Below, piece by piece: positions 1-64,000 of a stretch of DNA of 64,000 bases. This stretch comes from Baekduia alba (GTDB lineage: Bacteria; Actinomycetota; Thermoleophilia; Solirubrobacterales; Solirubrobacteraceae): assembly GCF_028416635.1 (NCBI RefSeq), contig NZ_CP114013.1, positions 4,526,001-4,590,000 on the forward strand, given 5' to 3'. Under the pieces are notes generated by a model, which made no database searches, was not told the origin of the DNA, and saw nothing but the letters and a program-made list of their open reading frames with translations. The position numbers and the translations under genes were made by a program. Numbering within the stretch: position 1 is the stretch's first letter; the number at the start of each line of letters is the position of its first letter.

Positions 1-605
1 CGCTTGACGCGCTGGAGGGCGTTGTCGACCGTCTTGGTGTCGCAGCCCAGCCGCTCGCCGACCTGCTCGTAGCTGTAGCCGTCGAGGTAGAGCGACAGGA
101 CGCGGGACTCGAGCTCGCTCAGCGCGGTCGAGAGGCAGCTGACCAGCGACTGCAGCTCCTCGGAGCTGATCACCTGGTTGACCGGGTCGTGGACCGGCGA
201 GCCGGGGATGACCTCGTCGAGCGTCGGCTCGCCGTCCTGAGCGGAGGCGGGCGACGCCGAGAACGACACGTACTGGTTCAGCGGCGTGTGCTTGTTGCGC
301 GTCGCCGTCTTGACCGCGGTGATGATCTGGCGCGTGATGCAGAGCTCGGCGAAGTTGCGGAACGACGACTCACGGTCGGTCCGGTAGTCGCGCACGGCCT
401 TGTAGAGCCCGACGAGCCCTTCCTGGATCAGGTCGTCGGAGTCGCCGCCGGCCAGGAAGTACGAGGACGCCTTCAGACGGACGAAGCCGTAGTAGCGCCG
501 CACGATGCGGTCATAGGCGATCGGATCGCCCTGCTTGGCAAGGGCGATCAGGTAGCCATCATCGACCTGAACCTGCCCTTGAGGGTTGAAGGAGAGACGT
601 GCCAC
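1..605 (-). CDS. sigH: RNA polymerase sigma factor, SigH (sporulation/stationary-phase) family, C-terminus cut by window edge
   Basis: Directs RNA polymerase to alternative promoters. 201 residues are visible. The region-2 core DDLIQEGLVGLYKAV (about 57-71) is followed by a long stretch FAELCITRQIITAVKTATR, typical of Bacillus SigH, and by a region-4 helix-turn-helix ending TVDNALQRVKR at the window edge. The start is GTG at 605, chosen because AAAGGA lies about 8 nt upstream and the residues after it match SigH N-termini. The gene lies downstream of cysS-rlmB on the same strand, the same order as in the Bacillus cysS-mrnC-rlmB-yacP-sigH region, but without mrnC and yacP. What it controls in this organism cannot be read from the sequence. 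Identity as a SigH-family factor is nearly certain. Confidence 0.95.
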   Translation of the reverse strand, partial: MARLSFNPQGQVQVDDGYLIALAKQGDPIAYDRIVRRYYGFVRLKASSYFLAGGDSDDLIQEGLVGLYKAVRDYRTDRESSFRNFAELCITRQIITAVKTATRNKHTPLNQYVSFSASPASAQDGEPTLDEVIPGSPVHDPVNQVISSEELQSLVSCLSTALSELESRVLSLYLDGYSYEQVGERLGCDTKTVDNALQRVK

Positions 606-717
606 GAGCGAATCCTTTCTGCACGAATGCAGGGGAAATTGCTCAGTGGCGCACTCCTCCCCTGGCGCCATCTGAAATCTTCTCGACCCGAAGTCCTCAA
701 CCTCAGGTCGACCGTTA

Positions 718-737
718 TGTGGGCGGACCCTCCCACA
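718..737. terminator. Hairpin between rlmB and sigH
   Basis: TGTGGG and CCCACA form a perfect 6-bp stem around an 8-nt loop, in the 223-nt gap between the rlmB stop and the sigH start. It could end rlmB transcription or attenuate read-through into sigH. No U-tract follows. The rest of the gap holds no gene that I can support. Confidence 0.35.
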
Positions 738-828
738 GTTATGAAGCCCCGTCAAGGCTGTGCAGGGATTCTTGCGCGGGCGCCGGAGCGACCACCACGG
801 GTTCGAGCCGTCGTTCGGGTGTGGACGA

Positions 829-1698
829 CTACTGCGCCGCGCCGCGCGCGTCCAGGATCCCGTACAGCAGCACGGCCGCGGCGGCCGACACGTTGAGCGA
901 GTCGACCCGGCCGCGCATCGGCAGCGAGACGATGTCGTCGCACATCGCGCGCACGCGCGGGCGCAGGCCCGTGCCCTCCGCGCCGAGCACGAGGACGACG
1001 CCACCGGTGTAGTCCGGCTGGCGGTACGGCGTGCCCTTCGCGGCCGCGCCGTAGACCCAGCAGCCGGCGGTCTTGGCCTCGGCCAGGTAGTCCGCGACGT
1101 TGCGGACCTGGGCGATCTTGAGGTGCTCGACCGCGCCGGCCGAGGCCTTGGCCGCCGCAGCGGTCACCTCGGCGGAGCGATGGCGCGGGATGACGATCCC
1201 CGACGCGCCCGCCGCCTCGGCCGACCGCGCGATCGCCCCGAGGTTGCGCGGGTCCTGGATCTCGTCGAGCGCGATGATCAGCGGCGCCGGGCCGGTGAGC
1301 AGGCTCGCCGGATCCGCGTAGGGGTACGGGCCGACGTCGGCGACCAGGCCCTGGTGGGCGTCGCTGCCGGCGCGCTGGGTCAGCCAGTCGCCGTCGGCCG
1401 GCTCGAGGTGGATGCCGTCGAGCCACGGCTCCTTCGCCGCGCCCTGCGTCGCCCAGATGCGCTGGACCTCGCGCCGCCCGGACCGCAGCGCCTCGAAGAT
1501 CGGGTTGCGGCCGTAGAGGACGTCGGGCTTCTCGCGCGGCTCGGCGGGCGTCGCCTCCGCCCCGCGCGGGACGGCCCGGTTGCGCCGGGCCCGCGTCTCG
1601 TCGCCGCGCGCGCCGCTGCCGCGGCCCGTCCGCTGCGGCTTGGGCCGGCTCCCGCCGGAGGGCTTGCGCCCGCTGCCGCCCCGCTCACCCGGGCTCAT
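829..1698 (-). CDS. rlmB: 23S rRNA (guanosine-2'-O)-methyltransferase RlmB/TrmH family
   Basis: SPOUT-class RNA methyltransferase that places a 2'-O-methyl on a 23S rRNA guanosine using S-adenosylmethionine. The 289-aa protein has a basic, disordered N-terminus of about 58 residues, then a substrate-binding domain starting DVLYGRNPIFEALRSG, then the three SPOUT motifs: NLGAIARSAEAAGASG, LVLGAEGTGLRPRV and VDSLNVSAAAAVLLYGI. Its ATG overlaps the cysS stop as ATGA, so the two are translationally coupled. Other TrmH-family members (TrmH, TsnR) are possible, but the N-terminal domain and the linkage to cysS favour RlmB. The longer open frame in this register is only cysS read out of frame. Confidence 0.93.
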   Translation of the reverse strand: MSPGERGGSGRKPSGGSRPKPQRTGRGSGARGDETRARRNRAVPRGAEATPAEPREKPDVLYGRNPIFEALRSGRREVQRIWATQGAAKEPWLDGIHLEPADGDWLTQRAGSDAHQGLVADVGPYPYADPASLLTGPAPLIIALDEIQDPRNLGAIARSAEAAGASGIVIPRHRSAEVTAAAAKASAGAVEHLKIAQVRNVADYLAEAKTAGCWVYGAAAKGTPYRQPDYTGGVVLVLGAEGTGLRPRVRAMCDDIVSLPMRGRVDSLNVSAAAAVLLYGILDARGAAQ

Positions 1699-3050
1699 GC
1701 CTCCACCAGCTCGGCGCCGTCGGGGCCGTCGCGGACGACCCAGCCGGCGTCGCGCAGCGCGTCGCGGAGGCGGTCGGCCTCGGCCCAGTCCTTGCCGGCG
1801 CGCGCGTTCTCGCGCGCGGCCAGCAGCTCCAGCGCCTCCGGCGGCGGGCCGTCGCCGTTGGCGCCGCCCCGCGCCAGCTCGGCCAGGCCGAAGACGTCGA
1901 GCATCTCGACCAGGTCGTCGCGGCCGACCTCGGCGAGCTTGTTGGCCTCGCTCACCCACGCGGCCAGCGCGGCGAGCGCGGTCGCGGTGTTGAAGTCGTT
2001 GGCCAGGGCGGCGAAGAACGCGTCGCGGTGGACGCGCAGCGCCGCCGGCGACGGCCCGTCGACCAGCCTGCGCCCCGCCTCGCGGATGCGCTTGAGCCGG
2101 CCCTGGGCGTCGCGCAGCGTGTCGGGCGCGAAGACGATCGGCTGCCGGTAGTGGCCGCCGGCGAAGAACAGCAGCAGCGTCTCGCGGCCCCACTCGTCCA
2201 CGACGTCGGGCAGCAGCGAGATGTTGCCCACCGACTTGGACATCTTCTCGCCGCGCATCTCGAGCATGCCGTTGTGCATCCAGATCTGCGCGAGCTCCTG
2301 ACCGCGCGCCAGGCGCGTCTGGGCCGCTTCGTTCTCGTGGTGGGGGAACACGAGGTCCGACCCGCCGCCGTGGACCTCGAAGCCCACGCCCAGCAGCTCC
2401 TCGGCCATCGCCGAGCACTCGATGTGCCAGCCGGGCCGGCCGCGGCCCCACGGCGCGTCCCAGGCGGTGTCCTCGCCCTCCTTCTGCGCCTTCCACAGCG
2501 CGAAGTCCAGCGGATCCTCCTTGAGCGCGGCGCCTTCGATGCCTTCGCCCTGGTCCAGATCCTCGAGGCGTCGGTGCGAGAGGTCGCCGTACTGCGCGTC
2601 GGCGCGCACGCGGAAGTACACGTCGCCCTCCACCGCGTAGGCCGCGTCGCGGTCGATCAGCGCCTGGATCAGCCCGACGATGCCGTCGATCGTCTCCGAC
2701 GCGAGCGGCTCGTGGTCCGGGCGCGGCAGGCCGAGCGCGTCGGTGTCGGCGACGTAGTGCGCGGTCATCTCGCGCGCGAGCTCCTCGGACCCGATCCCGC
2801 GCGCGTTGGCGGCGTCGTAGATCTTGTCGTTGACGTCGGTGACGTTGGCGACGAACGTCGCGTCATAGCCCTCGTGCGCCAGGAAGCGCTTCAGCCACGA
2901 GAACACGACGTAGGGCCGGGCGTTGCCGACGTGGATGCGGTTGTAGACCGTCGGGCCGCAGGCGTAGATCCCGACCCTGTTGCCGGGATCGCGCGCTACG
3001 AGCGGGCGCAGCTCGCCGCTGCGAGTGTCGTGAAGGCGGATCTCAGGCAC
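1695..3050 (-). CDS. cysS: Cysteinyl-tRNA synthetase
   Basis: Charges tRNA-Cys with cysteine in the cytoplasm. The 451-aa length is normal for the family. The class I signature is visible as CGPTVYNRIHVGNARPY near residue 30 (HIGH-type, with the zinc cysteine), then HIECSAMA, DLVFPHHENEAAQ (zinc site) and GEKMSKSVGN (KMSKS loop). The start is GTG at 3050, six bases downstream of a TAGGCT box, which suggests a leaderless mRNA. The 3' end overlaps rlmB by ATGA. No frame damage is seen. Confidence 0.97.
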   Translation of the reverse strand: MPEIRLHDTRSGELRPLVARDPGNRVGIYACGPTVYNRIHVGNARPYVVFSWLKRFLAHEGYDATFVANVTDVNDKIYDAANARGIGSEELAREMTAHYVADTDALGLPRPDHEPLASETIDGIVGLIQALIDRDAAYAVEGDVYFRVRADAQYGDLSHRRLEDLDQGEGIEGAALKEDPLDFALWKAQKEGEDTAWDAPWGRGRPGWHIECSAMAEELLGVGFEVHGGGSDLVFPHHENEAAQTRLARGQELAQIWMHNGMLEMRGEKMSKSVGNISLLPDVVDEWGRETLLLFFAGGHYRQPIVFAPDTLRDAQGRLKRIREAGRRLVDGPSPAALRVHRDAFFAALANDFNTATALAALAAWVSEANKLAEVGRDDLVEMLDVFGLAELARGGANGDGPPPEALELLAARENARAGKDWAEADRLRDALRDAGWVVRDGPDGAELVEA

Positions 3051-3056
3051 AGCGCC

Positions 3057-3062
3057 AGCCTA
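3057..3062 (-). promoter_or_regulatory. -10 box of cysS, leaderless configuration
   Basis: TAGGCT on the minus strand ends 6 nt before the cysS GTG, leaving no room for a Shine-Dalgarno leader. It belongs to a recurrent TAnnnT-start pattern in this window. No convincing -35 is visible. Confidence 0.6.
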
Positions 3063-3168
3063 TCCAGGCAGGGGGTCCGGACCGCCTGCTGAACTTCTGG
3101 GCTGGCGCAATGGACACATGGTTGATCCACTTCCCGCCTGGGCAGGCCGTAGTCTGCCGCCTCTTCCG

Positions 3169-4428
3169 ATGTCTGCACTGTCCCTGCAAGAACGTTCGCT
3201 GGCCCTCGTGGAGGAGGGCTTCCGCACGTTGCCGGAGCGGTATCTGGGCGGTCCGGCGGGCTTCGACGTCACCTACCACGTGCGCCTCGGCGACCTCGGC
3301 CACACGTTCGAGGTGCGCTGCACGGAGCAGACCGCGCGCGTCCGCAAGGGCATCAGCGCGCGGCCGGCGGACGTCGTCATCGGCACCGACTCGCGGACCT
3401 GGCTGCGCCTCCGCGCCGGCGAGCTGAGCGCGGTCGAGGCGTTCCGGGAGCGCTCGCTCTACGCGCGCGGCGAGCTCGACAACGCCGTCCGCTTCGAGGG
3501 CCTGTTCCGGCTGCCCGACGGCCGCGACCCGCTGATGCGCGTCCACGACGTCCGGTTGCCCGGCCGCTCGGTCTCGGTGTTGACGACGGGCACGGGCGCG
3601 GCGCCCGACGTCCTCCTGATCCACGGCCTCGGCGCGGCCAAGTCCTCGTTCTTCGACTGCGCGGCGCTGCTGGCCGAGGCTGGCCACCGCGTCCACGCGA
3701 TCGACCTACCCGGCTTCGGCGGCTCGTCCAAGCCGCCGACGGCGCCCTACACCGCGACGTGGTTCGCCAAGACGGTCCTGGCCGTGATGGACGAGCTGGA
3801 GATCGCGTCGGCGCACGTCGTCGGCAACTCGATGGGCGGCCGCGTGGCGCTGGAGATCGGCCTGCGCCGGCCCGAGCGCGTGCGCTCGATCGCCGCGCTC
3901 TGTCCCGCCGTCGCGTTCGTCAAGCGCGACTTCCATCCGCTGGTGCGGCTGCTGCGGCCGGAGCTCGGGCTCCTGCCGCACAAGCTGCGGCGCGGGATGG
4001 TCGAGCGCCAGCTGTGGTCGCTGTTCTGCGACCCCGACGCGCTGGACCCGTCGGTCGCCGACGTCGTCGTCGACGAGTTCCAGCGGATCTACGGCAGCGC
4101 CGGCGCGCGCGTCGCCTTCTACGCGTCGGCCCGCAACATCTACCTCGACCGGCCGTTCGGCCACGGCGGCTTCTACCCGCGCCTGGCCGAGCTCGAGCCG
4201 CCGGCGCTGTTCGTCTGGGGCTCGCACGACAAGCTGATCCCGGCGGGCTTCCGCCATCACGTGGCCAAGGCGCTGCCCGGCGCCGAGCAGATCGTGCTGG
4301 ACGGCTGCGGCCACGTGCCGCAGGTCGAGCGCCCCGAGCAGACCGCGGGCATGCTCAAGCGCCTGTTCGCGCGCGCTGACGCGCTGGGCGCGCGCCGGTT
4401 CGCCCGCGCCGAGTCCGACGCTGCGTAA
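3169..4428 (+). CDS. SCP2-like domain fused to alpha/beta hydrolase
   Basis: A 419-aa protein with two parts. Residues about 1-125 resemble an SCP2/sterol-carrier fold (LRLRAGELSAVEAFRERSLY, then RGELDNAVRFEGLF), usually a lipid-binding module. Residues about 140-410 are an alpha/beta hydrolase: oxyanion HGLG, nucleophile elbow GNSMGG with Ser221, acid Asp354 in GSHDKLIP, and His382 in GCGHVPQVERP. The fusion suggests hydrolysis of a lipid-like ester, but the substrate is unknown. ATG 3169 is preferred over the upstream in-frame GTG at 3118 because homology-like sequence starts there. A TAGTCT lies 13 nt upstream. It is divergent from cysS and followed after 27 nt by an acyltransferase, which fits a lipid-related run. 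Confidence 0.85.
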   Translation: MSALSLQERSLALVEEGFRTLPERYLGGPAGFDVTYHVRLGDLGHTFEVRCTEQTARVRKGISARPADVVIGTDSRTWLRLRAGELSAVEAFRERSLYARGELDNAVRFEGLFRLPDGRDPLMRVHDVRLPGRSVSVLTTGTGAAPDVLLIHGLGAAKSSFFDCAALLAEAGHRVHAIDLPGFGGSSKPPTAPYTATWFAKTVLAVMDELEIASAHVVGNSMGGRVALEIGLRRPERVRSIAALCPAVAFVKRDFHPLVRLLRPELGLLPHKLRRGMVERQLWSLFCDPDALDPSVADVVVDEFQRIYGSAGARVAFYASARNIYLDRPFGHGGFYPRLAELEPPALFVWGSHDKLIPAGFRHHVAKALPGAEQIVLDGCGHVPQVERPEQTAGMLKRLFARADALGARRFARAESDAA

Positions 4429-4441
4429 CTCCGCGCGCGGG

Positions 4442-4447
4442 TAGTGT
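4442..4447 (+). promoter_or_regulatory. -10 box of acyltransferase gene
   Basis: TAGTGT ends 8 nt before the ATG at 4456. It gives the acyltransferase its own leaderless or very short-leader transcript, despite the short gap to the upstream gene. Confidence 0.55.
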
Positions 4448-4455
4448 GAGCCGGG

Positions 4456-5445
4456 ATGGCCGGGGCCTCGCAGCACACCGCGAACGGAGCGCGCAACGGC
4501 CACCGCCGCGGCGGGGTCGGCGGAGCGCCGCCCCAGGGTCGCGACGACCCGCGCGCCGACGGCGACGTGCGCGCGCCCACCGCGGCGCGCCAGGGCTCGC
4601 TGCTCGGTCGTGCCGTGCGGTCGCTGGCCGGCGCCGTCGCCCAGCGCGTCCCGCCCGCCGACCTCGACGAGCGCGACCCGGACTACATCCGCGAGACGCT
4701 GCCGCGCATGTGGCTGCTGGCCAGCCTCTACTTCCGCGGTGAGGTCCGGGGCCTGGGCAACGTCCCCGACACCGGCCCGGTGCTGATGGTCGGCAACCAC
4801 TCCGGCGGCAACCTCACGCCGGACACCACGGTCTTCAGCCTCGCCTTCCACGCCTACTTCGGCGTCGAGCGCCCGTTCCACCAGCTCGCCCACAACCTGG
4901 TGCTGTCGATGCCCGGCCTGGGCTTCCTGCGCAAGTACGGCACGGTCGCGGCGTCGCCCGAGAACGCGCGCACGGCGCTGCGGTCGGGCGCCGCGGTGCT
5001 CGTCTACCCCGGCGGCGACCGCGAGGTCCACCGCCCCTCGTGGCAGTCCGGCCGCATCGACTTCGGCGAGCGCAAGGGCTACGTCCGGCTCGCGCTGGAC
5101 GAGGACGTCCCGATCGTGCCCGTCGTGGCGATCGGCGGCCAGGAGACCGCGCTGTTCCTCTCCCAGGGCGAGTGGCTGGCCAAGCTGCTGATGCTCGACA
5201 GGCTGTTCCGGCTCAAGGTGCTGCCGATCTCGATCGCGCCGCCGTGGGGCCTGAACGTCGGCGACATGCTCGGCCACGTCCCGCTGCCGTCGAAGATCGT
5301 CGTCGAGGTGCTGCCGCCGATCCGGCTGCGCGAGGAGTTCGGCGCCGACCCCGACGTCGACGAGGTCCACGCGCACGTCACCCGGCTGATGCAGGAGACG
5401 CTCGACGCGCTGGCGTCCGAGCGCCGGCTGCCGGTGATCGGCTGA
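4456..5445 (+). CDS. Lysophospholipid acyltransferase-family protein (PlsC/DGAT2-like)
   Basis: Membrane-associated acyltransferase, 329 aa. After a low-complexity N-terminus of about 75 residues come the acyltransferase blocks: VGNHSGGNLTPDT (catalytic His region), FLRKYGTVAAS, and VLVYPGGDREVHRPSWQSG with the glycine-proline block, then VPIVPVVAIGGQE. The NHSGG form of the His motif resembles DGAT2-like bacterial members more than classical PlsC, so the acceptor may be a diacylglycerol or another lipid rather than lysophosphatidate. Its stop overlaps the next start as TGATG, so the SRPBCC gene is coupled to it. Confidence 0.85.
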   Translation: MAGASQHTANGARNGHRRGGVGGAPPQGRDDPRADGDVRAPTAARQGSLLGRAVRSLAGAVAQRVPPADLDERDPDYIRETLPRMWLLASLYFRGEVRGLGNVPDTGPVLMVGNHSGGNLTPDTTVFSLAFHAYFGVERPFHQLAHNLVLSMPGLGFLRKYGTVAASPENARTALRSGAAVLVYPGGDREVHRPSWQSGRIDFGERKGYVRLALDEDVPIVPVVAIGGQETALFLSQGEWLAKLLMLDRLFRLKVLPISIAPPWGLNVGDMLGHVPLPSKIVVEVLPPIRLREEFGADPDVDEVHAHVTRLMQETLDALASERRLPVIG

Positions 5446-5942
5446 TGCGCGTCGGCGCCGCGATCGACGTCACCGCGCCGGCCGAGATGGTGTGGTCGTT
5501 CGTCGACGACCCGTCCCGCTACCTGCACTTCATGTCGGGGATCACGCGCTGGGAGGTGGTCAGCGATGCGCCGTCCGGGCTGGGCGCGCGCTACCGGATG
5601 CTCATGCACGTGGGCTCGGCGGAGGTCGGCGGGCTCGTCGAGGTCGTCGAGCACGACGTCGGCCGCGACATGGCGTGGGTGTCGGTCGTGGGGATCGACC
5701 AGCGCGGCCGCTGGCGGCTGCGCGAGCGCCGGCGCGGCGACGGCTCGGCCGTGACGAAGGTCGAGCTGCGCCTCTCCTACGGCGTCGCGGGGTCCGGGAT
5801 GTTCGGCTGGCTGGCCGAGCACGTGGCCGCGCCGACGGTCCGCGGCCACCTGCGCCGGTCCCTGCAGCAGCTCAAGCGCCAGGTCGAGCACGAGCAGCTG
5901 CGCAGCGCCGCGGCGGCCAGGCGCGCGGCCCGCGTGGCGTAG
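5445..5942 (+). CDS. SRPBCC (START/polyketide-cyclase-like) family protein
   Basis: 165-aa lipid-pocket fold protein. The N-terminus (AAIDVTAPAEMVWSFVDDPSRY) and the body, with GLGARYRMLM, VVEHD and a C-terminal long helix (RGHLRRSLQQLKRQVEHEQL), are typical of the SRPBCC superfamily, which binds hydrophobic ligands. It starts inside the stop of the acyltransferase gene (TGATG), implying a shared function around a lipid. No catalytic residues can be assigned. Confidence 0.8.
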   Translation: MRVGAAIDVTAPAEMVWSFVDDPSRYLHFMSGITRWEVVSDAPSGLGARYRMLMHVGSAEVGGLVEVVEHDVGRDMAWVSVVGIDQRGRWRLRERRRGDGSAVTKVELRLSYGVAGSGMFGWLAEHVAAPTVRGHLRRSLQQLKRQVEHEQLRSAAAARRAARVA

Positions 5943-5959
5943 GCCGCGCCGCACGCCGT

Positions 5960-5965
5960 TAACCT
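5960..5965 (+). promoter_or_regulatory. -10 box of response regulator gene
   Basis: TAACCT ends 8 nt before the ATG at 5974, the same leaderless geometry as other genes here. Confidence 0.5.
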
Positions 5966-5973
5966 GCGGGCAG

Positions 5974-6675
5974 ATGCCGCCGGGGTCAGCGCTCGACATC
6001 CTCGTCGTCGACGACGACGACGCCCTTCGCAACATGCTCACGCGCTCCTTCGAGCGCGAGGGTCACCGCATCACGTCCGTCGCCGACGGGCACGGCGCGC
6101 TGGAGGAGGCGGGCCGCGGCCACTTCGACGTGATCCTGCTCGACGTCGCGCTCGGGCCAGGCCCGACCGGCTATGACATCGCCCGGGCGCTGCGCGCGCG
6201 GCGCAACGTCACGCCGGTGATCATGCTCACCGCGCTGGACTCCGAGGCCGACGCGGTCCAGGGCCTGGAGGCGGGCGCCGACGACTACGTCACCAAGCCC
6301 TTCGGCCTCGCCGAGCTGCGGTCCCGGATCCGCGCCGTCCTGCGCCGCGCGCACGGCAACCTGCTCGACGACGGCCTGCTGGAGGTCGGCAACGTCGTGC
6401 TCGACCAGCGCCAGCGCGAGGTCTCGGTCGACGACAAGCCCGTCCGCCTCACGTTCGCCGAGTTCGAGCTGCTGCAGTGCCTGATGGCCAAGCCCGGCCG
6501 GCTGCAGAACCGCCAGGAGCTGCTGCGCGCGATCTGGGGCGACAGCGCCTACCGCGACCCGCGCGCGATCGACGTCCACATCCGGCACCTCCGCGAGAAG
6601 CTCGAGGAGCAGCCGCAGGACCCGAAGCTGATCCTCACGGTCCGCGGCGCCGGCTACCGGTTCCGGGACCGGTGA
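5974..6675 (+). CDS. OmpR/PhoB-family two-component response regulator
   Basis: Phosphorylation-dependent transcription regulator, 233 aa. The receiver domain (about 8-120) has the acidic cluster VDDDD, the phospho-acceptor Asp57 in ILLDVAL, the Thr in MLTALD and the Lys in YVTKPF. A winged-helix DNA-binding domain (about 135-232) ends ILTVRGAGYRFR, as usual for OmpR/PhoB proteins. The partner kinase starts 7 nt downstream of the stop. OmpR-family proteins bind direct repeats with about 11-bp period. One such repeat lies at 13642-13661, but a link to it is only a guess. Confidence 0.95.
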   Translation: MPPGSALDILVVDDDDALRNMLTRSFEREGHRITSVADGHGALEEAGRGHFDVILLDVALGPGPTGYDIARALRARRNVTPVIMLTALDSEADAVQGLEAGADDYVTKPFGLAELRSRIRAVLRRAHGNLLDDGLLEVGNVVLDQRQREVSVDDKPVRLTFAEFELLQCLMAKPGRLQNRQELLRAIWGDSAYRDPRAIDVHIRHLREKLEEQPQDPKLILTVRGAGYRFRDR

Positions 6676-6682
6676 GCGCTCC

Positions 6683-8209
6683 GTGAACCTGCGCACGCGC
6701 TTGTTGTTGGCGTTGCTGGCGACGAGCGCGGTGACGCTCGGCGTCGCGGCGCTGGCGCTCTTGTCCCCGTTGCAGGCCAAGCTGGACAGCCAGAGCCGGG
6801 ACGCGGTCAAGGGCGCCGCGCTGGCGACGCGGCAGGAGCTCGAGACCAAGCTGGGCCAGACCCGCGGCAGCGTCACGCCCGACGTCGACGACATCCTCGA
6901 CACGTTGTCGCAGCGGACCGACGGCCGTGTCGGCCTCTTCACCGCCGATCAACGCAACGTGTACGCCTTCAGCGGGATCACCGATCCCAACGCGGACGAC
7001 CTCCGCCAGGTGGTCGCCTCCGGCAAGTCCCGCGGCACCTCGTCGCGTGACGGCAACGGGTACGCGGTGGCGATCGCGCCGCACGCCAAGGGCGTCAACG
7101 TCGACCGCGACATCCCGGTCGCCGACCAGTTCTTCGTGCTCATGGTGCAGAAGTCCGATCCCGGCGGCAGCGCCGTGGACGTTGTCCGCTCCGCGTTCCT
7201 GACCGCGGCGGTCTTCGGGCTCGGCGTCGCGCTGCTACTCGGGATCGCGCTGTCCACCGGGCTGTCGCGACGGCTCGGGCGCCTGCGGCGCTCGGCGCTC
7301 GCGCTGGCGCGTGACGGCGTGAACGCGCCGACGCCGCCGGTCGACGACGGCCGGGACGAGGTCGGGGATCTGGCGCGCGCGTTGTCGTCGATGCAGCAGG
7401 CGCTCAAGCGCCAGGAGGAAGCGCGGCGGGCGTTCGTCGCCACGGCGTCGCACGAGCTGCGCACGCCGCTGACGTCGCTGCAGGGCAACCTGGAGCTGTT
7501 GTTGGAGGACTTGGACGCCGGGCATCTGGACGTGGAGGACGCGGGCGCCGTGCTCCGCGGCGGCCAGGAGCAGCTGCGGCGGCTGGCGAACCTCGCCAGC
7601 GAGCTGCTGGACCTGTCGCGCCTGGACGCCGGCGTCGAGCTGCGCCACGAGCCGGTCGAGATCGGCGAGCTCGCCCGCGCGGTCGCCGCGGAGTTCGCGC
7701 TGCGCGCGGACGCGCGCGACGTGACGCTGGACGTCGTGCCGCCGACCGGGCCGGTCTGGGCGTCGGGCGACCCGGGCGCGGTGGCGCGCGTGGCGCGCAT
7801 CCTGATCGACAACGCGCTGCGCTTCACGCCGCCGGGCGAGGCGATCCGGATCGCCGCCAAGTACCACGGCGACCGCGCGACGCTCGAGGTCGCCGACCGC
7901 GGGCCGGGCGTCCCGATGGACGAGCACGACGTGATCTTCGAGCGCTTCCAGCGCGGGTCGCGAACCGGCGGCGAGGGCGGCTTCGGCCTCGGCCTCGCGA
8001 TCGGCCGCGAGCTGGCCCGGCGTCTGGACGGCGAGCTGGCGCTGGCGACGCAGACGTCCTCCAGCGGCGCCCGGTTCGTCCTCACGCTGCCCATCGAGAT
8101 GCCCCGTGGCTCCGGCGACGGCAGTGAACCCGAGGACGACCACGACGAGAACGAGGCCGGCGACGCACCGGCCGAAGCACCGACGCTCCGCGCGACGCGA
8201 GACGTCTAG
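6683..8209 (+). CDS. Sensor histidine kinase
   Basis: Membrane sensor, 508 aa, partner of the preceding regulator. Membrane segments lie at about 7-29 and 173-195 with an extracytoplasmic sensor loop between. A HAMP region follows (about 195-250), then the dimerisation box with His257 in ASHELRTPLTSL, the N box DNALRFTPPG, and the G boxes ADRGPGVP and GFGLGLAIG. The tail after about 470 is acidic and disordered. The GTG start sits 7 nt after the regulator stop. The stop TAG lies in a CTAG that is also the stop of the convergent Fur-family gene. Confidence 0.93.
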   Translation: MNLRTRLLLALLATSAVTLGVAALALLSPLQAKLDSQSRDAVKGAALATRQELETKLGQTRGSVTPDVDDILDTLSQRTDGRVGLFTADQRNVYAFSGITDPNADDLRQVVASGKSRGTSSRDGNGYAVAIAPHAKGVNVDRDIPVADQFFVLMVQKSDPGGSAVDVVRSAFLTAAVFGLGVALLLGIALSTGLSRRLGRLRRSALALARDGVNAPTPPVDDGRDEVGDLARALSSMQQALKRQEEARRAFVATASHELRTPLTSLQGNLELLLEDLDAGHLDVEDAGAVLRGGQEQLRRLANLASELLDLSRLDAGVELRHEPVEIGELARAVAAEFALRADARDVTLDVVPPTGPVWASGDPGAVARVARILIDNALRFTPPGEAIRIAAKYHGDRATLEVADRGPGVPMDEHDVIFERFQRGSRTGGEGGFGLGLAIGRELARRLDGELALATQTSSSGARFVLTLPIEMPRGSGDGSEPEDDHDENEAGDAPAEAPTLRATRDV

Positions 8210-8691
8210 CGAGCGGCGGCGGGGGCCGCGTCGCGCGCCGAGCAGTCGGCGCAGCGGCCTTCGACGACCAGCTCGGCGCCTTCGGCGTCGAAGCCGGTGG
8301 CGCGGGCGGCGTGAAGCGCGTGGGCGGTGTCGAGAGGGATCTCGAGGTCCTCGACGCGGCCGCAGACGCGGCAGCGCAGGTGCGCGTGGTCGGCCACGCG
8401 TGGGTCGTAGAGCACCGGGCCGCCGACGCTCACGCGGCGGGCCTCGCCCAGCTCAGCCAGGAGGTCGAGCGTGGCGTAGACCGTCGGCAGCGACACGCCT
8501 GGCAGTTGCTCGGACGCGCGGCGCAGGACCTCTTCGGCCGTGACGTGGCGGTCGAGCTCGCGCAGCAGCCGGCCGATGACCAGCCGCTGTGAGGTGACGC
8601 GCTGGCCGCGCTCGCGCAGGGCCGCGACGAGGCGCGCCTCGGCGGCCGCGTCGGCGTCGATCTCGACCTCGGAAGTTCGGGTGCCCTTCAT
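8206..8691 (-). CDS. Fur-family metalloregulator
   Basis: 161-aa transcriptional regulator. The N-terminal winged helix ends in SLPTVYATLDLLAELG, the Fur recognition helix. A histidine-rich metal/dimer region (DPRVADHAHLRC) follows, and two CxxC pairs (CRVCG and CADCS) look like a structural zinc site. It could be Fur, Zur or PerR in function; sequence alone does not decide. It is divergent from a VIT1/CCC1-like transporter, which suggests it senses iron or manganese and controls that gene. ATG 8691 was chosen. A GTG four codons upstream overlaps the likely -10 (TAACAT). Confidence 0.88.
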   Translation of the reverse strand: MKGTRTSEVEIDADAAAEARLVAALRERGQRVTSQRLVIGRLLRELDRHVTAEEVLRRASEQLPGVSLPTVYATLDLLAELGEARRVSVGGPVLYDPRVADHAHLRCRVCGRVEDLEIPLDTAHALHAARATGFDAEGAELVVEGRCADCSARDAAPAAAR

Positions 8692-8747
8692 AGCCACTCG
8701 CACATGTTAGGGCATCCTTATCTTTAGTCTCTTGTATTATCGACGTC
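8692..8747. promoter_or_regulatory. AT-rich divergent promoter/operator of Fur-family regulator and transporter
   Basis: This spacer is clearly AT-richer than its surroundings. On the plus strand TATTAT (8735-8740) ends 7 nt before the transporter GTG. On the minus strand TAACAT (8709-8704) precedes the regulator. The segment between is where a Fur-type operator would be expected. I see no perfect palindrome, only A/T runs. Confidence 0.5.
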
Positions 8748-9272
8748 GTGAGCGAACAGGTCCTGCCCCTTCCCACCTCGGCGTCGACCCCGTCGACGCC
8801 CGACGCCGAGCGCCGCCGGCTCGTCCTCCAGCGCATCCAGCCCGGGCTCATCGGGCTGATCGACGGCACGATCTCCACGCTCGCGCCGATCTTCGCCGCC
8901 GCCTACCTCGCCGGCTCGCGCGCCGCGCTGCTCGTCGGCCTCGCGTCCGCGCTCGGCGCCGCGATCTCGATGGGCCTCAGCGAGGGCCTGTCGGACGACG
9001 GCTCGGTCACCGGCCGCGGCTCGTCGCTCTCGCGCGGCGTCATCACCGGCGGCGCGACGTTCCTGGGCGGCACCTTCCACGCGCTGCCGTTCCTCATCTC
9101 CGACCTCTCGACCGCGCTGGCCGTCGCCTACGTCGTCGTCGCCATCGAGCTCGTGACGATCGCGCTGATCCGCAAGCGCTTCATGCACGTGGCGCTCCCG
9201 GTCTCGCTCGTCCAGGTCACGCTCGGCGGCGTGCTGGTCGCGGTCGTGGGCGTGCTCGTCGGACACGCCTGA
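8748..9272 (+). CDS. VIT1/CCC1-like membrane protein (putative Fe/Mn transporter)
   Basis: 174-aa membrane protein. After a polar N-terminus come about five hydrophobic segments, the first two containing GLIDGTISTLAPIFAAAYLA and the small-residue helix LASALGAAISMGLSEGLSDDG that characterises the VIT1/CCC1 superfamily. It is shorter than full-length VIT1 proteins. The predicted role is moving iron or manganese across the membrane, supported by the divergent Fur-family gene. The start is GTG at 8748 behind a TATTAT box, so it is probably leaderless. Confidence 0.75.
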   Translation: MSEQVLPLPTSASTPSTPDAERRRLVLQRIQPGLIGLIDGTISTLAPIFAAAYLAGSRAALLVGLASALGAAISMGLSEGLSDDGSVTGRGSSLSRGVITGGATFLGGTFHALPFLISDLSTALAVAYVVVAIELVTIALIRKRFMHVALPVSLVQVTLGGVLVAVVGVLVGHA

Positions 9273-9296
9273 CCCGCCTACGCGGGGCGGCGCGAC

Positions 9297-9302
9297 TAGA
9301 TT
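9297..9302 (+). promoter_or_regulatory. -10 box of methyltransferase gene
   Basis: TAGATT ends 7 nt before the ATG at 9310, leaderless geometry. Confidence 0.55.
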
Positions 9303-9309
9303 CGAGGGC

Positions 9310-9963
9310 ATGTCCTTCGCTCGCGATCCCGCCACCCACGCCTATTACGACGCGCGCGCCGACGAGTACGACGAGTGGTACGCCGGCGAGGGCCGCTTCG
9401 GCGCGCCCGGCCGTGAGCGGCCCGGCTGGGCCGACGAGGTGCAGCAGCTCGTCGCGCTCGTCGACGCGCTCCCGGCCGCGCGCACGCTCGACGTCGCCTG
9501 CGGCACCGGCTTCCTGACCCGCCACCTGCACGGCCTCGCCGTCGGCCTGGACCAGTCGCCCGCGATGATCGCGATCGCCCAGGAGCGCCTGCCCGACGGC
9601 CTCGCGCTGGTCGGCGACGCGCTGGCGCTCCCGTTCGCCGACGGCAGCTTCGACCGCGTCCTGACCGGCCACTTCTACGGCCACCTCGTGCCCGCCGAGC
9701 GCGACACGTTCCTGGCCGAGGCCCGCCGCGTCGCGCGCGAGCTGATCGTGATCGACTCCGCGCCGCGCGAGGACAAGCCCGCCGAGACGTGGGACGAGCG
9801 CGTCCTCAACGACGGCACCACCCACCGCGTCTTCAAGCGCTTCCTGACCGCCGCCGAGATCCTCGAGGAGCTCGGCGAGGCCGGCGGCACCGGCGAGGCG
9901 CTGATGGACGGCCGCTGGTTCAGCGCCGTCCGGGCGACGCTCTGGGCCGCCGAGCTGGACTGA
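9310..9963 (+). CDS. Class I SAM-dependent methyltransferase
   Basis: 217-aa soluble methyltransferase. Motif I is LDVACGTGFLTRHL (about residues 57-70), followed by VGLDQSPAMI (motif II) and ALPFADGSFDRVLTGHFYGHL (motif IV/post-I region). The C-terminal segment carries VFKRFLTAAEILEELGEAG. The substrate is not predictable. It is monocistronic: its own -10 lies upstream and a strong hairpin downstream. Confidence 0.85.
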   Translation: MSFARDPATHAYYDARADEYDEWYAGEGRFGAPGRERPGWADEVQQLVALVDALPAARTLDVACGTGFLTRHLHGLAVGLDQSPAMIAIAQERLPDGLALVGDALALPFADGSFDRVLTGHFYGHLVPAERDTFLAEARRVARELIVIDSAPREDKPAETWDERVLNDGTTHRVFKRFLTAAEILEELGEAGGTGEALMDGRWFSAVRATLWAAELD

Positions 9964-9979
9964 CGCGCGCCGCGCCCGT

Positions 9980-10019
9980 CAACGACCGACGGGCCGCCAA
10001 GGGCGACCCGTCGTCGTTG
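9980..10019. terminator. Bidirectional terminator hairpin
   Basis: The arms CAACGACCGACGGG and CCCGTCGTCGTTG pair over 13 bp with one bulged C, around a 13-nt loop. It lies between the convergent methyltransferase (ends 9963) and flavoprotein (ends 10080) genes. No U-tract is present, which is common for GC-rich actinobacteria. Confidence 0.7.
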
Positions 10020-10079
10020 CACGCACGTCCGCGATGTACCCGCCGAACGTGCGAAGCCAAACCTCGTTAGGGCGCCAGC

Positions 10080-11606
10080 CTAGGCCTCGGTGACCAGCGG
10101 CTCGGTCTCGTAGACCGTCTTGGGCAGCTTCGCGTAGGGCTGCTCGACGTCGGCGTCGGTCTGCTCCTCGTGGTAGACCGACTCCACGTTGACGGCCCAG
10201 ATGTCATGGCCCTCGTTGCGCAGGATGTTGTCCACCGCGCGCATCGCCGACAGCATCGAGTGATCCGAGTTGTTGTAGCGGTGCAGGCCGTTGCGGCCGA
10301 CCTGGACGAAGTCCTCGAGCGGATCGAGCCAGGAGCGGATCGACTCGACGCGCTGGGCGTAGGTCTCGTCGTACATCGGGTAAGCGAGCGGGACGCGCAC
10401 GACGTAGCCGCGGCGGACCTGCTCGGGCCGGGCGAGGCCGAGCTGCTGGAGCTCGTCCTTGGCCAGCTCGATGAGCTTGTCGTCGTCCATGGTCCAGAGG
10501 TCGTCGCCCTTGAAGGCGAAGTACTCCAGGCCGACGCAGGCCGTGTCCGGATCCGGGACCATCCAGGGCGACCACGAGCGGTAGTTCTGGATGCGGCCGA
10601 CGCGGACGTTCGGCTCGTGGATGTAGATCCAGTTGTCGGGGAACAGGTCCTGGCCGTCGATGACCAGCGCGACCGTCAGGAAGTCGCGGTAGCGCAGGCC
10701 CTGCGCGGCGGACTGCACCTCGGCCGGGGCGCCCGGCGAGGTCAGGCCGACCATGTGGCGCAGCGGCAGCGACGAGATCGTGCCGCGCGGCTCGATGACG
10801 CCCTGCGGCGTGTGGATGCGGACCACGCGGCCGTCTTCGACGTCGATCTGCTGGGCCGGCGACTCGAGGCGGACCTCGCCGCCCATCTCCTCGATGCGGT
10901 TGGTCATCATCTCCCACATCTGACCCGGTCCGTACCGCGGGTACTGGAACTTGTCGATGAGGGACGTGATGTCGTCCTTGTTGCCGAGGAACGCGGCCTT
11001 GGCGGCGGAGAAGAAGTTGAGGTTCTTGATCCGCTGCGCGGCCCAGTCGGCGCGCAGCTCCTTGGTGGAGACGCCCCAGACCTTCTCGGTGTAGGACTTG
11101 AAGAAGTGCTGGAACAAGCGCTTGCCGAAGCGGTTGGAGACCCAGTCCTCGAAGGTCTCCTCCTTGCCCTTGGGCTTGACCGCGGCCCACAGGTAGGAGA
11201 CCCCGCAGCGGACGAGCTCGACCGGGCCCAGCTTCTTGATGACGTCGGTGCCCTTCAGCGGGTAGTCGAGGTACTTGCCGCGCCAGAAGATGCGCGACAT
11301 GCGCGGGCGCATCAGGAACTCGTCGCCCATGATCTCGAGCCAGAGGTCGTTGACCTCCTTGTTCTTGGTGAAGAACCGGTGGCCGCCGAGGTCGAAGCGG
11401 TAGCCGTCAGGGTCGACGACCGTCTTGGCCAGGCCACCGACCTGGTCCTCGGCCTCGAGCACGATGACCTTCCGGCCGGCCTTGGCCAGCAGGTAGCCGG
11501 CGGACAGGCCGGCGGGGCCGCCGCCGATCACGACGTAGGGGCGGGTGTCCCCGTGGCCGTCGTCGTCGTTCTTGGGCAGCGTCGGCGGTTCGTCGACAAG
11601 CGTCAT
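10080..11606 (-). CDS. FAD-dependent oxidoreductase, protoporphyrinogen-oxidase/UDP-galactopyranose-mutase-like
   Basis: 508-aa flavoprotein. The FAD dinucleotide motif is VIGGGPAGLSAGYLLAKAG (about 27-45), followed by EAEDQVGGLAKT and the GGHRFFTKN block typical of the amine-oxidase/UGM-like family. The C-terminus has VGRNGLHRYNNSDHSMLSAM, the second FAD contact. In polysaccharide gene sets such proteins often act on nucleotide sugars or lipid-linked intermediates; here the substrate is unknown. A second member of the superfamily lies at 61568-62896. ATG 11606 is preferred over GTG 11615 because AAGG lies 8 nt upstream. The 103-nt upstream gap holds its promoter, but no single box stands out. 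Confidence 0.82.
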   Translation of the reverse strand: MTLVDEPPTLPKNDDDGHGDTRPYVVIGGGPAGLSAGYLLAKAGRKVIVLEAEDQVGGLAKTVVDPDGYRFDLGGHRFFTKNKEVNDLWLEIMGDEFLMRPRMSRIFWRGKYLDYPLKGTDVIKKLGPVELVRCGVSYLWAAVKPKGKEETFEDWVSNRFGKRLFQHFFKSYTEKVWGVSTKELRADWAAQRIKNLNFFSAAKAAFLGNKDDITSLIDKFQYPRYGPGQMWEMMTNRIEEMGGEVRLESPAQQIDVEDGRVVRIHTPQGVIEPRGTISSLPLRHMVGLTSPGAPAEVQSAAQGLRYRDFLTVALVIDGQDLFPDNWIYIHEPNVRVGRIQNYRSWSPWMVPDPDTACVGLEYFAFKGDDLWTMDDDKLIELAKDELQQLGLARPEQVRRGYVVRVPLAYPMYDETYAQRVESIRSWLDPLEDFVQVGRNGLHRYNNSDHSMLSAMRAVDNILRNEGHDIWAVNVESVYHEEQTDADVEQPYAKLPKTVYETEPLVTEA

Positions 11607-11709
11607 GCCCTGCACCTTGCCCGCTGCGCGTGCGTTGTACGGGTTCTGCTAACGCGACCTAACAGTTCTTCACGGACGCAATAGCGCTTGGGAGCGGGGA
11701 TTTCGTGCC

Positions 11710-12294
11710 TCACGGCGTCGCGGCGACACGCGGCGCCGGACGCCGCGTCGCGGGCTTCCGCTTGGCCGGCAGGCCGAGCGCGCGAGCCCCCGCCAGGCCG
11801 ACGATCGCGACCCCGAGGAAGATGATGATCCCGAGCAGGAGCGGGCTGCGGGCGTCGGTGCCGGCCATCAGCGCGTGAAGGCCGCCGAGCACGAAGGCGA
11901 CGGACGCGAAGCGGTGCGCCGAGCGCCACCGGCGGGCGCCGATGCGGCGGCGCTGGTAGAAGCTCAGCCCGAACGCCGCGAGGCAGTAGAACGCGGTGAT
12001 CCCGAGGCCCGTCCAGAGCGGCCGGTAGGCCATCGTGAAGGGGATCGCGATGCCGGCCAGCCCGGGGTTGAGCCAGGCGTCGCCGAGGAGCAGCAGGCCG
12101 TGCGCGGTGATGCACGCGAGGCCGGTCAGCGCGAGGCGCTCGTGCCACGGCTTCATGCGCGCCGCGGTCTTGGGCTCGACGAGCCGCAGGGCGGAGACGA
12201 GGCCGAGGATCGCGACCGCGCCGAGCGCGACGAAGCCGACGATGCCGGCCGCGCGCGAGGCGAGCCAGAAGGTGTAGTCGAACGGGTTGTTCAT
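11710..12294 (-). CDS. Ferric-reductase-like transmembrane haem protein
   Basis: 194-aa integral membrane protein with about five or six hydrophobic segments: GIVGFVALGAVAILGLVSAL, GLACITAHGLLLLGDAWL, GLGITAFYCLAAFGLSFY, FVLGGLHALMAG and LLGIIIFLGVAIVGLAG. Conserved histidines (His in WHERL, AHGLLL, HRFAS and LGGLHAL) fit the bis-haem pattern of ferric reductase-like domains. It lies 13 nt after the apbE stop and in the same operon, so it probably moves electrons across the membrane to or from an FMN-bearing partner. Confidence 0.85.
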   Translation of the reverse strand: MNNPFDYTFWLASRAAGIVGFVALGAVAILGLVSALRLVEPKTAARMKPWHERLALTGLACITAHGLLLLGDAWLNPGLAGIAIPFTMAYRPLWTGLGITAFYCLAAFGLSFYQRRRIGARRWRSAHRFASVAFVLGGLHALMAGTDARSPLLLGIIIFLGVAIVGLAGARALGLPAKRKPATRRPAPRVAATP

Positions 12295-12307
12295 GGCCTC
12301 GGTGGTC

Positions 12308-13288
12308 CTAGGCGGTGGCGGCGGCCAGGTCGCGGGCGGCGCGCAGGGCGGTGCGGCGCAGCGCGGGGACGGCCTCGACGGCGCCGTCCTCGTGAACGAG
12401 GACGCCGCCCAGGGCGGACAGGGTCGTGCGGGCGCCGTGCGCGCCCTGCAGGAGCGCCGTCTTGGCCAGCGTCTCGGCGTGGAGCGCGCTGCGACCGACG
12501 GCGGTGGCGGTCAGCAGCCCGGTCCACGCCGGGCGGCCCGTGCTCGGGTCCAGGAGGTGGTGCGCGGGGTCCCCGTGGCGGTCGCGCCAGAGGCGGCGAT
12601 GGATGCCGGAGGTCGCGACGCCGCCGCCGCCCAGGCGGAAGACGTGCGCGGGCGCGTCGGTGAGCGGGTGGCGGACGACGACCTCGTGGTGTCCCCGGCC
12701 GCCGTGGCCGAGCGCGAGGTCGCCGCCGACGTCGACGACGTACCGCAGCCCGGTCAGGCGCGCGGCGACGAGGTCGGCCGCGAGGCCCTTGCCGAGGCCG
12801 CCGGAGTCCAGGGTCACGCCGGGCGGGCGGCGGATCGTGCCGGCGCGGCGGTCGACGCCGAGGCCCTGCCAGCGCGCGGCGGGATCGGGCGTGGCGGCCG
12901 CTCGGGGCGGAGCGGCCGCCAACGCCGCGGCCAGCGGGACGGCGAGGGAGCCGTCCCAGTGCGCGTCGTATCCCGCCTGGGCGATCTGGGCGCCCAAGGT
13001 CATGTCGACGAGCCCGCCCGAGATGCGCCCGGCCCACGCGCCGGCGCGGATGAGCGCGCGGACGTGCGCGCCGGCCGGAACCTCGGTGCGAGGGTCGTCG
13101 TTGAGGAGGTTGAGCGCCGAGTCCGGCGCGAAGCGCGTCCATTGGCGCTCGAGCGTGGCGAGCAGCGCCTGGGCGTCGTCGGCCGCGTGGGTCAGCCTCG
13201 GCGAGGCGGCGGCGCCGGGCGCGCGGTCGGCGAGCACGATGCGCGCGGTCGCGCCCATCGCGGGCAGGCTGCGGTCCAGGAGGCTCAT
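12308..13288 (-). CDS. apbE: FAD:protein FMN transferase (ApbE)
   Basis: Attaches FMN through a phosphoester bond to a Thr/Ser of a target protein, using FAD. The 326-aa protein has the family start (LPAMGATARIVL), the FAD-binding block GVTLDSGGLGKGLAADLVA (about 165-183), VVDVGGDLALGH, and the C-terminal HHLLDPSTGRPA metal and FAD site. No clear lipobox or signal peptide is visible. Its start overlaps the 111-aa gene (ATGA), and a haem membrane protein follows. No FMN-binding-domain protein, the usual target, is present nearby. Confidence 0.92.
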   Translation of the reverse strand: MSLLDRSLPAMGATARIVLADRAPGAAASPRLTHAADDAQALLATLERQWTRFAPDSALNLLNDDPRTEVPAGAHVRALIRAGAWAGRISGGLVDMTLGAQIAQAGYDAHWDGSLAVPLAAALAAAPPRAAATPDPAARWQGLGVDRRAGTIRRPPGVTLDSGGLGKGLAADLVAARLTGLRYVVDVGGDLALGHGGRGHHEVVVRHPLTDAPAHVFRLGGGGVATSGIHRRLWRDRHGDPAHHLLDPSTGRPAWTGLLTATAVGRSALHAETLAKTALLQGAHGARTTLSALGGVLVHEDGAVEAVPALRRTALRAARDLAAATA

Positions 13289-13620
13289 GAGGCGGAGGTC
13301 GAGCCGCGGGGCGTCGAGGAGACGGAGCCGGAATCGTTGGAGGACGACGACGTGCCCGAGTCGTAGGGGTCGGTGGTCGTGGTCGTCGCCGCGCCCGTGG
13401 CGTCCGAGGAGGACGACGTGGCGTTCGTCGTCGTCGGGGTCGCCTTCACCGCCGCCAGCGCCGGGTCGTCCCCGTCGTGCACCCGCAGGGCGAGCACGCC
13501 GAACACCGCGACGACGCTGGCGAGCGCGCCCGCGGCGAACCGCCGGCCTCCGGGCGCGCGCATCGCGCGCCGCGGCGGCTTCGGCGGCGGGGTCGTCGGG
13601 ATGGGTTCGACGGGAGGCAT
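13285..13620 (-). CDS. Small single-pass membrane protein with Ser/Thr-rich extracytoplasmic tail, possible flavinylation target
   Basis: 111 aa. A proline-rich cytoplasmic segment (1-20) with basic residues is followed by one membrane helix (about 28-46, FAAGALASVVAVFGVLAL) and a low-complexity tail of Ser, Thr, Asp and Gly. The tail contains DATGAATT (73-80), which loosely resembles the D-x-x-S/T-G-A-T-x-T motif that ApbE flavinylates in FMN-binding domains. The gene is coupled to apbE by ATGA and heads the operon. I do not recognise a family. The alternative is a simple membrane anchor or scaffold. The carrier idea is inference only. Confidence 0.6.
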   Translation of the reverse strand: MPPVEPIPTTPPPKPPRRAMRAPGGRRFAAGALASVVAVFGVLALRVHDGDDPALAAVKATPTTTNATSSSSDATGAATTTTTDPYDSGTSSSSNDSGSVSSTPRGSTSAS

Positions 13621-13641
13621 GCGAGGAGCATCGACCCGCGG

Positions 13642-13661
13642 CCTGAACCCATCCTGAACCC
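13642..13661 (-). promoter_or_regulatory. Exact 9-bp direct repeat with 11-bp period upstream of the redox operon
   Basis: On the minus strand GGGTTCAGG occurs twice with 2 nt between copies (plus-strand CCTGAACCC at 13642-13650 and 13653-13661). The copies sit about 22-41 nt before the ATG at 13620, where a -35 element would be. One-helical-turn direct repeats are the usual operator form of OmpR/PhoP-family response regulators. Confidence 0.6.
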
Positions 13662-13693
13662 GTGCTGGGAGGTTGCTGAGGCGGCCGGGCGCG

Positions 13694-14287
13694 TCAGCCG
13701 CGCGCCGGGCGGTACGTGCAGACCAGGACGCCGGTGCTCGCGGTCTTGACGTCGACGAGCTCCAGCGGGCGTGCGACCCCGTCGTCGGGGAAGACCCGCT
13801 TGCCGCCGCCGAGCAGGATCGGCTCGAGCAGGATCACGTACTCGTCGACGAGGGCGTGCTCGATCAGCTGCTGGGCGAGGTCCGCGCTGCCCCAGATCTG
13901 CAGCGCGCCGCCCTCCCTTCCGCGCAGCTCGCGGATCGCGCCGAGCGCGTCGTCGGCGGGCAGCAGCCGCGAGTTCGACCACGTGAGGTCGTCCTCGCTC
14001 AGCGTGCGCGACGCCACGTGCTTCGTGATGGCGTTCATCGTGTCGGCGAACGGATCGCCGGCGCGCTCGGGCCACGCCGCGGCCATGCCCTGCCACGTGC
14101 GCCGTCCGAACAGCAGCGCGTCCGACCGGTCCATGATCTCGCCGATGGCGCTGCCCATCACGTCGACGTCGAAGTACGGCGCCGACCAGCCGCCGTGGGC
14201 GAACCCGGCCTCGGTGTCCTCCTCAGACCCGCCGGGCGCTTGCACCACGCCGTCCAAGGTCATGAAGTCGATGAGGATGATGTCCAT
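13694..14287 (-). CDS. Dihydrofolate-reductase-fold (RibD C-terminal-like) protein
   Basis: 197 aa with the RibD C-terminal fold seen in many actinobacterial stand-alone reductases: start IILIDFMTLDGVVQAPGG, SDALLFGRRTWQGMAAAWP in the middle, LQIWGSADLAQQLIEHALVDE, and ILLGGGKRVFP near the C-terminus. It probably binds NADPH; the substrate is unknown. The start at 14287 is set by an exact AAGGAG seven nt upstream, one of the few strong Shine-Dalgarno sites here. It shares its upstream region with the divergent pseudogene. Confidence 0.85.
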   Translation of the reverse strand: MDIILIDFMTLDGVVQAPGGSEEDTEAGFAHGGWSAPYFDVDVMGSAIGEIMDRSDALLFGRRTWQGMAAAWPERAGDPFADTMNAITKHVASRTLSEDDLTWSNSRLLPADDALGAIRELRGREGGALQIWGSADLAQQLIEHALVDEYVILLEPILLGGGKRVFPDDGVARPLELVDVKTASTGVLVCTYRPARG

Positions 14288-14445
14288 GATGTTGCTCCTT
14301 CGCGTCGTTGGTCCTGCTTGCCGTGTCGATCGAGCGACGATCGGGGTCGCGGCGCGATCGACATGGCGCATCGAGTTGGCACGTCGGCGCTTCGGTGTCC
14401 GGCGCGTCACACGACGTCCGGCCCCGGCGTGACAGGTTCGTCCCC

Positions 14446-14847
14446 GTGCCCGCTCCCACCATCATCCTCGTCCACGGCGCGTTCGCCGACGCCTCCGGCT
14501 GGCAGGGCGTCCACGACGAGCTCCGCAGCGACGGCCACGTCGCGAAGGCCCCACCGAACCCGCTGCGCGGCGTCGTCGGCGGCGCCGTGATCACCGTGGC
14601 CGGCGTCGCCGACAACGTCGTCGGGCTCGTCTACGTCGCCGGCTTCGCGCCCGCTTCGCGGGCGACGTGGCACCGGCCGTGGCCAAGTTCATGTCCAACG
14701 TCCAGCGCCCCCTGTCCGGCGCCGCGTTCGGCGAGCCCGCCAGCGCCGGCGCGACGGTGGTGACCGTCGTAGACGCATCGCACGTCGTCATGATCTCGCA
14801 GCCCGCGAGCGGTGGCCGAGGTCCTACGGCAGGCGTGGCGGCGGTGA
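14446..14847 (+). pseudogene. Decayed alpha/beta hydrolase
   Basis: Fragments of one alpha/beta hydrolase appear in order but in different frames. From GTG 14446 comes HGAFADASGWQGVHDELRSD. Then NPLRG joins directly to GGAVITVAGVADNVVGLVYV, losing about 30 residues including the nucleophile elbow, of which only GG remains. After AGFAP a second loss shifts the frame: DVAPAVAKFMSNVQRPLSG and AAFGEPA follow (about 14667-14730). A third loss then leads to ATVVTVVDASHVVMISQPA, and a 2-nt excess returns to the first frame for AVAEVLRQA, ending at TGA 14847. With the catalytic Ser gone and two frameshifts, it cannot make an active enzyme. Confidence 0.8.
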
Positions 14848-14986
14848 GCGCAGCCGGAGCGTAAGGCGGTGGCGGAGAGCGACGAACGCTCGCCACGCCA
14901 GGATCGACGACGCACCGATGCGCTCCCGGCGGTGAGGAGGGCGTGTGAACCGACGAGCGCGGGCTGGGGCGGCGCGGCGCGCCGGG

Positions 14987-16606
14987 CTACTTGCGCAAGT
15001 ACACGATCGCCCGGACCCCGCGAGGGAGGGCGCGCCTCTTGAAGGACGGCACCGGGCCGATGCGGACGAAGTTCTTGTCCTGGTTGAGCGCGCGTTCCCA
15101 TTGGGGCGCGCGGTGGCGGATCTCGGAGGTCCAGGGTGCGCCCCAGGATGCCGTGCGGATGATCGGCATGATCAGGATGAGGTGCTGGCCGGGCTTGACG
15201 GAGGGCTCGAGCTTGGCGAGCGTGCGCTTCGGGCCGGCGGCCTTGAAGCGGTCCAGGGCGTCGCGCCAGTCGAAGACCCGGTTGTCGTTCACCGGGCCGA
15301 GCGCGTCGGCCCAGCGATAGCCGCCGCCGAGGTAGTAGCGCATCGCCGGCCCGTACTCCGGGTGGACGGCCAGGACGAGGTCGCCCTTGTCGATGAGCCG
15401 CTGGTCCTTCAGGGTCCGGGCGACGCGGTAGGCGTCGGACTTGCCGCGGATCTGGCGCTCGCGCGGGTCGAACCAGAGCACCAGCACGATCGCCAGCGCC
15501 ACCAGGCCGACCTTCCCGAACCGGACCAGCCCGGCGCCCGCCAGCAGCAGCGCCGGCCCGACGAAGACGCTGAAGTAGCGCGTCGCCCACGCGGGCGACG
15601 CCTGCGACGCCAACCACGCCAGCGCGACCGCGACCCCGATCGCCACGGCCAACGCGACGACGGCGCGCGAGCGCTCGGCGCCCTCGGCCCGGCGCCGCAT
15701 CGTCGCCAGCCCGCCGACGCCGACCACGAGCAGCAGCAGCGCGGTCTCGATCCCGCCGACCAGGCTCTGCAACCCGTTCAACAAGCCGTTGAAGTCGGGC
15801 GCCTCCGCCCACGGCGCACCGGTGTGCTCGGCCTGGAACAGCAGCCGCGGGATCCACGGCAGGTACAACAGCACCAACAAGCCGAAGCCGAGGACTCCGT
15901 CGCGGAAGAACGCGCGCCGCGCCTCCGCCGGCTCGCCGCGCAACAGCACCAGGAACGCCGCGCCGAAGCCGATCCCCAGGAACAGGCCCCAGTTGTGCGC
16001 GTACACCGTCAACACCATCAGGACGCTGAATGCCGGGATCCAGCCCCGGCTCCGCATCCCGTAGGCCATCGCGAACGCGCCGCTCGCGCACAACCCCAAC
16101 AACGCGACCAACGCGTACATCCGCGTCTCCTGCGCGTAGTACGTCAGGAACGGCAGCGTCGCGCACAGCGCGGCGGTCGCCCATGCGGCGCGCTCGCCGA
16201 ACAGCCGCCGGCCAAACCACCAACCGGTCGGGATCGTCAGCGTCGCGCACAGCAGCGAGAGCGCGTGCGTCCGGGACTCGCCGTCGCCGCCGATCACGCC
16301 CATCCAGACGTGCAGCAGCATGTAGTACAACGGCGGCGAGCCGTCCTTCTTCAGCACGCCCGGGATCGACCAGAAGTCGTGGTGCGCGATCCCGACGCTC
16401 AGGCCCTCGTCGATCCAGAACTTCGCGGTGATCGCGTGCGACCGCAGCCAGACCGACAGCAGCATGATGGCCAGCACGCCGACGACCTTCAGCGGCGTCG
16501 AGTGCCGCCACCAGGACGACCCACGCCCCGGCGCGGAGCGCTCAGCGCCAGACGCGACGGCGTCCGGGGCGGGCGCCGTCGTGGGCCCCTCGGCCACCGC
16601 GCTCAC
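14987..16606 (-). CDS. GT-C/GT39-like membrane glycosyltransferase
   Basis: 539-aa polytopic protein with about ten hydrophobic segments. The first loop carries WIDEGLSVGIAHHDFW, with the DE acidic pair typical of GT39/ArnT-like enzymes, and GSPPLYYMLLHVW, the usual PPLYY element. A C-terminal soluble part of about 150 residues follows the last helix. Such proteins transfer sugars from polyprenyl-phosphate donors on the outer face of the membrane. The start is GTG 16606, overlapping the upstream stop as GTGA. It is the last gene of a two-gene run; the next 139 bases downstream are gene-free apart from the pseudogene tail. Confidence 0.82.
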   Translation of the reverse strand: MSAVAEGPTTAPAPDAVASGAERSAPGRGSSWWRHSTPLKVVGVLAIMLLSVWLRSHAITAKFWIDEGLSVGIAHHDFWSIPGVLKKDGSPPLYYMLLHVWMGVIGGDGESRTHALSLLCATLTIPTGWWFGRRLFGERAAWATAALCATLPFLTYYAQETRMYALVALLGLCASGAFAMAYGMRSRGWIPAFSVLMVLTVYAHNWGLFLGIGFGAAFLVLLRGEPAEARRAFFRDGVLGFGLLVLLYLPWIPRLLFQAEHTGAPWAEAPDFNGLLNGLQSLVGGIETALLLLVVGVGGLATMRRRAEGAERSRAVVALAVAIGVAVALAWLASQASPAWATRYFSVFVGPALLLAGAGLVRFGKVGLVALAIVLVLWFDPRERQIRGKSDAYRVARTLKDQRLIDKGDLVLAVHPEYGPAMRYYLGGGYRWADALGPVNDNRVFDWRDALDRFKAAGPKRTLAKLEPSVKPGQHLILIMPIIRTASWGAPWTSEIRHRAPQWERALNQDKNFVRIGPVPSFKRRALPRGVRAIVYLRK

Positions 16607-18069
16607 GCCCCCCGGCTCCCGCACGCGGCGACGATGCGCCACTTGCCGCTCGTCGCGAGCGTGCGCTCGTCACCGACGTCGCGCAGCGTCGGCGCCGGCC
16701 GGCTGTGCCCGGTCGTCTTGACCCGGAACACCACGGCCGGCGTCGACGGCGTGAGGTGGATGTCCTGCGTGTGGACGTTGAGGTTCCACGCGACGACCGG
16801 CACCAGGAACGGTCCGGTGAACGCCTGACCGCAGCGCTTCAGCGCGTCGGCCCCGCCGGCGTCGCGCACCAGGCCGGGCAGCTCGTCGGCGAGGTCGGCC
16901 TGGTAGTGCAGCCCGCGCATGTTCGGCGCGAAGCGCTGGAAGCTCGGCGCGGCGAAGACGACGCCGACGACCACGGCGACCAGGAGCACCGTCGCGCCCG
17001 CCGGCCGGCGGCCGACCGAGCGCACGGCGGGCACCGCCCGTGACAGGAGCGCGAACGCCTGCTCCAGCCCCCACCCGATGCCCGCCCCGCCCAAGACCAT
17101 CAACAACGCCACCGGGGCCATCAGGTAGCGCTGGTTGCCCGAGAACCCGTCCGACGTCATGTACGCCACGAGCCCCAGCCACGCGATCGACATCGCGATC
17201 AGCGCCGCGATCGGCCGTGAACGCTTGACCATCACCATGACGCCGGCGCACAGCAGCCCGACGACCAGCGGCCCGGTCAGCATCAGCCCGGCGTCGTGCA
17301 GGACCTCGCGCGCGGGGTTGTCGGCGTAGGTCGGGGCGCCCGGGTTGACGTCCTTGGCCCGGTGCGCCGCGCGCAGCAGGTCCCCGGACCCCCACCACTC
17401 GGGCAGCAGCCACAGCGCCAGCACCGCGACGCCCGCGCCCAGGACGACGCGCACGGGCACCGAGCGCGTCCCCATCAGGAACAGCCCGTACACGGCCAGG
17501 AACGGCCACGCCTCGGGGCGCAGCAGCCCGGCGCACACGGCCAGCCAGAACGCGAACCGCCGGTCGCCCGCGATGTGCCGGTCGATCGCGCCGAGCAGGA
17601 ACGCGACGATCAGCCCCTCGGAGTTGCCCAGCGCGCCGCTGCGGATCCACCACGGCGCGATCGCCAGCGCGCAGGCGGCGGCGACGCCGCCGACGACGCC
17701 CCCGCCGAGCGAGCGCGAGACGCGGAAGGCGAGGAAGACCGACGCGATCGCGCCCGCGCGCGCCACGACCAGCCACAGGTCCGGCGCCCACGAGCCGAAG
17801 AGCGAGAAGACCGTGGTGAACATCACCGGCAGCGGCTTCCACGACGGGCCGCCGGTCGTCACCAGGTCGAAGTGCGCGATCTCGCGGCCCCAGATGATCC
17901 ACGACCACGGGTCGTAGGTCGGGGCGCTGGGGAGCAGCAGCGTCAGCGCGGCGATCGCGAGCGAGGCCCCCACCAGCAGCAGGGCCCCGTGCGAGCGCGC
18001 AGAGGCCAGCGCCGTGCCGGACGGCGCCTGCGGGACCCGGAGGGCGGCGGAGCGTTCCTCGATCAGCAC
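16603..18069 (-). CDS. Polytopic membrane protein, probable GT-C glycosyltransferase
   Basis: 488 aa with about ten membrane helices. After the first helix comes YDPWSWIIWGREIAHFDLVT, then GGPSWKPLPVMFTT, a layout shared by many actinobacterial GT-C-like proteins whose first periplasmic loop has acidic or aromatic residues. The C-terminal part (after about 390) is soluble and extracytoplasmic. The exact donor and acceptor are unknown. GTG 18069 was chosen because TACCCT (18085-18080) lies 10 nt upstream; the longer frame to 18144 has a charged, unlikely N-terminus. It is coupled to the next gene by GTGA. Confidence 0.72.
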   Translation of the reverse strand: MLIEERSAALRVPQAPSGTALASARSHGALLLVGASLAIAALTLLLPSAPTYDPWSWIIWGREIAHFDLVTTGGPSWKPLPVMFTTVFSLFGSWAPDLWLVVARAGAIASVFLAFRVSRSLGGGVVGGVAAACALAIAPWWIRSGALGNSEGLIVAFLLGAIDRHIAGDRRFAFWLAVCAGLLRPEAWPFLAVYGLFLMGTRSVPVRVVLGAGVAVLALWLLPEWWGSGDLLRAAHRAKDVNPGAPTYADNPAREVLHDAGLMLTGPLVVGLLCAGVMVMVKRSRPIAALIAMSIAWLGLVAYMTSDGFSGNQRYLMAPVALLMVLGGAGIGWGLEQAFALLSRAVPAVRSVGRRPAGATVLLVAVVVGVVFAAPSFQRFAPNMRGLHYQADLADELPGLVRDAGGADALKRCGQAFTGPFLVPVVAWNLNVHTQDIHLTPSTPAVVFRVKTTGHSRPAPTLRDVGDERTLATSGKWRIVAACGSRGA

Positions 18070-18159
18070 GGCGGTGGCAAGGGTATGCCCGGGTGAGGAC
18101 GATCCCCCTCCCCTCTTAACGAAGCGCAACGCGGCGACCAGCACGGCCGCCGCGCGTGC

Positions 18160-21100
18160 CTAGGCCAGCTCGGGCGCGCCGCCGAGGTCGTGGCACAGCA
18201 GCTGGATCGGCCGGCTCGGCCGGAAGGCGACCGTCCGGTCGTCGCCCACCGCCGCGCTCCGGGCGACCGTCGCGCTCGGGAGCTTGTGCTTGCGCTTGAC
18301 CCGCGGCTGCGGCGCCTGGGCGTTGGCGTGCGCGTCGACCTTGGACTTGACGTTCTTCTTGGCCTTGCCCTTGGCGGACTTCTTGGAGGACTTCTTGGTC
18401 GCCTTCTTGGCCGAGCGCGCCGACGCGATCGACGCCGTCAGCCCCGCCCCCGCGATCGGCGTGGCCATGTCGCTCTGCACCTGCGCCTGGGTCAAGGCGG
18501 TGTTGTAGAGCCGGATCTCGTCCAGCTGGCCCTTGAACCACTCGCCCCAGACGTTGTTGCCGCCGAAGCGCAGCGCGCCGGTGCTGTTGGGCATCGAGCC
18601 GGTGACGGCCTTCGAGGACACCAACGTCCCGTTGACGTACAACTTCAGCGTCGCGCCGTCGTAGGTGGTCGCCAGGTGCGTCCACGTGTTGACCGCGATG
18701 TTGGCCGTCGACATCGTGTTGGACTCGGCCGGCGTCGACACGTGGCCGGAGGCCTTCGAGTTCCCCGCGTTGGCGTACAAGGAGTACACGAGCGCGCTGG
18801 TGTTCTCCTTGATCATCGCGGTGCGCCAGGTGGTGCCCAGCGCGGTCGGGTTGACCCAGGCCTCCATCGTGATCTTGTTGGTCAGGTCGAGCTTGGCGTT
18901 GTCGGCGACCGTGACCCAGTTGCTGGTCCCGTTGAACGTCAGGTCGTTGCCGAACTTGCCGGTCGTCGACCGCGTCGCGCCGGTGATCGTGCCGTTCAGC
19001 CCGTTGCCCGAGCTGTCGCTGGCGCCGGTGCCGCTGGTCTCGTCGAAGCCCCACGCGCCGACCAGGCCGACCGGGCCGCTCGACGGGTTGACCGTCAGCG
19101 TGACCGCGATCGTCTTCGGCGAGCCGGTGGCGCCCGCCCCGGCCGTCACGGTCACCGTGGCCGTGTAGGTGCCCGCGGCCAGACCCGAGACGTTCGGCGT
19201 GATCGTCAACGTCCCCGGTGCGGTGCCGCTCGTCGGCGTCACCGTCAGCCAGGACTGGTCGTCGGCGACCGAGTAGGTCAGCGACCCGCCGCCCGCGTTG
19301 GTGACCGACGCGGTCTGCGCGGCCGGGTTGGCCCCGCCGGCCGTCGCGGTGAACGCCAGCGAGGTCGGCGCGACCGCCAGCGCCGGAGCCGCCGCCACGG
19401 TGAACGTCACCGGGATCGCCTTCGGCGAGCCCGAGGCCCCCGGCGCCGTCACCGCAACGTTGCCCGTGTAGGTCCCGGCCGCCAGGCCCGTGATCGACGG
19501 CGTGACCGTGATCGTGCCGGGCGCGGTGCCCGACGCCGGCGCCACCGACATCCATGGCTGGTCGTCCGAGGCGGTCCAGCTCAGCGCCCCGCCGCCGGTG
19601 TTCGTGACGCTGATCGTCTGCGCCGCCGGGCTCGACCCGCCGGCCGTCCCGCTGAACGCCAGCGAGGCGGGCGCGGTCGCGAGCGTCGGCCCGGGCGGTG
19701 CGGCCGCCACGTTGAAGGTGACCGGGATCGTCTTCGGCGAGCCGGCCGCGCCGGACGCTGTCACCGTGACGTTGGCCGTGTACGTGCCCGGGCTGAGCCC
19801 CGCCACCGACGGCGTGACCGTGATCGTGCCCGGCGCCCCGCCGGAGACCGGCGACACCGTCAGCCACGGCTGGCTCGACGTCGCGGTCCAGGCCAGCGAC
19901 CCGCCGCCCGTGTTGGACACGCCGATCGACTGCGCCGCCGGGTTGGCGCCGCCGGCGGTCCCGGAGAACGTCAGGGACGCGGGCGTGGTCGCCAGGACCG
20001 GCGTCGGCGGCGCGCCCGTGCACGTCACCGGCGTGGTCATGTCGCTCTGGATCTGGCCCGCGGTCAGCGCGCGGCTGTACAGGCGCATCTCGTCGAGCTG
20101 GCCCTGGAACCACTCGCCCCAGATGCTGTTGCCGCCGAACTTCAGCGCGCCCGCGCTGTTGGGCATCGAGCCGGTGACCGCCTTCGACGTCGCCAGCACG
20201 CCGTTGACGTACAGCTTGAGCGTCGCGCCGTCGTAGGTCGTCGCGACGTGCGTCCACGTGTTCAGCGGGATCGCCGACGTGCTGCGCGTGTCGGACTCCG
20301 CCGGCGTCGAGACGTGGCCGCTCGCCTTGCCCGTGTCGTTGTTGGCGTACAAGGCGTACACCAGCGCTCCGGTGTTCTCCTTGATCGCGACGGTCCGCCA
20401 CGTCGAGCCGAGCGTCGTCGGGTTGATCCACCCTTCGAGCGTCATGCCGGTCGTGAGGTCGAGCTTGGCGTTGTCGGCGACCGACACCTGGGTGTTGGTG
20501 CCGTTGAACGTCAGGTCGTTGCCGAACTTGCCGGTCGTCGTGTGCGCCGCGCCGGTGATCGTGCCGGTCAGCCCGTTGCCGGAGCCGTCGGCCGTCGTCG
20601 TGCCGGTGGCCTCGTCGAAGCCCCACTGGCCGACCAGGCCCGTGTAGGCCGGGCACGGCGTCGCCGTGTAGGTGGCCGTGTAGGTCGTCGCCGACGTCGG
20701 CGCGGTGAACTGGTGCGCCGCCGAGCCGCCGTTGGACCACGACGAGAAGTCATAGCTCGTGCCGCTCAGCGTCTGCGGCGTCGGCGCGATCAGCGCGACC
20801 GTCGAGCCCTGCGCGACCCTCCGCACGAACGGCGTCGTCGACTGCTCGGCGCCGACCGAGATCGGCAGGCCCGACGGCGTCGAGTTGAAGGTCAGGTCCA
20901 CCGTCTTGGGATCGACCCGCACGGTCTTGACGTCGGCCAGCCCGGTCGTGTCGGTCGCGGTCAGCTGGATCGTCAGGTACGACGGGTACTCGTGGTCGGG
21001 GTACAGGAACGTGCCCGACGCGACGCCGTTGGTCGTCTGCAGCGTGTGGATGTGGCAGCTGGTCGGGACGATCGCCGAGCAGTGGTGCATCTGGAACGTC

Positions 21101-22968
21101 CAGGTCAGCGCCGAAGCCGGCAGCGCCGCGCCGTGGCCGTCGACCGCCGAGCCGCTGAAGGCGATGGACTCGCCGACGGCGCGCGTCAGGCCGGCGGCGG
21201 GCGTCGCGATCGTCGCCGTCGGCGCCGAGCCGACGGTGATCGTGATGGTGTCGGTGCTCGTGAGCCCGCCCGGGTCGGTGACCTTGAGGCGCACGAGGTG
21301 CGCGCCCTCGTTCGTGAACGTCGTGCTCGGCTTGGCCGCGGTCGAGTCGTCGTAGGCGCCATCGTTGTCGAGGTCCCACGCGTAGGTGAGCGCGTCGCCG
21401 TTGGGATCGGTCGACGTCGTGCCGTCGAGGTTGACGGTCAGCGGCGCGGCGCCCTGCAGCGGGTTGGCGATCGCGTGGGCGACCGGCGCCTGGTTGGCGT
21501 TGACGGCCTGGATGCGGTGGATCTTGCCGCTGCCGACGCTGACGTAGTACAGCGCGCCGCCCGGGCCGACCTCGAGGTCGACCGGCGTGTCGGCGGGGTC
21601 GGCGAACGGCTGGCGCGTCGTCGGGTCGGGCACGCCGTTGGCGTCCGGGTACATGACCCAGATGCAGTTGCGGGCGTAGTCGGCGAAGAACATCGCGCCG
21701 TTGTAGGCCGCCGGGAACGTGCCGCCGTCGTAGAAGACGATGCCCGAGGTCGACGAGGTGCCCGGCGAGCAGTTCTCGGTCGAGACCTTGCTCGAGTGGT
21801 TGTAGGTGAACAGCGGCCCCGTGACGGCCCCGGACTGCGTGTAGAGGTTCTCGCAGATGTTCAGGTTGAGGTTGTCGTAGGAGCTCATCCGGCCGGTGCC
21901 CTCGTAGCAGGGCCAGCCGTAGTTGCGCACCTGCGCCGTCGGGCTCGGATCGCGGTTGATCTCCTCCCACGTGTCCCAGCCGACGTCGCCGAAGTAGAGG
22001 TCGGTGGTGCCCGGCCGGAACGCGAAGCGGAACGGATTGCGCATGCCGTAGGCGACGATGCGCTTGGCGTTGGTGTCGCCGGTCCCGGGGTTGTCGGCCA
22101 TCGGCGCGCCGGTGTCCGGGTTGACGCGGATGATCGCGCCGTTGAGGCCGGTCGGGTCGCCGGTCGTCCGCGCGTCCTGGCTGCGCAGCGCGCCGCCCTC
22201 GGCGTCGGGCGGCGAGTCCGGCGTGCCCGCCGGGTTGGGCGGGTCGCCGCACGGGTTCTTCGGCGAGCCCTCCTGGCCGTAGTCGGCGAAGGTGAAGCTC
22301 GCGCCGTCGCCGCCGCTGGCGTAGAGCGAGCCGTCGGGCGCGAACTGGAGGTCGCCGACCGAGTGGCTGGAGAACTGCTGGCACCACTCGTCCTTGATCA
22401 GGACGGTCTCGTTGCCGTTCTGGTCCAGGCGCGAGAGGCGGCCGCTGACCACGCAGCCCTTGACGTCGGCGCCGATCGAGTCCGGGCAGACGTCGTTCCA
22501 CAGCGGCGCCGTGCCGCCGGGCTTGGCGTCGTAGGTGTAGAGGACGTAGACGTAGGGCCGGCCGTTGTCGAACTGCGGGTCCAGCGCCATGCCGATCAGG
22601 CCGCGGTCGCCGAAGAACGCGACTTGCGTGCGCAGGTCGGCGTACAGCGTCGGCGTCGGGTCGTTGACGTTGTCGTAGGTGTAGATGCGCCCGTCGAGCT
22701 GGGCGATGAACACGCGTCCGTCGGGCGCGAAGCGGATCGAGGACGGCGCGATGAGGCCGGTGAACGGCGTGTCCTCGACGAACCCGCTCGGCAGCCCGTT
22801 GGCCGCCGCGGCCGTGAGGGCCTTGTTGACCGTGAGCGCGCCACGCTCGAACACGTTGTCGCTGTTGCGGAACATGTCGCCGGCCGAGGCCGTCGACGCG
22901 AGGGCCCCGACGCCGACCAGCGTCAGGAGGACGGACAGCAACCAACGAGCTCGCAATACGCGTGACAT
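18160..22968 (-). CDS. Secreted PQQ-dependent sugar-dehydrogenase-like protein with PKD, LamG and BACON-like modules
   Basis: 1602-aa exported protein. Signal peptide 1-29. A Glc/sorbosone-dehydrogenase beta-propeller (about 60-490) shows GLIAPSSIRFAPDGRVFIAQ, FGDRGLIGMALDP, HSVGDLQFAPDGSLY and YGMRNPFRFAFRPG. A PKD domain (495-580; DGTTSTDPNGDALTYAWDLD) and an Ig-like stretch follow. LamG modules lie at about 776-985 and 1296-1500, with three BACON-like repeats between (986-1292; SLTFSGTAGGANPAAQ and variants). The end is lysine-rich (1516-1546), then about 50 residues. It probably oxidises sugars or binds surface glycans. ATG 22968 has a TACCTT box 7 nt upstream. It is monocistronic and divergent from the methyltransferase. 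Confidence 0.85.
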   Translation of the reverse strand: MSRVLRARWLLSVLLTLVGVGALASTASAGDMFRNSDNVFERGALTVNKALTAAAANGLPSGFVEDTPFTGLIAPSSIRFAPDGRVFIAQLDGRIYTYDNVNDPTPTLYADLRTQVAFFGDRGLIGMALDPQFDNGRPYVYVLYTYDAKPGGTAPLWNDVCPDSIGADVKGCVVSGRLSRLDQNGNETVLIKDEWCQQFSSHSVGDLQFAPDGSLYASGGDGASFTFADYGQEGSPKNPCGDPPNPAGTPDSPPDAEGGALRSQDARTTGDPTGLNGAIIRVNPDTGAPMADNPGTGDTNAKRIVAYGMRNPFRFAFRPGTTDLYFGDVGWDTWEEINRDPSPTAQVRNYGWPCYEGTGRMSSYDNLNLNICENLYTQSGAVTGPLFTYNHSSKVSTENCSPGTSSTSGIVFYDGGTFPAAYNGAMFFADYARNCIWVMYPDANGVPDPTTRQPFADPADTPVDLEVGPGGALYYVSVGSGKIHRIQAVNANQAPVAHAIANPLQGAAPLTVNLDGTTSTDPNGDALTYAWDLDNDGAYDDSTAAKPSTTFTNEGAHLVRLKVTDPGGLTSTDTITITVGSAPTATIATPAAGLTRAVGESIAFSGSAVDGHGAALPASALTWTFQMHHCSAIVPTSCHIHTLQTTNGVASGTFLYPDHEYPSYLTIQLTATDTTGLADVKTVRVDPKTVDLTFNSTPSGLPISVGAEQSTTPFVRRVAQGSTVALIAPTPQTLSGTSYDFSSWSNGGSAAHQFTAPTSATTYTATYTATPCPAYTGLVGQWGFDEATGTTTADGSGNGLTGTITGAAHTTTGKFGNDLTFNGTNTQVSVADNAKLDLTTGMTLEGWINPTTLGSTWRTVAIKENTGALVYALYANNDTGKASGHVSTPAESDTRSTSAIPLNTWTHVATTYDGATLKLYVNGVLATSKAVTGSMPNSAGALKFGGNSIWGEWFQGQLDEMRLYSRALTAGQIQSDMTTPVTCTGAPPTPVLATTPASLTFSGTAGGANPAAQSIGVSNTGGGSLAWTATSSQPWLTVSPVSGGAPGTITVTPSVAGLSPGTYTANVTVTASGAAGSPKTIPVTFNVAAAPPGPTLATAPASLAFSGTAGGSSPAAQTISVTNTGGGALSWTASDDQPWMSVAPASGTAPGTITVTPSITGLAAGTYTGNVAVTAPGASGSPKAIPVTFTVAAAPALAVAPTSLAFTATAGGANPAAQTASVTNAGGGSLTYSVADDQSWLTVTPTSGTAPGTLTITPNVSGLAAGTYTATVTVTAGAGATGSPKTIAVTLTVNPSSGPVGLVGAWGFDETSGTGASDSSGNGLNGTITGATRSTTGKFGNDLTFNGTSNWVTVADNAKLDLTNKITMEAWVNPTALGTTWRTAMIKENTSALVYSLYANAGNSKASGHVSTPAESNTMSTANIAVNTWTHLATTYDGATLKLYVNGTLVSSKAVTGSMPNSTGALRFGGNNVWGEWFKGQLDEIRLYNTALTQAQVQSDMATPIAGAGLTASIASARSAKKATKKSSKKSAKGKAKKNVKSKVDAHANAQAPQPRVKRKHKLPSATVARSAAVGDDRTVAFRPSRPIQLLCHDLGGAPELA

Positions 22969-22975
22969 GGCCGCG

Positions 22976-22981
22976 AAGGTA
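22976..22981 (-). promoter_or_regulatory. -10 box of sugar-dehydrogenase-like gene
   Basis: TACCTT on the minus strand ends 7 nt before the ATG at 22968, leaderless geometry. An identical hexamer at the same distance precedes the flippase gene at 35084. Confidence 0.55.
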
Positions 22982-23045
22982 AGTGGCGCACTGGATCAGG
23001 ACAACCACGACTGCACCAAGGACCAGGGTCAGACCAGGGCGGGTC

Positions 23046-23064
23046 CATCACCCTGTCGGTGATG
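23046..23064. promoter_or_regulatory. Perfect inverted repeat over the methyltransferase start
   Basis: CATCACC and GGTGATG form a perfect 7-bp stem around CTGTC, and the right arm contains the ATG at 23062. In mRNA it would hide that start; in DNA it could be an operator. It may also mean the true start is the ATG at 23071. Confidence 0.45.
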
Positions 23065-24054
23065 ACGACGATGGCCGAGCCGCCGATCTCGATCGCCCCG
23101 ACCGCGGGCGGCCTCGACGTCGCCTGCGACCTCTGCGGCGCGACCGCCACGACGACCGTGCTGCGCACGCCCGACGTCCGCTACGGCCTGGGCGGCGACT
23201 TCGCGCTGGCCCGCTGCACGTCGTGCGGGCTGCAGCGCACGCTGCCCCAGCCCGCCGACGCGGGCGCCTACTACCCGGCCGACGAGTACTACATCTACCA
23301 GCCGCCCGCGGCCCCGGCCGCCACCGCGGTCGCGCGCGTGCGTCACGCCTATGGCCTGGACGCGGGCGGCGACGCCGGCGCCCGCTCGCTGCGGACGCGC
23401 CTGGCCGCCCGCGTCGCCGTCGACCGCCTCTCCCCCGGCCTGCCGCCCGGCCCGCCCGGCGACATCCTCGACGTCGGCTGCGGCTCCGGCGACTTCCTGC
23501 TCCTGCTCGCCGCCGCCGGCTGGCGCCCGCACGGCGTCGAGCCCGACGCCCAGGCCGTCGCCGCCGCGCACGCGGCCGGGCTGGCCGGCGTCCACCACGG
23601 CGACCTCACCGAGCTCGGCCTCGACGCCGCGTCGTTCGACGCCGTCCGCTTCTGGCATTCGCTCGAGCACGTGTCCTCGCCGCGCGCCCAGCTGACCGCC
23701 GCCCGGCGCGTCGTGCGCGACGGCGGATCGCTGACGATCGGCGTGCCGAACGTCGGCTCGCTGCTGTCGCGGACCGCCCGCAAGCGGTGGTACTACCTCG
23801 ACATGCCGCGCCACCTCTGGCACTTCGACCGCCGGCGCCTGTCGGCGCTGGTGCAGGAGTGCGGCTTCCGCGTCGAGTCGGCGCGGCTGGTCTCGACCGG
23901 CTCGGCGGTCCTGGGCACCGCCGGCTACCTGAGCGGCAAGGGCGAGCGCGTCCTGGAGAGCCGCCGTGCGTGGTACGCCGCGCTAGGCCCCGCGATGGCG
24001 CTGGACGCCGTCGGCCTCGGCGACGCGATCCACCTGACCGCTCGGGCGGTCTGA
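23062..24054 (+). CDS. Class I SAM methyltransferase with N-terminal zinc-ribbon-like region
   Basis: 330 aa. The N-terminal 85 residues hold two CxxC pairs (CDLCG, CTSCG) and DEYYIYQPP, the pattern of sugar-modifying methyltransferases with a zinc-ribbon head. The Rossmann domain has ILDVGCGSGDFLLLLAAAGW (motif I), GVEPD (motif II) and FDAVRFWHSLEHV (motif IV region). The later part resembles the usual C-terminal cap (MPRHLWHFDRRRLSALV). It probably modifies a sugar nucleotide or a lipid-linked glycan of this locus. Starts at 23059, 23062 and 23071 are all possible. Confidence 0.8.
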   Translation: MTTMAEPPISIAPTAGGLDVACDLCGATATTTVLRTPDVRYGLGGDFALARCTSCGLQRTLPQPADAGAYYPADEYYIYQPPAAPAATAVARVRHAYGLDAGGDAGARSLRTRLAARVAVDRLSPGLPPGPPGDILDVGCGSGDFLLLLAAAGWRPHGVEPDAQAVAAAHAAGLAGVHHGDLTELGLDAASFDAVRFWHSLEHVSSPRAQLTAARRVVRDGGSLTIGVPNVGSLLSRTARKRWYYLDMPRHLWHFDRRRLSALVQECGFRVESARLVSTGSAVLGTAGYLSGKGERVLESRRAWYAALGPAMALDAVGLGDAIHLTARAV

Positions 24055-24078
24055 ACGATGCCCGGGCCGCCGGTCTCT

Positions 24079-24108
24079 CGCGCGCGCTCGCGTGCGCGCG
24101 CACGCGTG
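24079..24108. other. Alternating pyrimidine-purine tract with 18-bp palindrome
   Basis: After the methyltransferase stop the sequence is almost pure CG/TG alternation. CGCGTGCGC and GCGCACGCG at 24089-24106 form an uninterrupted 18-bp palindrome. It could adopt Z-DNA or act as a transcription stop before wecB. Confidence 0.5.
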
Positions 24109-24213
24109 GGCGCCTTCCTCGAGACGTTCGGTGGCTGGCCTACGGACTGGCCCTTGCCTAGCCGAAGGACTGGGATTCAGCCCCAGGCCATTCTCCCGGC
24201 CCCGCGTCCCGCT

Positions 24214-24219
24214 TAGGCT
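24214..24219 (+). promoter_or_regulatory. -10 box of wecB
   Basis: TAGGCT ends 9 nt before the wecB ATG at 24229. The same hexamer precedes cysS. Confidence 0.55.
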
Positions 24220-24228
24220 CGCAGAGCG

Positions 24229-25428
24229 ATGTCAAACGACCTCACGACCGACGTCCCGCAGCTCACCCTCGTGCACGGCGACGCGCCCCTTGCGCCGCTG
24301 TCCAGTGAGCGGTCCACCGTGGTGCACGTGGTCGGTGCACGACCCAACTTCGTCAAGATGGCGCCGGTCGTCGCGGCGCTCCGGGAGCGCGGGGCCTTCA
24401 ACCAGGTCCTGGTCCACACCGGCCAGCACTACGACCGCCGGATGTCGGACGAGATCCTCGCCGACCTCGACTTCCCCGAGCCCGACCACTTCCTGGCCGT
24501 CGGCTCCGGGGCTCACGGCGAGCAGACCGCCAAGGTCCTCAGCGCCTTCGAGCGTGTGCTGGTCGACACCCAGCCGACGTTCGTCGTCGTCGCCGGCGAC
24601 GTGAACTCCACGTTGGCCTGCGCGCTCGCCGCGTCCAAGCTCGGCATCCCGATCGCCCACGTCGAGTCGGGCCTGCGCTCGTTCGACTGGACGATGCCCG
24701 AGGAGATCAACCGCGTCCTCACCGACCGCCTGTCGGACCTGCTGTTCACGCACAGCCCCGAAGGCCTGGAGAACCTGAAGGCCGAGGGCGTCGAGGAGAG
24801 CCGCGTCCACTACGTCGGCAACACCATGATCGACTCGCTGCGCCGCTGCGAGCGCCGCGCTCGCGAGCGCCAGCTGGCCGTGCAGCTCGGGGTCGAGCCC
24901 GGCTCCTACATCCTCGTCACGCTGCACCGGCCGTCCAACGTCGACCACCCCTCACGCCTGAGCGGGATCGTCGGCGGGCTCGTCGCCCTGGCCGCGGACG
25001 CGCCGATCGTGTTCCCGATCCACCCGCGCACCCGCGCCCGGCTGGCCGAGGACGGCTCGCTGGCACGCCTCGAGGCCGCGGGCGTGCACTGCATCGAGCC
25101 GGTCGGCTACCTCGACTTCCTGTCCCTCCAGGCCGACGCCGGGGCGGTCGTCACCGACTCCGGCGGAGTGCAGGAGGAGACCTCGGCGCTCGGGGTCCCC
25201 TGCTACACGTTCCGCACCAACACGGAGCGGCCGATCACGATCTCGCACGGCACGAACACGCTGCTGGGCGACGACCCGGCCGAGCTGGCCGGCGTGCGCA
25301 TCTCGAGCTGGGACCCGACGCCGAGCGCGATCTCGCTGTGGGACGGCCACGCTGCCGACCGCCTCGCCGACGTGCTCGTCACCAACTACGCGCTCTGCGC
25401 GGCGCCCGCGGTGCAGGAGCAGCGATGA
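24229..25428 (+). CDS. wecB: Non-hydrolysing UDP-N-acetylglucosamine 2-epimerase
   Basis: Interconverts UDP-GlcNAc and UDP-ManNAc in the cytoplasm. The 399-aa protein has an extra N-terminus of about 30 residues, then VVGARPNFVKMAPV, HTGQHYDRRMSD, VAGDVNSTLACALAA, HVESGLRSFDWTMPEEINR and VTDSGGVQEETSALG, all active-site blocks of the family. Its stop overlaps the next start as ATGA, pairing it with a WecG/TagA-type transferase that uses ManNAc donors. Together they imply a ManNAc (or derived uronate) residue in the polymer. Confidence 0.95.
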   Translation: MSNDLTTDVPQLTLVHGDAPLAPLSSERSTVVHVVGARPNFVKMAPVVAALRERGAFNQVLVHTGQHYDRRMSDEILADLDFPEPDHFLAVGSGAHGEQTAKVLSAFERVLVDTQPTFVVVAGDVNSTLACALAASKLGIPIAHVESGLRSFDWTMPEEINRVLTDRLSDLLFTHSPEGLENLKAEGVEESRVHYVGNTMIDSLRRCERRARERQLAVQLGVEPGSYILVTLHRPSNVDHPSRLSGIVGGLVALAADAPIVFPIHPRTRARLAEDGSLARLEAAGVHCIEPVGYLDFLSLQADAGAVVTDSGGVQEETSALGVPCYTFRTNTERPITISHGTNTLLGDDPAELAGVRISSWDPTPSAISLWDGHAADRLADVLVTNYALCAAPAVQEQR

Positions 25429-26216
25429 CGGCGGCGCCCGTCGCCCCGACGCCCGTCCCGGCTCCGGCCCATAGCCGCGTCGACGTCCTCGGCTGCCCTG
25501 TCGACGCGCTCGACATGGACCAGACCGTCGCGCGCTGCACGCAGCTCATCGACGCCGGCGGCTTCCACCAGCACGTCGCCATCAACGCGGCCAAGCTCGT
25601 CGCGATGCGCGACGACCCGCAGCTGCGCGAGATCATCGAGCGCTGCGACGTCATCAGCGCCGACGGGCAGAGCGTCGTCTGGGCCTCGCGCCTGCTGCAC
25701 GCGCCGCTGCCCGAGCGGGTCGCCGGCATCGACCTGATGGACCGCCTGCTGGCCGAGGCCGTGCGCAGCGGCTACGGGGTCTTCATCCTCGGCGCCCGCA
25801 ACGAGGTGCTCGAGGAGGCGGTGCGCCGCATCCGCGTCAAGCACGAGGGCATCGACATCGCGGGCTTCCGCGACGGCTACTTCGCCGACGACGAGGCCGC
25901 CGGCGTCTGCGCGCAGATCCGCGACTCCGGCGCGTCGATCCTGCTCGTGGCGATGAGCTCGCCCAAGAAGGAGCTCTTCCTCGGCGAGTTCGGCCCGAAG
26001 CTCGGCGTCCCGTTCGTCATGGGCGTCGGCGGCGCGATCGACGTCACCGCCGGCATCACGCGCCGCGCGCCGGCCGCGTGGCAGAGCCTTGGGCTGGAGT
26101 GGCTGTACCGCCTGCTCCAGGAGCCGCGGCGGATGTTCCGCCGCTACGCGGTGACCAACACGCAGTTCCTGGTGATGCTGGCGCGCGCGGTCGCGCGCCG
26201 TCAGAGCCCCAAGTAG
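25425..26216 (+). CDS. WecG/TagA/CpsF-family glycosyltransferase (GT26)
   Basis: 263 aa; transfers ManNAc or ManNAcA to a lipid-linked GlcNAc in known members. Visible blocks are INAAKLVAMRDDPQLREII, ADGQSVVWASRLL (with the conserved Asp and Gln), RVAGIDLMDRLL, FILGARNEVLEEA, GYF and MSSPKKELFLGE, and the C-terminal RRAPAAWQSLGLEWLYRLLQ, the membrane-association segment of TagA. It is coupled to wecB. Its last 16 nt overlap tail-to-tail with the end of the convergent gene at 26201. Confidence 0.9.
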   Translation: MTAAPVAPTPVPAPAHSRVDVLGCPVDALDMDQTVARCTQLIDAGGFHQHVAINAAKLVAMRDDPQLREIIERCDVISADGQSVVWASRLLHAPLPERVAGIDLMDRLLAEAVRSGYGVFILGARNEVLEEAVRRIRVKHEGIDIAGFRDGYFADDEAAGVCAQIRDSGASILLVAMSSPKKELFLGEFGPKLGVPFVMGVGGAIDVTAGITRRAPAAWQSLGLEWLYRLLQEPRRMFRRYAVTNTQFLVMLARAVARRQSPK

Positions 26217-28897
26217 GGCGCCAGCACGTCGTACCAGAGCGAGCGGTTGTAGGAGAACCCGTAGTTGGGGTTGTCGCTCTTGTAGACGTACGGGTCGCTG
26301 CTCGGCGCGCCGTAGATCCACTGCGCCTCGCCCTTGGCGTAGCCACGGTAGCCGCGGTCGAGCTTGTACCACAGGTCCGGCTCGCCGATCCGCAGGCGCC
26401 CGATCGCGTTGGTGGCATCCGTGCTCCCGGCCACCCACTGGCCGGACACGGCCAGGACGTAGGCGTTGACGACGTTGACCTTCGCGCCGTCGTAGGCGTA
26501 CTGCGCGGAGCTGCGCGCGCCGCCGGCGTCGCCGGAGTCGAGCTCGAGCGCCATGCCGAGCGCGCCCTTGTTCGCCAGCCCCGAGCAGCCGGAGACGATC
26601 ATGCCGGCCTGCCCGTCGGCGGTGGAGAAGCCGGCGCCGTCGTTGAGCCCGCACGTCACGTGCGCGCCGAACGTATCGTCGGCCAGCGCCCAGTAGAGGC
26701 CCATCGGGTCGGCGACGGTCGTCCCGTAGTACTTGAACGTGCGGACGGCCGACGCGACCTGGCCGGCGGTCGGCGCGACCGAGCCCGGGTTGTCGACCCT
26801 GTAGTTGAAGGTCGCGGCCAGGTTCGTGAGGCCGTTGGCGCGCAGGTCGGCCAGGAACGCCGCCGCGTCGTAGCCGGTCAGCAGCGACTGCGCGGCCGAC
26901 GGGCCGAAGTAGGCGATGGCCTGGACGACGCCGCCGAGCATGCCCTCGCGGTAGTTGGGGTTCCAATCGCGATGCACGTCGGTGTCGCCGTCGAGCGTGC
27001 GCTGCTGGCCGTTGGACGACACGTAGGGGTTGGTGTCGCTGGTCGTGAAGGCCGAGGAGAACAGCGTCCCCTCCATCACGAGGTCGATCTTGTGCTGCTC
27101 GCCGGCGGTGAGCTGGTCCCAGATCCGCGGCGTGCGGCGGGCGATCGCCAGCGTCGCGGTGCCGTAGCGCTCGTGCTGGGCAGGGTAGCCGCCGTTGGAC
27201 ACCGGCTCGTTGCCGCCGGCGATCAGGTCGCGGATCTGCGCGAGCAGGCGGGCGTCGGCGCTGATGTTGCCGGCGTAGGAGGCGGCGGCGAGGACGACCG
27301 ACGGCCCGGTGTTCCACGCGTCGTTGGTCATGCCGCCGCCGTTGTACTGCCGGCCGTAGCGGATGAACGGCACCGCCTTGGCCGCGTCGACGACGCCCTG
27401 GGCGGGGCTGCCGAGCGCGGGCGTGGCGGGCGGGGTGGTGATCGTCCAGGTCGTGGTCGCGGCGGAGGCGTCCGTGTTGCCGGCGGCGTCGGTGGCCTTG
27501 ACCGAGAACGTGTGCGACCCGACGGCACGCGAGCTGTAGGCCTTGGGTGAGCCGCAGGACGCGTAGGCGCCGCCGTCGAGCTTGCACTGGAACGTCGACC
27601 CCGCCTCGGACGCCGTGAACGAGAACGACGCCGAGGTCGACGTCGTCGAGCCCGTCGGCGCCGACGTGATCGTCGTGTCCGGCGCCGTCGTGTCAGGCGG
27701 CGTCGTGATCGTCCAAGAAGCGGTCGCCGCCGACGCATCCGCATTGCCCGCGCCGTCGATGGCCTTGACCGAGAACGCGTGCGACCCGACCGCGAGCGAG
27801 CTGTAGGCCTTCGGCGACGAGCAGGCGACGAACGCACCGCCGTCGAGCTTGCACTGGAACGTCGAACCAGACTCGGACGCCGTGAACGAGAACGACGCCG
27901 AGGTCGACGTCGTCGAGCCCGTCGGCGCCGACGTGATCGTCGTGTCCGGCGCCGTCGTGTCAGGCGGCGTCGTGATCGTCCAAGACGCCGTCGCCGCCGA
28001 GGCATCGGCGTTGCCCGCGCCGTCGGTGGCCTTGACCGAGAACGTGTGCGACCCGACGGCAAGCGAGCTGTAGGCCTTGGGTGAGCCGCAGGACGCGTAG
28101 GCGCCGCCGTCGAGCTTGCACTGGAACGTCGAACCAGACTCGCTCGCGGTGAAGGTGAACGAGGCCGAGGTCGAGGTCGTCGAGGAGGCCGGCTGCGCCG
28201 TGATCGACGTCTCGGGCGCCGTGGTGTCGACGGGATCCGGGACCGGTTCCGGCGCCGGCTCGACCGGCAGCGGGACCTCCGGCGCCGGCGGCACGACGAC
28301 CGGCGGCACGACGACCGGCGGCACGACGACCGGCGGCGGCACGACGACCGGCGGCAGCGTGCCGAGGTCGCCGGGGACGGACGGCGGAGGAGGTGTCGGC
28401 GCGGGCACCGCGGGCGGAAGGGGCGTCATCCCCACGTGCAGTTGCGGGCACGCGGTGCCGGCCTTGCCCGCCGGCCACCTCTTGGGCAGCGCGCTGAGCG
28501 TGCTTGCCGCCCAGGTGCCCCTGCAGCTCCCCGCCGTCGTGACGGCCGCCGAGCCGCCGGTCGCCAGCAGCGCGACCCACGCGCGGGTCCCGCCGGTCAC
28601 ACTCGTGGTCGCGGGCGCCAGCGTGACGCTGCGCCAGCCCGCTGCGGGGCGCTTCAACGTCCCGGACGCCAGCAGCGCGCCCGGACGACCGTCGGCGTCG
28701 GCGTACCACGCGACGGCCAGCCGGCCGCGCGACGCGCTCGCCAGCCTGAGCCCCACGCTCGCCAGCGTGCCGGCGGCGCTCGGCCGCACCGGCGCCGCGT
28801 AGGCCCTGCCGGGCGCGAGCGTCGCGGCCGATGCCGTGTTCGCCGCGCCGAGGAGCGCGCAGACGAGCAGAGCGATGACCAGGGTTCCCCGCCTCAT
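26201..28897 (-). CDS. Secreted protein with Ig-like repeats and an unrecognised C-terminal domain (paralog of 36116-37999)
   Basis: 898 aa. Signal peptide 1-24. A beta-sandwich-like N-domain (25-155) contains AWYADADGRPGALL. A Pro-rich linker follows (156-222), then three near-identical Ig-like repeats of 89 aa (224-490; each DTTAP...GSTFQCKLDGGA...WTITTPP). The C-domain of about 400 aa (495-898) has FIRYGRQYNGGG, IRDLIAGGNEPV, GGYPAQHERYG, LARRTPRIWDQL, GDTDVHRDWNPNYREGM and YRGYAKGEAQWIYG. It looks mostly helical with conserved aromatics, as in alpha/alpha-toroid polysaccharide lyases, but I cannot name a family. The N-domain and C-domain are shared with 36116-37999, which lacks the Ig repeats. 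The function is unknown; I infer a surface glycan enzyme or binder. Confidence 0.8.
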   Translation of the reverse strand: MRRGTLVIALLVCALLGAANTASAATLAPGRAYAAPVRPSAAGTLASVGLRLASASRGRLAVAWYADADGRPGALLASGTLKRPAAGWRSVTLAPATTSVTGGTRAWVALLATGGSAAVTTAGSCRGTWAASTLSALPKRWPAGKAGTACPQLHVGMTPLPPAVPAPTPPPPSVPGDLGTLPPVVVPPPVVVPPVVVPPVVVPPAPEVPLPVEPAPEPVPDPVDTTAPETSITAQPASSTTSTSASFTFTASESGSTFQCKLDGGAYASCGSPKAYSSLAVGSHTFSVKATDGAGNADASAATASWTITTPPDTTAPDTTITSAPTGSTTSTSASFSFTASESGSTFQCKLDGGAFVACSSPKAYSSLAVGSHAFSVKAIDGAGNADASAATASWTITTPPDTTAPDTTITSAPTGSTTSTSASFSFTASEAGSTFQCKLDGGAYASCGSPKAYSSRAVGSHTFSVKATDAAGNTDASAATTTWTITTPPATPALGSPAQGVVDAAKAVPFIRYGRQYNGGGMTNDAWNTGPSVVLAAASYAGNISADARLLAQIRDLIAGGNEPVSNGGYPAQHERYGTATLAIARRTPRIWDQLTAGEQHKIDLVMEGTLFSSAFTTSDTNPYVSSNGQQRTLDGDTDVHRDWNPNYREGMLGGVVQAIAYFGPSAAQSLLTGYDAAAFLADLRANGLTNLAATFNYRVDNPGSVAPTAGQVASAVRTFKYYGTTVADPMGLYWALADDTFGAHVTCGLNDGAGFSTADGQAGMIVSGCSGLANKGALGMALELDSGDAGGARSSAQYAYDGAKVNVVNAYVLAVSGQWVAGSTDATNAIGRLRIGEPDLWYKLDRGYRGYAKGEAQWIYGAPSSDPYVYKSDNPNYGFSYNRSLWYDVLAPYLGL
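27428..28228 (-). repeat. Three tandem 267-bp repeats encoding Ig-like modules
   Basis: Units at about 28228-27962, 27961-27695 and 27694-27428 have an 89-codon period. Units 2 and 3 are identical over long runs, including their synonymous positions, around 27601-27715 and 27868-27982, pointing to recent duplication or gene conversion. The same unit type occurs five times, more diverged, in the gene at 42494-45670. Confidence 0.85.
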
Positions 28898-28962
28898 ACC
28901 TCGCTCTATCGGCTGCCCCTGTCCGCGTCATGACCTCCGTGCCCAGGTTGCTGGACGTGGCG

Positions 28963-29925
28963 TCAGACGATCGGGACGCGGTACCGCACGGCGCCCTTGA
29001 CCGTCGCCGCGACCTCGACGACGTCGTTGAGCACGTAGAACGGCATGTGCGCCGTGCCGCCGCCCTGCGCCTTGGCCCGGCCGCGGACGTTCATGAGGTA
29101 GGGCAGCGCGAAGAGCGCGGTGATCGGCGCCTTGCGCGTCGTGGCCGCCGCCAGCGCCGCCTGCAGCAGCAGCGGGTGCGTGCGCCGGTAGAAGACGCCC
29201 TGGGGCAGCAGGGCGCGCAGCTCCGGGTTGGCCTTGTAGGTCCGGACGTCCTCGGCGGCGCGCAGCGCGAACTTCAGCACGCCCTTGGGCCCGATCTGGT
29301 GCACGGCGTGGAAGACAAGCGCGTCGGGGGTGAACACGGGGGCCACGCCGTCGCCGACCGCGCGGAAGCCGAGGTCGGTGTCCTCCCCCGCGGGCGCCGG
29401 GTAGTTTTCGTCGAAGCCGCCGAGCCGCTCCAGCACCGCGCGCGGGTAGGCGATGTTGCAGGTCTCGTAATGCGGGCTCTGCGTCGGCAGGTCCAGCGTG
29501 CGCGCGAACGGGCTCATGCCGTCGATCTCGCGCGGGTCCGGCGCGGTGCGGCCCTGGACCAGGACGTCGTCGCGATCGCCCAGCGTCTCGAGCAGCGTCG
29601 CCAGCCACTCGGGCGACGGGCGGCAGTCGTCGTCGGTGAACGCGACGACCGGCGCGGTCGCCGTCCGCCAGCCGCGGTTGCGCGCCGCGGCCGGGCCGCC
29701 CGCCTTGGGCTGCGTGAGCACGGTCAGCGCCAGCGGGCCGGCGGCGGCCGCCCGCGCGAGCACCTCGGGCGTCGCGTCGCGCGAGCCGTCGTCGACGACG
29801 ACCACGTCGAAGCGGTCGGTGCCGAGCGTCTGCCCGGCGAGCGCGTCGAGCAGGATCTGGACGCGCTCGGCGCGGTTGTGCGCGGCGGCGACGACGGTGA
29901 TCAAGGGCGCGTTGGCAGTGGACAT
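28963..29925 (-). CDS. Family 2 glycosyltransferase
   Basis: 320 aa, GT-A fold. TVVAAAHNRAERVQILLDAL at the N-terminus, then VVVVDDGSRD (nucleotide binding), GGPAAARNRGW, FTDDDCRP (DxD metal site) and the acceptor region ETCNIAYPRAVLERLGGFDE with GEDTDLGFR. A C-terminal hydrophobic helical part (LLQAALAAATTR, ALFALPYLMN) suggests membrane attachment. It probably adds one sugar to the lipid-linked unit. The ATG at 29925 lies 17 nt after the stop of the upstream beta-helix gene. Confidence 0.9.
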   Translation of the reverse strand: MSTANAPLITVVAAAHNRAERVQILLDALAGQTLGTDRFDVVVVDDGSRDATPEVLARAAAAGPLALTVLTQPKAGGPAAARNRGWRTATAPVVAFTDDDCRPSPEWLATLLETLGDRDDVLVQGRTAPDPREIDGMSPFARTLDLPTQSPHYETCNIAYPRAVLERLGGFDENYPAPAGEDTDLGFRAVGDGVAPVFTPDALVFHAVHQIGPKGVLKFALRAAEDVRTYKANPELRALLPQGVFYRRTHPLLLQAALAAATTRKAPITALFALPYLMNVRGRAKAQGGGTAHMPFYVLNDVVEVAATVKGAVRYRVPIV

Positions 29926-29942
29926 GTCGCTCCGGGCCGAGG

Positions 29943-31034
29943 CTATCTGGTCGGCCGATCGGTGGGCCCGCACTTGGCCCGCGACCAGCGGTTGTGCATG
30001 TACGTGATCCGGTCGTCGCACTGGTAGGCCTTCATCGGCGCGACGTTGCGCGACAGCACCCAGCGCTGCACGACGTCGCCCGCGGCCGGCAGCGCCCACG
30101 CCTGGTTCGAGCGGTTGCGCGTGATGTGCACGCCGATGCCGTTGCGCACCGACAGCGAGTAGTACGCGGGCGTGACTCCTGAGTGGTCGCTCGTGGCGCC
30201 GAAGAAGTTGTCCTCGATGACGACGTCGCGCACCGGGCCGCCGACGGTGCCGGCGATGTGCAGGTCGAACGTGTCGCAGCGCACGAAGCTCGAGCCGCGC
30301 ACGGTCAGCCGCTGCACGTCGGAGATCTGCAGGCACTCGATGTGCTTGCCGGCGGTCCGGACCTGCCAGTCGTGGAAGCGCACGCCGTCGAACAGGATGT
30401 TGCGCGGCACGATCGGCGGCTGCGCGCCGTAGACGGCGGACACGTCGGGGTGGAAGTCGGCGCCCGGGCCGACGCTGCCGCCGACCATCGCGAAGTTCGT
30501 CGAGCCCTCCAGGAACAGCCCGCCGGCGACAGTGACCCGGCGCAGCGTGACGCGGTCGCAGCGGTGGATCAGGACGCCCGCGACCGTGACGCCGCCGAGG
30601 TCGAACGCGCCCGCGCCGACGTCGCCGGTCCACGGCCCGCAGCGCAGCTCCTCGAACGCGACCTTCGCGCCGGGCGCCGGCCGGACCACGACGGGCGCGC
30701 TGCCCGCCGGCCGAGCGTCGCTCTTCAGGATCTGCGGGCCGTACCGGCCGGCGGCCAGCTGCACGCCGGCGCCCGGCTTCGCCTTGCCCAGCGCGGCGTC
30801 CAGGCTCCCGCACGGGGCAGCGGCCGTGCAGTCCTCACCGGTCGCGCCCGGCGCCACGAAGATCGTCGGCGCGACGCGCTTGGGCTCGGGCGGCGCGGGG
30901 ATGCCGATGTGCTTCGGCGTGGCCGCGGTCGCGTCGGGCACGGCGTCCGAGCCGCCGTCGAAGACTCGCGGCCCGAGCGTGCCGAGCAGCGCCGCGGCGC
31001 CCAGCAGCAACGCGGCGAGGGCCAGCAGTCGCAC
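29943..31034 (-). CDS. Secreted right-handed parallel beta-helix protein, short form (paralog 1)
   Basis: About 363 aa from GTG 31034: an N-terminal hydrophobic anchor or signal (VRLLALAALLLGAAALLG), a linker, then a pectate-lyase-like beta-helix: TIFVAPGATGEDC, VRPAPGAKVAFEEL, LRRVTVAGGLFLEG, FDGVRFHDW, CLQISDVQRLTV, DHSGVTPAYYSLSVRNG. It matches 38002-39852 along the helix but ends at CGPTDRPTR and lacks the final SGFVNA...DIGPYE strand found in the other two paralogs. No start codon of standard type exists further upstream in frame before the previous stop, yet RALRSATPTSPRGP there would make a better signal n-region, so a CTG start at 31082 (CTGA overlap) is possible. The function is presumably glycan binding or cleavage. 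Confidence 0.75.
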   Translation of the reverse strand: MRLLALAALLLGAAALLGTLGPRVFDGGSDAVPDATAATPKHIGIPAPPEPKRVAPTIFVAPGATGEDCTAAAPCGSLDAALGKAKPGAGVQLAAGRYGPQILKSDARPAGSAPVVVRPAPGAKVAFEELRCGPWTGDVGAGAFDLGGVTVAGVLIHRCDRVTLRRVTVAGGLFLEGSTNFAMVGGSVGPGADFHPDVSAVYGAQPPIVPRNILFDGVRFHDWQVRTAGKHIECLQISDVQRLTVRGSSFVRCDTFDLHIAGTVGGPVRDVVIEDNFFGATSDHSGVTPAYYSLSVRNGIGVHITRNRSNQAWALPAAGDVVQRWVLSRNVAPMKAYQCDDRITYMHNRWSRAKCGPTDRPTR

Positions 31035-31075
31035 CGGCCCGCGCGGCGAGGTGGGCGTGGCGGAGCGCAGCGCTC

Positions 31076-32203
31076 TCAGCCCTGGAGCGCCGACTCGCGA
31101 CCGGCCCACGCCTCGAGGGTCCAGCCCATCGAGTACGGACGGTCGGTCGGGTTGACCTCGGTCAGGCGCGCGGTGCGCCCCGGCGTCGGCAGCCCGGCGC
31201 GCGACGCGGCGGTGCGGGCGGCCAGCGCGCCGCGGTCCGGGCCCTTGCGGCGGCGGATCGAGCGCAGGACGAGCTGCTCGCCCGGCTCGACCATGTCGCG
31301 GGCGAGCTCGTTCTGCCCCCAGATCCAGCGCAGGCCGTGGCCGACGGCGCGCACGTAGCGCTCGTCGCCGCAGACCTCGGCGAGGTCCAGCAGCGCCATC
31401 GGCGCCATCGCGTGCTGATGGACGCAGTAGATCTCGTAGCGCTCGACGACGGTGCCGCGCTCGGCGTCGAACAGCCACGGCCAGCCGCCGTCGGGAAGCT
31501 GGAGCTCCAGCAGCCGGTCGGCCAGCGCCTGGGCGGCCGGCAGCGCGCGCGGGTCCAGCCCGTGGCGCGCGACGGCGGTCAGCGCCTGCACGGCGTAGAT
31601 CTGCGTGGCGAAGTTCGGGAAGCGCCGGCGCCAGCCCGCGGCGCCGTGGTGGCGGAACAGGCCGCTCTGCGCGCGGTTGGCGCCGAGCAGCTGGTCCAGC
31701 GCGCGTGCCAGCAGGCGCTCGCCCTCGACGCCGCCGCCGGCCGCGACGTGATGCGCCAGCCCGGTGACGATCCAGCCCATCTCCATGCCCAGCCGCGCGG
31801 GCAGGCCGCCGCCGGAGGCCAGCGCGACGTCCAGGCGGGCGGCGTAGCCGGCGCCGCGGCCCCAGCCGCCGCGCGCGTCGGCCCAGAGGTACAGGCCGTA
31901 GTCGCCCGGGTCCAGCTCGGCGTCGTCGAGGTTGGCCTCCAGCGCGGCCTCGACCTGCGCGAGGTCGAGCGTCGGCGCGTAGCCGGCAGCTTGCGCCTTC
32001 TGGAGGCCGAGCAGCGCCATCAGCGTGTAGCGCAGGGAGCGGCCGCGCGTGCCGGCCTCGCCGAGGACGCGCTCGTAGCAGAGCACGCCGGGCTCGTCGG
32101 CGCGGGCGAACGTAGGGATCGAGGCCAGCGCGAGCTCGACGAGGCCGCCGACCTCGTCGCGCGTGGCCTCGGGCACGGTGGTGGTCTTCGCCGTGGTCGT
32201 CAC
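31076..32203 (-). CDS. Putative alpha/alpha-toroid protein of unknown function
   Basis: 375 aa, no signal peptide or membrane helix, so cytoplasmic. It is mostly helical with repeated small-residue/aromatic helices: LRYTLMALLGLQKAQAAGY, YGLYLWADARGGWG, MEMGWIVTGLAHHVAAGG, FATQIYAVQALTAVARHG, LELQLPDGGWPWLFD (resembling a QW-type motif of terpene-cyclase-like toroids) and EIYCVHQHAMAPMALLDLAE. This suggests an alpha-barrel as in sugar epimerases, GH-like or prenyltransferase-like proteins. I do not recognise the family. The start is GTG 32203 within the GT4 stop (GTGA), so it is coupled to glycan assembly. Confidence 0.65.
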   Translation of the reverse strand: MTTTAKTTTVPEATRDEVGGLVELALASIPTFARADEPGVLCYERVLGEAGTRGRSLRYTLMALLGLQKAQAAGYAPTLDLAQVEAALEANLDDAELDPGDYGLYLWADARGGWGRGAGYAARLDVALASGGGLPARLGMEMGWIVTGLAHHVAAGGGVEGERLLARALDQLLGANRAQSGLFRHHGAAGWRRRFPNFATQIYAVQALTAVARHGLDPRALPAAQALADRLLELQLPDGGWPWLFDAERGTVVERYEIYCVHQHAMAPMALLDLAEVCGDERYVRAVGHGLRWIWGQNELARDMVEPGEQLVLRSIRRRKGPDRGALAARTAASRAGLPTPGRTARLTEVNPTDRPYSMGWTLEAWAGRESALQG

Positions 32204-33570
32204 AGGGTGCTCCCGGTCAGCGCCGGCGGGCCGGCGGTGGTCGTGTCGGTGGGTCGGCTCGCCAGCGCGCCGTCGAAGGCGCGGGCGAGCTCGCGGTTCA
32301 GGTGGGCGCGCTCCAGGCCGGCCAGCAGCCAGCCGCGCTGCGCGGCGACCGACGGGCGGCGCGTGCCGCGCAGCGCCTCGGCGGTGATCGCGGCGGCCAT
32401 GCCGTCGACGTCGTCGGGGCGGACGACGGTCGACGCCTCCGCCCGCGAGAAGATCTCGCGCCCGTCGCCGTCGGGCATCGCGGCGAGGATCGGCCGGCCC
32501 GAGGCGAGGTACTCATAGCCCTTGCACGGGACCATCCGGGCGCGGTGGCCGGTGGGCAGGTCCTGCATCGGCAGGAACAGCAGGTCGGCGGAGCGGATCA
32601 GCGCGATCGTCTCGTCGTGACTGCGGTAGCCGAGCAGCTCGACCCCGTCCAGGCCCTCGACCGCGCGGCGGTCGGCGTCGGTCAGCGGGCCGGCCAGGTG
32701 CAGCTCGATGCGGCCGGCGAGCTCGGGGTGCTCGGCCAGGACGCGGTCCAGCGCGCGGCGCAGGAAGACGGGCGAGCGCGTGAGCACCTCGACCGGCTGG
32801 TCGGCGCCGCCGCCCAGCAGCGCGCGGCGGCGGGCCGAGGCGGCCAGCGACTCGCCGAGCGCCGTGTGGAAGCTCCCGGTGTGGACGATGCGGAAGGCGT
32901 CGTCGGCCCGGACCGGCTCGGGCGCGGCGAAGTCCGCGGCGTCGTAGCCGACCGGGAGCGCCAGGACCGTGCGGTCGCGCAGCGGCGGGAAGGCGTCGCG
33001 CAGCGCGGACGCCGCCTCGGCGGTGTTCATCACGACGACGTCGGCGGCGGTCACCGCGCGGCGCATGCCGGCGCGGTCGGCGCGCCGGTGCCCGGCGGTC
33101 GGGTAGACGCGCATCTCGTCCAGCGCCCACGGGTCGCCCATGTCGATCACCAGCGGGACGCCGCGCTCGCGAGCCACGCGGACGCCGGCGTGCGCGGTGG
33201 CGTCCGGGCCGAGGTCGGCGTAGACGAGGTCGACGTCGGCGACCTCGCGCGCGGTCGCGACGAAGCCCTCGCGCAGCCAGCTCTCCCACGAGCCCGGCCG
33301 GGCCAGGAGGCGGTCGACGCGGTCGCGCGTCGTGCCGCCGTGCGGCGGCTCCGGCGTCGCGATGCGATGGACCTCGACGTCGCCGAGCAGCGCGCGCAGC
33401 GTGTCGTCCTGCGGGCTGAAGCGCCCGAACGACTCGCCCGGGCCGGTCACGACGACGGGCTGGTAGCCCAGCGCCGGCAGCCGCTGCACGAGCGTGACGC
33501 CGCGCAGCGCGCCGGCACCGCCCAGCGGCGGGAAGAAGTAGTTGAGGATCAACACCCGGCGCAGGGCCAT
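32200..33570 (-). CDS. GT4-like glycosyltransferase
   Basis: 456 aa, GT-B fold. The N-terminus LILNYFFPPLGGAGALRG has the family's glycine loop, followed by VYADLGPDATAHAG and VIDMGDPWALD. The C-terminal donor domain has FRIVHTGSFH, LHLAGPLTDADRRAV, LLGYRSHDETIALIRSADLL and the nucleotide-sugar site KGYEYLASGRPILAAMPDGD (Glu of the E-x7-E type motif). The ATG at 33570 overlaps the flippase stop (TGATG). It sits between a flippase and the toroid-like gene in one transcription unit. Confidence 0.87.
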   Translation of the reverse strand: MALRRVLILNYFFPPLGGAGALRGVTLVQRLPALGYQPVVVTGPGESFGRFSPQDDTLRALLGDVEVHRIATPEPPHGGTTRDRVDRLLARPGSWESWLREGFVATAREVADVDLVYADLGPDATAHAGVRVARERGVPLVIDMGDPWALDEMRVYPTAGHRRADRAGMRRAVTAADVVVMNTAEAASALRDAFPPLRDRTVLALPVGYDAADFAAPEPVRADDAFRIVHTGSFHTALGESLAASARRRALLGGGADQPVEVLTRSPVFLRRALDRVLAEHPELAGRIELHLAGPLTDADRRAVEGLDGVELLGYRSHDETIALIRSADLLFLPMQDLPTGHRARMVPCKGYEYLASGRPILAAMPDGDGREIFSRAEASTVVRPDDVDGMAAAITAEALRGTRRPSVAAQRGWLLAGLERAHLNRELARAFDGALASRPTDTTTAGPPALTGSTL

Positions 33571-35084
33571 CAGCTCGGCTCCGGCGCGACGACGACGACC
33601 GGACCGCGACCGCTGCGCACCTCGCTCAGCGCGCCCTGGACCTCGGTGCGCAGCTCCGGGATCCGCCACCACGCGGCGAGCGCGTAGGCGAGCATGCCGA
33701 CCGCGATGGTCAGCGCCAGCCGCGCGAGCTGCCCGACCGCGGTGCCGATCAGCAGCTCGTGCGCGGCGACCGTCGCCGCGGCCATCAGCGCGCTGGCCTG
33801 CGCGACGCCCCACAGCGCGCGCGGGATGGTCCAGAACGACACGCCCAGCTCGCGGGAGGTGAGGTAGGTCAGGATCGGCTCGATGAACGTGCTCGAGATC
33901 GCGTAGGCGATCGCGACGCCCAGCACGCCCCAGTGCAGGCCGATGGCGAACGCCATGATGTGCCCGCAGGTGAAGATCACCATGTAGCGGAACACCAGCT
34001 GCGTCCGGGCGCGCGCCTGCAGGATGTCGATGTTGAGGACCTGGATCGTCTGCAGGATCCCGACCCACGCCAGTGCCTGGATCAGCGGAGCCGCCTCGGC
34101 CCAGCGCGCGCCGAGGACGACCGCGACGAAGTCCGGGGCGACGACCACCAGGCCGACGAGCGCCGGGACCGCGGCCGCGGCCAGGACACGCGTCACGCGC
34201 ACCCAGCCCGCGACGATCCGTGCCGGGTCGTCCTGCATCTCGGCGAAGGCCGGCCACAGCACGCGCTGGATCGGCCCCGCGATCCGGCTGAACGGCACGA
34301 GCATCACGTTGTAGGCGATGGTGTACGCGCCGAGCGCGGCGGCGCCGACGAAGCGCCCGATCAGGATGTTGTCCGCGTTGCGGTGCACGTAGAAGAGCAG
34401 GCGGTGGCCGACGAGCCAGCCCGAGAAGCCCCACATCCTGCGCAGCGCCGCGCGCGAGAAGGTCAGGCTCGGCCGCCACGAGGACGCGAACCACAGCAGC
34501 GCCGCGCCGACCGTCGCCTCGGCCAGCTGCTGGCCGATGATCGCCCACGCGCCGCCGCCGTTCAGCGCGATCGTGACGCCGACGATCGCGCCGCCCGCGG
34601 TCCCGACCATGTTGCGGACCTCGAGCGCGCGGAACGACATCGCCCGCACCAGCAGCGCCTCCTGCGTGGCGCCGATCGACGTGATGATGAAGACCAGCGA
34701 GAAGACCTGGCAGAGGTGCGTGACCTCCGGCTCGCCGTAGAAGCGGGCCAGTAGCCCGGAGCACGCGGCGGCCACGCCGGTGAAGACGACGCCGGAGCCG
34801 ACCGTCGTCCAGAACGCCGTGGAGCGGTCGTCCTCCTCGAGCTCCTTGGCCTGCACCAGCGCCGCGCCGAGGCCGAGGTCGGAGAAGACGAGGACGAGGC
34901 TCGAGAAGACGAGCACCATGGCCGCCTTGCCGAAGTCGTCGGGCGCGAGCAGGCGGGCGAGGACGAGCGCGACGATCAGGCGCGACACCTGCATCGTGGC
35001 CTGCGATCCGGCGCTCCACGCCAAGCCGCGCAGGACTCTCCCGGCGAGCGGGCGGCGTGGCGCGTCTGCGTCCGTGCTCGCCAT
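33570..35084 (-). CDS. Polysaccharide flippase 1 (Wzx/WzxC-like, MOP superfamily)
   Basis: 504 aa with 12-14 predicted membrane helices, beginning AGRVLRGLAWSAGSQATMQV and LLAPDDFGKAAMVLVF, a WzxC/lipopolysaccharide-exporter signature (xLGPxxFG-like). Further blocks are NADNILIGRFVGAAALGAYTIAY and FSRIAGPIQRVLWPAFAEMQ, typical for this exporter family. It flips lipid-linked saccharide across the inner membrane. The ATG at 35084 has TACCTT 7 nt upstream, so it is the first gene of the leftward unit 35084-28963. Confidence 0.9.
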   Translation of the reverse strand: MASTDADAPRRPLAGRVLRGLAWSAGSQATMQVSRLIVALVLARLLAPDDFGKAAMVLVFSSLVLVFSDLGLGAALVQAKELEEDDRSTAFWTTVGSGVVFTGVAAACSGLLARFYGEPEVTHLCQVFSLVFIITSIGATQEALLVRAMSFRALEVRNMVGTAGGAIVGVTIALNGGGAWAIIGQQLAEATVGAALLWFASSWRPSLTFSRAALRRMWGFSGWLVGHRLLFYVHRNADNILIGRFVGAAALGAYTIAYNVMLVPFSRIAGPIQRVLWPAFAEMQDDPARIVAGWVRVTRVLAAAAVPALVGLVVVAPDFVAVVLGARWAEAAPLIQALAWVGILQTIQVLNIDILQARARTQLVFRYMVIFTCGHIMAFAIGLHWGVLGVAIAYAISSTFIEPILTYLTSRELGVSFWTIPRALWGVAQASALMAAATVAAHELLIGTAVGQLARLALTIAVGMLAYALAAWWRIPELRTEVQGALSEVRSGRGPVVVVAPEPS

Positions 35085-35091
35085 TGACCAG

Positions 35092-35097
35092 AAGGTA
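35092..35097 (-). promoter_or_regulatory. -10 box of flippase 1 operon
   Basis: TACCTT on the minus strand ends 7 nt before the ATG at 35084. It heads the leftward unit flippase, GT4, toroid, beta-helix, GT2. Confidence 0.55.
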
Positions 35098-35207
35098 TCC
35101 CGGTTGCGCCCAGGCTCCGAGGGCTTGTCCTAGACCTATGGCCAGCGGCGCGTCACCCGCGCGGATGGCCTGCACGGACGGGTAGGGCCGCGCAGCATCC
35201 GTGCGCG

Positions 35208-35213
35208 TAGCTT
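35208..35213 (+). promoter_or_regulatory. -10 box of GT2 gene
   Basis: TAGCTT ends 7 nt before the ATG at 35221. It supports that start over the in-frame TTG at 35212. Confidence 0.55.
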
Positions 35214-35220
35214 GGCCTCC

Positions 35221-36096
35221 ATGAGCAGCCCGCTGCCCAGCTACGCCATCGTCACGCCGGCGCGCAACGAGCGCGAGAACATCGAGCGCCTGGCCGAGTC
35301 CGTGGTCGCCCAGAACGTGCCGCCCGCCGCGTGGATCATCGTCGACGACGGCTCCGACGACGGCATGGACGAGGTCGCGCAGCGCCTCGCCGGCGAGCAC
35401 GCGTTCATCCACCTGGAGCGCACGAACGAGGGCAGCGACAAGCTCGAGGAGGGTCGCCGCCAGGGACGCGACCTGCTCGCCTTCCGCCTCGGCGTCCGGC
35501 GCCTGCCCGCACCGGTCGACGTCTTCGTCAAGGTCGACGCCGACACCTCGTTCGACGCCGACTACTTCGGCGAGCTGATGGCGAAGTTCGCCGCCGACCC
35601 GCAGCTCGGCATCGGCGGCGGCACCTGCTACGAGCTCGAAGACGGCGTCTGGGAGCGCGTGAAGGTCAACGCGGCCCACCCGCGCGGCGCGTCGCGCGCC
35701 TACCGCTGGGCGCTGTACGACGACGTCATGGACCTGGAGCCGACGCTGGGCTGGGACGGCGTCGACGAGGTCATGGCCGAGCTGCGCGGCTTCCACACCC
35801 AGGGCTTCACCGACATCGGGTTCCGCCACCACCGCCGCGTCGGCGAGCGCGAGGGCCGCCTGCGCGCGGGCTCGGCGCTCGGCCGCCAGGCCTGGTACAT
35901 GGGCTACCGCCCGAGCTACCTGATGCTCCGCGCCGCCTACCGCTCGCGCACGAACGTCGCGTCGATCGCGATGGTCTACGGCTACGCCGCCGCGGCCGCC
36001 GCGCGCGACCCGCGCTGCCCGCAGCCGCTGGTCGTCGACCGCGTGCGCGACCAGCAGCGGCTGCGCGAGGTGCTGCGCAGCCGCGTGCCGGTCTGA
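35221..36096 (+). CDS. Family 2 glycosyltransferase
   Basis: 291 aa. YAIVTPARNERENIERLAES and WIIVDDGSDDGMDEVAQ at the N-terminus, FVKVDADTSFDADYF with the metal-binding DAD, and GGGTCYELEDGVWERVKV. TLGWDGVDEVMAELRGF and HHRRVGEREG near the C-terminus resemble GT2 enzymes that act on lipid or glycan acceptors. It is a lone rightward gene inside the leftward cluster, convergent with the gene ending at 36116, with its own leaderless promoter. Confidence 0.88.
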   Translation: MSSPLPSYAIVTPARNERENIERLAESVVAQNVPPAAWIIVDDGSDDGMDEVAQRLAGEHAFIHLERTNEGSDKLEEGRRQGRDLLAFRLGVRRLPAPVDVFVKVDADTSFDADYFGELMAKFAADPQLGIGGGTCYELEDGVWERVKVNAAHPRGASRAYRWALYDDVMDLEPTLGWDGVDEVMAELRGFHTQGFTDIGFRHHRRVGEREGRLRAGSALGRQAWYMGYRPSYLMLRAAYRSRTNVASIAMVYGYAAAAAARDPRCPQPLVVDRVRDQQRLREVLRSRVPV

Positions 36097-36115
36097 GCGC
36101 GCGCGATCGATCCGG

Positions 36116-37999
36116 CTACAGCCCGAGCGCGGGCCGCAGCACCTGGTCCCACAGCGTGCGCGAGTACGGGAACGAGAAGTTCGCGTTGTCGTCGCGCAGC
36201 ACGCCCTCCGACGGCGCGTCCGGGATGTACTGCAGCGAGCCGCTGGCGTAGCCGCGGTAGCCCTTGGACAGCTTGTACCAGAGGTCGGGCACGCCGATCT
36301 TCAGCCGCGCGCGGACCGCGTCGGCCTCCGTCCCGTTCTGCCACAGCCCCGTCGCGAGCATCACGATGGCGTTGTTCTGATTGGTCCGGAAGCCGTCGTA
36401 GCCGTACAGCGCCGAGCTGCGCACGCCGCCGCCGTCGACGCCGTCGAGCTCCTGCAGCTCACCGGTCGCGCCCTTGTTGGCCAGGCCCGAGCAGCCGCTG
36501 ACGATGACGCCCGCCGGCCCGCCCGAGGTGCTGATGCCCGCGCCGTTGTTGAGCCCGCACGCGACCTTAGCGTTGTACGTGTTCTCGGTCAGGTTGCGCG
36601 CCAGCGCCATGTCCTGGTCCAGGCGCAGGCCCTTGTAGCGGTAGCCGCGCACCGCGGCCTGCACGGTCGCCGCCGACGGCGCCGCCGAGGACGGGTTGCT
36701 GGCCTTCCAGGAGAACGTCGCGGCCTGGTTGGTCAGGCCGGCGCTCTTGAGCTGGGACAGGAAGCTCGCCGCGTCGTAGTTGTCCAACACGGACTGCGCC
36801 GCCACGCCGCCGCCGAAGTAGCCGGCGCCGACGACCATCATCCCGATCATGCCCTCGCGGTAGTTGGGGTTCCAGTCGCGGTTGACGTCGGTGTCGCCGT
36901 CGAGCGTGACCTGCTGGCCGCCCGACTTGACGTAGGGGTTGCTGTCGGAGGTCGTGAACGCCGAGCCGACCAGCGCACCGGTCATGACGAGGTCGACCTT
37001 GCGGCGGTCGCTCTCGCTCAGCTGGTTCCACACGCGCGGCGTGCGGCGGGCCAGGACGAGCATGCCCTCGACCCAGCGCTCGTGCTGGGCGGGGTAGCCG
37101 CCGTTGGCGACCGGCTCGTTGCCGCCCGCCACCAGGTCGCGGATGTGGGCGAGCAGGCGCGCGTCGGCCGACGTGTCGCCAGCGTAGGACGCGGTCGCCA
37201 GGACCATGCTCGCCCCACCGCCCCAGCCGTCGCTCGTGTCGGCGCCGCCGGGGTAGCTGCGCCCGTAGCGGATGAAGGGCGCGCTCTTGGCGCTGGCCAG
37301 CGCGGCCGCGCTCGGCGCGCCGAGCGTCGCGACCGGCGGCAGCGACGCCGTCGGGGGCGGCGGCGTGCTCAGGCCCGGCGAGGACGCGCCGGGCGCGGCG
37401 CCGCCGGCGGCCGGGGCGGCCGGCGCGACGGTCGGGGCCGGCGCGGCGGCGGAGGTGTCCCCCGCGCCGGGCGCGCCGTCAGGCGCGACCGCGCCCGCCG
37501 CCAGCATGCAGCGCGACGACGACGCGCCGCTGCGCCACGTGGCCGGCAGCGCGGTGAGGTGGCGCGACGCGCTGCGCTCGCTGCGGCAGCTCGCCTTGGC
37601 CGCCCTGCTGCGCAGGGCGCCGCCGCGCGTGAGCACGGCGACCCAGTAGCGATGGCCGGCGACCAGCTGCACCTGCGGCACGGTCACCAGGCGCCAGCCC
37701 GGCTTGACGGCCGTCGTGCGGCCCACGGTCAGCCGCCGGCCCGGATGGCCGGAGCGGTCGGCGTAGATCCCGACCGACAGGGAGCGTGCCCGCGCAGGGG
37801 CGCTCACCAGCACGCGGACCTGCGTGACCGCGGCGCTCGTCCGCGCCTTGCCGAGGATGGCGCGGGCGGTCCCGGTCGGGGTGGTCACCTTCCCGCGCGC
37901 GGCCTTCTGGGGGCCGAGCGAGACGGTCGACGCCCCGGCGGGGACGGCCGACAGCAGGGCCGTCGCGCAGACCGCGGCGGCCGTGATCCGAGCGTGCAT
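36116..37999 (-). CDS. Secreted protein with unrecognised C-terminal domain (paralog of 26201-28897)
   Basis: 627 aa. Signal peptide 1-24, beta-sandwich-like N-domain (about 35-165; GIYADRSGHPGRRL, YWVAVLTRGG), a Pro/Ala linker (170-230) with no Ig repeats, then the C-domain (235-627): FIRYGRSYPGG, IRDLVAGGNEPV, GGYPAQHERWVEGML, LARRTPRVWNQL, GDTDVNRDWNPNYREGM, WYKLSKGYRGYASGSLQYI. The motifs match the 26201-28897 protein almost one for one, so the domain itself, not the Ig spacer, is the conserved unit. The start ATG follows the beta-helix stop by 2 nt (TGACCATG), making a beta-helix/unknown-domain pair. Confidence 0.8.
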   Translation of the reverse strand: MHARITAAAVCATALLSAVPAGASTVSLGPQKAARGKVTTPTGTARAILGKARTSAAVTQVRVLVSAPARARSLSVGIYADRSGHPGRRLTVGRTTAVKPGWRLVTVPQVQLVAGHRYWVAVLTRGGALRSRAAKASCRSERSASRHLTALPATWRSGASSSRCMLAAGAVAPDGAPGAGDTSAAAPAPTVAPAAPAAGGAAPGASSPGLSTPPPPTASLPPVATLGAPSAAALASAKSAPFIRYGRSYPGGADTSDGWGGGASMVLATASYAGDTSADARLLAHIRDLVAGGNEPVANGGYPAQHERWVEGMLVLARRTPRVWNQLSESDRRKVDLVMTGALVGSAFTTSDSNPYVKSGGQQVTLDGDTDVNRDWNPNYREGMIGMMVVGAGYFGGGVAAQSVLDNYDAASFLSQLKSAGLTNQAATFSWKASNPSSAAPSAATVQAAVRGYRYKGLRLDQDMALARNLTENTYNAKVACGLNNGAGISTSGGPAGVIVSGCSGLANKGATGELQELDGVDGGGVRSSALYGYDGFRTNQNNAIVMLATGLWQNGTEADAVRARLKIGVPDLWYKLSKGYRGYASGSLQYIPDAPSEGVLRDDNANFSFPYSRTLWDQVLRPALGL

Positions 38000-38001
38000 G
38001 G

Positions 38002-39852
38002 TCACTGCCCTTCGTATGGCCCGATGTCGGGCGTAGCGTCGCGGGCCTTCCCGCGGAGGTCGTACTGCGTGCTCAGCGCGGGGTCGCCGCCGTTGAGCAT
38101 CTTGGAGCCGCTGGCCGGGCGGTAGTCGTTGTTGCCGGCGTTGACGAACCCCGACGCGCCCTTCCTGTCCGTGCTGCCGCACGTCGCGTCCGTCCACAGG
38201 TTGTGGCTGAACGCGATCCGGTTGTCGCACTGGTTGGACCCCAGCACCGCCGCGTTGTTGGCCACGGTCCAGTTCTGGACGGTGTCCGACGACGACGGCA
38301 GCGCGAAGGCCTGGTCGGAGGCGTTGTTGCGGATCATCACGCCGAGCCCGTCGCGGACCGACAGCCCGTAGTAGGCCGGCGTCGCGCCGCTGTGGTCGGT
38401 GCTCGGGCGGAACGTGTTGTTCTCGATCACGACGTTCTGGACCGGGCCGGAGACCGTGCCGTCCACATGCAGGTCGAACGTGTCGCAGTTCTCGAACGTC
38501 GAGTTGCGCAGCGTGAAGTTCACGACGTCGGAGACCTGCAGGCACTCCATGTGCACGTTGGTGTCGTCGTGCGTCCAGTCGTGGAAGCGCACGCCCTCGA
38601 AGAGCACGTCGTGGGGGACGCTGCCGTTCACGACCTGCACGTCGGGGTGGTAGTTGTGGCCCGGGCCCATGCTGCCGCCGACCATCGAGAAGCGCGTGGA
38701 CCCGTCGACGAACACGCCGCCGGCCATCGTGACGCGGCGCAGCGTGAAGCCGTTGCAACGCTGGGTCAGGACGTCGCCCGTGGTCATGTCGGCGAGCTCG
38801 ACCTGGTTGGGCCCGAGGTCGCCGGCGTACTTGCCGCAGTGGACCTCACCGGTCTTGACGCTCGCGCCCGGCGCCGGGCGGAACACGACGACCGCGCCGG
38901 TCGCCGACTTGCTCGAGTCCGCGGTCATGTCCTGCACGCCGTAGGTGCCGCCCGCGACCTGCACGAGCTGGCCCGGCTTGGCGACGTGGTAGGCGCGGTC
39001 GAACGTCGCGCACGGCGCGCCCGCGCTGCACGCGGCGCCGTCGTTGCCGTTGGGCGCGACGAACACCGAGGGCGAGGAGACCGACGGCTCGGGCGGCGCG
39101 GTCAGGCCGGCGGGCTTGCCGCTGGCCGGCGTGCCGGGGCCCGACGGCGCGGCGGGCGGCGCCGCCGGCGGGGTCGCGCCGGCCACGGGAGCGGCGGTCG
39201 CTGGCGTGGACCTGCCCGCGGCGCCGACCTTCGTCACGCTGCCGTCGGCGCCCTGCACGGTCGCGTCGGACGACGGCGTGTAGGCCACGAACTTCCCGCC
39301 GCTGAGGCGGTAGTAGGTCGCGACGTCGCGCGTGGTCTTGTTCGCCAGCCGCTCGCGCTCGACGACGCGGATCTCGGTCGCGCCGGCGTTGGCGCCGGAG
39401 ACCTGGACGAGCTCGACCCGCGAGCCGGCCCAGCGCTTGCGCAGCGACGAGCGCCGCGAGTCATAGCGGAACAGCGACCCCGCGTGCCGGCCGTTCCACG
39501 ACAGCAGCGCGGCGACGGTGCGCGCCGGGGCCTTGCGCGTGGTCCGGGCGACGTACCAGACGTCCTTGCGGCCGTCGCCCGTGACGTCGGCGACGTCGAG
39601 CGCCGACATGCGGCGCGCCTTCGGCGACAGCCACGTGATGACGGTCTTGCCCGAGCGCCGGTCGCGCACCTGCAGGCGCACCCAGCCGCCGGACAGGTGG
39701 GCGGCGCGCACGGTCTCGGCGCGGGCGTCGGAATCCAGGTTGGCCCGAACGTTGCTCGGGGTGCGCGCCAAAGCGACGGCCGCGGGAATCGCGACCGCCA
39801 GCAGGGCGACGAACAGCATGAAGCTGAGGGGCGACCGCAGCGCGATGCGCAT
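38002..39852 (-). CDS. Secreted protein with FG-GAP-like head and right-handed beta-helix (paralog 2)
   Basis: 616 aa. Signal peptide 1-29. Residues 30-190 carry FG-GAP/VCBS-like calcium loops (NLDSDARAE, DVTGDGRKDVW). A Pro/Ala-rich linker (195-260) follows, then the beta-helix (265-616): VFVAPNGNDGAACS, VQVAGGTYGVQDM, LRRVTMAGGVFVDG, FEGVRFHDW, CLQVSDVVNFTL, DHSGATPAYYGLSVRDG, ending DATPDIGPYEG. The start is fixed by GGAGGA 3 nt before the ATG. It is the first gene of a pair with 36116-37999. Likely a cell-surface glycan-binding or lyase-like protein; no catalytic residues can be assigned. Confidence 0.85.
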   Translation of the reverse strand: MRIALRSPLSFMLFVALLAVAIPAAVALARTPSNVRANLDSDARAETVRAAHLSGGWVRLQVRDRRSGKTVITWLSPKARRMSALDVADVTGDGRKDVWYVARTTRKAPARTVAALLSWNGRHAGSLFRYDSRRSSLRKRWAGSRVELVQVSGANAGATEIRVVERERLANKTTRDVATYYRLSGGKFVAYTPSSDATVQGADGSVTKVGAAGRSTPATAAPVAGATPPAAPPAAPSGPGTPASGKPAGLTAPPEPSVSSPSVFVAPNGNDGAACSAGAPCATFDRAYHVAKPGQLVQVAGGTYGVQDMTADSSKSATGAVVVFRPAPGASVKTGEVHCGKYAGDLGPNQVELADMTTGDVLTQRCNGFTLRRVTMAGGVFVDGSTRFSMVGGSMGPGHNYHPDVQVVNGSVPHDVLFEGVRFHDWTHDDTNVHMECLQVSDVVNFTLRNSTFENCDTFDLHVDGTVSGPVQNVVIENNTFRPSTDHSGATPAYYGLSVRDGLGVMIRNNASDQAFALPSSSDTVQNWTVANNAAVLGSNQCDNRIAFSHNLWTDATCGSTDRKGASGFVNAGNNDYRPASGSKMLNGGDPALSTQYDLRGKARDATPDIGPYEGQ

Positions 39853-39926
39853 AGGTCCTCCTTTTGATCGGCATACCGTCGCTCGTGCCGGACCGGGACC
39901 GTGACGAGCTGACAGCACCTCCCGCA

Positions 39927-39943
39927 CGGCCACTCCCTGGCCG
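39927..39943. other. Hairpin in the leader of the beta-helix gene
   Basis: CGGCCA and TGGCCG form a perfect 6-bp stem around CTCCC, about 75 nt before the ATG at 39852. With the larger hairpin at 39961-39983 it makes this 148-nt gap structured. The gap holds no gene. Confidence 0.35.
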
Positions 39944-39960
39944 CGCGCCGGTCAACATCG

Positions 39961-39983
39961 GCAGGCTGCTACCCACAGCCTGC
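39961..39983. terminator. Terminator-like hairpin after the polymerase gene
   Basis: GCAGGCTG and CAGCCTGC form a perfect 8-bp stem around a 7-nt loop, starting 17 nt after the stop of the O-antigen-ligase-like gene (40001, minus strand). It probably separates that gene from the beta-helix gene downstream. Confidence 0.6.
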
Positions 39984-40000
39984 TCAGTGCACGCGGCAGG

Positions 40001-41521
40001 CTATCGGACGAGCGTGACGGAGGGACCCGCGACAGGCCGCTTGCACAAGCGGCATGCCGGGATCGCGATGCCCATCAAGGCGAACATCAAGAAGGTGCAT
40101 TGGAAGAACGAGAAGGCGTCGAACGTCAACGCGCCAACCGCGAACGACGCGATCGACCCCGCCAGCCCGATCAGCAGCCAGCTGTAGGGCTCCTCCGCCT
40201 TGCGTGACGCGCTGGCCGTTCGCCGCACCGACGAGCAGATCAGCCAGAGGAGGCCGATCACCCCCAGCAGACCCGTCTCCAGCAGGCTGGCCAGCCACTG
40301 GTCGTCGAGGATCGCGGCGTTGAGGTTCGGATCCGCCGGCGCGGTGATCCGTGTGCCGAAGCCCTCGCCGAAGACGGGCTTCTTGGACCACTCGGCGATC
40401 GTCGGGCCCCAGTCGGCCAGGCGGTTGGACGACGTCATGCCCGCCTGCGTCTGCTGCTCGGCGACGATCCCGCCCGACGGGAAGAACGCGCTCTTGAGGC
40501 CGCCGATCGCGCCCGGCGCGAGGAAGTGCACGACGACCAGGAACGGCAGCAGCCACGGCCACAGCGACAGCACCTGGCGCGGCTTGAGCGCGAGGTAGGT
40601 GAAGAAGATGACCAGCAGCATCACCGAGCCGGTGCGCGCGACCGTCGCGAACGCCGCGACGCCGATCAGCGCGGTGGCAAACCACCAGCGCTTGCCGCCG
40701 AACGCCTTGCCGAGGTAGATGCCCAGCGGCAGCAGCATCACCAGCGCGGCCGAGAGCGCGATCGGGTGCGGCGCCGAAGCGTAGATCCGGGCGCCGCTGC
40801 CGCGCGCCTCGATGTGGTCCGGCACGCCGCCGGGCACGAGGCGCAGGATCGGGATGCCCCGGTCGAGGTGGTCGAAGATGTTGAAGCCCGAGTGGTACTG
40901 GATGATCGCGAAGAACGAGACCACCGCCCCGCCGCCGACCAGCGCCTTGATGACGAGGTTGAGGTGGTCGCGCGTCGCGATCACCGCGCTGAAGAACAGC
41001 AGGACGAACAGGAAGCTGGCGAACATGCTCACCTGCTTGATCACCGCCGACTGCACGCCCGGCAGCGCGAGCCGGTCGGGGTTCAGCCCGATCCCGCCGA
41101 TGATCGTGATCGACAGCAGGAACAGCGGCAGGAACAGCCCGGTCCGGCGCCAGCGCGTGTCGGGCTGGGCCAGCAGCGACGCGCCCCAGATCAGCGCCAC
41201 CACCGCGACCAGCGCCCGGTAGGGCTCGAGGTTGAACGGCAGCGTGACCGGGAAGTCGTAGCGCCCGATCGGGATCAGCAGGATGCACAGGATCACCGTG
41301 ACCGCCAGCGAGTGCCAGCGGAGGACGACCTTGTGCGTGGCGAACGCGATCAGCGCGCCGTCGACCACCACGGCGCCGGCGAGGGCGCCCTTGGCGCCGG
41401 CGACGACCGTCGCGGCCAGCAGCAGGACGGCGGCGAGCGCGAAGCCCACGACGGCCAGCGTGGGCGGCGCCGTGCGTCCGGGGGGCGTGACCCGGACGGG
41501 CGGAAGCGCGGTGGTGGCCAT
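40001..41521 (-). CDS. O-antigen ligase/polymerase-like membrane protein (Wzy/WaaL superfamily)
   Basis: 506 aa with about 11 membrane helices. A large extracytoplasmic loop holds FNIFDHLDRGIPI and GARIYASAPHPIALSAAL, followed by the block GEGFGTRI preceded by WSKKPVFG, which is the Wzy_C signature of O-antigen ligases/polymerases. It probably joins flipped repeat units into polymer or transfers it to an acceptor. It follows the Wzz-like gene with a 12-nt gap in the same unit, the standard polymerase/chain-length pairing. Confidence 0.88.
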   Translation of the reverse strand: MATTALPPVRVTPPGRTAPPTLAVVGFALAAVLLLAATVVAGAKGALAGAVVVDGALIAFATHKVVLRWHSLAVTVILCILLIPIGRYDFPVTLPFNLEPYRALVAVVALIWGASLLAQPDTRWRRTGLFLPLFLLSITIIGGIGLNPDRLALPGVQSAVIKQVSMFASFLFVLLFFSAVIATRDHLNLVIKALVGGGAVVSFFAIIQYHSGFNIFDHLDRGIPILRLVPGGVPDHIEARGSGARIYASAPHPIALSAALVMLLPLGIYLGKAFGGKRWWFATALIGVAAFATVARTGSVMLLVIFFTYLALKPRQVLSLWPWLLPFLVVVHFLAPGAIGGLKSAFFPSGGIVAEQQTQAGMTSSNRLADWGPTIAEWSKKPVFGEGFGTRITAPADPNLNAAILDDQWLASLLETGLLGVIGLLWLICSSVRRTASASRKAEEPYSWLLIGLAGSIASFAVGALTFDAFSFFQCTFLMFALMGIAIPACRLCKRPVAGPSVTLVR

Positions 41522-41533
41522 CGCGGACGCCGG

Positions 41534-42370
41534 CTAGGCGCTGGGCCGGACCTTCTCGGCCGGCGGCTCGACGGTGACGGGCGGCCAGGCCTTGTGATCG
41601 TCGATGCGCGCGGTCGCCCCGTCGGTCCATGCCCCCTCGTCGATCGGGTCCTCGAGGCGCAGCCCGGCGTTGCGGACCGGCGTCGGGTAGAGGTTCTCGA
41701 GGATGTAGAGGAGCAGCAGGGTGCCGACCATGATCAGGACGAACGCCACGACGCTCAGCGTCGGGGTGCGGCCGCTCTCGATCTTGCCGGGCAGCGGCGG
41801 GTTGAGGACCTGGATCTGCACGCGCTGGCCGTCCGGCACGTTGCTCTTGTCGAGCTGCGCGTTGAGGTAGCCCTTCATCGCCTTGATGGCCTTCTCGTTG
41901 AGCTGCTGCGCGCCGATGGCGGTGTTGCCCTTGGCGGTCAGCTCGAGCAGCGGCAGCGCGTCGCCGGAGCCGGTCGCCTGCCAGATCACGTTGATCTGGC
42001 CGGGCTCGGGCAGCGGGCGGATCAGCGCGCGGACCTCGTCGGACTGGGCGAGGTAGGCGTACACGATCGCGAGGTTCGAGAAGCGCGCCGGGTCGGCGAA
42101 GTCGACGCCGTCGGCCTTGTCGGCCGGCGTCGGCGCGGCCGAGGCCTGGCCGCTGACCGCGCCCGGGAGCGTGACGCGGCCCCACGGGAAGCCCGGCTGG
42201 GTGACGAAGAGGCGCGACTTGGTGGCGTACACCGCCTCGCTCCGCCACTCCAGGCCCGCGCCCGCCGGCTTGAACGTCGCGAAGATGCCGAGCACGATGG
42301 CGAGGAGGAAGCCCACGATCAGGAGGAGCTTCCACCGCATCCAGACGCGAAGGTGGTGCCTGAGGTCCAT
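41534..42370 (-). CDS. Wzz-like chain-length determinant
   Basis: 278 aa. Two membrane helices flank an extracytoplasmic domain: LLLIVGFLLAIVLGIFATF near residue 20 and SVVAFVLIMVGTLLLLYIL near 220, preceded by LNPPLPGKIESGR, the Pro-Gly segment usual before TM2 in Wzz proteins. The loop contains helical TAKGNTAIGAQQLNEKAIKAM. No kinase domain follows, unlike Wzc/CapAB. It sets polymer length with the adjacent polymerase. The ATG at 42370 lies 6 nt after TACGAT. Confidence 0.82.
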   Translation of the reverse strand: MDLRHHLRVWMRWKLLLIVGFLLAIVLGIFATFKPAGAGLEWRSEAVYATKSRLFVTQPGFPWGRVTLPGAVSGQASAAPTPADKADGVDFADPARFSNLAIVYAYLAQSDEVRALIRPLPEPGQINVIWQATGSGDALPLLELTAKGNTAIGAQQLNEKAIKAMKGYLNAQLDKSNVPDGQRVQIQVLNPPLPGKIESGRTPTLSVVAFVLIMVGTLLLLYILENLYPTPVRNAGLRLEDPIDEGAWTDGATARIDDHKAWPPVTVEPPAEKVRPSA

Positions 42371-42376
42371 GCCCGG

Positions 42377-42382
42377 ATCGTA
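42377..42382 (-). promoter_or_regulatory. -10 box of Wzz/polymerase unit
   Basis: TACGAT ends 6 nt before the ATG at 42370, the clearest leaderless spacing in the window. Confidence 0.6.
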
Positions 42383-42398
42383 GGTGCCATCCGGCACC
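42383..42398. promoter_or_regulatory. Inverted repeat abutting the -10 of the Wzz unit, candidate operator
   Basis: GGTGCC and GGCACC form a perfect 6-bp inverted repeat around ATCC, touching the upstream end of the -10 box. In that place it would block polymerase if a repressor bound. Since the transcript probably starts at the ATG, it is not an RNA hairpin of this unit. Confidence 0.45.
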
Positions 42399-42452
42399 TC
42401 GTCGCCCCGGACTAGCCCTCCGTCTAGGGGCCTCCCCTCCCTGCGGCGAGGG

Positions 42453-42484
42453 GCCGGACGAACGGTCGATGCCGTTCGCCCGGC
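42453..42484. terminator. Terminator of the beta-helix/Ig gene
   Basis: GCCGG-A-CGAACGG pairs with CCGTTCG-C-CCGGC: 12 bp with one A/C mismatch around TCGATG. It starts 9 nt after the stop of the gene at 42494-45670, so it ends that leftward transcript. Confidence 0.7.
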
Positions 42485-42493
42485 GCCCCGGAA

Positions 42494-45400
42494 TCAGGAC
42501 TCGTTGAGGCCCGCGATGCAGAGGCCGCCGCGGGCGATCTGCAGCGAGGCCCTGCCGCTCTTGTCGAGGCGGAGCGTGCGCGTGACCTTCGCCGCCGGCC
42601 GGCCCTCGACACAGGAGGTGAGCGTCACCCTGACCTTCTTGCCCGCGGCGCCGGTCAGCGTCAGCGCGGTGGCGTCGGCGCCCGCCGCAGCTGAGCGGGC
42701 GCTGAGCGTCGCGGCCTTCGCGGCGGCCTTGGCCGCCTTGCCGGTGCCGCGAACCAGCAGCGCCCACGAGCTGGCCTGGCCGGCGTCGTCGAAGGCCCGC
42801 ACCGTGAGGGTGTGCGCGCCGCCCGACAGGAGGCCGGTCCGGTAGGTGGCGGTCGGCTTGGACGACGAGGAGACGACCTTGCCGTCGACCAGGAACTCGA
42901 CGGTCTGGACCGTGCCGTCGTCGGTCGCGGAGGCCGCCAGCGTCGCCGCCGACGGAGCCGACGCCGTGACGCCGCGGACCCGGACGTTCAGCCTCGGCGC
43001 CTTGTTGTTGCCCTTGCCGGGCTTGGCGGCCGTCGTGGCCGGCCCGGTCGGGCGCGGCGTGGTCGGTGCGATCGGCGTGGTCGGGGCCGCCGGCGCGGCT
43101 GGCGCGGCCGGCGCCGGATCGGTGACCGCCGGCGTACCGGCGTCGACGCCCGGCAGCGGCGGCAGCGCCACGGTCCAGGTCGTGGTCGCCGGCGAGGCGT
43201 CGGTGTTGCCGGCCGCGTCGACGGCGCGCACCTGGAAGGTGTGCGTGCCGAACGCCAGCCCGTCGACCTGCTCGGGCGACGTGCAGGCGTGCCAGGCGCC
43301 GTCGTCGACCCGGCACTCGAAGCGCACGCCGCCGTCGGGCGAGGAGAACGTGAGGGTCGCCGAGCCGGTGAGCTCGACCAGCAGCGGGCCGCCGCCGATC
43401 GTCGTCTCCGGCGCGCGGGTGTCGACCGTGAACGTCACCGAGGCGGGCGTCGCGTCGGTGTTGCCCGCGGCGTCCTTGGCGCGCACCGCGATCGTGTGCT
43501 CGCCGTCGACCAGCGCGGACGGCGTATACGGGCTGGAGCAGGCCTTCCAGGCGCCGCCGTCGACGCGGCACTGGAACGTCGAGCCCGGCTCGGTCGCGGA
43601 GAGCGCGAGCGACGGCGTGGGGTCGGCGGTCGTGCCGGTCGGGCCCGAGTCGATCGCCGTGTCCGGCGCGGTGGTGTCGGCCGGGGCGTTGACCGTCCAG
43701 CTCGACGTCGCCGGCGAGGCGTCGGTGTTGCCGGCCGCGTCGGTGGCGCGCACGCTGAAGGTGTGCGCGCCGGTCGTCAGCGCGCTGTAGGCCTTGGGCG
43801 AGGCGCAGGAGCCCCATGCCCCGGCGTCCAGCTTGCACTCGAACGTGGAGCCCGACTCCGTGGCCGTGAATGAGAACGACGCGGAGGTCGAGGTCGTCGG
43901 CGAGGACGGCTGCGCGGTGATCGTCGTGTTCGGCGCGGTGGTGTCGGCCGGGGTGCCGATCGTCCAGGTCACGGTCGCCGGCGAGGCGTCCGCGTTGCCC
44001 GCCGCGTCGGTCGCCTTGACCGAGAACGTGTGGTCGCCGATCGCGAGCGAGCTGTAGGCCTTGGGCGACGTGCACGACGCGTAGGCGCCGGCGTCGAGCT
44101 TGCACGCGAACGTCGAGCCGGACTCCGAGCTGCTGAAGGAGAACGAGGCGGACGTCGCGGTGGTCGGCTGCGTCGGCTGCGCGGTGATCGTCGTGTCCGG
44201 CGCGGTGGTGTCGGCCGGCGACGTGACCGTCCACGTCGCGGCGGCCGCCGTGGCGTCGGTGTTGCCGGCGGCGTCGGTGGCGCGCACGCTGAACGTGTGC
44301 GAGCCGGTCGCGAGCGAGCTGTAGGCCTTGGGCGACGTGCACGCCGCGTAGGCGCCGGCGTCGAGCTTGCACGCGAACGTCGAGCCCGACTCGCTGGCGC
44401 TGAACGAGAGCGACGCCGACGTCGAGGTCGTCGAGCCCGTGGGCGCGGCGGTGATCGTCGTGTCCGGCGCGGTGGTGTCGCCGGGCGCCGTGCTGGAGCC
44501 GAGCTCGTAGGCGCCGGCGTCGGGCGCGCCGCCGGCCGGGCGGGCGTTGCCCTCGATGTCGGTGGTCGGGAAGCTCGCGGGGTCGCCGTGGTTGACGGCG
44601 GGCGACGAGCTCTTGAGGTGGTAGTCGGTGGCGCTGGCGAAGCCGGGGTCGCCGACGTACTGGTCGGTGGAGCCGCAGGGGCCGGCGTCGCGCCAGGCGA
44701 CCGCGATCCAGACGTTGTGGGAGTAGGTCGCGTAGGAGTGGCAGAAGTCCTTGTCCAGGACGTTGCCGATGACCTTGAAGTTGCTGGCGCCGGCGCCGTC
44801 GTCGGGCATGTACCAGCCGGCGGGCGAGCTGTTGTTGCGGATCGTGACGTTGACGCCGTTGCGGATCGAGAGGCCGTGGTAGGCCGTCAGGCAGCCGCAC
44901 GAGTTGGTCGGCTCGTCGAAGGTGGAGTTCTCGATGGTGATGTTCTTGACGCCCCACTCCGTGTTCTGGATGTGCAGGCCGAAGGTGTCGCAGTTGGGGC
45001 CGAAGTGCGAGTTGCGGATCGTCAGGCCGTCGACGTCGGAGACCTGCAGGCACTCGACGTGGTCCTGGGCCGTGGCGACCAGGACGTCGTGCAGGTGCAC
45101 GCCGTCGATCAGGATGTTGCTGGAGGGCACGGTCGTCGAGCCGGACTTCCAGACCTGGATGTCGGGGTGCGTGCCGTTGTTGGTGCCGCCGACCGAGCCG
45201 CCGATGATCGAGATGCCGTCGGCGCCGTTGGTCCAGAAGTTGCCGTGCATGTCGAGGTTGCGGAACGTGAGGTCCTGGGCCCGGTTGGCCGTGAACCCGT
45301 CGATGTCCATATCCTGGATCGTCATGTGCCGACCGCCGAGATCCGCGTAGTACTGCCCGAAGTCCAGGAAGCCGACCTTCGGCACCGCGCCCGCCGCCGG

Positions 45401-45670
45401 CTTGAAGGTCACGTCGACGTCCGAGCTCTTGGAGGCGTCGTAGGACAGGACCTGGTCGCCGTAGGTGCCACCGGCGACCTGGACGGTGTCGCCCTGCGCG
45501 GCCGCGGTGTAGGCGCGGCCGAAGGACTTGCACGGCGCCGCGCTGGTGCACGCGGCGGAGTCCGAGCCGGACGGCGAGAGGTACAGCGTGGACGCGCTCG
45601 CCGCGCCGGCGAAGGCGAGCAGCAGGCAGAGCGCGAGCAGCGCACAGCGAAGTGGGCGGAACGAAGACAT
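42494..45670 (-). CDS. Secreted beta-helix protein with five Ig-like repeats (paralog 3)
   Basis: 1058 aa. Signal peptide 1-27. Beta-helix about 28-385: TLYLSPSGSDSAACTS, VQVAGGTYGDQVLS, LTFRNLDMHG, CLQVSDVDGLTIRNS and DAGAYELG close the coil as in paralog 2. Five Ig-like repeats of about 89 aa follow (about 397-837; first ones GSTFACKLDAGAY, later ones more diverged), then a Pro/Ala linker, another Ig-like domain (about 893-985; EFLVDGKVVSSSSKP) and a C-terminal strand-rich end. ATG 45670 has GGAAGGG upstream. It stands alone with a 281-nt leader and its own terminator. Probably a stalk-mounted surface glycan protein. Confidence 0.85.
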   Translation of the reverse strand: MSSFRPLRCALLALCLLLAFAGAASASTLYLSPSGSDSAACTSAAPCKSFGRAYTAAAQGDTVQVAGGTYGDQVLSYDASKSSDVDVTFKPAAGAVPKVGFLDFGQYYADLGGRHMTIQDMDIDGFTANRAQDLTFRNLDMHGNFWTNGADGISIIGGSVGGTNNGTHPDIQVWKSGSTTVPSSNILIDGVHLHDVLVATAQDHVECLQVSDVDGLTIRNSHFGPNCDTFGLHIQNTEWGVKNITIENSTFDEPTNSCGCLTAYHGLSIRNGVNVTIRNNSSPAGWYMPDDGAGASNFKVIGNVLDKDFCHSYATYSHNVWIAVAWRDAGPCGSTDQYVGDPGFASATDYHLKSSSPAVNHGDPASFPTTDIEGNARPAGGAPDAGAYELGSSTAPGDTTAPDTTITAAPTGSTTSTSASLSFSASESGSTFACKLDAGAYAACTSPKAYSSLATGSHTFSVRATDAAGNTDATAAAATWTVTSPADTTAPDTTITAQPTQPTTATSASFSFSSSESGSTFACKLDAGAYASCTSPKAYSSLAIGDHTFSVKATDAAGNADASPATVTWTIGTPADTTAPNTTITAQPSSPTTSTSASFSFTATESGSTFECKLDAGAWGSCASPKAYSALTTGAHTFSVRATDAAGNTDASPATSSWTVNAPADTTAPDTAIDSGPTGTTADPTPSLALSATEPGSTFQCRVDGGAWKACSSPYTPSALVDGEHTIAVRAKDAAGNTDATPASVTFTVDTRAPETTIGGGPLLVELTGSATLTFSSPDGGVRFECRVDDGAWHACTSPEQVDGLAFGTHTFQVRAVDAAGNTDASPATTTWTVALPPLPGVDAGTPAVTDPAPAAPAAPAAPTTPIAPTTPRPTGPATTAAKPGKGNNKAPRLNVRVRGVTASAPSAATLAASATDDGTVQTVEFLVDGKVVSSSSKPTATYRTGLLSGGAHTLTVRAFDDAGQASSWALLVRGTGKAAKAAAKAATLSARSAAAGADATALTLTGAAGKKVRVTLTSCVEGRPAAKVTRTLRLDKSGRASLQIARGGLCIAGLNES
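43160..44480 (-). repeat. Five Ig-like repeats of about 89 codons
   Basis: Units begin near 44480, 44215, 43945, 43680 and 43415. Each carries DTTAPDT or a variant and a TFxCKLDxGA or TFQCRVDGGA core. They are more diverged than the three repeats at 27428-28228 but clearly of the same type. Confidence 0.75.
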
Positions 45671-45951
45671 GGGCAACCCTTCCAGCAAGGAACGCGGAGT
45701 GAACAGGCATCTGCATCAGTGCAGGGGCTGTCGCGGGCGCCCTGCCTCTGAACTCACTGGACCGGAGTTGTCTGTCACGCCCCCGGGGGTCGGGGACGCG
45801 TCTGTGGCCTCATCGGCGCGTCGGGGAACGCGCATGACGTCAGCCCTCAGAACCTCGACAGTTGACCTACAACGGCCGCGTGCCGACGTCTGGACCACGC
45901 ACCATGCACCCGCCGATCGGCGGGATGTTCACGCCGTGCGGTCGTCTGCCC
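45671..45951. other. 281-nt gene-free leader with GC palindromes
   Basis: The longest non-coding gap in the window. On the minus strand it runs from the GT2 stop to the ATG at 45670. It holds CCCCCGGGGG at about 45781-45790 and a 16-bp palindrome at 45909-45924. I looked for known actinobacterial riboswitch cores (c-di-GMP, cobalamin, c-di-AMP) and saw none. It may be a structured 5' leader. Confidence 0.4.
45909..45924. terminator. Perfect 16-bp palindrome after the GT2 stop
   Basis: CCCGCCGATCGGCGGG is uninterrupted and 27 nt downstream of the GT2 stop on the minus strand. As RNA it gives a 6-bp GC stem with a GATC loop, so it is a likely terminator of the leftward unit 52876-45952. An operator for the beta-helix gene is the alternative. 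Confidence 0.5.
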
Positions 45952-46833
45952 CTAGGGGCGGGTCAGCGCGGCGCGCAGCGCGGCCAGATGGCCGCGGCGC
46001 TTGGCCGGCTGGGCGACGTTGATCGCCGCGTGCGTGAGGTGCCCGGCCGCGATGCCCAGGCGCTGGGCCCGGGCCGCCCAGGGACCGTCGTGCTTGGCCG
46101 CGTAGCGCACGCGGCTGGTCGCGAGCACCGGGAACAGGCCGGTGCGCGGCGCCGACGCGCCGCCCTGGTGGTAGGCGACGGCCGTCGGCTCGTACCGGAT
46201 CCGGTGGCCGCGGGCGCGGATGCGCGCGCAGAGGTCCGTGTCCTCGCAGTACAGGAAGAAGCCCTCGTCCATCCCGCCGATCTCGGCGAGCACGGAGCGG
46301 CGCATGAGCATGCACGCGCCGGAGACCCACTCGGGGTAGCCGACGCGGTCGTACTCCTCGAAGCGCCGGTTGATCTCGTCGGTCCAGCGCGCCCGCGGCA
46401 GGACGCGGTGCAGGTACAGCGCCTGCGCCCAGGTCGAGACCACGCGCGGGAAGCGGCGGATGCTCGGCATCAGCGTGCCGTCGCCGTCGATCAGCTTCGG
46501 CCCCACGAGCCCGACGTCCGGCTCGGCGTCGAGCACCGCGACCATCCGGTCGAGGTCGGCCTGCGCGAGCACCGCGTCGGGGTTGACGAGCAGGATGTAG
46601 GGCGCCTGGCCCTGCGCGGCGCCGAGGTTGCAGCCGAACGAGAAGCCGCCGTTGCGCCCCGACCGCACCGCGAGGACGTCGAGGTCGGCGACGACGCCGA
46701 GCGACTCCTCGGGCGAGTCGTTGTCGACCACGCAGACCGCGACGTGGTCCATGCCGGCCAGCGGCTGCACGCAGGCGCGCAGCGTGTCGGCGCTGTTGTA
46801 GCTGACGATGACGGCGTCGACCACGGCGCTCAC
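45952..46833 (-). CDS. Family 2 glycosyltransferase, rhamnosyltransferase-like
   Basis: 293 aa. AVIVSYNSADTLRACVQPL, CVVDNDSPEESL, NGGFSFGCNLGAAQGQ and LLVNPDAVLAQADLDRMV form the dTDP-rhamnosyltransferase-type N-terminal half. WVSGACMLMRRSVLAEIGGMDEGFFLYCEDTDLCARIRARG splits into the acceptor and ED-type motif. It is likely a deoxyhexose transferase. The start is GTG 46833 in a GTGA overlap with the giant gene upstream; the stop lies in a 12-bp palindrome at 45948-45959. Confidence 0.88.
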   Translation of the reverse strand: MSAVVDAVIVSYNSADTLRACVQPLAGMDHVAVCVVDNDSPEESLGVVADLDVLAVRSGRNGGFSFGCNLGAAQGQAPYILLVNPDAVLAQADLDRMVAVLDAEPDVGLVGPKLIDGDGTLMPSIRRFPRVVSTWAQALYLHRVLPRARWTDEINRRFEEYDRVGYPEWVSGACMLMRRSVLAEIGGMDEGFFLYCEDTDLCARIRARGHRIRYEPTAVAYHQGGASAPRTGLFPVLATSRVRYAAKHDGPWAARAQRLGIAAGHLTHAAINVAQPAKRRGHLAALRAALTRP

Positions 46834-49800
46834 TGGACCTCGGGATCGATGAAGTAGTTGCTGTTGCCCCACGTCTGCGTCGGGAACGTCCCGGCCGCGT
46901 CGGCGTAGACGCCGTTGGCGCCGTCGACGACCGACGACAGCGGCCCGTCGCTCACGCCCGCGCCCAGCGCGGAGTTGGCCGACATCCCGAACTTGCTGTT
47001 GACGCCGACCGAGAGGACGTAGGTCTGCCCCGCGGTCAGCGACGCCGGCGTGCTCAGCGCGACGCGCTGCCAGCCCTGGTTGGACTCGGCGCCGAACGCG
47101 ACGCTGGCGACCGGCGTGCCGTCGCTCGTCCAGAGCCTGGCGGTGTGGCCGTCGGTCTCCCACGGGTCTTTGTAGAAGCGGACCCCGGTGAGCGTCGCCG
47201 CGCGGCTGACGTGGAACTTCACGCCGAGCTCGAGCGAGTACGGGCCGCCGCCGCTGCGGCCGTTGCTCGTGTCGAGCGTGCTCGCGGCCGGCGTCGGGTT
47301 GCCGCCCCACAGCCGGCACGGGCAGCTGCTGCCGGTCGTGAAGACCAAGTTGTAGGGGTTGGCGAGCGCCGCGCCGGTGTCGCTGTGCGCGCCGGTCGTG
47401 ACGGTCAAGGTGTAGGTCGCGGCCTCGGCCAGCGGCGCGGTCGGCGTCGCGGTGACCGTGCGCCCGTCGCCCGAGACGCCGAGCGTCGTCGCGACCGCGC
47501 CGCCGGGGCCGGTCAGCGCGACGGTCGCGCCCGTGAGCGTCGCGGGGTCCATGCGCTGGTCGAACGTCAGCGACGGCGCCGTGCCGATCGCCATGCCGGT
47601 CGCGCCCTGCGCGGGCGCCGTCGACGCCACGGTGGGCGCGATCACGGCGGAGGCCGTCGCGAAGGTGGAGGTCACGGCCGCGGCCAGCGGCGTGTCGTCG
47701 TCGGAGCGCAGCGCGGTCGACAGCCGCACGGTGTAGGTGGCGCCGGCCGTCAGCGAGGCGCTCGGCGTGAGCGTCACGGTCCGCGTGTCGTCGTCGTAGC
47801 TCAGCGCCGCGGGCACCGCCGTGCTGGCCGCGTCGGTCAGCCGGACGCTGCTCGCGTCGATCGTCGACTCGTCCAGCGGCTGGGTGAAGGAGATCCGGAC
47901 CGGCGCGCTGGTGGCGACGCCGGTCGCGCCGGCGGCGGGCACGATCGACGTGACCTGCGGAACGCGGGCAGGCGCGGTGGCGAGCCGGACGACCGGGTCG
48001 ATGAAGTAGTTGGTCCACTGGTAGCTGGAGGCCGGGAACAGGCCGGGCGCGTCGTTGTACACGCCGTTGGTGCCATCGGCGAGGCTCGAGAGCGGCCCGC
48101 TGGCGATCGGATCCCTCATCGACCAGCCGGTCTTCGCCCACTTGCTGTTCGCGTTGACCGAGACCGTGTAGACCTGGCCAGCGGTCAGCGCGACCGGCGT
48201 CGCGAGCGGCTGGCGCTGCCAGCCCGAGGCGGTCTCGTTGGCGAACGTCGCCTGGCCGAGCAGCTGGCCGGCGGCGTTCCACACGCGGCCGACGTGCGTC
48301 CCGGTCTCGCCGGGCGACTTGTAGAAGCGGACCGCGACGAGATCGGCGTCGGCCTGCGACGTCACGCGGACGCCGAGCTCGAACGTCCCGGACAGCCCGG
48401 TCTCGGCCGGCGTCTGGCCGGCGAGCAGCGAGCACGGGCAGCGCGCGGTGGTGAAGGTCCAGGTGACCGGCGCGCCGAGCGGCGTGCCGTTGGGCTCGGC
48501 GATCGCGGTGCTCAGCGTCGCGGTGTAGGTCGCGTCGGTGGCGAGCTGGGCCAGCGGGCGCAGGACGGCCTGGCGCCGGACGGCGTCGTAGGCGACGGTC
48601 GCCGCGACGGGCGCGCCGGTCGCCGTGGTGAGCGTGAACGACTGGCCGGTGACCGTGGCCGCCGCGAGGTCGCGGTCGAACGTCGCCTTGACCGCGGTGC
48701 CGTTGAACGCTTCGCCGGCGCCGGCGGCCGGCAGCAGCGCCGTGACGGTCGGGGCGCTCGGCGCCGACGGCGCCGTCGAGAACCACCACAGCGTCGGGTC
48801 GATCGGCGCGCCGTCGGCGGCGCGGATCCCGGCCGCGACGCGGACGCGGTAGTTGGCGAGCACGGCGAGCGGCGCGCTGGGCGTCAGCGTCGCGGTGCGC
48901 GTCGTCGGGTCGTAGCTGAGCTGCGCGGCCACCGCGTCGCCGTCGGCGTCGTCGAGGGCGACGCGCTCGGCGGTCAGCGTCGCGGCGTCGATCGCCCGCG
49001 AGAACGTGACGCGGACGTCGGCCGACGGCGAGACGCCGGTGGCCAGCGGCGCCGGCGACTGCGCGCTGACGCTCAGGTTCGTGGAGGTCGTGAAGGTCCA
49101 GGACGTCGTCGCCAGCGGCGCGCCGCCCTCGGCCTGCACGCCGTCGAGCGTCACGGTGTAGGTGGTGGCCTCGGTCAGCGCCGCGTCGGGCGCGAGCGCG
49201 ATCGTGCGGGTCTCGGCGTCGTAGGCGACGGCGGCCGCGACCGGCGCGGCCGCGCCCGCGCGCAGCGTCGCGGTCGACGCCGTCACGGTGTCGGGATCCA
49301 GCGCGCGGTTGGCCGTGGCGGTGACGCTCGCGTCGACCGGGACGGTGGTCGCGCCGTCGGCCGGCGTGGTCGCCGTCAGCGTCGGCGGCGCGCCGGCGCC
49401 CGGCGTGAAGGAGCGGGTGACGGCCGCGGCGAGGCCGTCGCCGGCCCAGCTCCGCAGGCCCGTCCCGAGCGTGAGCGTGTACAGCGCGTTGGCGGCCAGC
49501 AGCGCGTCGGGCGTGACCGTGATCGTCCGGGTCGCGCGGTCCCAGGCGACGTCGGCCGCGACGGCGGCGTCGCCGGTCTCGAGCGTGACGCTGTCGCCGT
49601 CGACCGTGGACGGGTCGAGCTCGCGATCGAACGTCGCGGTGATCGCCGCGGTCGGCGCGACGCCGGTCTCACCGGCGGCCGGAGCGCCGCCGGTGACCTG
49701 AGGGGGGCCGGGCTCGTCGAAGGTCAGCGCCGGATCCGGCGTGGTCGCGACGGCGCCCATGTCGGCCAGGACGTTGGCGGTCGCCTGGCGGATGCGCCCG

Positions 49801-51563
49801 TTGGCGTCCTCGGTGCCGTCGACGTTCGGCGCCAGCCCGCGCGACCAGAAGTTCGTGCCCGTGTCGAAGACGAGCGCGCCGCTGGGCGCGGTGTAGATGG
49901 TGGACATCTGCGTCGTCGCGCCCGGGGTGTTGGCCGCGCCGCTGCCCTGCGCGATGCCGCCGTCGACCGGCGTCGACGCCAGGGTCTTGACGCCCGCGGG
50001 CTCCTCGCCGTTGGCGACGCGCTTGTCCCACTCCCAGCCGACGAGGCCGGTGCCCAGCGTCGTCGTGGCGTCCGCCGCCTGGTCGCCGAGCGTCGTGTGG
50101 CGCCACACGCGGTCGCGGCCCTCGGCGCCGGAGACCTTCAGGCCCCACGCCGCGCTCGAGTTGTCGCCGGCGTACATCTGGCCGATCAGCGCGTTCTCGG
50201 GCTGGTTGGGGCCGGCGGGGTCGCGCCATGTGGCGGTCGGGCCGTCGGGATCGGGGTCGCCGCCCTGGGTCGTCTTGTACTCGACGAGCGTGCGGCGGTC
50301 GCTGCCGGCCTCGTAGCGCGCACGCCAGTACGAGGCGTTGGCGCCGAGGAAGACGAGCGAGGTGCCGTGGTCGCGCGCCGCCGCGAAGGCGTCGCGGATG
50401 CCCTGCGTCCAGTACTCGTCGTGGACGCCGGAGATCACGATCCGGTGGTCCTGCAGCTGATCGGGGTCGCGATCGACGTCGGGGTCGGCGAGGTAGCTGA
50501 CGTCGTAGCCCTGGCGCTCGAGCCAGCTGACGGCGGCGACGTCGGTGCGCGGGTAGTAGTCGCGCATGAAGTCGCCGGTCCACGCCTGGGCGTAGGGCCG
50601 GTCGTAGGAGACCTTCACCGCGCGCGGGCCGTGCGCCAGCGCCGTGTCGCCGGTGCTCGAGTTGAAGTCGTAGATCGACTTGCCGCCCCAGTTGTTGTAG
50701 GCCTGATAGGTGTTCGTGGGCACCTTGTAGGCCAACTGCGAGTGGCTGCCGTCGTCGCGGACGACCAGCACGATCTCGCCGTGCGCGTCGTTGTCCTCGC
50801 GCGTGAGCTTGAGCAGGTAGACGCCCGACGGCCAGTCGGTCGTCGTCGTCACCGTCGCCTTGGCCGACCAGCCCGAGCAGTCGGTGGTGCCGGTCGTGCC
50901 GGGGTCCGAGACGCACTCGGGCTGCCACGTCGCCTCACGGGCGGGGATCGTGGAGACGAGGCGGCCCTGGTCGCCGCCGTACCAGCCGGTCCGGTAGATG
51001 TCGACGTGGAACGGCACGTCGGCGTTGGCCGTGTCGACCTTGAGGTCGACGCTGCCGCCGGCGTTCACGCTGGCCGCGGTGGCGTAGCCCTCGATGCCGT
51101 CGTCGTAGGTGCGCCCGGCGTCGGTCGTCTTCCAGCCGGTGTCGCCCGGGAAGCAGTTCTCCTGGGCGACCGCGTTGTCGCCGTCGCAGGTCGCCGCGCG
51201 CGGCTCGGCGGCTGCGAGCTGGCCGGGATCGGAGGCGCCGGCGCCGTTGGCGGCGCGCACCGCGTAGAAGTACTTGGTGGCGTTGGTCGCCGTCGGGTCG
51301 GTGTACCGCGTGGCCGTCGGGCTGGCGATCAGCGTGTCGACGTGCGCCGCGTCGGTGCCGCGGTACACGCGGTAGCTCGTGGCGCCGTCGGCGTCCTGCC
51401 ACGCCAGGCCGACGCTGCCGTCCAGCGCGATCGCGGTCAGGCCGCCGGGCACGCCCGGCGTCTCGTCGGCGTGCAGCACCGCGGCCTGCGCCCAGGCGCC
51501 GGCGGCGAGGATCAGCACCAGGACGCCGAGCCGGCGTCCCCAGGTCGCGCGCGACGCGGTCAC
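46830..51563 (-). CDS. Giant secreted protein: dimethylformamidase-beta-like domain, Big_5 Ig repeats, two DUF4082-like domains
   Basis: 1577 aa. Signal peptide 1-27; fibronectin-III (about 34-115). A domain like the N,N-dimethylformamidase beta subunit spans about 128-600: DTGWKTT, EGYATAASVN, YRTGWYGGDQGRLV, TYQAYNNWGGKSIYDF, SGVHDEYWTQGIRDAF, PENALIGQMYAG and VGWEWDKRVANGEEPAGVKT. Then four SbsA/Big_5 Ig repeats (about 615-1035), DUF4082-like (1041-1185; VRFYKSPGETGTHVGRVWN), two more Ig repeats, and a second DUF4082-like domain (1412-1577). True dimethylformamidase is cytoplasmic; here the domain is exported, so a surface amide or glycan substrate is more likely. It is coupled by GTGA to the flippase upstream and the GT2 downstream. 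Confidence 0.83.
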   Translation of the reverse strand: MTASRATWGRRLGVLVLILAAGAWAQAAVLHADETPGVPGGLTAIALDGSVGLAWQDADGATSYRVYRGTDAAHVDTLIASPTATRYTDPTATNATKYFYAVRAANGAGASDPGQLAAAEPRAATCDGDNAVAQENCFPGDTGWKTTDAGRTYDDGIEGYATAASVNAGGSVDLKVDTANADVPFHVDIYRTGWYGGDQGRLVSTIPAREATWQPECVSDPGTTGTTDCSGWSAKATVTTTTDWPSGVYLLKLTREDNDAHGEIVLVVRDDGSHSQLAYKVPTNTYQAYNNWGGKSIYDFNSSTGDTALAHGPRAVKVSYDRPYAQAWTGDFMRDYYPRTDVAAVSWLERQGYDVSYLADPDVDRDPDQLQDHRIVISGVHDEYWTQGIRDAFAAARDHGTSLVFLGANASYWRARYEAGSDRRTLVEYKTTQGGDPDPDGPTATWRDPAGPNQPENALIGQMYAGDNSSAAWGLKVSGAEGRDRVWRHTTLGDQAADATTTLGTGLVGWEWDKRVANGEEPAGVKTLASTPVDGGIAQGSGAANTPGATTQMSTIYTAPSGALVFDTGTNFWSRGLAPNVDGTEDANGRIRQATANVLADMGAVATTPDPALTFDEPGPPQVTGGAPAAGETGVAPTAAITATFDRELDPSTVDGDSVTLETGDAAVAADVAWDRATRTITVTPDALLAANALYTLTLGTGLRSWAGDGLAAAVTRSFTPGAGAPPTLTATTPADGATTVPVDASVTATANRALDPDTVTASTATLRAGAAAPVAAAVAYDAETRTIALAPDAALTEATTYTVTLDGVQAEGGAPLATTSWTFTTSTNLSVSAQSPAPLATGVSPSADVRVTFSRAIDAATLTAERVALDDADGDAVAAQLSYDPTTRTATLTPSAPLAVLANYRVRVAAGIRAADGAPIDPTLWWFSTAPSAPSAPTVTALLPAAGAGEAFNGTAVKATFDRDLAAATVTGQSFTLTTATGAPVAATVAYDAVRRQAVLRPLAQLATDATYTATLSTAIAEPNGTPLGAPVTWTFTTARCPCSLLAGQTPAETGLSGTFELGVRVTSQADADLVAVRFYKSPGETGTHVGRVWNAAGQLLGQATFANETASGWQRQPLATPVALTAGQVYTVSVNANSKWAKTGWSMRDPIASGPLSSLADGTNGVYNDAPGLFPASSYQWTNYFIDPVVRLATAPARVPQVTSIVPAAGATGVATSAPVRISFTQPLDESTIDASSVRLTDAASTAVPAALSYDDDTRTVTLTPSASLTAGATYTVRLSTALRSDDDTPLAAAVTSTFATASAVIAPTVASTAPAQGATGMAIGTAPSLTFDQRMDPATLTGATVALTGPGGAVATTLGVSGDGRTVTATPTAPLAEAATYTLTVTTGAHSDTGAALANPYNLVFTTGSSCPCRLWGGNPTPAASTLDTSNGRSGGGPYSLELGVKFHVSRAATLTGVRFYKDPWETDGHTARLWTSDGTPVASVAFGAESNQGWQRVALSTPASLTAGQTYVLSVGVNSKFGMSANSALGAGVSDGPLSSVVDGANGVYADAAGTFPTQTWGNSNYFIDPEVQ

Positions 51564-52876
51564 CGCGTCCTCCAGACCGACGCCATCGACACGACGCCGG
51601 CGAGGATGCTCGCGATGCCGAAGGCGAAGCTGACGCGGTGGAAGGCCGAGCCGGGGAGCAGCAGCTCGAGCGCGATGAAGGCGATCGCGGCGAGCGCCCA
51701 GCCGACCGCGGCGCGGCCGGCCCGGCCGCGCGCGAGCAGCGCCTGGCAGAACGTCCCGGCCGCGAGGAAGCCGCCGATCCCGACCGCCATCGCGGCGAGG
51801 TCGACGCGGCCGGCCTCGAAGCCGGCGCCGAACATCACCGACATGGCGAACGGCCCGATCGCGAGCGCGCCGGCGGCGACGAGCGCCGAGAAGCCGGTGA
51901 GGATCAGCGCGACCGTCACCGTCGCCCGGTTGAGGCGGGCGCGCTCGCCGTTGGCCTCGAAGGTCGTGAGGTTCGGCAGCAGCGAGGCCTGGATGCCCTG
52001 GAAGACGAAGACCGGCGCGCGCACGAGCAGCGTCGCGGCGAAGAGGACGCCCGCGTCGTGGTCGGCGTGCGGGCCGCCGGCGATGAGCACCAGCAGCGGA
52101 CCGCCGCTGACGAGGATCTGCTCGCAGCCGGCGATCACCGCCGCGGGCGCGGCGAAGCGGATCGCCGAGCCGAGCGGGTAGGGCTCGGCGTCGCCGCCCT
52201 CCCCCGCGATCAGGTGCAGGGTCGTCCGGCGGTCCATCAGCCCGGGCGCGACCGCGCCACCGATCGCGGCCAGCGCGATCGCGGCCGCGGCGATGGCCGG
52301 CGAGGCGATGAAGATCAGCGGGAGCGCGACGACCACGCGGATCGCGCCGTCGGCGAAGAGCAGGACGCCGTAGCCGCCGAACCAGCGCACGCCGCCCATC
52401 AGGCCGCGCACGAAGTAGGAGACGCCGTAGCCGGCCAGTCCGAGGACCAGCGCGGCCGTCAGGACGGCGCGGCCGCCGAAGAGACCGTCGGTGATCGGGC
52501 CCCACAGGGCGAGCAGCACGACCGTGGAGACCACCGCGACCACGGCCGCCAGGCGCGCGGCGGAGCGGACGACGGGCCGGGCGTCGCCGCCGCGGGCCAC
52601 CTGGTCGGAGATCGCGCGCGACAGCGTCTGCTCCAGCGGGCGGTAGAGCAGCACCGCGAGCAGGAACATCCCGGCCCACAGCGCGCCGACGCCGCCGTAG
52701 ACGTCGGGGCCGAGCGTGCGGGCCGCGAGCACGTTGAACGCGTAGGCGAGCACGCCGGAGGCCAGCGTGCCGACCGACATCAGCGCGGCATCGCGCTTGT
52801 CGACGGCCTCGAGCCGCGGGCGACGGGCCTCGGCCGGGACGGCCTCTGGGGTCGCGAGTGCGGTGGTGGTGCTCAT
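51560..52876 (-). CDS. Polysaccharide flippase 2 (MOP superfamily)
   Basis: 438 aa with about 12 membrane helices: ALMSVGTLASGVLAYAFNVL and TLGPDVYGGVGALWAGMFLL near the N-terminus (the xLGPxxYG loop of Wzx-like flippases), LYRPLEQTLSRAISDQVARG, and FQGIQASLLPNLTTFEANGE in the middle. It is distinct from flippase 1 (33570-35084), so two lipid-linked substrates or a protein/glycan pair may be exported. The ATG at 52876 has TAGCGT about 10 nt upstream and leads the unit 52876-45952. It is flanked on both sides by amidase-like giants. Confidence 0.85.
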   Translation of the reverse strand: MSTTTALATPEAVPAEARRPRLEAVDKRDAALMSVGTLASGVLAYAFNVLAARTLGPDVYGGVGALWAGMFLLAVLLYRPLEQTLSRAISDQVARGGDARPVVRSAARLAAVVAVVSTVVLLALWGPITDGLFGGRAVLTAALVLGLAGYGVSYFVRGLMGGVRWFGGYGVLLFADGAIRVVVALPLIFIASPAIAAAAIALAAIGGAVAPGLMDRRTTLHLIAGEGGDAEPYPLGSAIRFAAPAAVIAGCEQILVSGGPLLVLIAGGPHADHDAGVLFAATLLVRAPVFVFQGIQASLLPNLTTFEANGERARLNRATVTVALILTGFSALVAAGALAIGPFAMSVMFGAGFEAGRVDLAAMAVGIGGFLAAGTFCQALLARGRAGRAAVGWALAAIAFIALELLLPGSAFHRVSFAFGIASILAGVVSMASVWRTR

Positions 52877-52963
52877 CGTCTCGGCGACGCTACTCGCGGG
52901 GTCCTGCCACGGACACCGGCGGGCGACCAGGGCCGGCCCAGACCAATGGCCAGGTGCGCCGGA

Positions 52964-55900
52964 TCACGAGTCGGCCACGGCGCGCGTCATGTCGCTGCCG
53001 ATCTCGACCGAGCTGAGCGCCCGGTTGTAGATCCGGACCTCGTCGATCAGGCCGCCGAAGTACTCGCCCCAGATCGCGTTGCCGCCGATCCGCAGCGGCT
53101 GCGTGCCGGCCGGCATCGCGCCGGTGACCGCCTTGCTGGAGGCCAGCGTGCCGTTGACGTAGAGGCGCAGCGTGGACCCGTCGTAGGTGACGGCCAGGTG
53201 CGTCCACGTGTTCAGCGCCATCTGCGCCGTGCCGCGCGTGTCGGTCTCGCTGGGGGTGGAGACGTGGCCGCTGGGGCGGTTGGTGTCGGTGTTGGCGTAG
53301 AGGCCGTAGACCATCCCCGCCGACTGCTCCTTGAGCACGACCGTGCGCCAGCCGCTGAGCACCGACGGGTCGACCCAGGCCTCCATCGTCAGGCCGGTCG
53401 TGAGGTCGAGGTCGGCCGCGTCGGGCACGGTCACGAGGTCGTTGACGCCGTCGAAGCTCAGCGCGCCGCCGAACTTGCCCGTCGCCGCGCGGATCGGGCC
53501 GTCGATCGTGCCGGCGTGGCCCTTGCCGGAGCCGTCGTTGGCGGTCGTGCCCGTGGCCTCGTCGAAGCCGTAGGAGGCGACCAGGCCGGTCGGCGCCGGC
53601 GAGCTGTTGGACGCCGTGACGCTGCGCGCCGCCGAGGTGGTGGTGTTGCCGTCGGTGTCGCTCGCGACCGCCGTGATGCTGTGCGTGCCGTTGGCGACGG
53701 TCGCCGAGCTCCACGAGATCGAGTACGGCGAGGACGTGTCGGGCGCCCCGACGTCGGTCCCGTCGACCTTGAACTGCACCTGCGTGACGCCGCGGTCGTC
53801 GCCGGCCGTCGCGCTGATCGTCGTCGCGCCGGTCACGGTGGCGCCGGCCGCCGGCGCGGTGAGCGCGACGGTCGGCGGCGTGCCGTTGTTGACCGTGACC
53901 GACACCGCCGCCGAGCTGGTGGCGTTGCCGGCCGCGTCCTTGGCGACGGCCGTGATGCTGTGCGTCGCGTTGGTCGCCGACAGCGTGCTCCAGTTCGCGG
54001 CGTAGGGCGCGGTCGTGTCGGCGCTGCCGACGTCGGTGCCGTCGACCTTGAACTGGACGCTCGCGACCGAGCGGTTGTCGGTAGCGGTGGCCGTCAGCGC
54101 GACCGCGCTGCCGGAGACCGTGGCCCCCGCGGCGGGCGCCGTGACCGTGACGGTCGGCGCCGTCGTGTCGGCCGTGACCGTCGCCGACGCCTGGCCCGAC
54201 GGGTTGCTCTCGTTGTCGGAGGCGTCGGTCGCCGTCACCACGTAGTAGTAGGTGCCGGGCGCGAGCGCCGTGTCCGTGTAGGCGGTGGCGGAGTTGACGG
54301 TGGCGACGTGGTTGGCCGCCGACGGCGTGAAGCCGGAGGTCGTCGAGCGGTACACCTCGTAGCCGGTCACGCCGTTGTCGTCGGTCGCCGCGTTCCAGTC
54401 CAGGGCCACGGCGTCGGCCGAGGCGGTGGCGGTCAGGGCGGTCGGCGCGGTCGGCGCCGCGTCGTGGTCGACGGGCAGGTTCATGTCCGTGCCGACCTCG
54501 GCGGCGCTCAGCGCGCGGCTGTAGACGCGGACCTCGTCGAGGCGGCCCTGGAAGAACTCGCCCCAGACGCCGTTGCCGCCGATGCCCAGCGGCGACGTCG
54601 AGCTGTCCAGCGCGCCGGTCATGGCCCGGCTCGAGACCAGCGTGCCGTTGATGAACAGCTTGAGCGTCGCGCCGTCGTAGGTCTGGGCGACATGCGTCCA
54701 CGCGTTCAGGCCCAGCGCCGCGGTGCCGCGCGTGTCCTTCTCGCTGCCGGCGGTCGAGGCGTTCGCGCTCGGCCGGCCGGTGTCGGTGTTGCCGTACAGG
54801 CCCCACGTCAGCGCGTTGGTCCCGCGCTCCTTGATGAGGATCGTGCGCCAGTCGTTGAGCGCCGTCGGGTAGACCCAGGCCTCGAGCGTGACCGCCGAGC
54901 CGAGGTGCAGCGAGGTCGCGTCGGGCACCGTGACGAGGTCGTTGGTGCCGTCGAAGGTCAGCGCGCCGCCGAACTTGCCGGACGCCGTGCGGACCGGGCC
55001 GTTGATCGTGCCGTTGTTGTGGGCGGTCGAGGAGTCGGTCGCGGTCGTGCCGCTGGCCTCGTCGAAGCCCCACGCGCCGACGAGGCCGCTCTGGTCCACG
55101 GCCGGGTGGTTGACCGTGATCGCGACGTTGGCCGCGGTCGTGCTGTTGCCCGCCGCGTCCTTGGCGACGGCCGTGATCGTGTGCGGGCCGTTGGCGGTCG
55201 ACAGCGAGTCCCACGCGTAGGTGTAGGGCGCGCTCGTGTCCTCGGCGCCGATGCTCGCGCCGTCGAGGCGGAACTGGACGCCGGTCACGCCGACGTTGTC
55301 GGCGGCGTTCGCGGCCAGCGACACCGTGCCGGTGACCGACGCGCCGGCGGACGGGCTGGTGACCGCCACCGTCGGCGGCGTCGTGTCGGGCGGCGGGGCC
55401 GCGGAGGTCGTGAAGGTGCGCGTCACCTCGGCGGGCAGCGCGACGCCGTCGGCCGACTTGATGGTGGTCTTGATCCGCGCGACGTACGTGGTGCTGTAGG
55501 CCAGCGCCGCGCTCGGCGTCAGCGTGGCGGTGAACGTCGCCGGGGCGTAGGCGACCGACGCCGTGACGACCGCGCCGCCGGACTTCTCGAGCGTGAAGCT
55601 CGAGCTCGTCACCGTGCTGGCCATCATCGCCCGCGAGAACGTCGCGGTCGGCTTGGTCGACACCGGGACGTCGGTGGCCCCGGCCGCCGGCGTCGCGCCG
55701 GTGACGCTCGGCGGGGCGGGCGCGGCCATCGTCGCGAAGCTCCAGGTCACCGCGTTGGGCAGCGCCTGGCCGTCGGAGGCCTTGACCGCCGTCGTCAGCT
55801 TCGCGACGTAGGTCGTCGAGAAGTCGAGGGTGCTGGTCGGCGTCAGCGTCGCGGTCTGCGTCGCGGCGTCGTAGGCGACGCTCGCGGCCACGGCCGCGCC

Positions 55901-58648
55901 ACCGCCGCTCGGCGTCAGCGTGAAGGTCGAGCCGGTGATCGTGCTCGCGTCCATCGCGCGGGAGAACGTCGCCGTCGGCGTGGTCGTGGCGGCGATGCCC
56001 GTCGCCGTGTCGCCCGGGTTGACCTGGGTGACGGCCGGGGGCCCGCTGGGAACCGACGGGACGACCTCGACCGCGGTGACCTCCGGCTGGTCCGCGCTGC
56101 CGTTGCTGAACGCGATCGACAGCGTGCCGCTGGTGACGGTCACGTTGGGGATCGTCTTGACCAGCGCGGTGCGCGGACCGACCTCGGAGTAGATGTCCAG
56201 GTTGGACAGGTCCGGCGCGGCGGCCGTGCCCGCGACGTCCACGTTGAACGCGCGCTTGCCCGCGCCGCCCGGCCCGCCCGTGCCCCAGTACAGCTCGGCG
56301 AAGTGCAGACGCACGTCGTACTTGCCGCTGGGCACCGGGATGTTATAGGAGAACGTGCCGGCGTGCTCGTCCTGGGCCAGCGCCGGGTCCGTGGTCCCCG
56401 AGATCGCGTCCGGGATGTGGTACGTGAAGCCGCCGCTGAACGACGAGTCCGCGAGCCAGCTGACGCCGGTGAAGGTCGTGTAGGCCAGGCCGCCCGCGTT
56501 GATGCGCTTGGACGTCACGCCGGTCAGCGGCGTGGTGGCGAAGGCCTCGGCCGACGGCGCGGACTGCTTGCCGCCGACGATCGCGGTCACGACGTAGTGA
56601 TAGGTCTTGCCGGAGCTCAGGCCGTCGTCGGTGAAGCTCGTGCCGCTGGCCGCGACCATGTTCGCGCGCTGGCCGAGCGGGTAGCCGCCCTCACGCGTGT
56701 AGGTGGTGCGGTAGACGTTGTAGCCCGTGGCGCCGGCGACGGCCGCCCAGGACACGGAGGCCGCGTCGGGCCCGACCGCGGTCGCGTTGACGTTGGTCGG
56801 GACCGGGATCTCGCTCGTCGGCGTGTCGACCTGCATGCCGGTCGCCGGCGTGCCGGGCTTGACCCCCATGTCGGCCAGCACGTTGGTGGTGATCTGCTGG
56901 ATGACGAGGTTCGGCTCGCCCTCGCCGAACGTGTTGGTGCTCAACCCGCGCCACCACTGGATCGTGCCGGTCGAGACGACCAGCGCCCCGCTGGCGGCGG
57001 TGTACTTGGTCATCGTCGGCGACGCGGCGCCGGGCGAGAACGACTGGCCGTTGTTCTGGACGAGGTCGCCCGTGACCGGCGAGGTGGCCAGCGTCTTGAC
57101 GCCGGCCGGCTCCTGGCCGTTGGCCACGCGGCCGTCCCACTCCCAGCCCATGATGTTGGCCCCGATCGAGGCCGTCGCGCCGCTGGCCTGGCCGTCGAGG
57201 CCGGTGTAGCGGTAGAGGCGATCGGAGCCCTCGGTCGCCGACACCCTGAACGGGAAGAACAGGTTGACGCTCTGGCCGATGAACATCTGGCCGATCAGCG
57301 CGTTCTCGGGCTTGTTGGCGCCGAGTGGGTCGCGCCAGGTGCCGGTCGGGATGCCGCTCGGGTCGGCCGGGCCGGACTCGGTCGTCTTGTAGCACGTCAT
57401 CGTGCGCCCGCTGACGCCCGACTGCGGCGAGGCCTCGAAGCGCACCTTCTCGTACACCGCGTTGGCGCCGCTGAAGAAGATGTCGGTCCCGGCGCTGCGG
57501 GCGGCCTCCAGCGCGCTGCGCATCCCGGCCGAGAAGTACTCGTCGTGGGGCGGCACGTAGTAGGCGCCGCCCTGACGCGCGAGCTGCGGCTGGGTCTCGA
57601 GGTCGGTGTCGGCGATGTAGGACACGTCGTCGCCCTGCTGCTCGAGCCAGGCCACGACGGGCTGCTCGGTCTCGACGAACCAGTCGTGCTGGCGGGCGCG
57701 CGGCTGCTCGTAGGGGCGGTCGAAGGAGACCTTGACCGCGCGCGCCTGGCCGGAGACGGTGTTCGCGCCGTTGGAGTTGAACGTGTACAGCGAGCGGCCG
57801 CCGAACATGTTGTAGGCCTGGAACGTGCCGTAGGAGCTGCCGTAGACGAGCGCCGGCGTGCGCGAGTCGTCGCGCACGGTGAACAGGACGTAGTTGTCCT
57901 TGGCGGTGTCGTTGCGGAGGAGCCGGACGAGGTACATGCCCGACGGCCAGTCCGTCGTCGTCGAGATCGTCGCCGACACCGACCAGTTCGCGCACTCGTA
58001 CAGGCCGGTCGAGTCGTCGTTGGAGCAGCTGGGCTGCGCGGTCGAGCCGACGCCCTTCAGCGTCGTGACCAGGCGCCCGCCGAGGCCGCCGTAGGAGCCC
58101 ATGCGGTAGACCTGCGCGTCGAACGTCGAGCCCGCCGTCGCGTTGACCTTCAGGTCGATCTTGGACCCGTGGTTGACGCTCTGGGCGGTCGCGTAGCCCT
58201 CGATGCCGCCGTTGGCGATGATCGCCGGCGCGGTGAGCTTCCAGCCCGCCGAGCCGGGCAGGCAGTTCTCGAGCACGACGGCGTTGCCGGTCGTGCACGC
58301 GCGGGCGCCGGGCGTGGCCGTCACGACGTTGGAGTTGCCCGACTCGATGCCGGACTGCACCGCGCGCGCGGCGTAGAAGTAGGTCGTGCCGTTCAACGCG
58401 GTCGTGTCGGTGAACGACGTCCCGGTCACGCCGGCGGCGGTCGTGACGCGGGTGGTGATCGCCGCGGCCGAGGTGCCGCGGTAGACGGTGTAGGCCGTCG
58501 CCCCTGAGCTGGGCTGCCACGACACGACGACCTTGGCGTCGGTCGGGAACGTCGAAGCGCCCGTGGGCGCGGAGGCGGCCGAGGCGGCCGCCGGGAGGAG
58601 CGCGAGCGCCAGGAACGTCAGCAGCGCTGCGAAGGTGGGACGGGTCAC
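52964..58648 (-). CDS. Giant secreted protein: dimethylformamidase-beta-like domain, malectin, Ig, fn3 and LamG modules
   Basis: 1894 aa, signal peptide 1-25. Order: fn3 (about 26-110); dimethylformamidase-beta-like (119-596; SAGWKLT, EGYATAQSVN, YRMGSYGGLGGRLV, TFQAYNMFGGRSLYTF, PPHDEYFSAGMRSALE, PENALIGQMFIGQ, MGWEWDGRVANGQEPAGVKT); fn3 (613-700); malectin (713-866; RINAGGLAYTTFTG, LHFAELYWG); two Big_5 (870-1080); Ig (1086-1185); LamG (1188-1390); fn3 (1396-1480); two Ig-like (1495-1685); LamG (1686-1894). Malectin and LamG domains commonly bind carbohydrate, so a glycan-anchored enzyme is likely. The start GTG 58648 overlaps the upstream membrane-protein stop as GTGA. Confidence 0.85.
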   Translation of the reverse strand: MTRPTFAALLTFLALALLPAAASAASAPTGASTFPTDAKVVVSWQPSSGATAYTVYRGTSAAAITTRVTTAAGVTGTSFTDTTALNGTTYFYAARAVQSGIESGNSNVVTATPGARACTTGNAVVLENCLPGSAGWKLTAPAIIANGGIEGYATAQSVNHGSKIDLKVNATAGSTFDAQVYRMGSYGGLGGRLVTTLKGVGSTAQPSCSNDDSTGLYECANWSVSATISTTTDWPSGMYLVRLLRNDTAKDNYVLFTVRDDSRTPALVYGSSYGTFQAYNMFGGRSLYTFNSNGANTVSGQARAVKVSFDRPYEQPRARQHDWFVETEQPVVAWLEQQGDDVSYIADTDLETQPQLARQGGAYYVPPHDEYFSAGMRSALEAARSAGTDIFFSGANAVYEKVRFEASPQSGVSGRTMTCYKTTESGPADPSGIPTGTWRDPLGANKPENALIGQMFIGQSVNLFFPFRVSATEGSDRLYRYTGLDGQASGATASIGANIMGWEWDGRVANGQEPAGVKTLATSPVTGDLVQNNGQSFSPGAASPTMTKYTAASGALVVSTGTIQWWRGLSTNTFGEGEPNLVIQQITTNVLADMGVKPGTPATGMQVDTPTSEIPVPTNVNATAVGPDAASVSWAAVAGATGYNVYRTTYTREGGYPLGQRANMVAASGTSFTDDGLSSGKTYHYVVTAIVGGKQSAPSAEAFATTPLTGVTSKRINAGGLAYTTFTGVSWLADSSFSGGFTYHIPDAISGTTDPALAQDEHAGTFSYNIPVPSGKYDVRLHFAELYWGTGGPGGAGKRAFNVDVAGTAAAPDLSNLDIYSEVGPRTALVKTIPNVTVTSGTLSIAFSNGSADQPEVTAVEVVPSVPSGPPAVTQVNPGDTATGIAATTTPTATFSRAMDASTITGSTFTLTPSGGGAAVAASVAYDAATQTATLTPTSTLDFSTTYVAKLTTAVKASDGQALPNAVTWSFATMAAPAPPSVTGATPAAGATDVPVSTKPTATFSRAMMASTVTSSSFTLEKSGGAVVTASVAYAPATFTATLTPSAALAYSTTYVARIKTTIKSADGVALPAEVTRTFTTSAAPPPDTTPPTVAVTSPSAGASVTGTVSLAANAADNVGVTGVQFRLDGASIGAEDTSAPYTYAWDSLSTANGPHTITAVAKDAAGNSTTAANVAITVNHPAVDQSGLVGAWGFDEASGTTATDSSTAHNNGTINGPVRTASGKFGGALTFDGTNDLVTVPDATSLHLGSAVTLEAWVYPTALNDWRTILIKERGTNALTWGLYGNTDTGRPSANASTAGSEKDTRGTAALGLNAWTHVAQTYDGATLKLFINGTLVSSRAMTGALDSSTSPLGIGGNGVWGEFFQGRLDEVRVYSRALSAAEVGTDMNLPVDHDAAPTAPTALTATASADAVALDWNAATDDNGVTGYEVYRSTTSGFTPSAANHVATVNSATAYTDTALAPGTYYYVVTATDASDNESNPSGQASATVTADTTAPTVTVTAPAAGATVSGSAVALTATATDNRSVASVQFKVDGTDVGSADTTAPYAANWSTLSATNATHSITAVAKDAAGNATSSAAVSVTVNNGTPPTVALTAPAAGATVTGATTISATAGDDRGVTQVQFKVDGTDVGAPDTSSPYSISWSSATVANGTHSITAVASDTDGNTTTSAARSVTASNSSPAPTGLVASYGFDEATGTTANDGSGKGHAGTIDGPIRAATGKFGGALSFDGVNDLVTVPDAADLDLTTGLTMEAWVDPSVLSGWRTVVLKEQSAGMVYGLYANTDTNRPSGHVSTPSETDTRGTAQMALNTWTHLAVTYDGSTLRLYVNGTLASSKAVTGAMPAGTQPLRIGGNAIWGEYFGGLIDEVRIYNRALSSVEIGSDMTRAVADS

Positions 58649-60531
58649 GAGGGCTTCCTCTGCCAGACGTCGAGCGTCTCGGCGTTCTGCCCTTGTCCGT
58701 GGACCGTCGCGACGATGCGGAAGTCGCTCCGGAGCCACGCCATCAGGCGCTGGTCGTAGGTCGTGCCGAAGGCGCCCTGGCCGTATTCGGTCAGGGGACG
58801 CCGATCGGTCACGGCGACCCGCACGTCGCCGAGGTGGTGCTCGATCGCCGCGGTCTCGTCCGCGGGCGCCGGCAGAGCGCCGGGCAGCAGCGAGATCGTG
58901 GGCAGGGGATCGGTGCGATCCGCGATCGTGTAGAGCGCCGACATCTGCGGCGCGAAGAGGACGGGCTCACCGGGGCGCGAGCGCGCGACCACCGCGTCGA
59001 CGGCCGCCTGGTAGGCGGGGCCGTCGGCGGCCCCGGCGTGCAGCGCGCCGCCCGGGCCGCGGACGGTCACCGACTCGTCGCGCGCGTCGTGGGCGACGAG
59101 CACGCAGCAGACGGCGGCCAGCGCGCCGACCCAGGCCAGGCCGAGCGCGCGCGTGAGCGTGTCGCCGCGCGGCACCGCCTCGGCGTGCAGCCAGACGAGG
59201 AAGAGCGCCGCGAACGGCAGCGCGTAGGTCGCGTACTGCGCGAAGTCCGGGTTGGGCTGCGGCAGGAACGCCGCGTAGGTCTTGGCGGCGAGGACCGCGG
59301 TGAACGCGCAGACGAGCAGCGCGAGCTGGCCGCGCGCGTCCCAGGCGCGGTCGCGATGGCGCGCGCCGGCGAGCAGCGCGACGACGGCGATCGCGGCGCC
59401 GGCGGGGATCCAGGAGAAGGCGAACTCGAGCTTGGAGCGCGCGGCCTCGGGGTCGTCGAGCGCGACGACCACCAGACCGGCCACGACGAGCGCGGCGCCG
59501 GCGAGCACGAACGGGCGCAGCTTCGGGCGGCGGTGCGCGAGCGCGGCGGCGCCGAGGATGGCGGCGATCAGCACGCCGTACAAGAGGGTGTGCCCGAGCA
59601 GCTTGGCGAAGCTGCCGGCGGTCAGCGGCGCGGTGGCCTCGAGGATCTTCTTGCCGCCCGCGGCCAGCTGGGAGGACGGCGCGAGGTCGTCGCGCAGCGT
59701 GCCGGCGCCGGCGGCGGCCGCGGCCGCGCCGTAGACGACGACGGGCAGGACGGCGGCGGAGCCGATGGCGATCAGCGCGTCGCGCAGAGCGCGCGGACGG
59801 CCCGCCGCGTCGGCGCGCCACCAACGCAGGCCGAGCCACAGCGCGACGGCGCAGGCGATCGCGGCCAGGAACTCGGGCCGCGTCAGCGCGACCGCGCCGA
59901 CGGCGACGCCGGTGGCGACGAGGCTGCGGCGCGTGCCGCTGCCCGCGTGGGCGTAGGCGGCCGACAGGCCGGAAAGCGCGGCGACGACCGCGACCGAGGC
60001 CGAGATCGAGTGCGGCACGACGAGCCCGACGTTGCCGGTCCCCAGCGCGGCGGGCGCGGCGAGCACGGCGGCGACGGCCGCCGCGACCGGTCCGGCCAGC
60101 GCGCGGCCGAGGTGGTAGGTCAGCGCGACGGCGGCCGCGGCGAGCGCGAGCCCCACGCCGACCGCGACGCCGACCGAGGTCCCCAGCAGCGCGAACGCGC
60201 CGCCGAGCAGGCCGACGCCGAGCGGCCCGTACAGGTACGAGAAGTCCGCGTAGGGCAGGTCGCCGTGCGCGAGCCGGTCGGCCGCGACGAAGTCGTAGCC
60301 CGTGTCGTGGCGCAGGTCGCCCCACGCCGCCCACGTCAGGGCGACGAGCGCGACGAAGACGACGGCCGCCGTGGCCGGTGCCGCGTAGCGCGCGATCCCG
60401 GCGGTCCCTGCCAGATCTCGCGGCGCCGTCTGAGGTGCTGCCGTCCCACGGACCCCGGAGCTCGTGCTCGCGGGGTTCGCGCGAAGCGCCGTGCCGGCGG
60501 GACCGGCCGCACGGACGGAGCGCGGGCTCAC
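58645..60531 (-). CDS. GT-C/GT39-like polytopic membrane protein
   Basis: 628 aa. After a low-complexity N-terminus of about 50 residues come 12 or so membrane helices. The first loop carries TGYDFVAADRLAHGDLPYADF then YLYGPLGVGLLGG, the layout of GT39-like enzymes (acidic residue after helix 1, YGPL element). A C-terminal extracytoplasmic domain of about 170 residues follows. It probably transfers a sugar from a polyprenyl-phosphate donor. It overlaps the epimerase gene upstream and the giant gene downstream, both by GTGA. Confidence 0.75.
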   Translation of the reverse strand: MSPRSVRAAGPAGTALRANPASTSSGVRGTAAPQTAPRDLAGTAGIARYAAPATAAVVFVALVALTWAAWGDLRHDTGYDFVAADRLAHGDLPYADFSYLYGPLGVGLLGGAFALLGTSVGVAVGVGLALAAAAVALTYHLGRALAGPVAAAVAAVLAAPAALGTGNVGLVVPHSISASVAVVAALSGLSAAYAHAGSGTRRSLVATGVAVGAVALTRPEFLAAIACAVALWLGLRWWRADAAGRPRALRDALIAIGSAAVLPVVVYGAAAAAAGAGTLRDDLAPSSQLAAGGKKILEATAPLTAGSFAKLLGHTLLYGVLIAAILGAAALAHRRPKLRPFVLAGAALVVAGLVVVALDDPEAARSKLEFAFSWIPAGAAIAVVALLAGARHRDRAWDARGQLALLVCAFTAVLAAKTYAAFLPQPNPDFAQYATYALPFAALFLVWLHAEAVPRGDTLTRALGLAWVGALAAVCCVLVAHDARDESVTVRGPGGALHAGAADGPAYQAAVDAVVARSRPGEPVLFAPQMSALYTIADRTDPLPTISLLPGALPAPADETAAIEHHLGDVRVAVTDRRPLTEYGQGAFGTTYDQRLMAWLRSDFRIVATVHGQGQNAETLDVWQRKPS

Positions 60532-61538
60532 GCCACTCCAGCCGCTCCCGACACGCGCTCGGCGCGAAGGGTCTTGTGCCACGCGATGGTCTCGCGCAGG
60601 CCCTCTTCGAGGCCGACCGTGGCCTTGAAGCCGAGCAGCCGCTCGGCCTTGGAGGTGTCCGGGATCCGGAGGCGCACGTCCTGGTACTTGCCGCCGATCT
60701 GGTCGAGCGGGATGACGTTGGCACGCAGCGGGCCGGGGATGTCGAGGGCCGCCTGGACGGCCTCGGCGAGCTTGACGATCTCGATGGGCTCGTCGCCGCC
60801 GATGTTGATGATCTCGCCGGCGGCCTCGGGCGTGGCCAGCGCGCGCACCACGCCGTCGACCGTGTCGGTGACGTAGGTGAACGTGCGCACCTGGCGCCCG
60901 TCGCCGTGCAGCTCCATCATCTTGCCGTCGAGCAGGTTCTCGATGAACGGCGACATCGGGCCGCCCCACCACGTCGGGTGGTTGCGGATGCCGTAGGCGT
61001 TGAAGAAGCGCAGGATCGTCACCTGGAGGTCGCGCTCCTCGTAGAGGCGCAGGCCGAGGTGCTCGTCCATCAGCTTGGAGGCGGCGTAGGACCACCGGCG
61101 CGAGGTCGGCGGGCCGAGGACGATGTCGTCGTCCTCCGCGAACGGCGCCTTCGCGTTGCCGTACACGTCGGAGGTCGACGCCTGCACGACGCGCGCGCCG
61201 GTCGCCTGGGCGACCTCGAAGACGGCCTCGGTGCCCTTGACGTTGACGTCGAGCGTGTTCAGCGCCCCGCCGTAGCGCGGGATCTTCAGCGCGGCGAGGT
61301 GGACGATCGCGTCGCAGTCCTCGAAGACGCGGTGCAGCTGACGCGCGTCGCGGCAGTCGAACTGGTGCAGGGTGAAGCGGTCGTCGTTGACCGCGCCCTC
61401 CAGGTTGCGCAGCGTGCCGGCCGACAGGTCGTCGACGCCGACGATGTCGACCCCGCCCTCATCCAGCAGGCGCAAGACGAGGTTCGACCCGATGAAGCCG
61501 GCGGCACCCGTGATGCCGACCTTCTTGGGCAAGGACAT
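60528..61538 (-). CDS. NAD-dependent sugar epimerase/dehydratase (extended SDR)
   Basis: 336 aa. NAD site GITGAAGFIGSNLVLRLLDE at the N-terminus, VDDLSAGTLRNLEG, the substrate Ser/Thr in ASTSDVYG, the catalytic YAASK (Tyr and Lys), then RFFNAYGIR and INIGGDEPIEIVKLAE as in UDP-glucose 4-epimerase-like and dTDP-glucose-dehydratase-like enzymes. The exact sugar is not decided by sequence alone. ATG 61538 is supported by GGAAGGGA 5 nt upstream; an in-frame ATG eight codons earlier lacks this. Confidence 0.9.
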   Translation of the reverse strand: MSLPKKVGITGAAGFIGSNLVLRLLDEGGVDIVGVDDLSAGTLRNLEGAVNDDRFTLHQFDCRDARQLHRVFEDCDAIVHLAALKIPRYGGALNTLDVNVKGTEAVFEVAQATGARVVQASTSDVYGNAKAPFAEDDDIVLGPPTSRRWSYAASKLMDEHLGLRLYEERDLQVTILRFFNAYGIRNHPTWWGGPMSPFIENLLDGKMMELHGDGRQVRTFTYVTDTVDGVVRALATPEAAGEIINIGGDEPIEIVKLAEAVQAALDIPGPLRANVIPLDQIGGKYQDVRLRIPDTSKAERLLGFKATVGLEEGLRETIAWHKTLRAERVSGAAGVA

Positions 61539-61567
61539 GCTGTTCCCTTCCATGGAGGACATGATGC

Positions 61568-62896
61568 TCACGCGGCGGCCCGAGCGACCTGGCCGGAGGT
61601 CGAGTTCATGATCTGCTCGGCGACGGAATCGGCCACGCCGAGGATCGCCTGGCCGTTGACGATCTCCGGGTAGATGTGCGCCGAGGACGCGACGGCGAGC
61701 CCGGCGGCCGGGAACAGCGCGCCGCCGCGCGGCGCGACGCCGACGGTGTGCACCGGCTCGGCGACCCGCGCGCGGGCGACCTGGCTGGCGATGACGTCGT
61801 CGGGCGAGAAGTCCGGGAAGATCCGCTGGACGTGGCCCAGGTACTCGGCGGTGATGTCCGCCGAGGGGCGTTCGAGGTCCGGGTTGGACGGGTCGACGTA
61901 GTGCGGGACGTAGACCAGATGGCCGCCGACCGCCTCGGGGTCCACGGCGTGCGTGGTCTCCACGATGCTGGTGATCGGCACCGAGCGGTCGGTGATGTTC
62001 AAGGCGTAGTACGGGCTGACGCTCTTGCGCACTCGCATCACCAGGCACACGATGCCCAGATAGCGGTTGCGGTCCGGGCCGAGCACGTCGCGCAGCTCCT
62101 CGGAGAGCATCCCGTCCAGCGCCGGGCGCAGCTGCGTGGTGAGCACGAGGTCGTGCGCGTGCAGCTGGCCGTCGACGACGACGCCCAGGGCGCGGCCGTC
62201 CTGCGACGGGATCGCCGAGACGGTCGTCGACGTCCGGATCCGGCCGCCGCGCCGCTGCACCTCGCGGCCGAGGCGGTCGACCAGCTCCTGGTAGCCGCCG
62301 TGGATCCAGCCCATGACCTCCTGGCCGGAGCGGTCGCGCGTGCCGGCGGTGCGGCGCATGCGCGACCACAGGTAGGTCGCCGGGAGGTCGTGGTAGCGGC
62401 CGTCGAACTTGGACTCCAGCAGCGGGCGCCACAGGCGATCCCACAGCCGGTCGCCGGCCATCTTGCGCATCCACGGCTCCAGCGGGATGTCCTCGAGCGC
62501 CGCGTTGTCCTTCAGCAGCTGGCAGCGGGCGACGAACACGATGAGCGCCAGCCGGTCGCGCATCGCCAGGCCCGGGAACGTCAGCAGCTCCTTGGGCGTC
62601 GACATCGACGCGAGCTCGCCGTCGTGGAAGAAGCCGACGCCGAGGCGCCGCATGCGGATCTCGTCGTCGCCGATCCCCATCTCCTTGGCGAGCGCCAGGA
62701 CGCGGTCGTCGGTCGGCAGGACCGCGTGGTAGTAGCGATCGACGTCGTAGCCGCCGAGGTCGGTCGTGCCGGCCAGGCCGCCGAGCCGCGCGTCGCGCTC
62801 GTACAGCGTGACGCTCTCGCCCTGGCACGCCAGCCTGTAGGCGACGCCGACGCCGAGCAGGCCGCCGCCGACGATGCCGATGTCCCGTCCGCTCAC
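61568..62896 (-). CDS. FAD-dependent oxidoreductase, protoporphyrinogen-oxidase-like
   Basis: 442 aa. Dinucleotide motif GIVGGGLLGVGVAYRLACQG at residues 6-25, YERDARLGGLAGT, GGYDVDRYYHAVLPTD, and a C-terminal FAD contact near SAHIYPEIVNGQAILG. It belongs to the same superfamily as 10080-11606 but is not a close copy. Such proteins are frequent in actinobacterial surface-glycan clusters and may act on a nucleotide sugar or polyprenyl carrier. The start is GTG 62896, GTGA-coupled to the GT2 gene. Confidence 0.85.
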   Translation of the reverse strand: MSGRDIGIVGGGLLGVGVAYRLACQGESVTLYERDARLGGLAGTTDLGGYDVDRYYHAVLPTDDRVLALAKEMGIGDDEIRMRRLGVGFFHDGELASMSTPKELLTFPGLAMRDRLALIVFVARCQLLKDNAALEDIPLEPWMRKMAGDRLWDRLWRPLLESKFDGRYHDLPATYLWSRMRRTAGTRDRSGQEVMGWIHGGYQELVDRLGREVQRRGGRIRTSTTVSAIPSQDGRALGVVVDGQLHAHDLVLTTQLRPALDGMLSEELRDVLGPDRNRYLGIVCLVMRVRKSVSPYYALNITDRSVPITSIVETTHAVDPEAVGGHLVYVPHYVDPSNPDLERPSADITAEYLGHVQRIFPDFSPDDVIASQVARARVAEPVHTVGVAPRGGALFPAAGLAVASSAHIYPEIVNGQAILGVADSVAEQIMNSTSGQVARAAA

Positions 62897-63645
62897 ACGC
62901 GCTCCCGGGTCTCGACAGGCTCCCGCGTGGTGATCTGGCGGGCCATCATCCGGGCGTAGCCGCCGATGGTCGGCAGCACCCGCATCTTGGACTCGCCGTC
63001 GCGACGCGACCAGTCCAGGGAGACCGGGACCTCCCGCACCGACGCGCCGCCGCGCACCATCTTGACCAGGATCTCCGCCTTGCAGGCGAAGCCCGCCTCG
63101 CGGATGAAGCGGTCCCCGTGCCGCGCATAGGCGTCGCGCAGGGCCGCTGCGCGGTAGACGCGGAAGAACGAGGAGACGGTCTTCGCGTCCAGCCCCGCGC
63201 CGCGGCGGATCGCCGTGGCGGCCGCCCGCGAGAGCAGGCGGCGGTGGGCCGAGACGTTGACCAGCTGGCCTTCGCCGTGGTGGGAGGCGAGCACGATGTC
63301 CGTGCCCTCCTGGGCGACCGCGAGCATCGTCGCGACCGCGTCGAGGTCGCTGGTCGTGTCGGACTCCATCGTGATGACGTAGTCGTCGTCGCCGCAGAGC
63401 TCGAGCGCGATGCGGAAGCCCTTGTCGAAGGCGCGGCCCGCGCCCTGGTTGCGGACCTGGCGGTGCAGGATCATCGGGACCGGGCCGTCGTAGGCCGCGG
63501 CGACGTCGGCCGTCGCGTCGGACGAGCCGTCGTCGACGATGATCACGTGGCCGCCCATCCACAGCCCTGGGCGCTCCTCGAGGTCGAGCAGCAGGCGCGG
63601 GAGGTTCGTCTCCTCGTTGTACGCCGGGATCACGAACACGTTCAT
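62893..63645 (-). CDS. Family 2 glycosyltransferase, polyprenyl-phosphate mannosyltransferase-like
   Basis: 250 aa. VFVIPAYNEETNLPRLLLDL, HVIIVDDGSSDATADVAAA, NQGAGRAFDKGFRIALEL and TMESDTTSDLDAVATML resemble DPM1-type GT2 enzymes that load a polyprenyl phosphate. A basic C-terminal tail (SRRDGESKMRVLPTI) matches the family's GESK block. It could make the lipid-linked sugar donor used by the GT-C-like proteins. It starts in the stop of the sugar transferase gene (TGATG). Confidence 0.88.
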   Translation of the reverse strand: MNVFVIPAYNEETNLPRLLLDLEERPGLWMGGHVIIVDDGSSDATADVAAAYDGPVPMILHRQVRNQGAGRAFDKGFRIALELCGDDDYVITMESDTTSDLDAVATMLAVAQEGTDIVLASHHGEGQLVNVSAHRRLLSRAAATAIRRGAGLDAKTVSSFFRVYRAAALRDAYARHGDRFIREAGFACKAEILVKMVRGGASVREVPVSLDWSRRDGESKMRVLPTIGGYARMMARQITTREPVETRERV

Positions 63646-64000
63646 CAGTAGGCCCCCCGCTTGGCCAGGACGACCGGGATCGTCTGGCACAGGATCTTGA
63701 TGTCCCACCACAGGGACCAGTTGGTGACGTAGACGTAGTCGAGCTTGACCATCTCCTCGAAGGGGATGTCGTTGCGCCCGAGGACCTGCCAAAGGCCCGT
63801 GATGCCCGGGGTGGTGTCCAGGCGCTTGCCGGCCCAGCCCGTGATCCGCTCCGACTCGTGCACGACGAACGGGCGCGGGCCGACGAGGCTCATCTCGCCC
63901 TTCACGACGTTCCACAGCTGCGGCAGCTCGTCGATGCTGAGCTTGCGCAGCGTGGCGCCGATCCGCGTGATGCGCGGGTCGTCCTTGATCTTGAAGAGCG
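63645..64000 (-). CDS. Bacterial sugar transferase (priming undecaprenyl-phosphate phosphoglycosyltransferase), N-terminus beyond the window
   Basis: 118 residues, the C-terminal part, are visible. [62 protein letters not shown] and [18 protein letters not shown] are the conserved blocks of the WcaJ/RfbP/EpsL catalytic domain. This enzyme puts the first sugar phosphate on undecaprenyl phosphate, so it starts the repeat unit of this cluster. The missing part should hold the N-terminal membrane helices and the start of the catalytic core. Confidence 0.93.

What the first reader, a model, noticed from the sequence alone, without database searches (positions are those of the whole stretch)
26201..45670. 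Beta-helix plus unknown-domain secreted protein pairs inside a polysaccharide locus
Two paralogs (26201-28897 and 36116-37999) share a C-terminal domain of about 390-400 aa with motifs GGNEPV, GGYPAQHER, RRTPR and DWNPNYREG that I cannot assign. Each lies by a beta-helix paralog: 36116-37999 starts 2 nt after 38002-39852, and 26201-28897 is next to the unit holding 29943-31034. A third beta-helix protein is at 42494-45670. Conserved Gly-Gly-Tyr, His-Glu-Arg and Trp-Asn-Pro-Asn-Tyr clusters in a helix-rich domain look catalytic. I infer a surface glycan lyase/modifying pair co-made with the polymer.
Basis: partly seen in the sequence, partly recalled or inferred. Interest (0 to 1): 0.85.

Follow-up and report, generated by a model that had tools for sequence, protein, structure and literature searches.

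The report
Unassigned secreted domain in polysaccharide operons
Two secreted-looking proteins in a bacterial polysaccharide gene cluster share a domain that the checked family libraries do not name; most of its few known relatives sit beside sugar-polymer-cutting or deacetylating genes, so it is probably a new enzyme that trims such polymers.

Summary
Two secreted-looking proteins (26201-28897, 36116-37999, minus strand) share a C-terminal domain of about 395 aa, 60% identical. Each ends a tight predicted operon that also holds a beta-helix gene (flippase...beta-helix-GT-C-domain; polymerase-beta-helix-C-domain). The domain has no credible Pfam, NCBIfam or PDB sequence match. Searches found five more copies in four genomes of the phylum of a Planctomycetota assembly (41-45% identity), none in 150 relatives and none in the other 395 sampled genomes of the window's own phylum. 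Four of those five loci have a glycan-modifying gene close by: alginate lyase plus heparinase-II/III-like; GH30-like plus a beta-helix; deacetylases. A moderate-confidence model is helical; Foldseek found nothing significant, but a structural second look ranks alpha/alpha-toroid polysaccharide lyases first (Z about 9), suggestive only. A fixed beta-helix/C-domain pair is not supported: relatives keep the beta-helix in the polymer locus without the C-domain, and the one outside beta-helix neighbour is not a close relative of the window's. Best reading: an unassigned family of secreted glycan-cleaving enzyme, probably toroid and possibly a lyase, present twice in the cell's own polymer locus. 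Fold, chemistry and substrate are unproven.

The parts
26201..28897 (-). Secreted-looking protein 1 (898 aa): signal-like N-terminus, N-region, Big_13 Ig-like repeats, C-domain
   Evidence: (Big_13 34.5 bits, cut-off 27, 3 stretches); signal read by eye
26201..27415 (-). C-domain copy 1 (protein residues 495-898, with stop)
28963..29904 (-). GT2 glycosyltransferase between beta-helix 1 and C-domain protein 1
29943..31034 (-). Beta-helix paralog 1 (363 aa)
   Evidence: no Pfam match itself; 53% to paralog 2
31076..32203 (-). 375-aa protein of unknown family in the same run
   Evidence: no match
32200..33570 (-). Glycosyl transferases group 1 type glycosyltransferase
   Evidence: (Glyco_trans_1_4, scanned in a longer frame)
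33570..34994 (-). Wzx-type flippase, first gene of run A
   Evidence: Polysacc_synt_3 E 3.8e-86; the name Wzx is my label
36116..37999 (-). Secreted-looking protein 2 (627 aa): signal-like N-terminus, N-region 40% identical to protein 1 over 124 aa, Pro/Ala-rich linker, C-domain
   Evidence: signal read by eye
36116..37297 (-). C-domain copy 2 (protein residues 235-627, with stop)
38002..39852 (-). Beta-helix paralog 2 (616 aa), 2 nt upstream of C-domain protein 2
40001..41521 (-). Wzy-type polymerase/ligase
   Evidence: Wzy_C 35.7 bits, cut-off 31.7
41534..42370 (-). Wzz-like chain-length protein
   Evidence: no Pfam or NCBIfam match; label from position and sequence look only
42494..45688 (-). 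Beta-helix paralog 3 with Ig-like repeats
24229..25428 (+). UDP-GlcNAc 2-epimerase (WecB)
   Evidence: TIGR00236 309 bits, cut-off 210
25425..26216 (+). WecG/TagA-type glycosyltransferase
   Evidence: superfamily cut-off met; ManNAcA- and ManNAc-transferase equivalog cut-offs not met

Best explanation
The C-domain is a family of secreted glycan-cleaving enzyme that the checked libraries do not name, probably with an alpha/alpha-toroid fold. In this genome it stands, as two paralogs, at the end of two operon-like runs that make a Wzx/Wzy-type surface polysaccharide, each run with a beta-helix protein. I infer that it cuts the cell's own polymer outside the membrane (trimming, turnover or release). 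On a uronic-acid polymer the expected chemistry of such toroids is beta-elimination; candidate residues are Tyr77 and His81 as acid/base and Asn152, Asn154, Arg149 and Arg156 for carboxylate neutralisation (numbering of C-domain copy 1). Shown: homology, gene order, lack of a known family in the libraries searched, context of homologs. Weakly shown: toroid fold. Inferred: secretion (signal peptides by eye), cleavage, lyase chemistry, residue roles, own polymer as substrate.
For: Gene order. Homologs that are little more than signal plus domain in L009 and L084, and homologs followed by PKD, or PKD plus dockerin, modules in L085 and L086, a build common in carbohydrate enzymes. Glycan-modifying neighbours: Alginate_lyase PF05426 E 4.2e-85 and Hepar_II_III_C 34.6 bits (cut-off 24) in L086; GH30C (25.6 bits, cut-off 22), Beta_helix and PIG-L in L017; Polysacc_deac_1/DUF2334 overlapping by 4 nt in L009; PIG-L in L085. 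VIA-align rows: PL15 Z 9.4 (rmsd 4.4, 244 aligned), a chondroitinase 9.2, PL38 9.1, PL35 8.8, GH76 8.3. 77 columns invariant in 7 copies, with one His and invariant Y, N, R, D and E. WecB, a WecG-type transferase and a nucleotide-sugar dehydrogenase in or near the locus.
Against: Mean pLDDT is 60.6, and the segments under 50 (18-35, 74-78, 133-154, 208-210, 247-313, 343-387) hold most of the conserved clusters. Foldseek: no PDB hit under E 0.001, top rows transcobalamin and ERAP1, toroid lyases at ranks 4 and 5 with E 1.3; nothing in viral models. By its own note the VIA score is not above what helical models reach without clear kin. hhalign scores to PL5 and heparinase-type alignments (16.9, 18.7) lie within those of 20 column shuffles. 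In the toroid lyases tabled in PMC12088678 the neutralising residue precedes the catalytic Tyr by 51-63 residues; no invariant Tyr lies there after N152 or N154. L084 has no glycan-cutting gene among the neighbours checked. Six invariant acidic residues would also suit a hydrolase.
Confidence: 0.57

Rival explanations
1. The C-domain is an alpha/alpha-toroid glycoside hydrolase, using an acidic pair rather than beta-elimination.
For: GH76, GH116 and GH81 rows mix with lyases at Z 6.8-8.3 (family labels partly from row titles, partly recalled). Invariant E82, D127, E157, E291, D296, D347. The GH30-like neighbour in L017.
Against: The highest structural rows are lyases; an alginate-lyase gene and a heparinase-type gene adjoin the L086 copy.
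Confidence: 0.25
2. The C-domain is a non-catalytic polysaccharide-binding or anchoring module that holds the polymer at the surface.
For: Repeats and linkers precede it in the window proteins; no activity is known; close linkage to polymer genes.
Against: L009 and L084 encode little else than the domain behind a signal-like stretch. It has 27 invariant D/E/H/K/R/N/Q/Y/W residues in 7 copies, more like an enzyme.
Confidence: 0.1
3. The enzyme digests other organisms' glycans, and its place in the polymer locus is incidental.
For: The L017 and L086 contexts look catabolic (AraC-type regulator, GH30-like, alginate lyase).
Against: In this genome 2 of 2 copies end runs with Wzx- or Wzy-type genes.
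Confidence: 0.2

Closest known systems
AlgG (beta-helix epimerase) and AlgL (alginate lyase) of bacterial alginate producers; PMC4444821, passages read
   Same: A beta-helix protein and a separate, probably toroid, glycan enzyme outside the inner membrane of the polymer's producer. That algL lies in the same gene cluster is recalled.
   Different: No match to PF05426; DPHD motif absent from the three beta-helix paralogs; Wzx/Wzy-type locus; nothing here points to alginate.
RbmB, lyase of Vibrio polysaccharide; PMC11637428, abstract and section list read
   Same: A secreted enzyme that cuts the producer's own exopolysaccharide.
   Different: Lyase mechanism supported there, not here. That RbmB is a beta-helix protein encoded among the vps genes is recalled; if so it resembles the beta-helix partner rather than the C-domain.
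PL5/PL38-type alginate lyases (PF05426)
   Same: PL38 is of similar length and helical, Z 9.1; a PF05426 gene adjoins the L086 copy.
   Different: No PF05426 match, no NNH motif, hhalign at the level of shuffles.
PL15/PL17/PL21/PL35 heparinase-type lyases
   Same: Top structural rows include PL15 and PL35 (family names).
   Different: No Hepar_II_III match; L009 and L084 end after the helical domain, without the beta-sheet domain those families carry.

Membership tests
PL5/PL38-type alginate lyase | Match to PF05426 | tested here: not met
   0 of 4 members of A2 at E 10; the L084, L085 and L086 C-domain proteins also without it at E 0.01
PL5/PL38-type alginate lyase | Alpha/alpha toroid or barrel fold | tested here: inconclusive
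   VIA Z 9.1, rmsd 4.4, 219 aligned to 8bdq (PL38); no Foldseek E under 0.001; pLDDT 60.6
PL5/PL38-type alginate lyase | NNH motif followed by R and Y after the next helix (seen in L020 and L086 PL5-type sequences; its catalytic meaning is recalled) | tested here: not met
   WNPN and no NNH in either window copy; no invariant Tyr 51-63 residues after WNPN. A functional equivalent elsewhere is not excluded
Heparinase II/III-type lyases (PL15, PL17, PL21) | Match to Hepar_II_III profiles | tested here: not met
   no match for the C-domain proteins scanned
Heparinase II/III-type lyases (PL15, PL17, PL21) | C-terminal antiparallel beta-sheet domain after the toroid | tested here: not met
   L009 and L084 proteins end at the helical domain; feature from passages of PMC12088678
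AlgL-like role (own-polymer lyase of a producer) | Co-encoded with polymer synthesis and export genes | tested here: met
   both copies in the window; not so in the five outside loci as far as read
AlgL-like role (own-polymer lyase of a producer) | Cleaves the polymer by beta-elimination | not testable with these tools
   needs purified enzyme and polymer
Ntox15 domain | Sequence match over the domain | tested here: inconclusive
   E 0.049 over profile positions 189-272 only; probably chance

The most novel reading that the evidence does not exclude
The domain founds a new family of polysaccharide lyase with its own active-site signature (GGY..QHE, R.WNPN.REG), shared between polymer-making loci of a high-GC bacterium and polymer-degrading loci of Planctomycetota.
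Probability: 0.42. Interest if true: 0.65.

Novelty: new variant of a known kind. Interest (0 to 1): 0.5.

Why it matters
If true, it adds an unrecognised glycan-cleaving family that the family libraries searched here miss, and gives a defined tool for a polymer whose composition is unknown. It would also be a case, outside alginate, of a beta-helix protein and a separate helical enzyme built into a polymer's own synthesis genes, which makes the question of why producers encode cutters of their own polymer testable in a new lineage.

Tried and rejected
Fixed beta-helix/C-domain pair: rejected as a general rule. Phage or plasmid origin: no tblastn match at E 0.01 in 50,697 phage and 72,556 plasmid records; three scans of viral contigs matched 21, 16 and 3 stretches by pattern, none confirmed. 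G722 row at E 0.0096: 47 residues inside a frame that reads like an unrelated outer-membrane protein (by eye), dropped as chance. Remote homology by hhalign to PL5 and heparinase types: single-sequence runs gave probabilities of at most 1.3% and alignment runs stayed within 20 column shuffles; the top local match there puts WNPN opposite the PL5 NNH region, but it has no statistical weight. Some loci were read in a wrong or short frame (L023, L024, L031, L032, L035 among them) and carry no meaning. Viral fold search: nothing. Weak family rows taken as chance: EdmS E 0.1 in 1 of 4 members, phmmer rows at E 0.21 and 1.2, E 1.4. Literature: no paper holds the motif strings; listings for Solirubrobacter with exopolysaccharide and Thermoleophilia with polysaccharide lyase, searched on my guess at the organism, showed none on this domain; open-licence papers only.

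A structural family not listed is not excluded. CAZy itself could not be searched. Genome searches scored only some first-look candidates per genome (up to 4 in the larger ones), so absence is not absolute.

Full report
OBSERVATION. The two ORFs are real and on the minus strand. Gene calls by codon-position G+C place them in two close minus-strand runs. Run A: flippase 33570-34994, group-1 glycosyltransferase 32200-33570, unknown 31076-32203, beta-helix 29943-31034, GT2 28963-29904, C-domain protein 1 26201-28897. Run B: a Wzz-like protein 41534-42370 (no family match, my label), Wzy_C 40001-41521, beta-helix 38002-39852, C-domain protein 2 36116-37999, the last two 2 nt apart. That these are operons is inferred from spacing. 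The C-domains are 60% identical at 453 bits; of 200 shuffles the best reached 27.7 bits. Their N-terminal regions are also related, 40% over 124 aa, which fits duplication of a whole gene; the tree of seven copies joins the two at full support. Ig-like repeats of protein 1 match those of beta-helix 3 at 57-74% in three overlapping pieces, so modules are shared between the two kinds of protein.

FAMILY. The domain matches nothing in Pfam or NCBIfam beyond one chance-level row and nothing credible in PDB sequences (best profile E 0.049, an Ntox15 fragment, taken as chance). The own genome has two copies. None of 150 relatives has one (E 0.001) and none of the other 395 genomes sampled from the phylum; these sets overlap. 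A scan of species genomes by short exact peptides, which reaches close relatives only, found one, in a Planctomycetota assembly. Profile searches around that genome found 2 true hits among 392 genomes of its phylum (a third row is chance), 1 of 23 (the same set), 1 of 26 and 3 of 397 of its class; these sets overlap too, and only some candidates per genome were scored. In all, five further copies in four genomes: L009, L017, L084, L085 and L086, 41-45% identical to copy 1. The G+C of the window copies is that of their neighbours, so there is no compositional sign of recent arrival.

CONSERVATION. Seven copies share 77 invariant columns. There is one invariant histidine (81), invariant tyrosines 77, 182, 306, 350 and 356, and six invariant acidic residues.

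FOLD. The only useful model (three sequences) has mean pLDDT 60.6 and pTM 0.72 and is mostly helical; several conserved clusters lie in segments under 50. Foldseek found nothing under E 0.001 in PDB or viral models; its first PDB rows are transcobalamin and ERAP1, with PL35 and PL15 lyases at ranks 4 and 5. The VIA second look ranks PL15 alginate lyase (Z 9.4), a chondroitinase (9.2), PL38 alginate lyase (9.1), PL35 (8.8) and GH76 (8.3) first, with further toroid lyases and hydrolases below. The tool's note gives a typical best Z of 7 to 8 for models without clear kin, and 14 for five mostly helical ones, so this is suggestive, not proof. Sequence profiles do not link the domain to PL5 or heparinase-type lyases. 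Passages of PMC12088678 give the catalytic residues of toroid lyases; the domain lacks an invariant Tyr at their spacing from the neutralising residue, so its active site must differ if it is a lyase.

CONTEXT ELSEWHERE. L086: a homolog with PKD and dockerin modules, convergent with a PF05426 alginate lyase gene (E 4.2e-85), with a Hepar_II_III_C gene next to that. As a rough guide, one search listed 28 PF05426 matches over cut-off in 119 genomes of that phylum, so one within a few kb of any of five loci by chance is unlikely (under 1 in 100 by my own estimate, which ignores clustering of such genes). L017: a homolog with an AraC-type regulator, a GH30-like protein (GH30C over cut-off, barrel model just under), a beta-helix protein and a PIG-L deacetylase; the window's beta-helix proteins do not match that beta-helix at E 1e-3, so it is at most a distant one. 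L009: gene start overlaps by 4 nt the end of a polysaccharide deacetylase/DUF2334 gene. L085: convergent with a PIG-L gene, the further neighbours scanned being an HNH nuclease and a glycosyl transferase family 4 gene about 6.5 kb away. L084: neighbours scanned are ankyrin, flavin oxidoreductase, restriction-modification, YkuD, FKBP, LpxK and aminotransferase proteins and one without a match; none cuts glycans by name. So 4 of 5 outside loci have a glycan-modifying gene close by; L009 and L086 are contigs of only about 7 kb, and not every ORF of the loci was scanned.

BETA-HELIX PARTNER. Of 101 genomes searched (own included), 8 have the beta-helix family at E 1e-20. Fetched regions cover 15 of the 17 matches in relatives; 5 of those 12 regions hold Wzx- or Wzy-type homologs (L064, L066, L067, L071, L073), and none holds a C-domain (hits of C-domain protein 1 there are to its Ig-like repeats). 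So the beta-helix is a more widespread part of this kind of polymer locus and the C-domain a rare addition. The beta-helix profile matches an alginate lyase chain in PDB weakly (E 3.2e-4).

SUBSTRATE. The region holds WecB (above cut-off), a WecG/TagA-type transferase and, about 1.8 kb beyond the window, a nucleotide-sugar dehydrogenase (TIGR03026 above cut-off; UDP-ManNAc dehydrogenase models next, below cut-off). A uronic acid such as ManNAcA in the polymer is therefore plausible, which a lyase would need; it is not shown.

MECHANISM. Precedents: AlgG and AlgL of alginate producers (PMC4444821, passages) and RbmB for VPS (PMC11637428, abstract). It works like these at most by analogy; membership in PL5/PL38 or heparinase-type families was tested by sequence and not met.

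VERDICT. Real, unassigned by the libraries searched, with good circumstantial support as a glycan enzyme; the pair idea is only partly right. Interest 0.5.

Noticed in passing
31076-32203 (-): 375-aa protein without an evident signal, in the flippase run, no Pfam, NCBIfam or PDB sequence match; looks helical by eye.
   Followed up: partly
own genome 3689946-3691055, locus L061: Fourth beta-helix gene, 92.6% identical to beta-helix 3 over 377 aa; no homolog of the window's glycosyltransferases in the 20 kb around it: a recent duplicate outside the locus.
   Followed up: partly
46830-51563 and 52964-58648 (-): Very large proteins; the first has DMFA2_C, Big_5 and DUF4082 domains and is about 50% identical over 1560 aa to one in a same-genus polymer locus (L064). 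The second was not scanned.
   Followed up: no
L064 354-923, L009 1996-3411, L017 15522-16169, L085 57-863: Deacetylase-type genes (Polysacc_deac_1 or PIG-L) recur by the beta-helix locus of a relative and by three C-domain loci, hinting at N-acetylated sugars in the substrate.
   Followed up: no
L086 5-2200: C-domain protein carries PKD repeats and a dockerin type I match (25.8 bits, cut-off 22.9).
   Followed up: no
L073 (G051) 4479-13345: Three beta-helix matches in a row beside Wzy-type, Wzz-like and GT homologs: expansion of the beta-helix family in one polymer locus.
   Followed up: no
L084 5108-6858: XhoI-type restriction endonuclease next to a DNA methylase near a C-domain gene.
   Followed up: no
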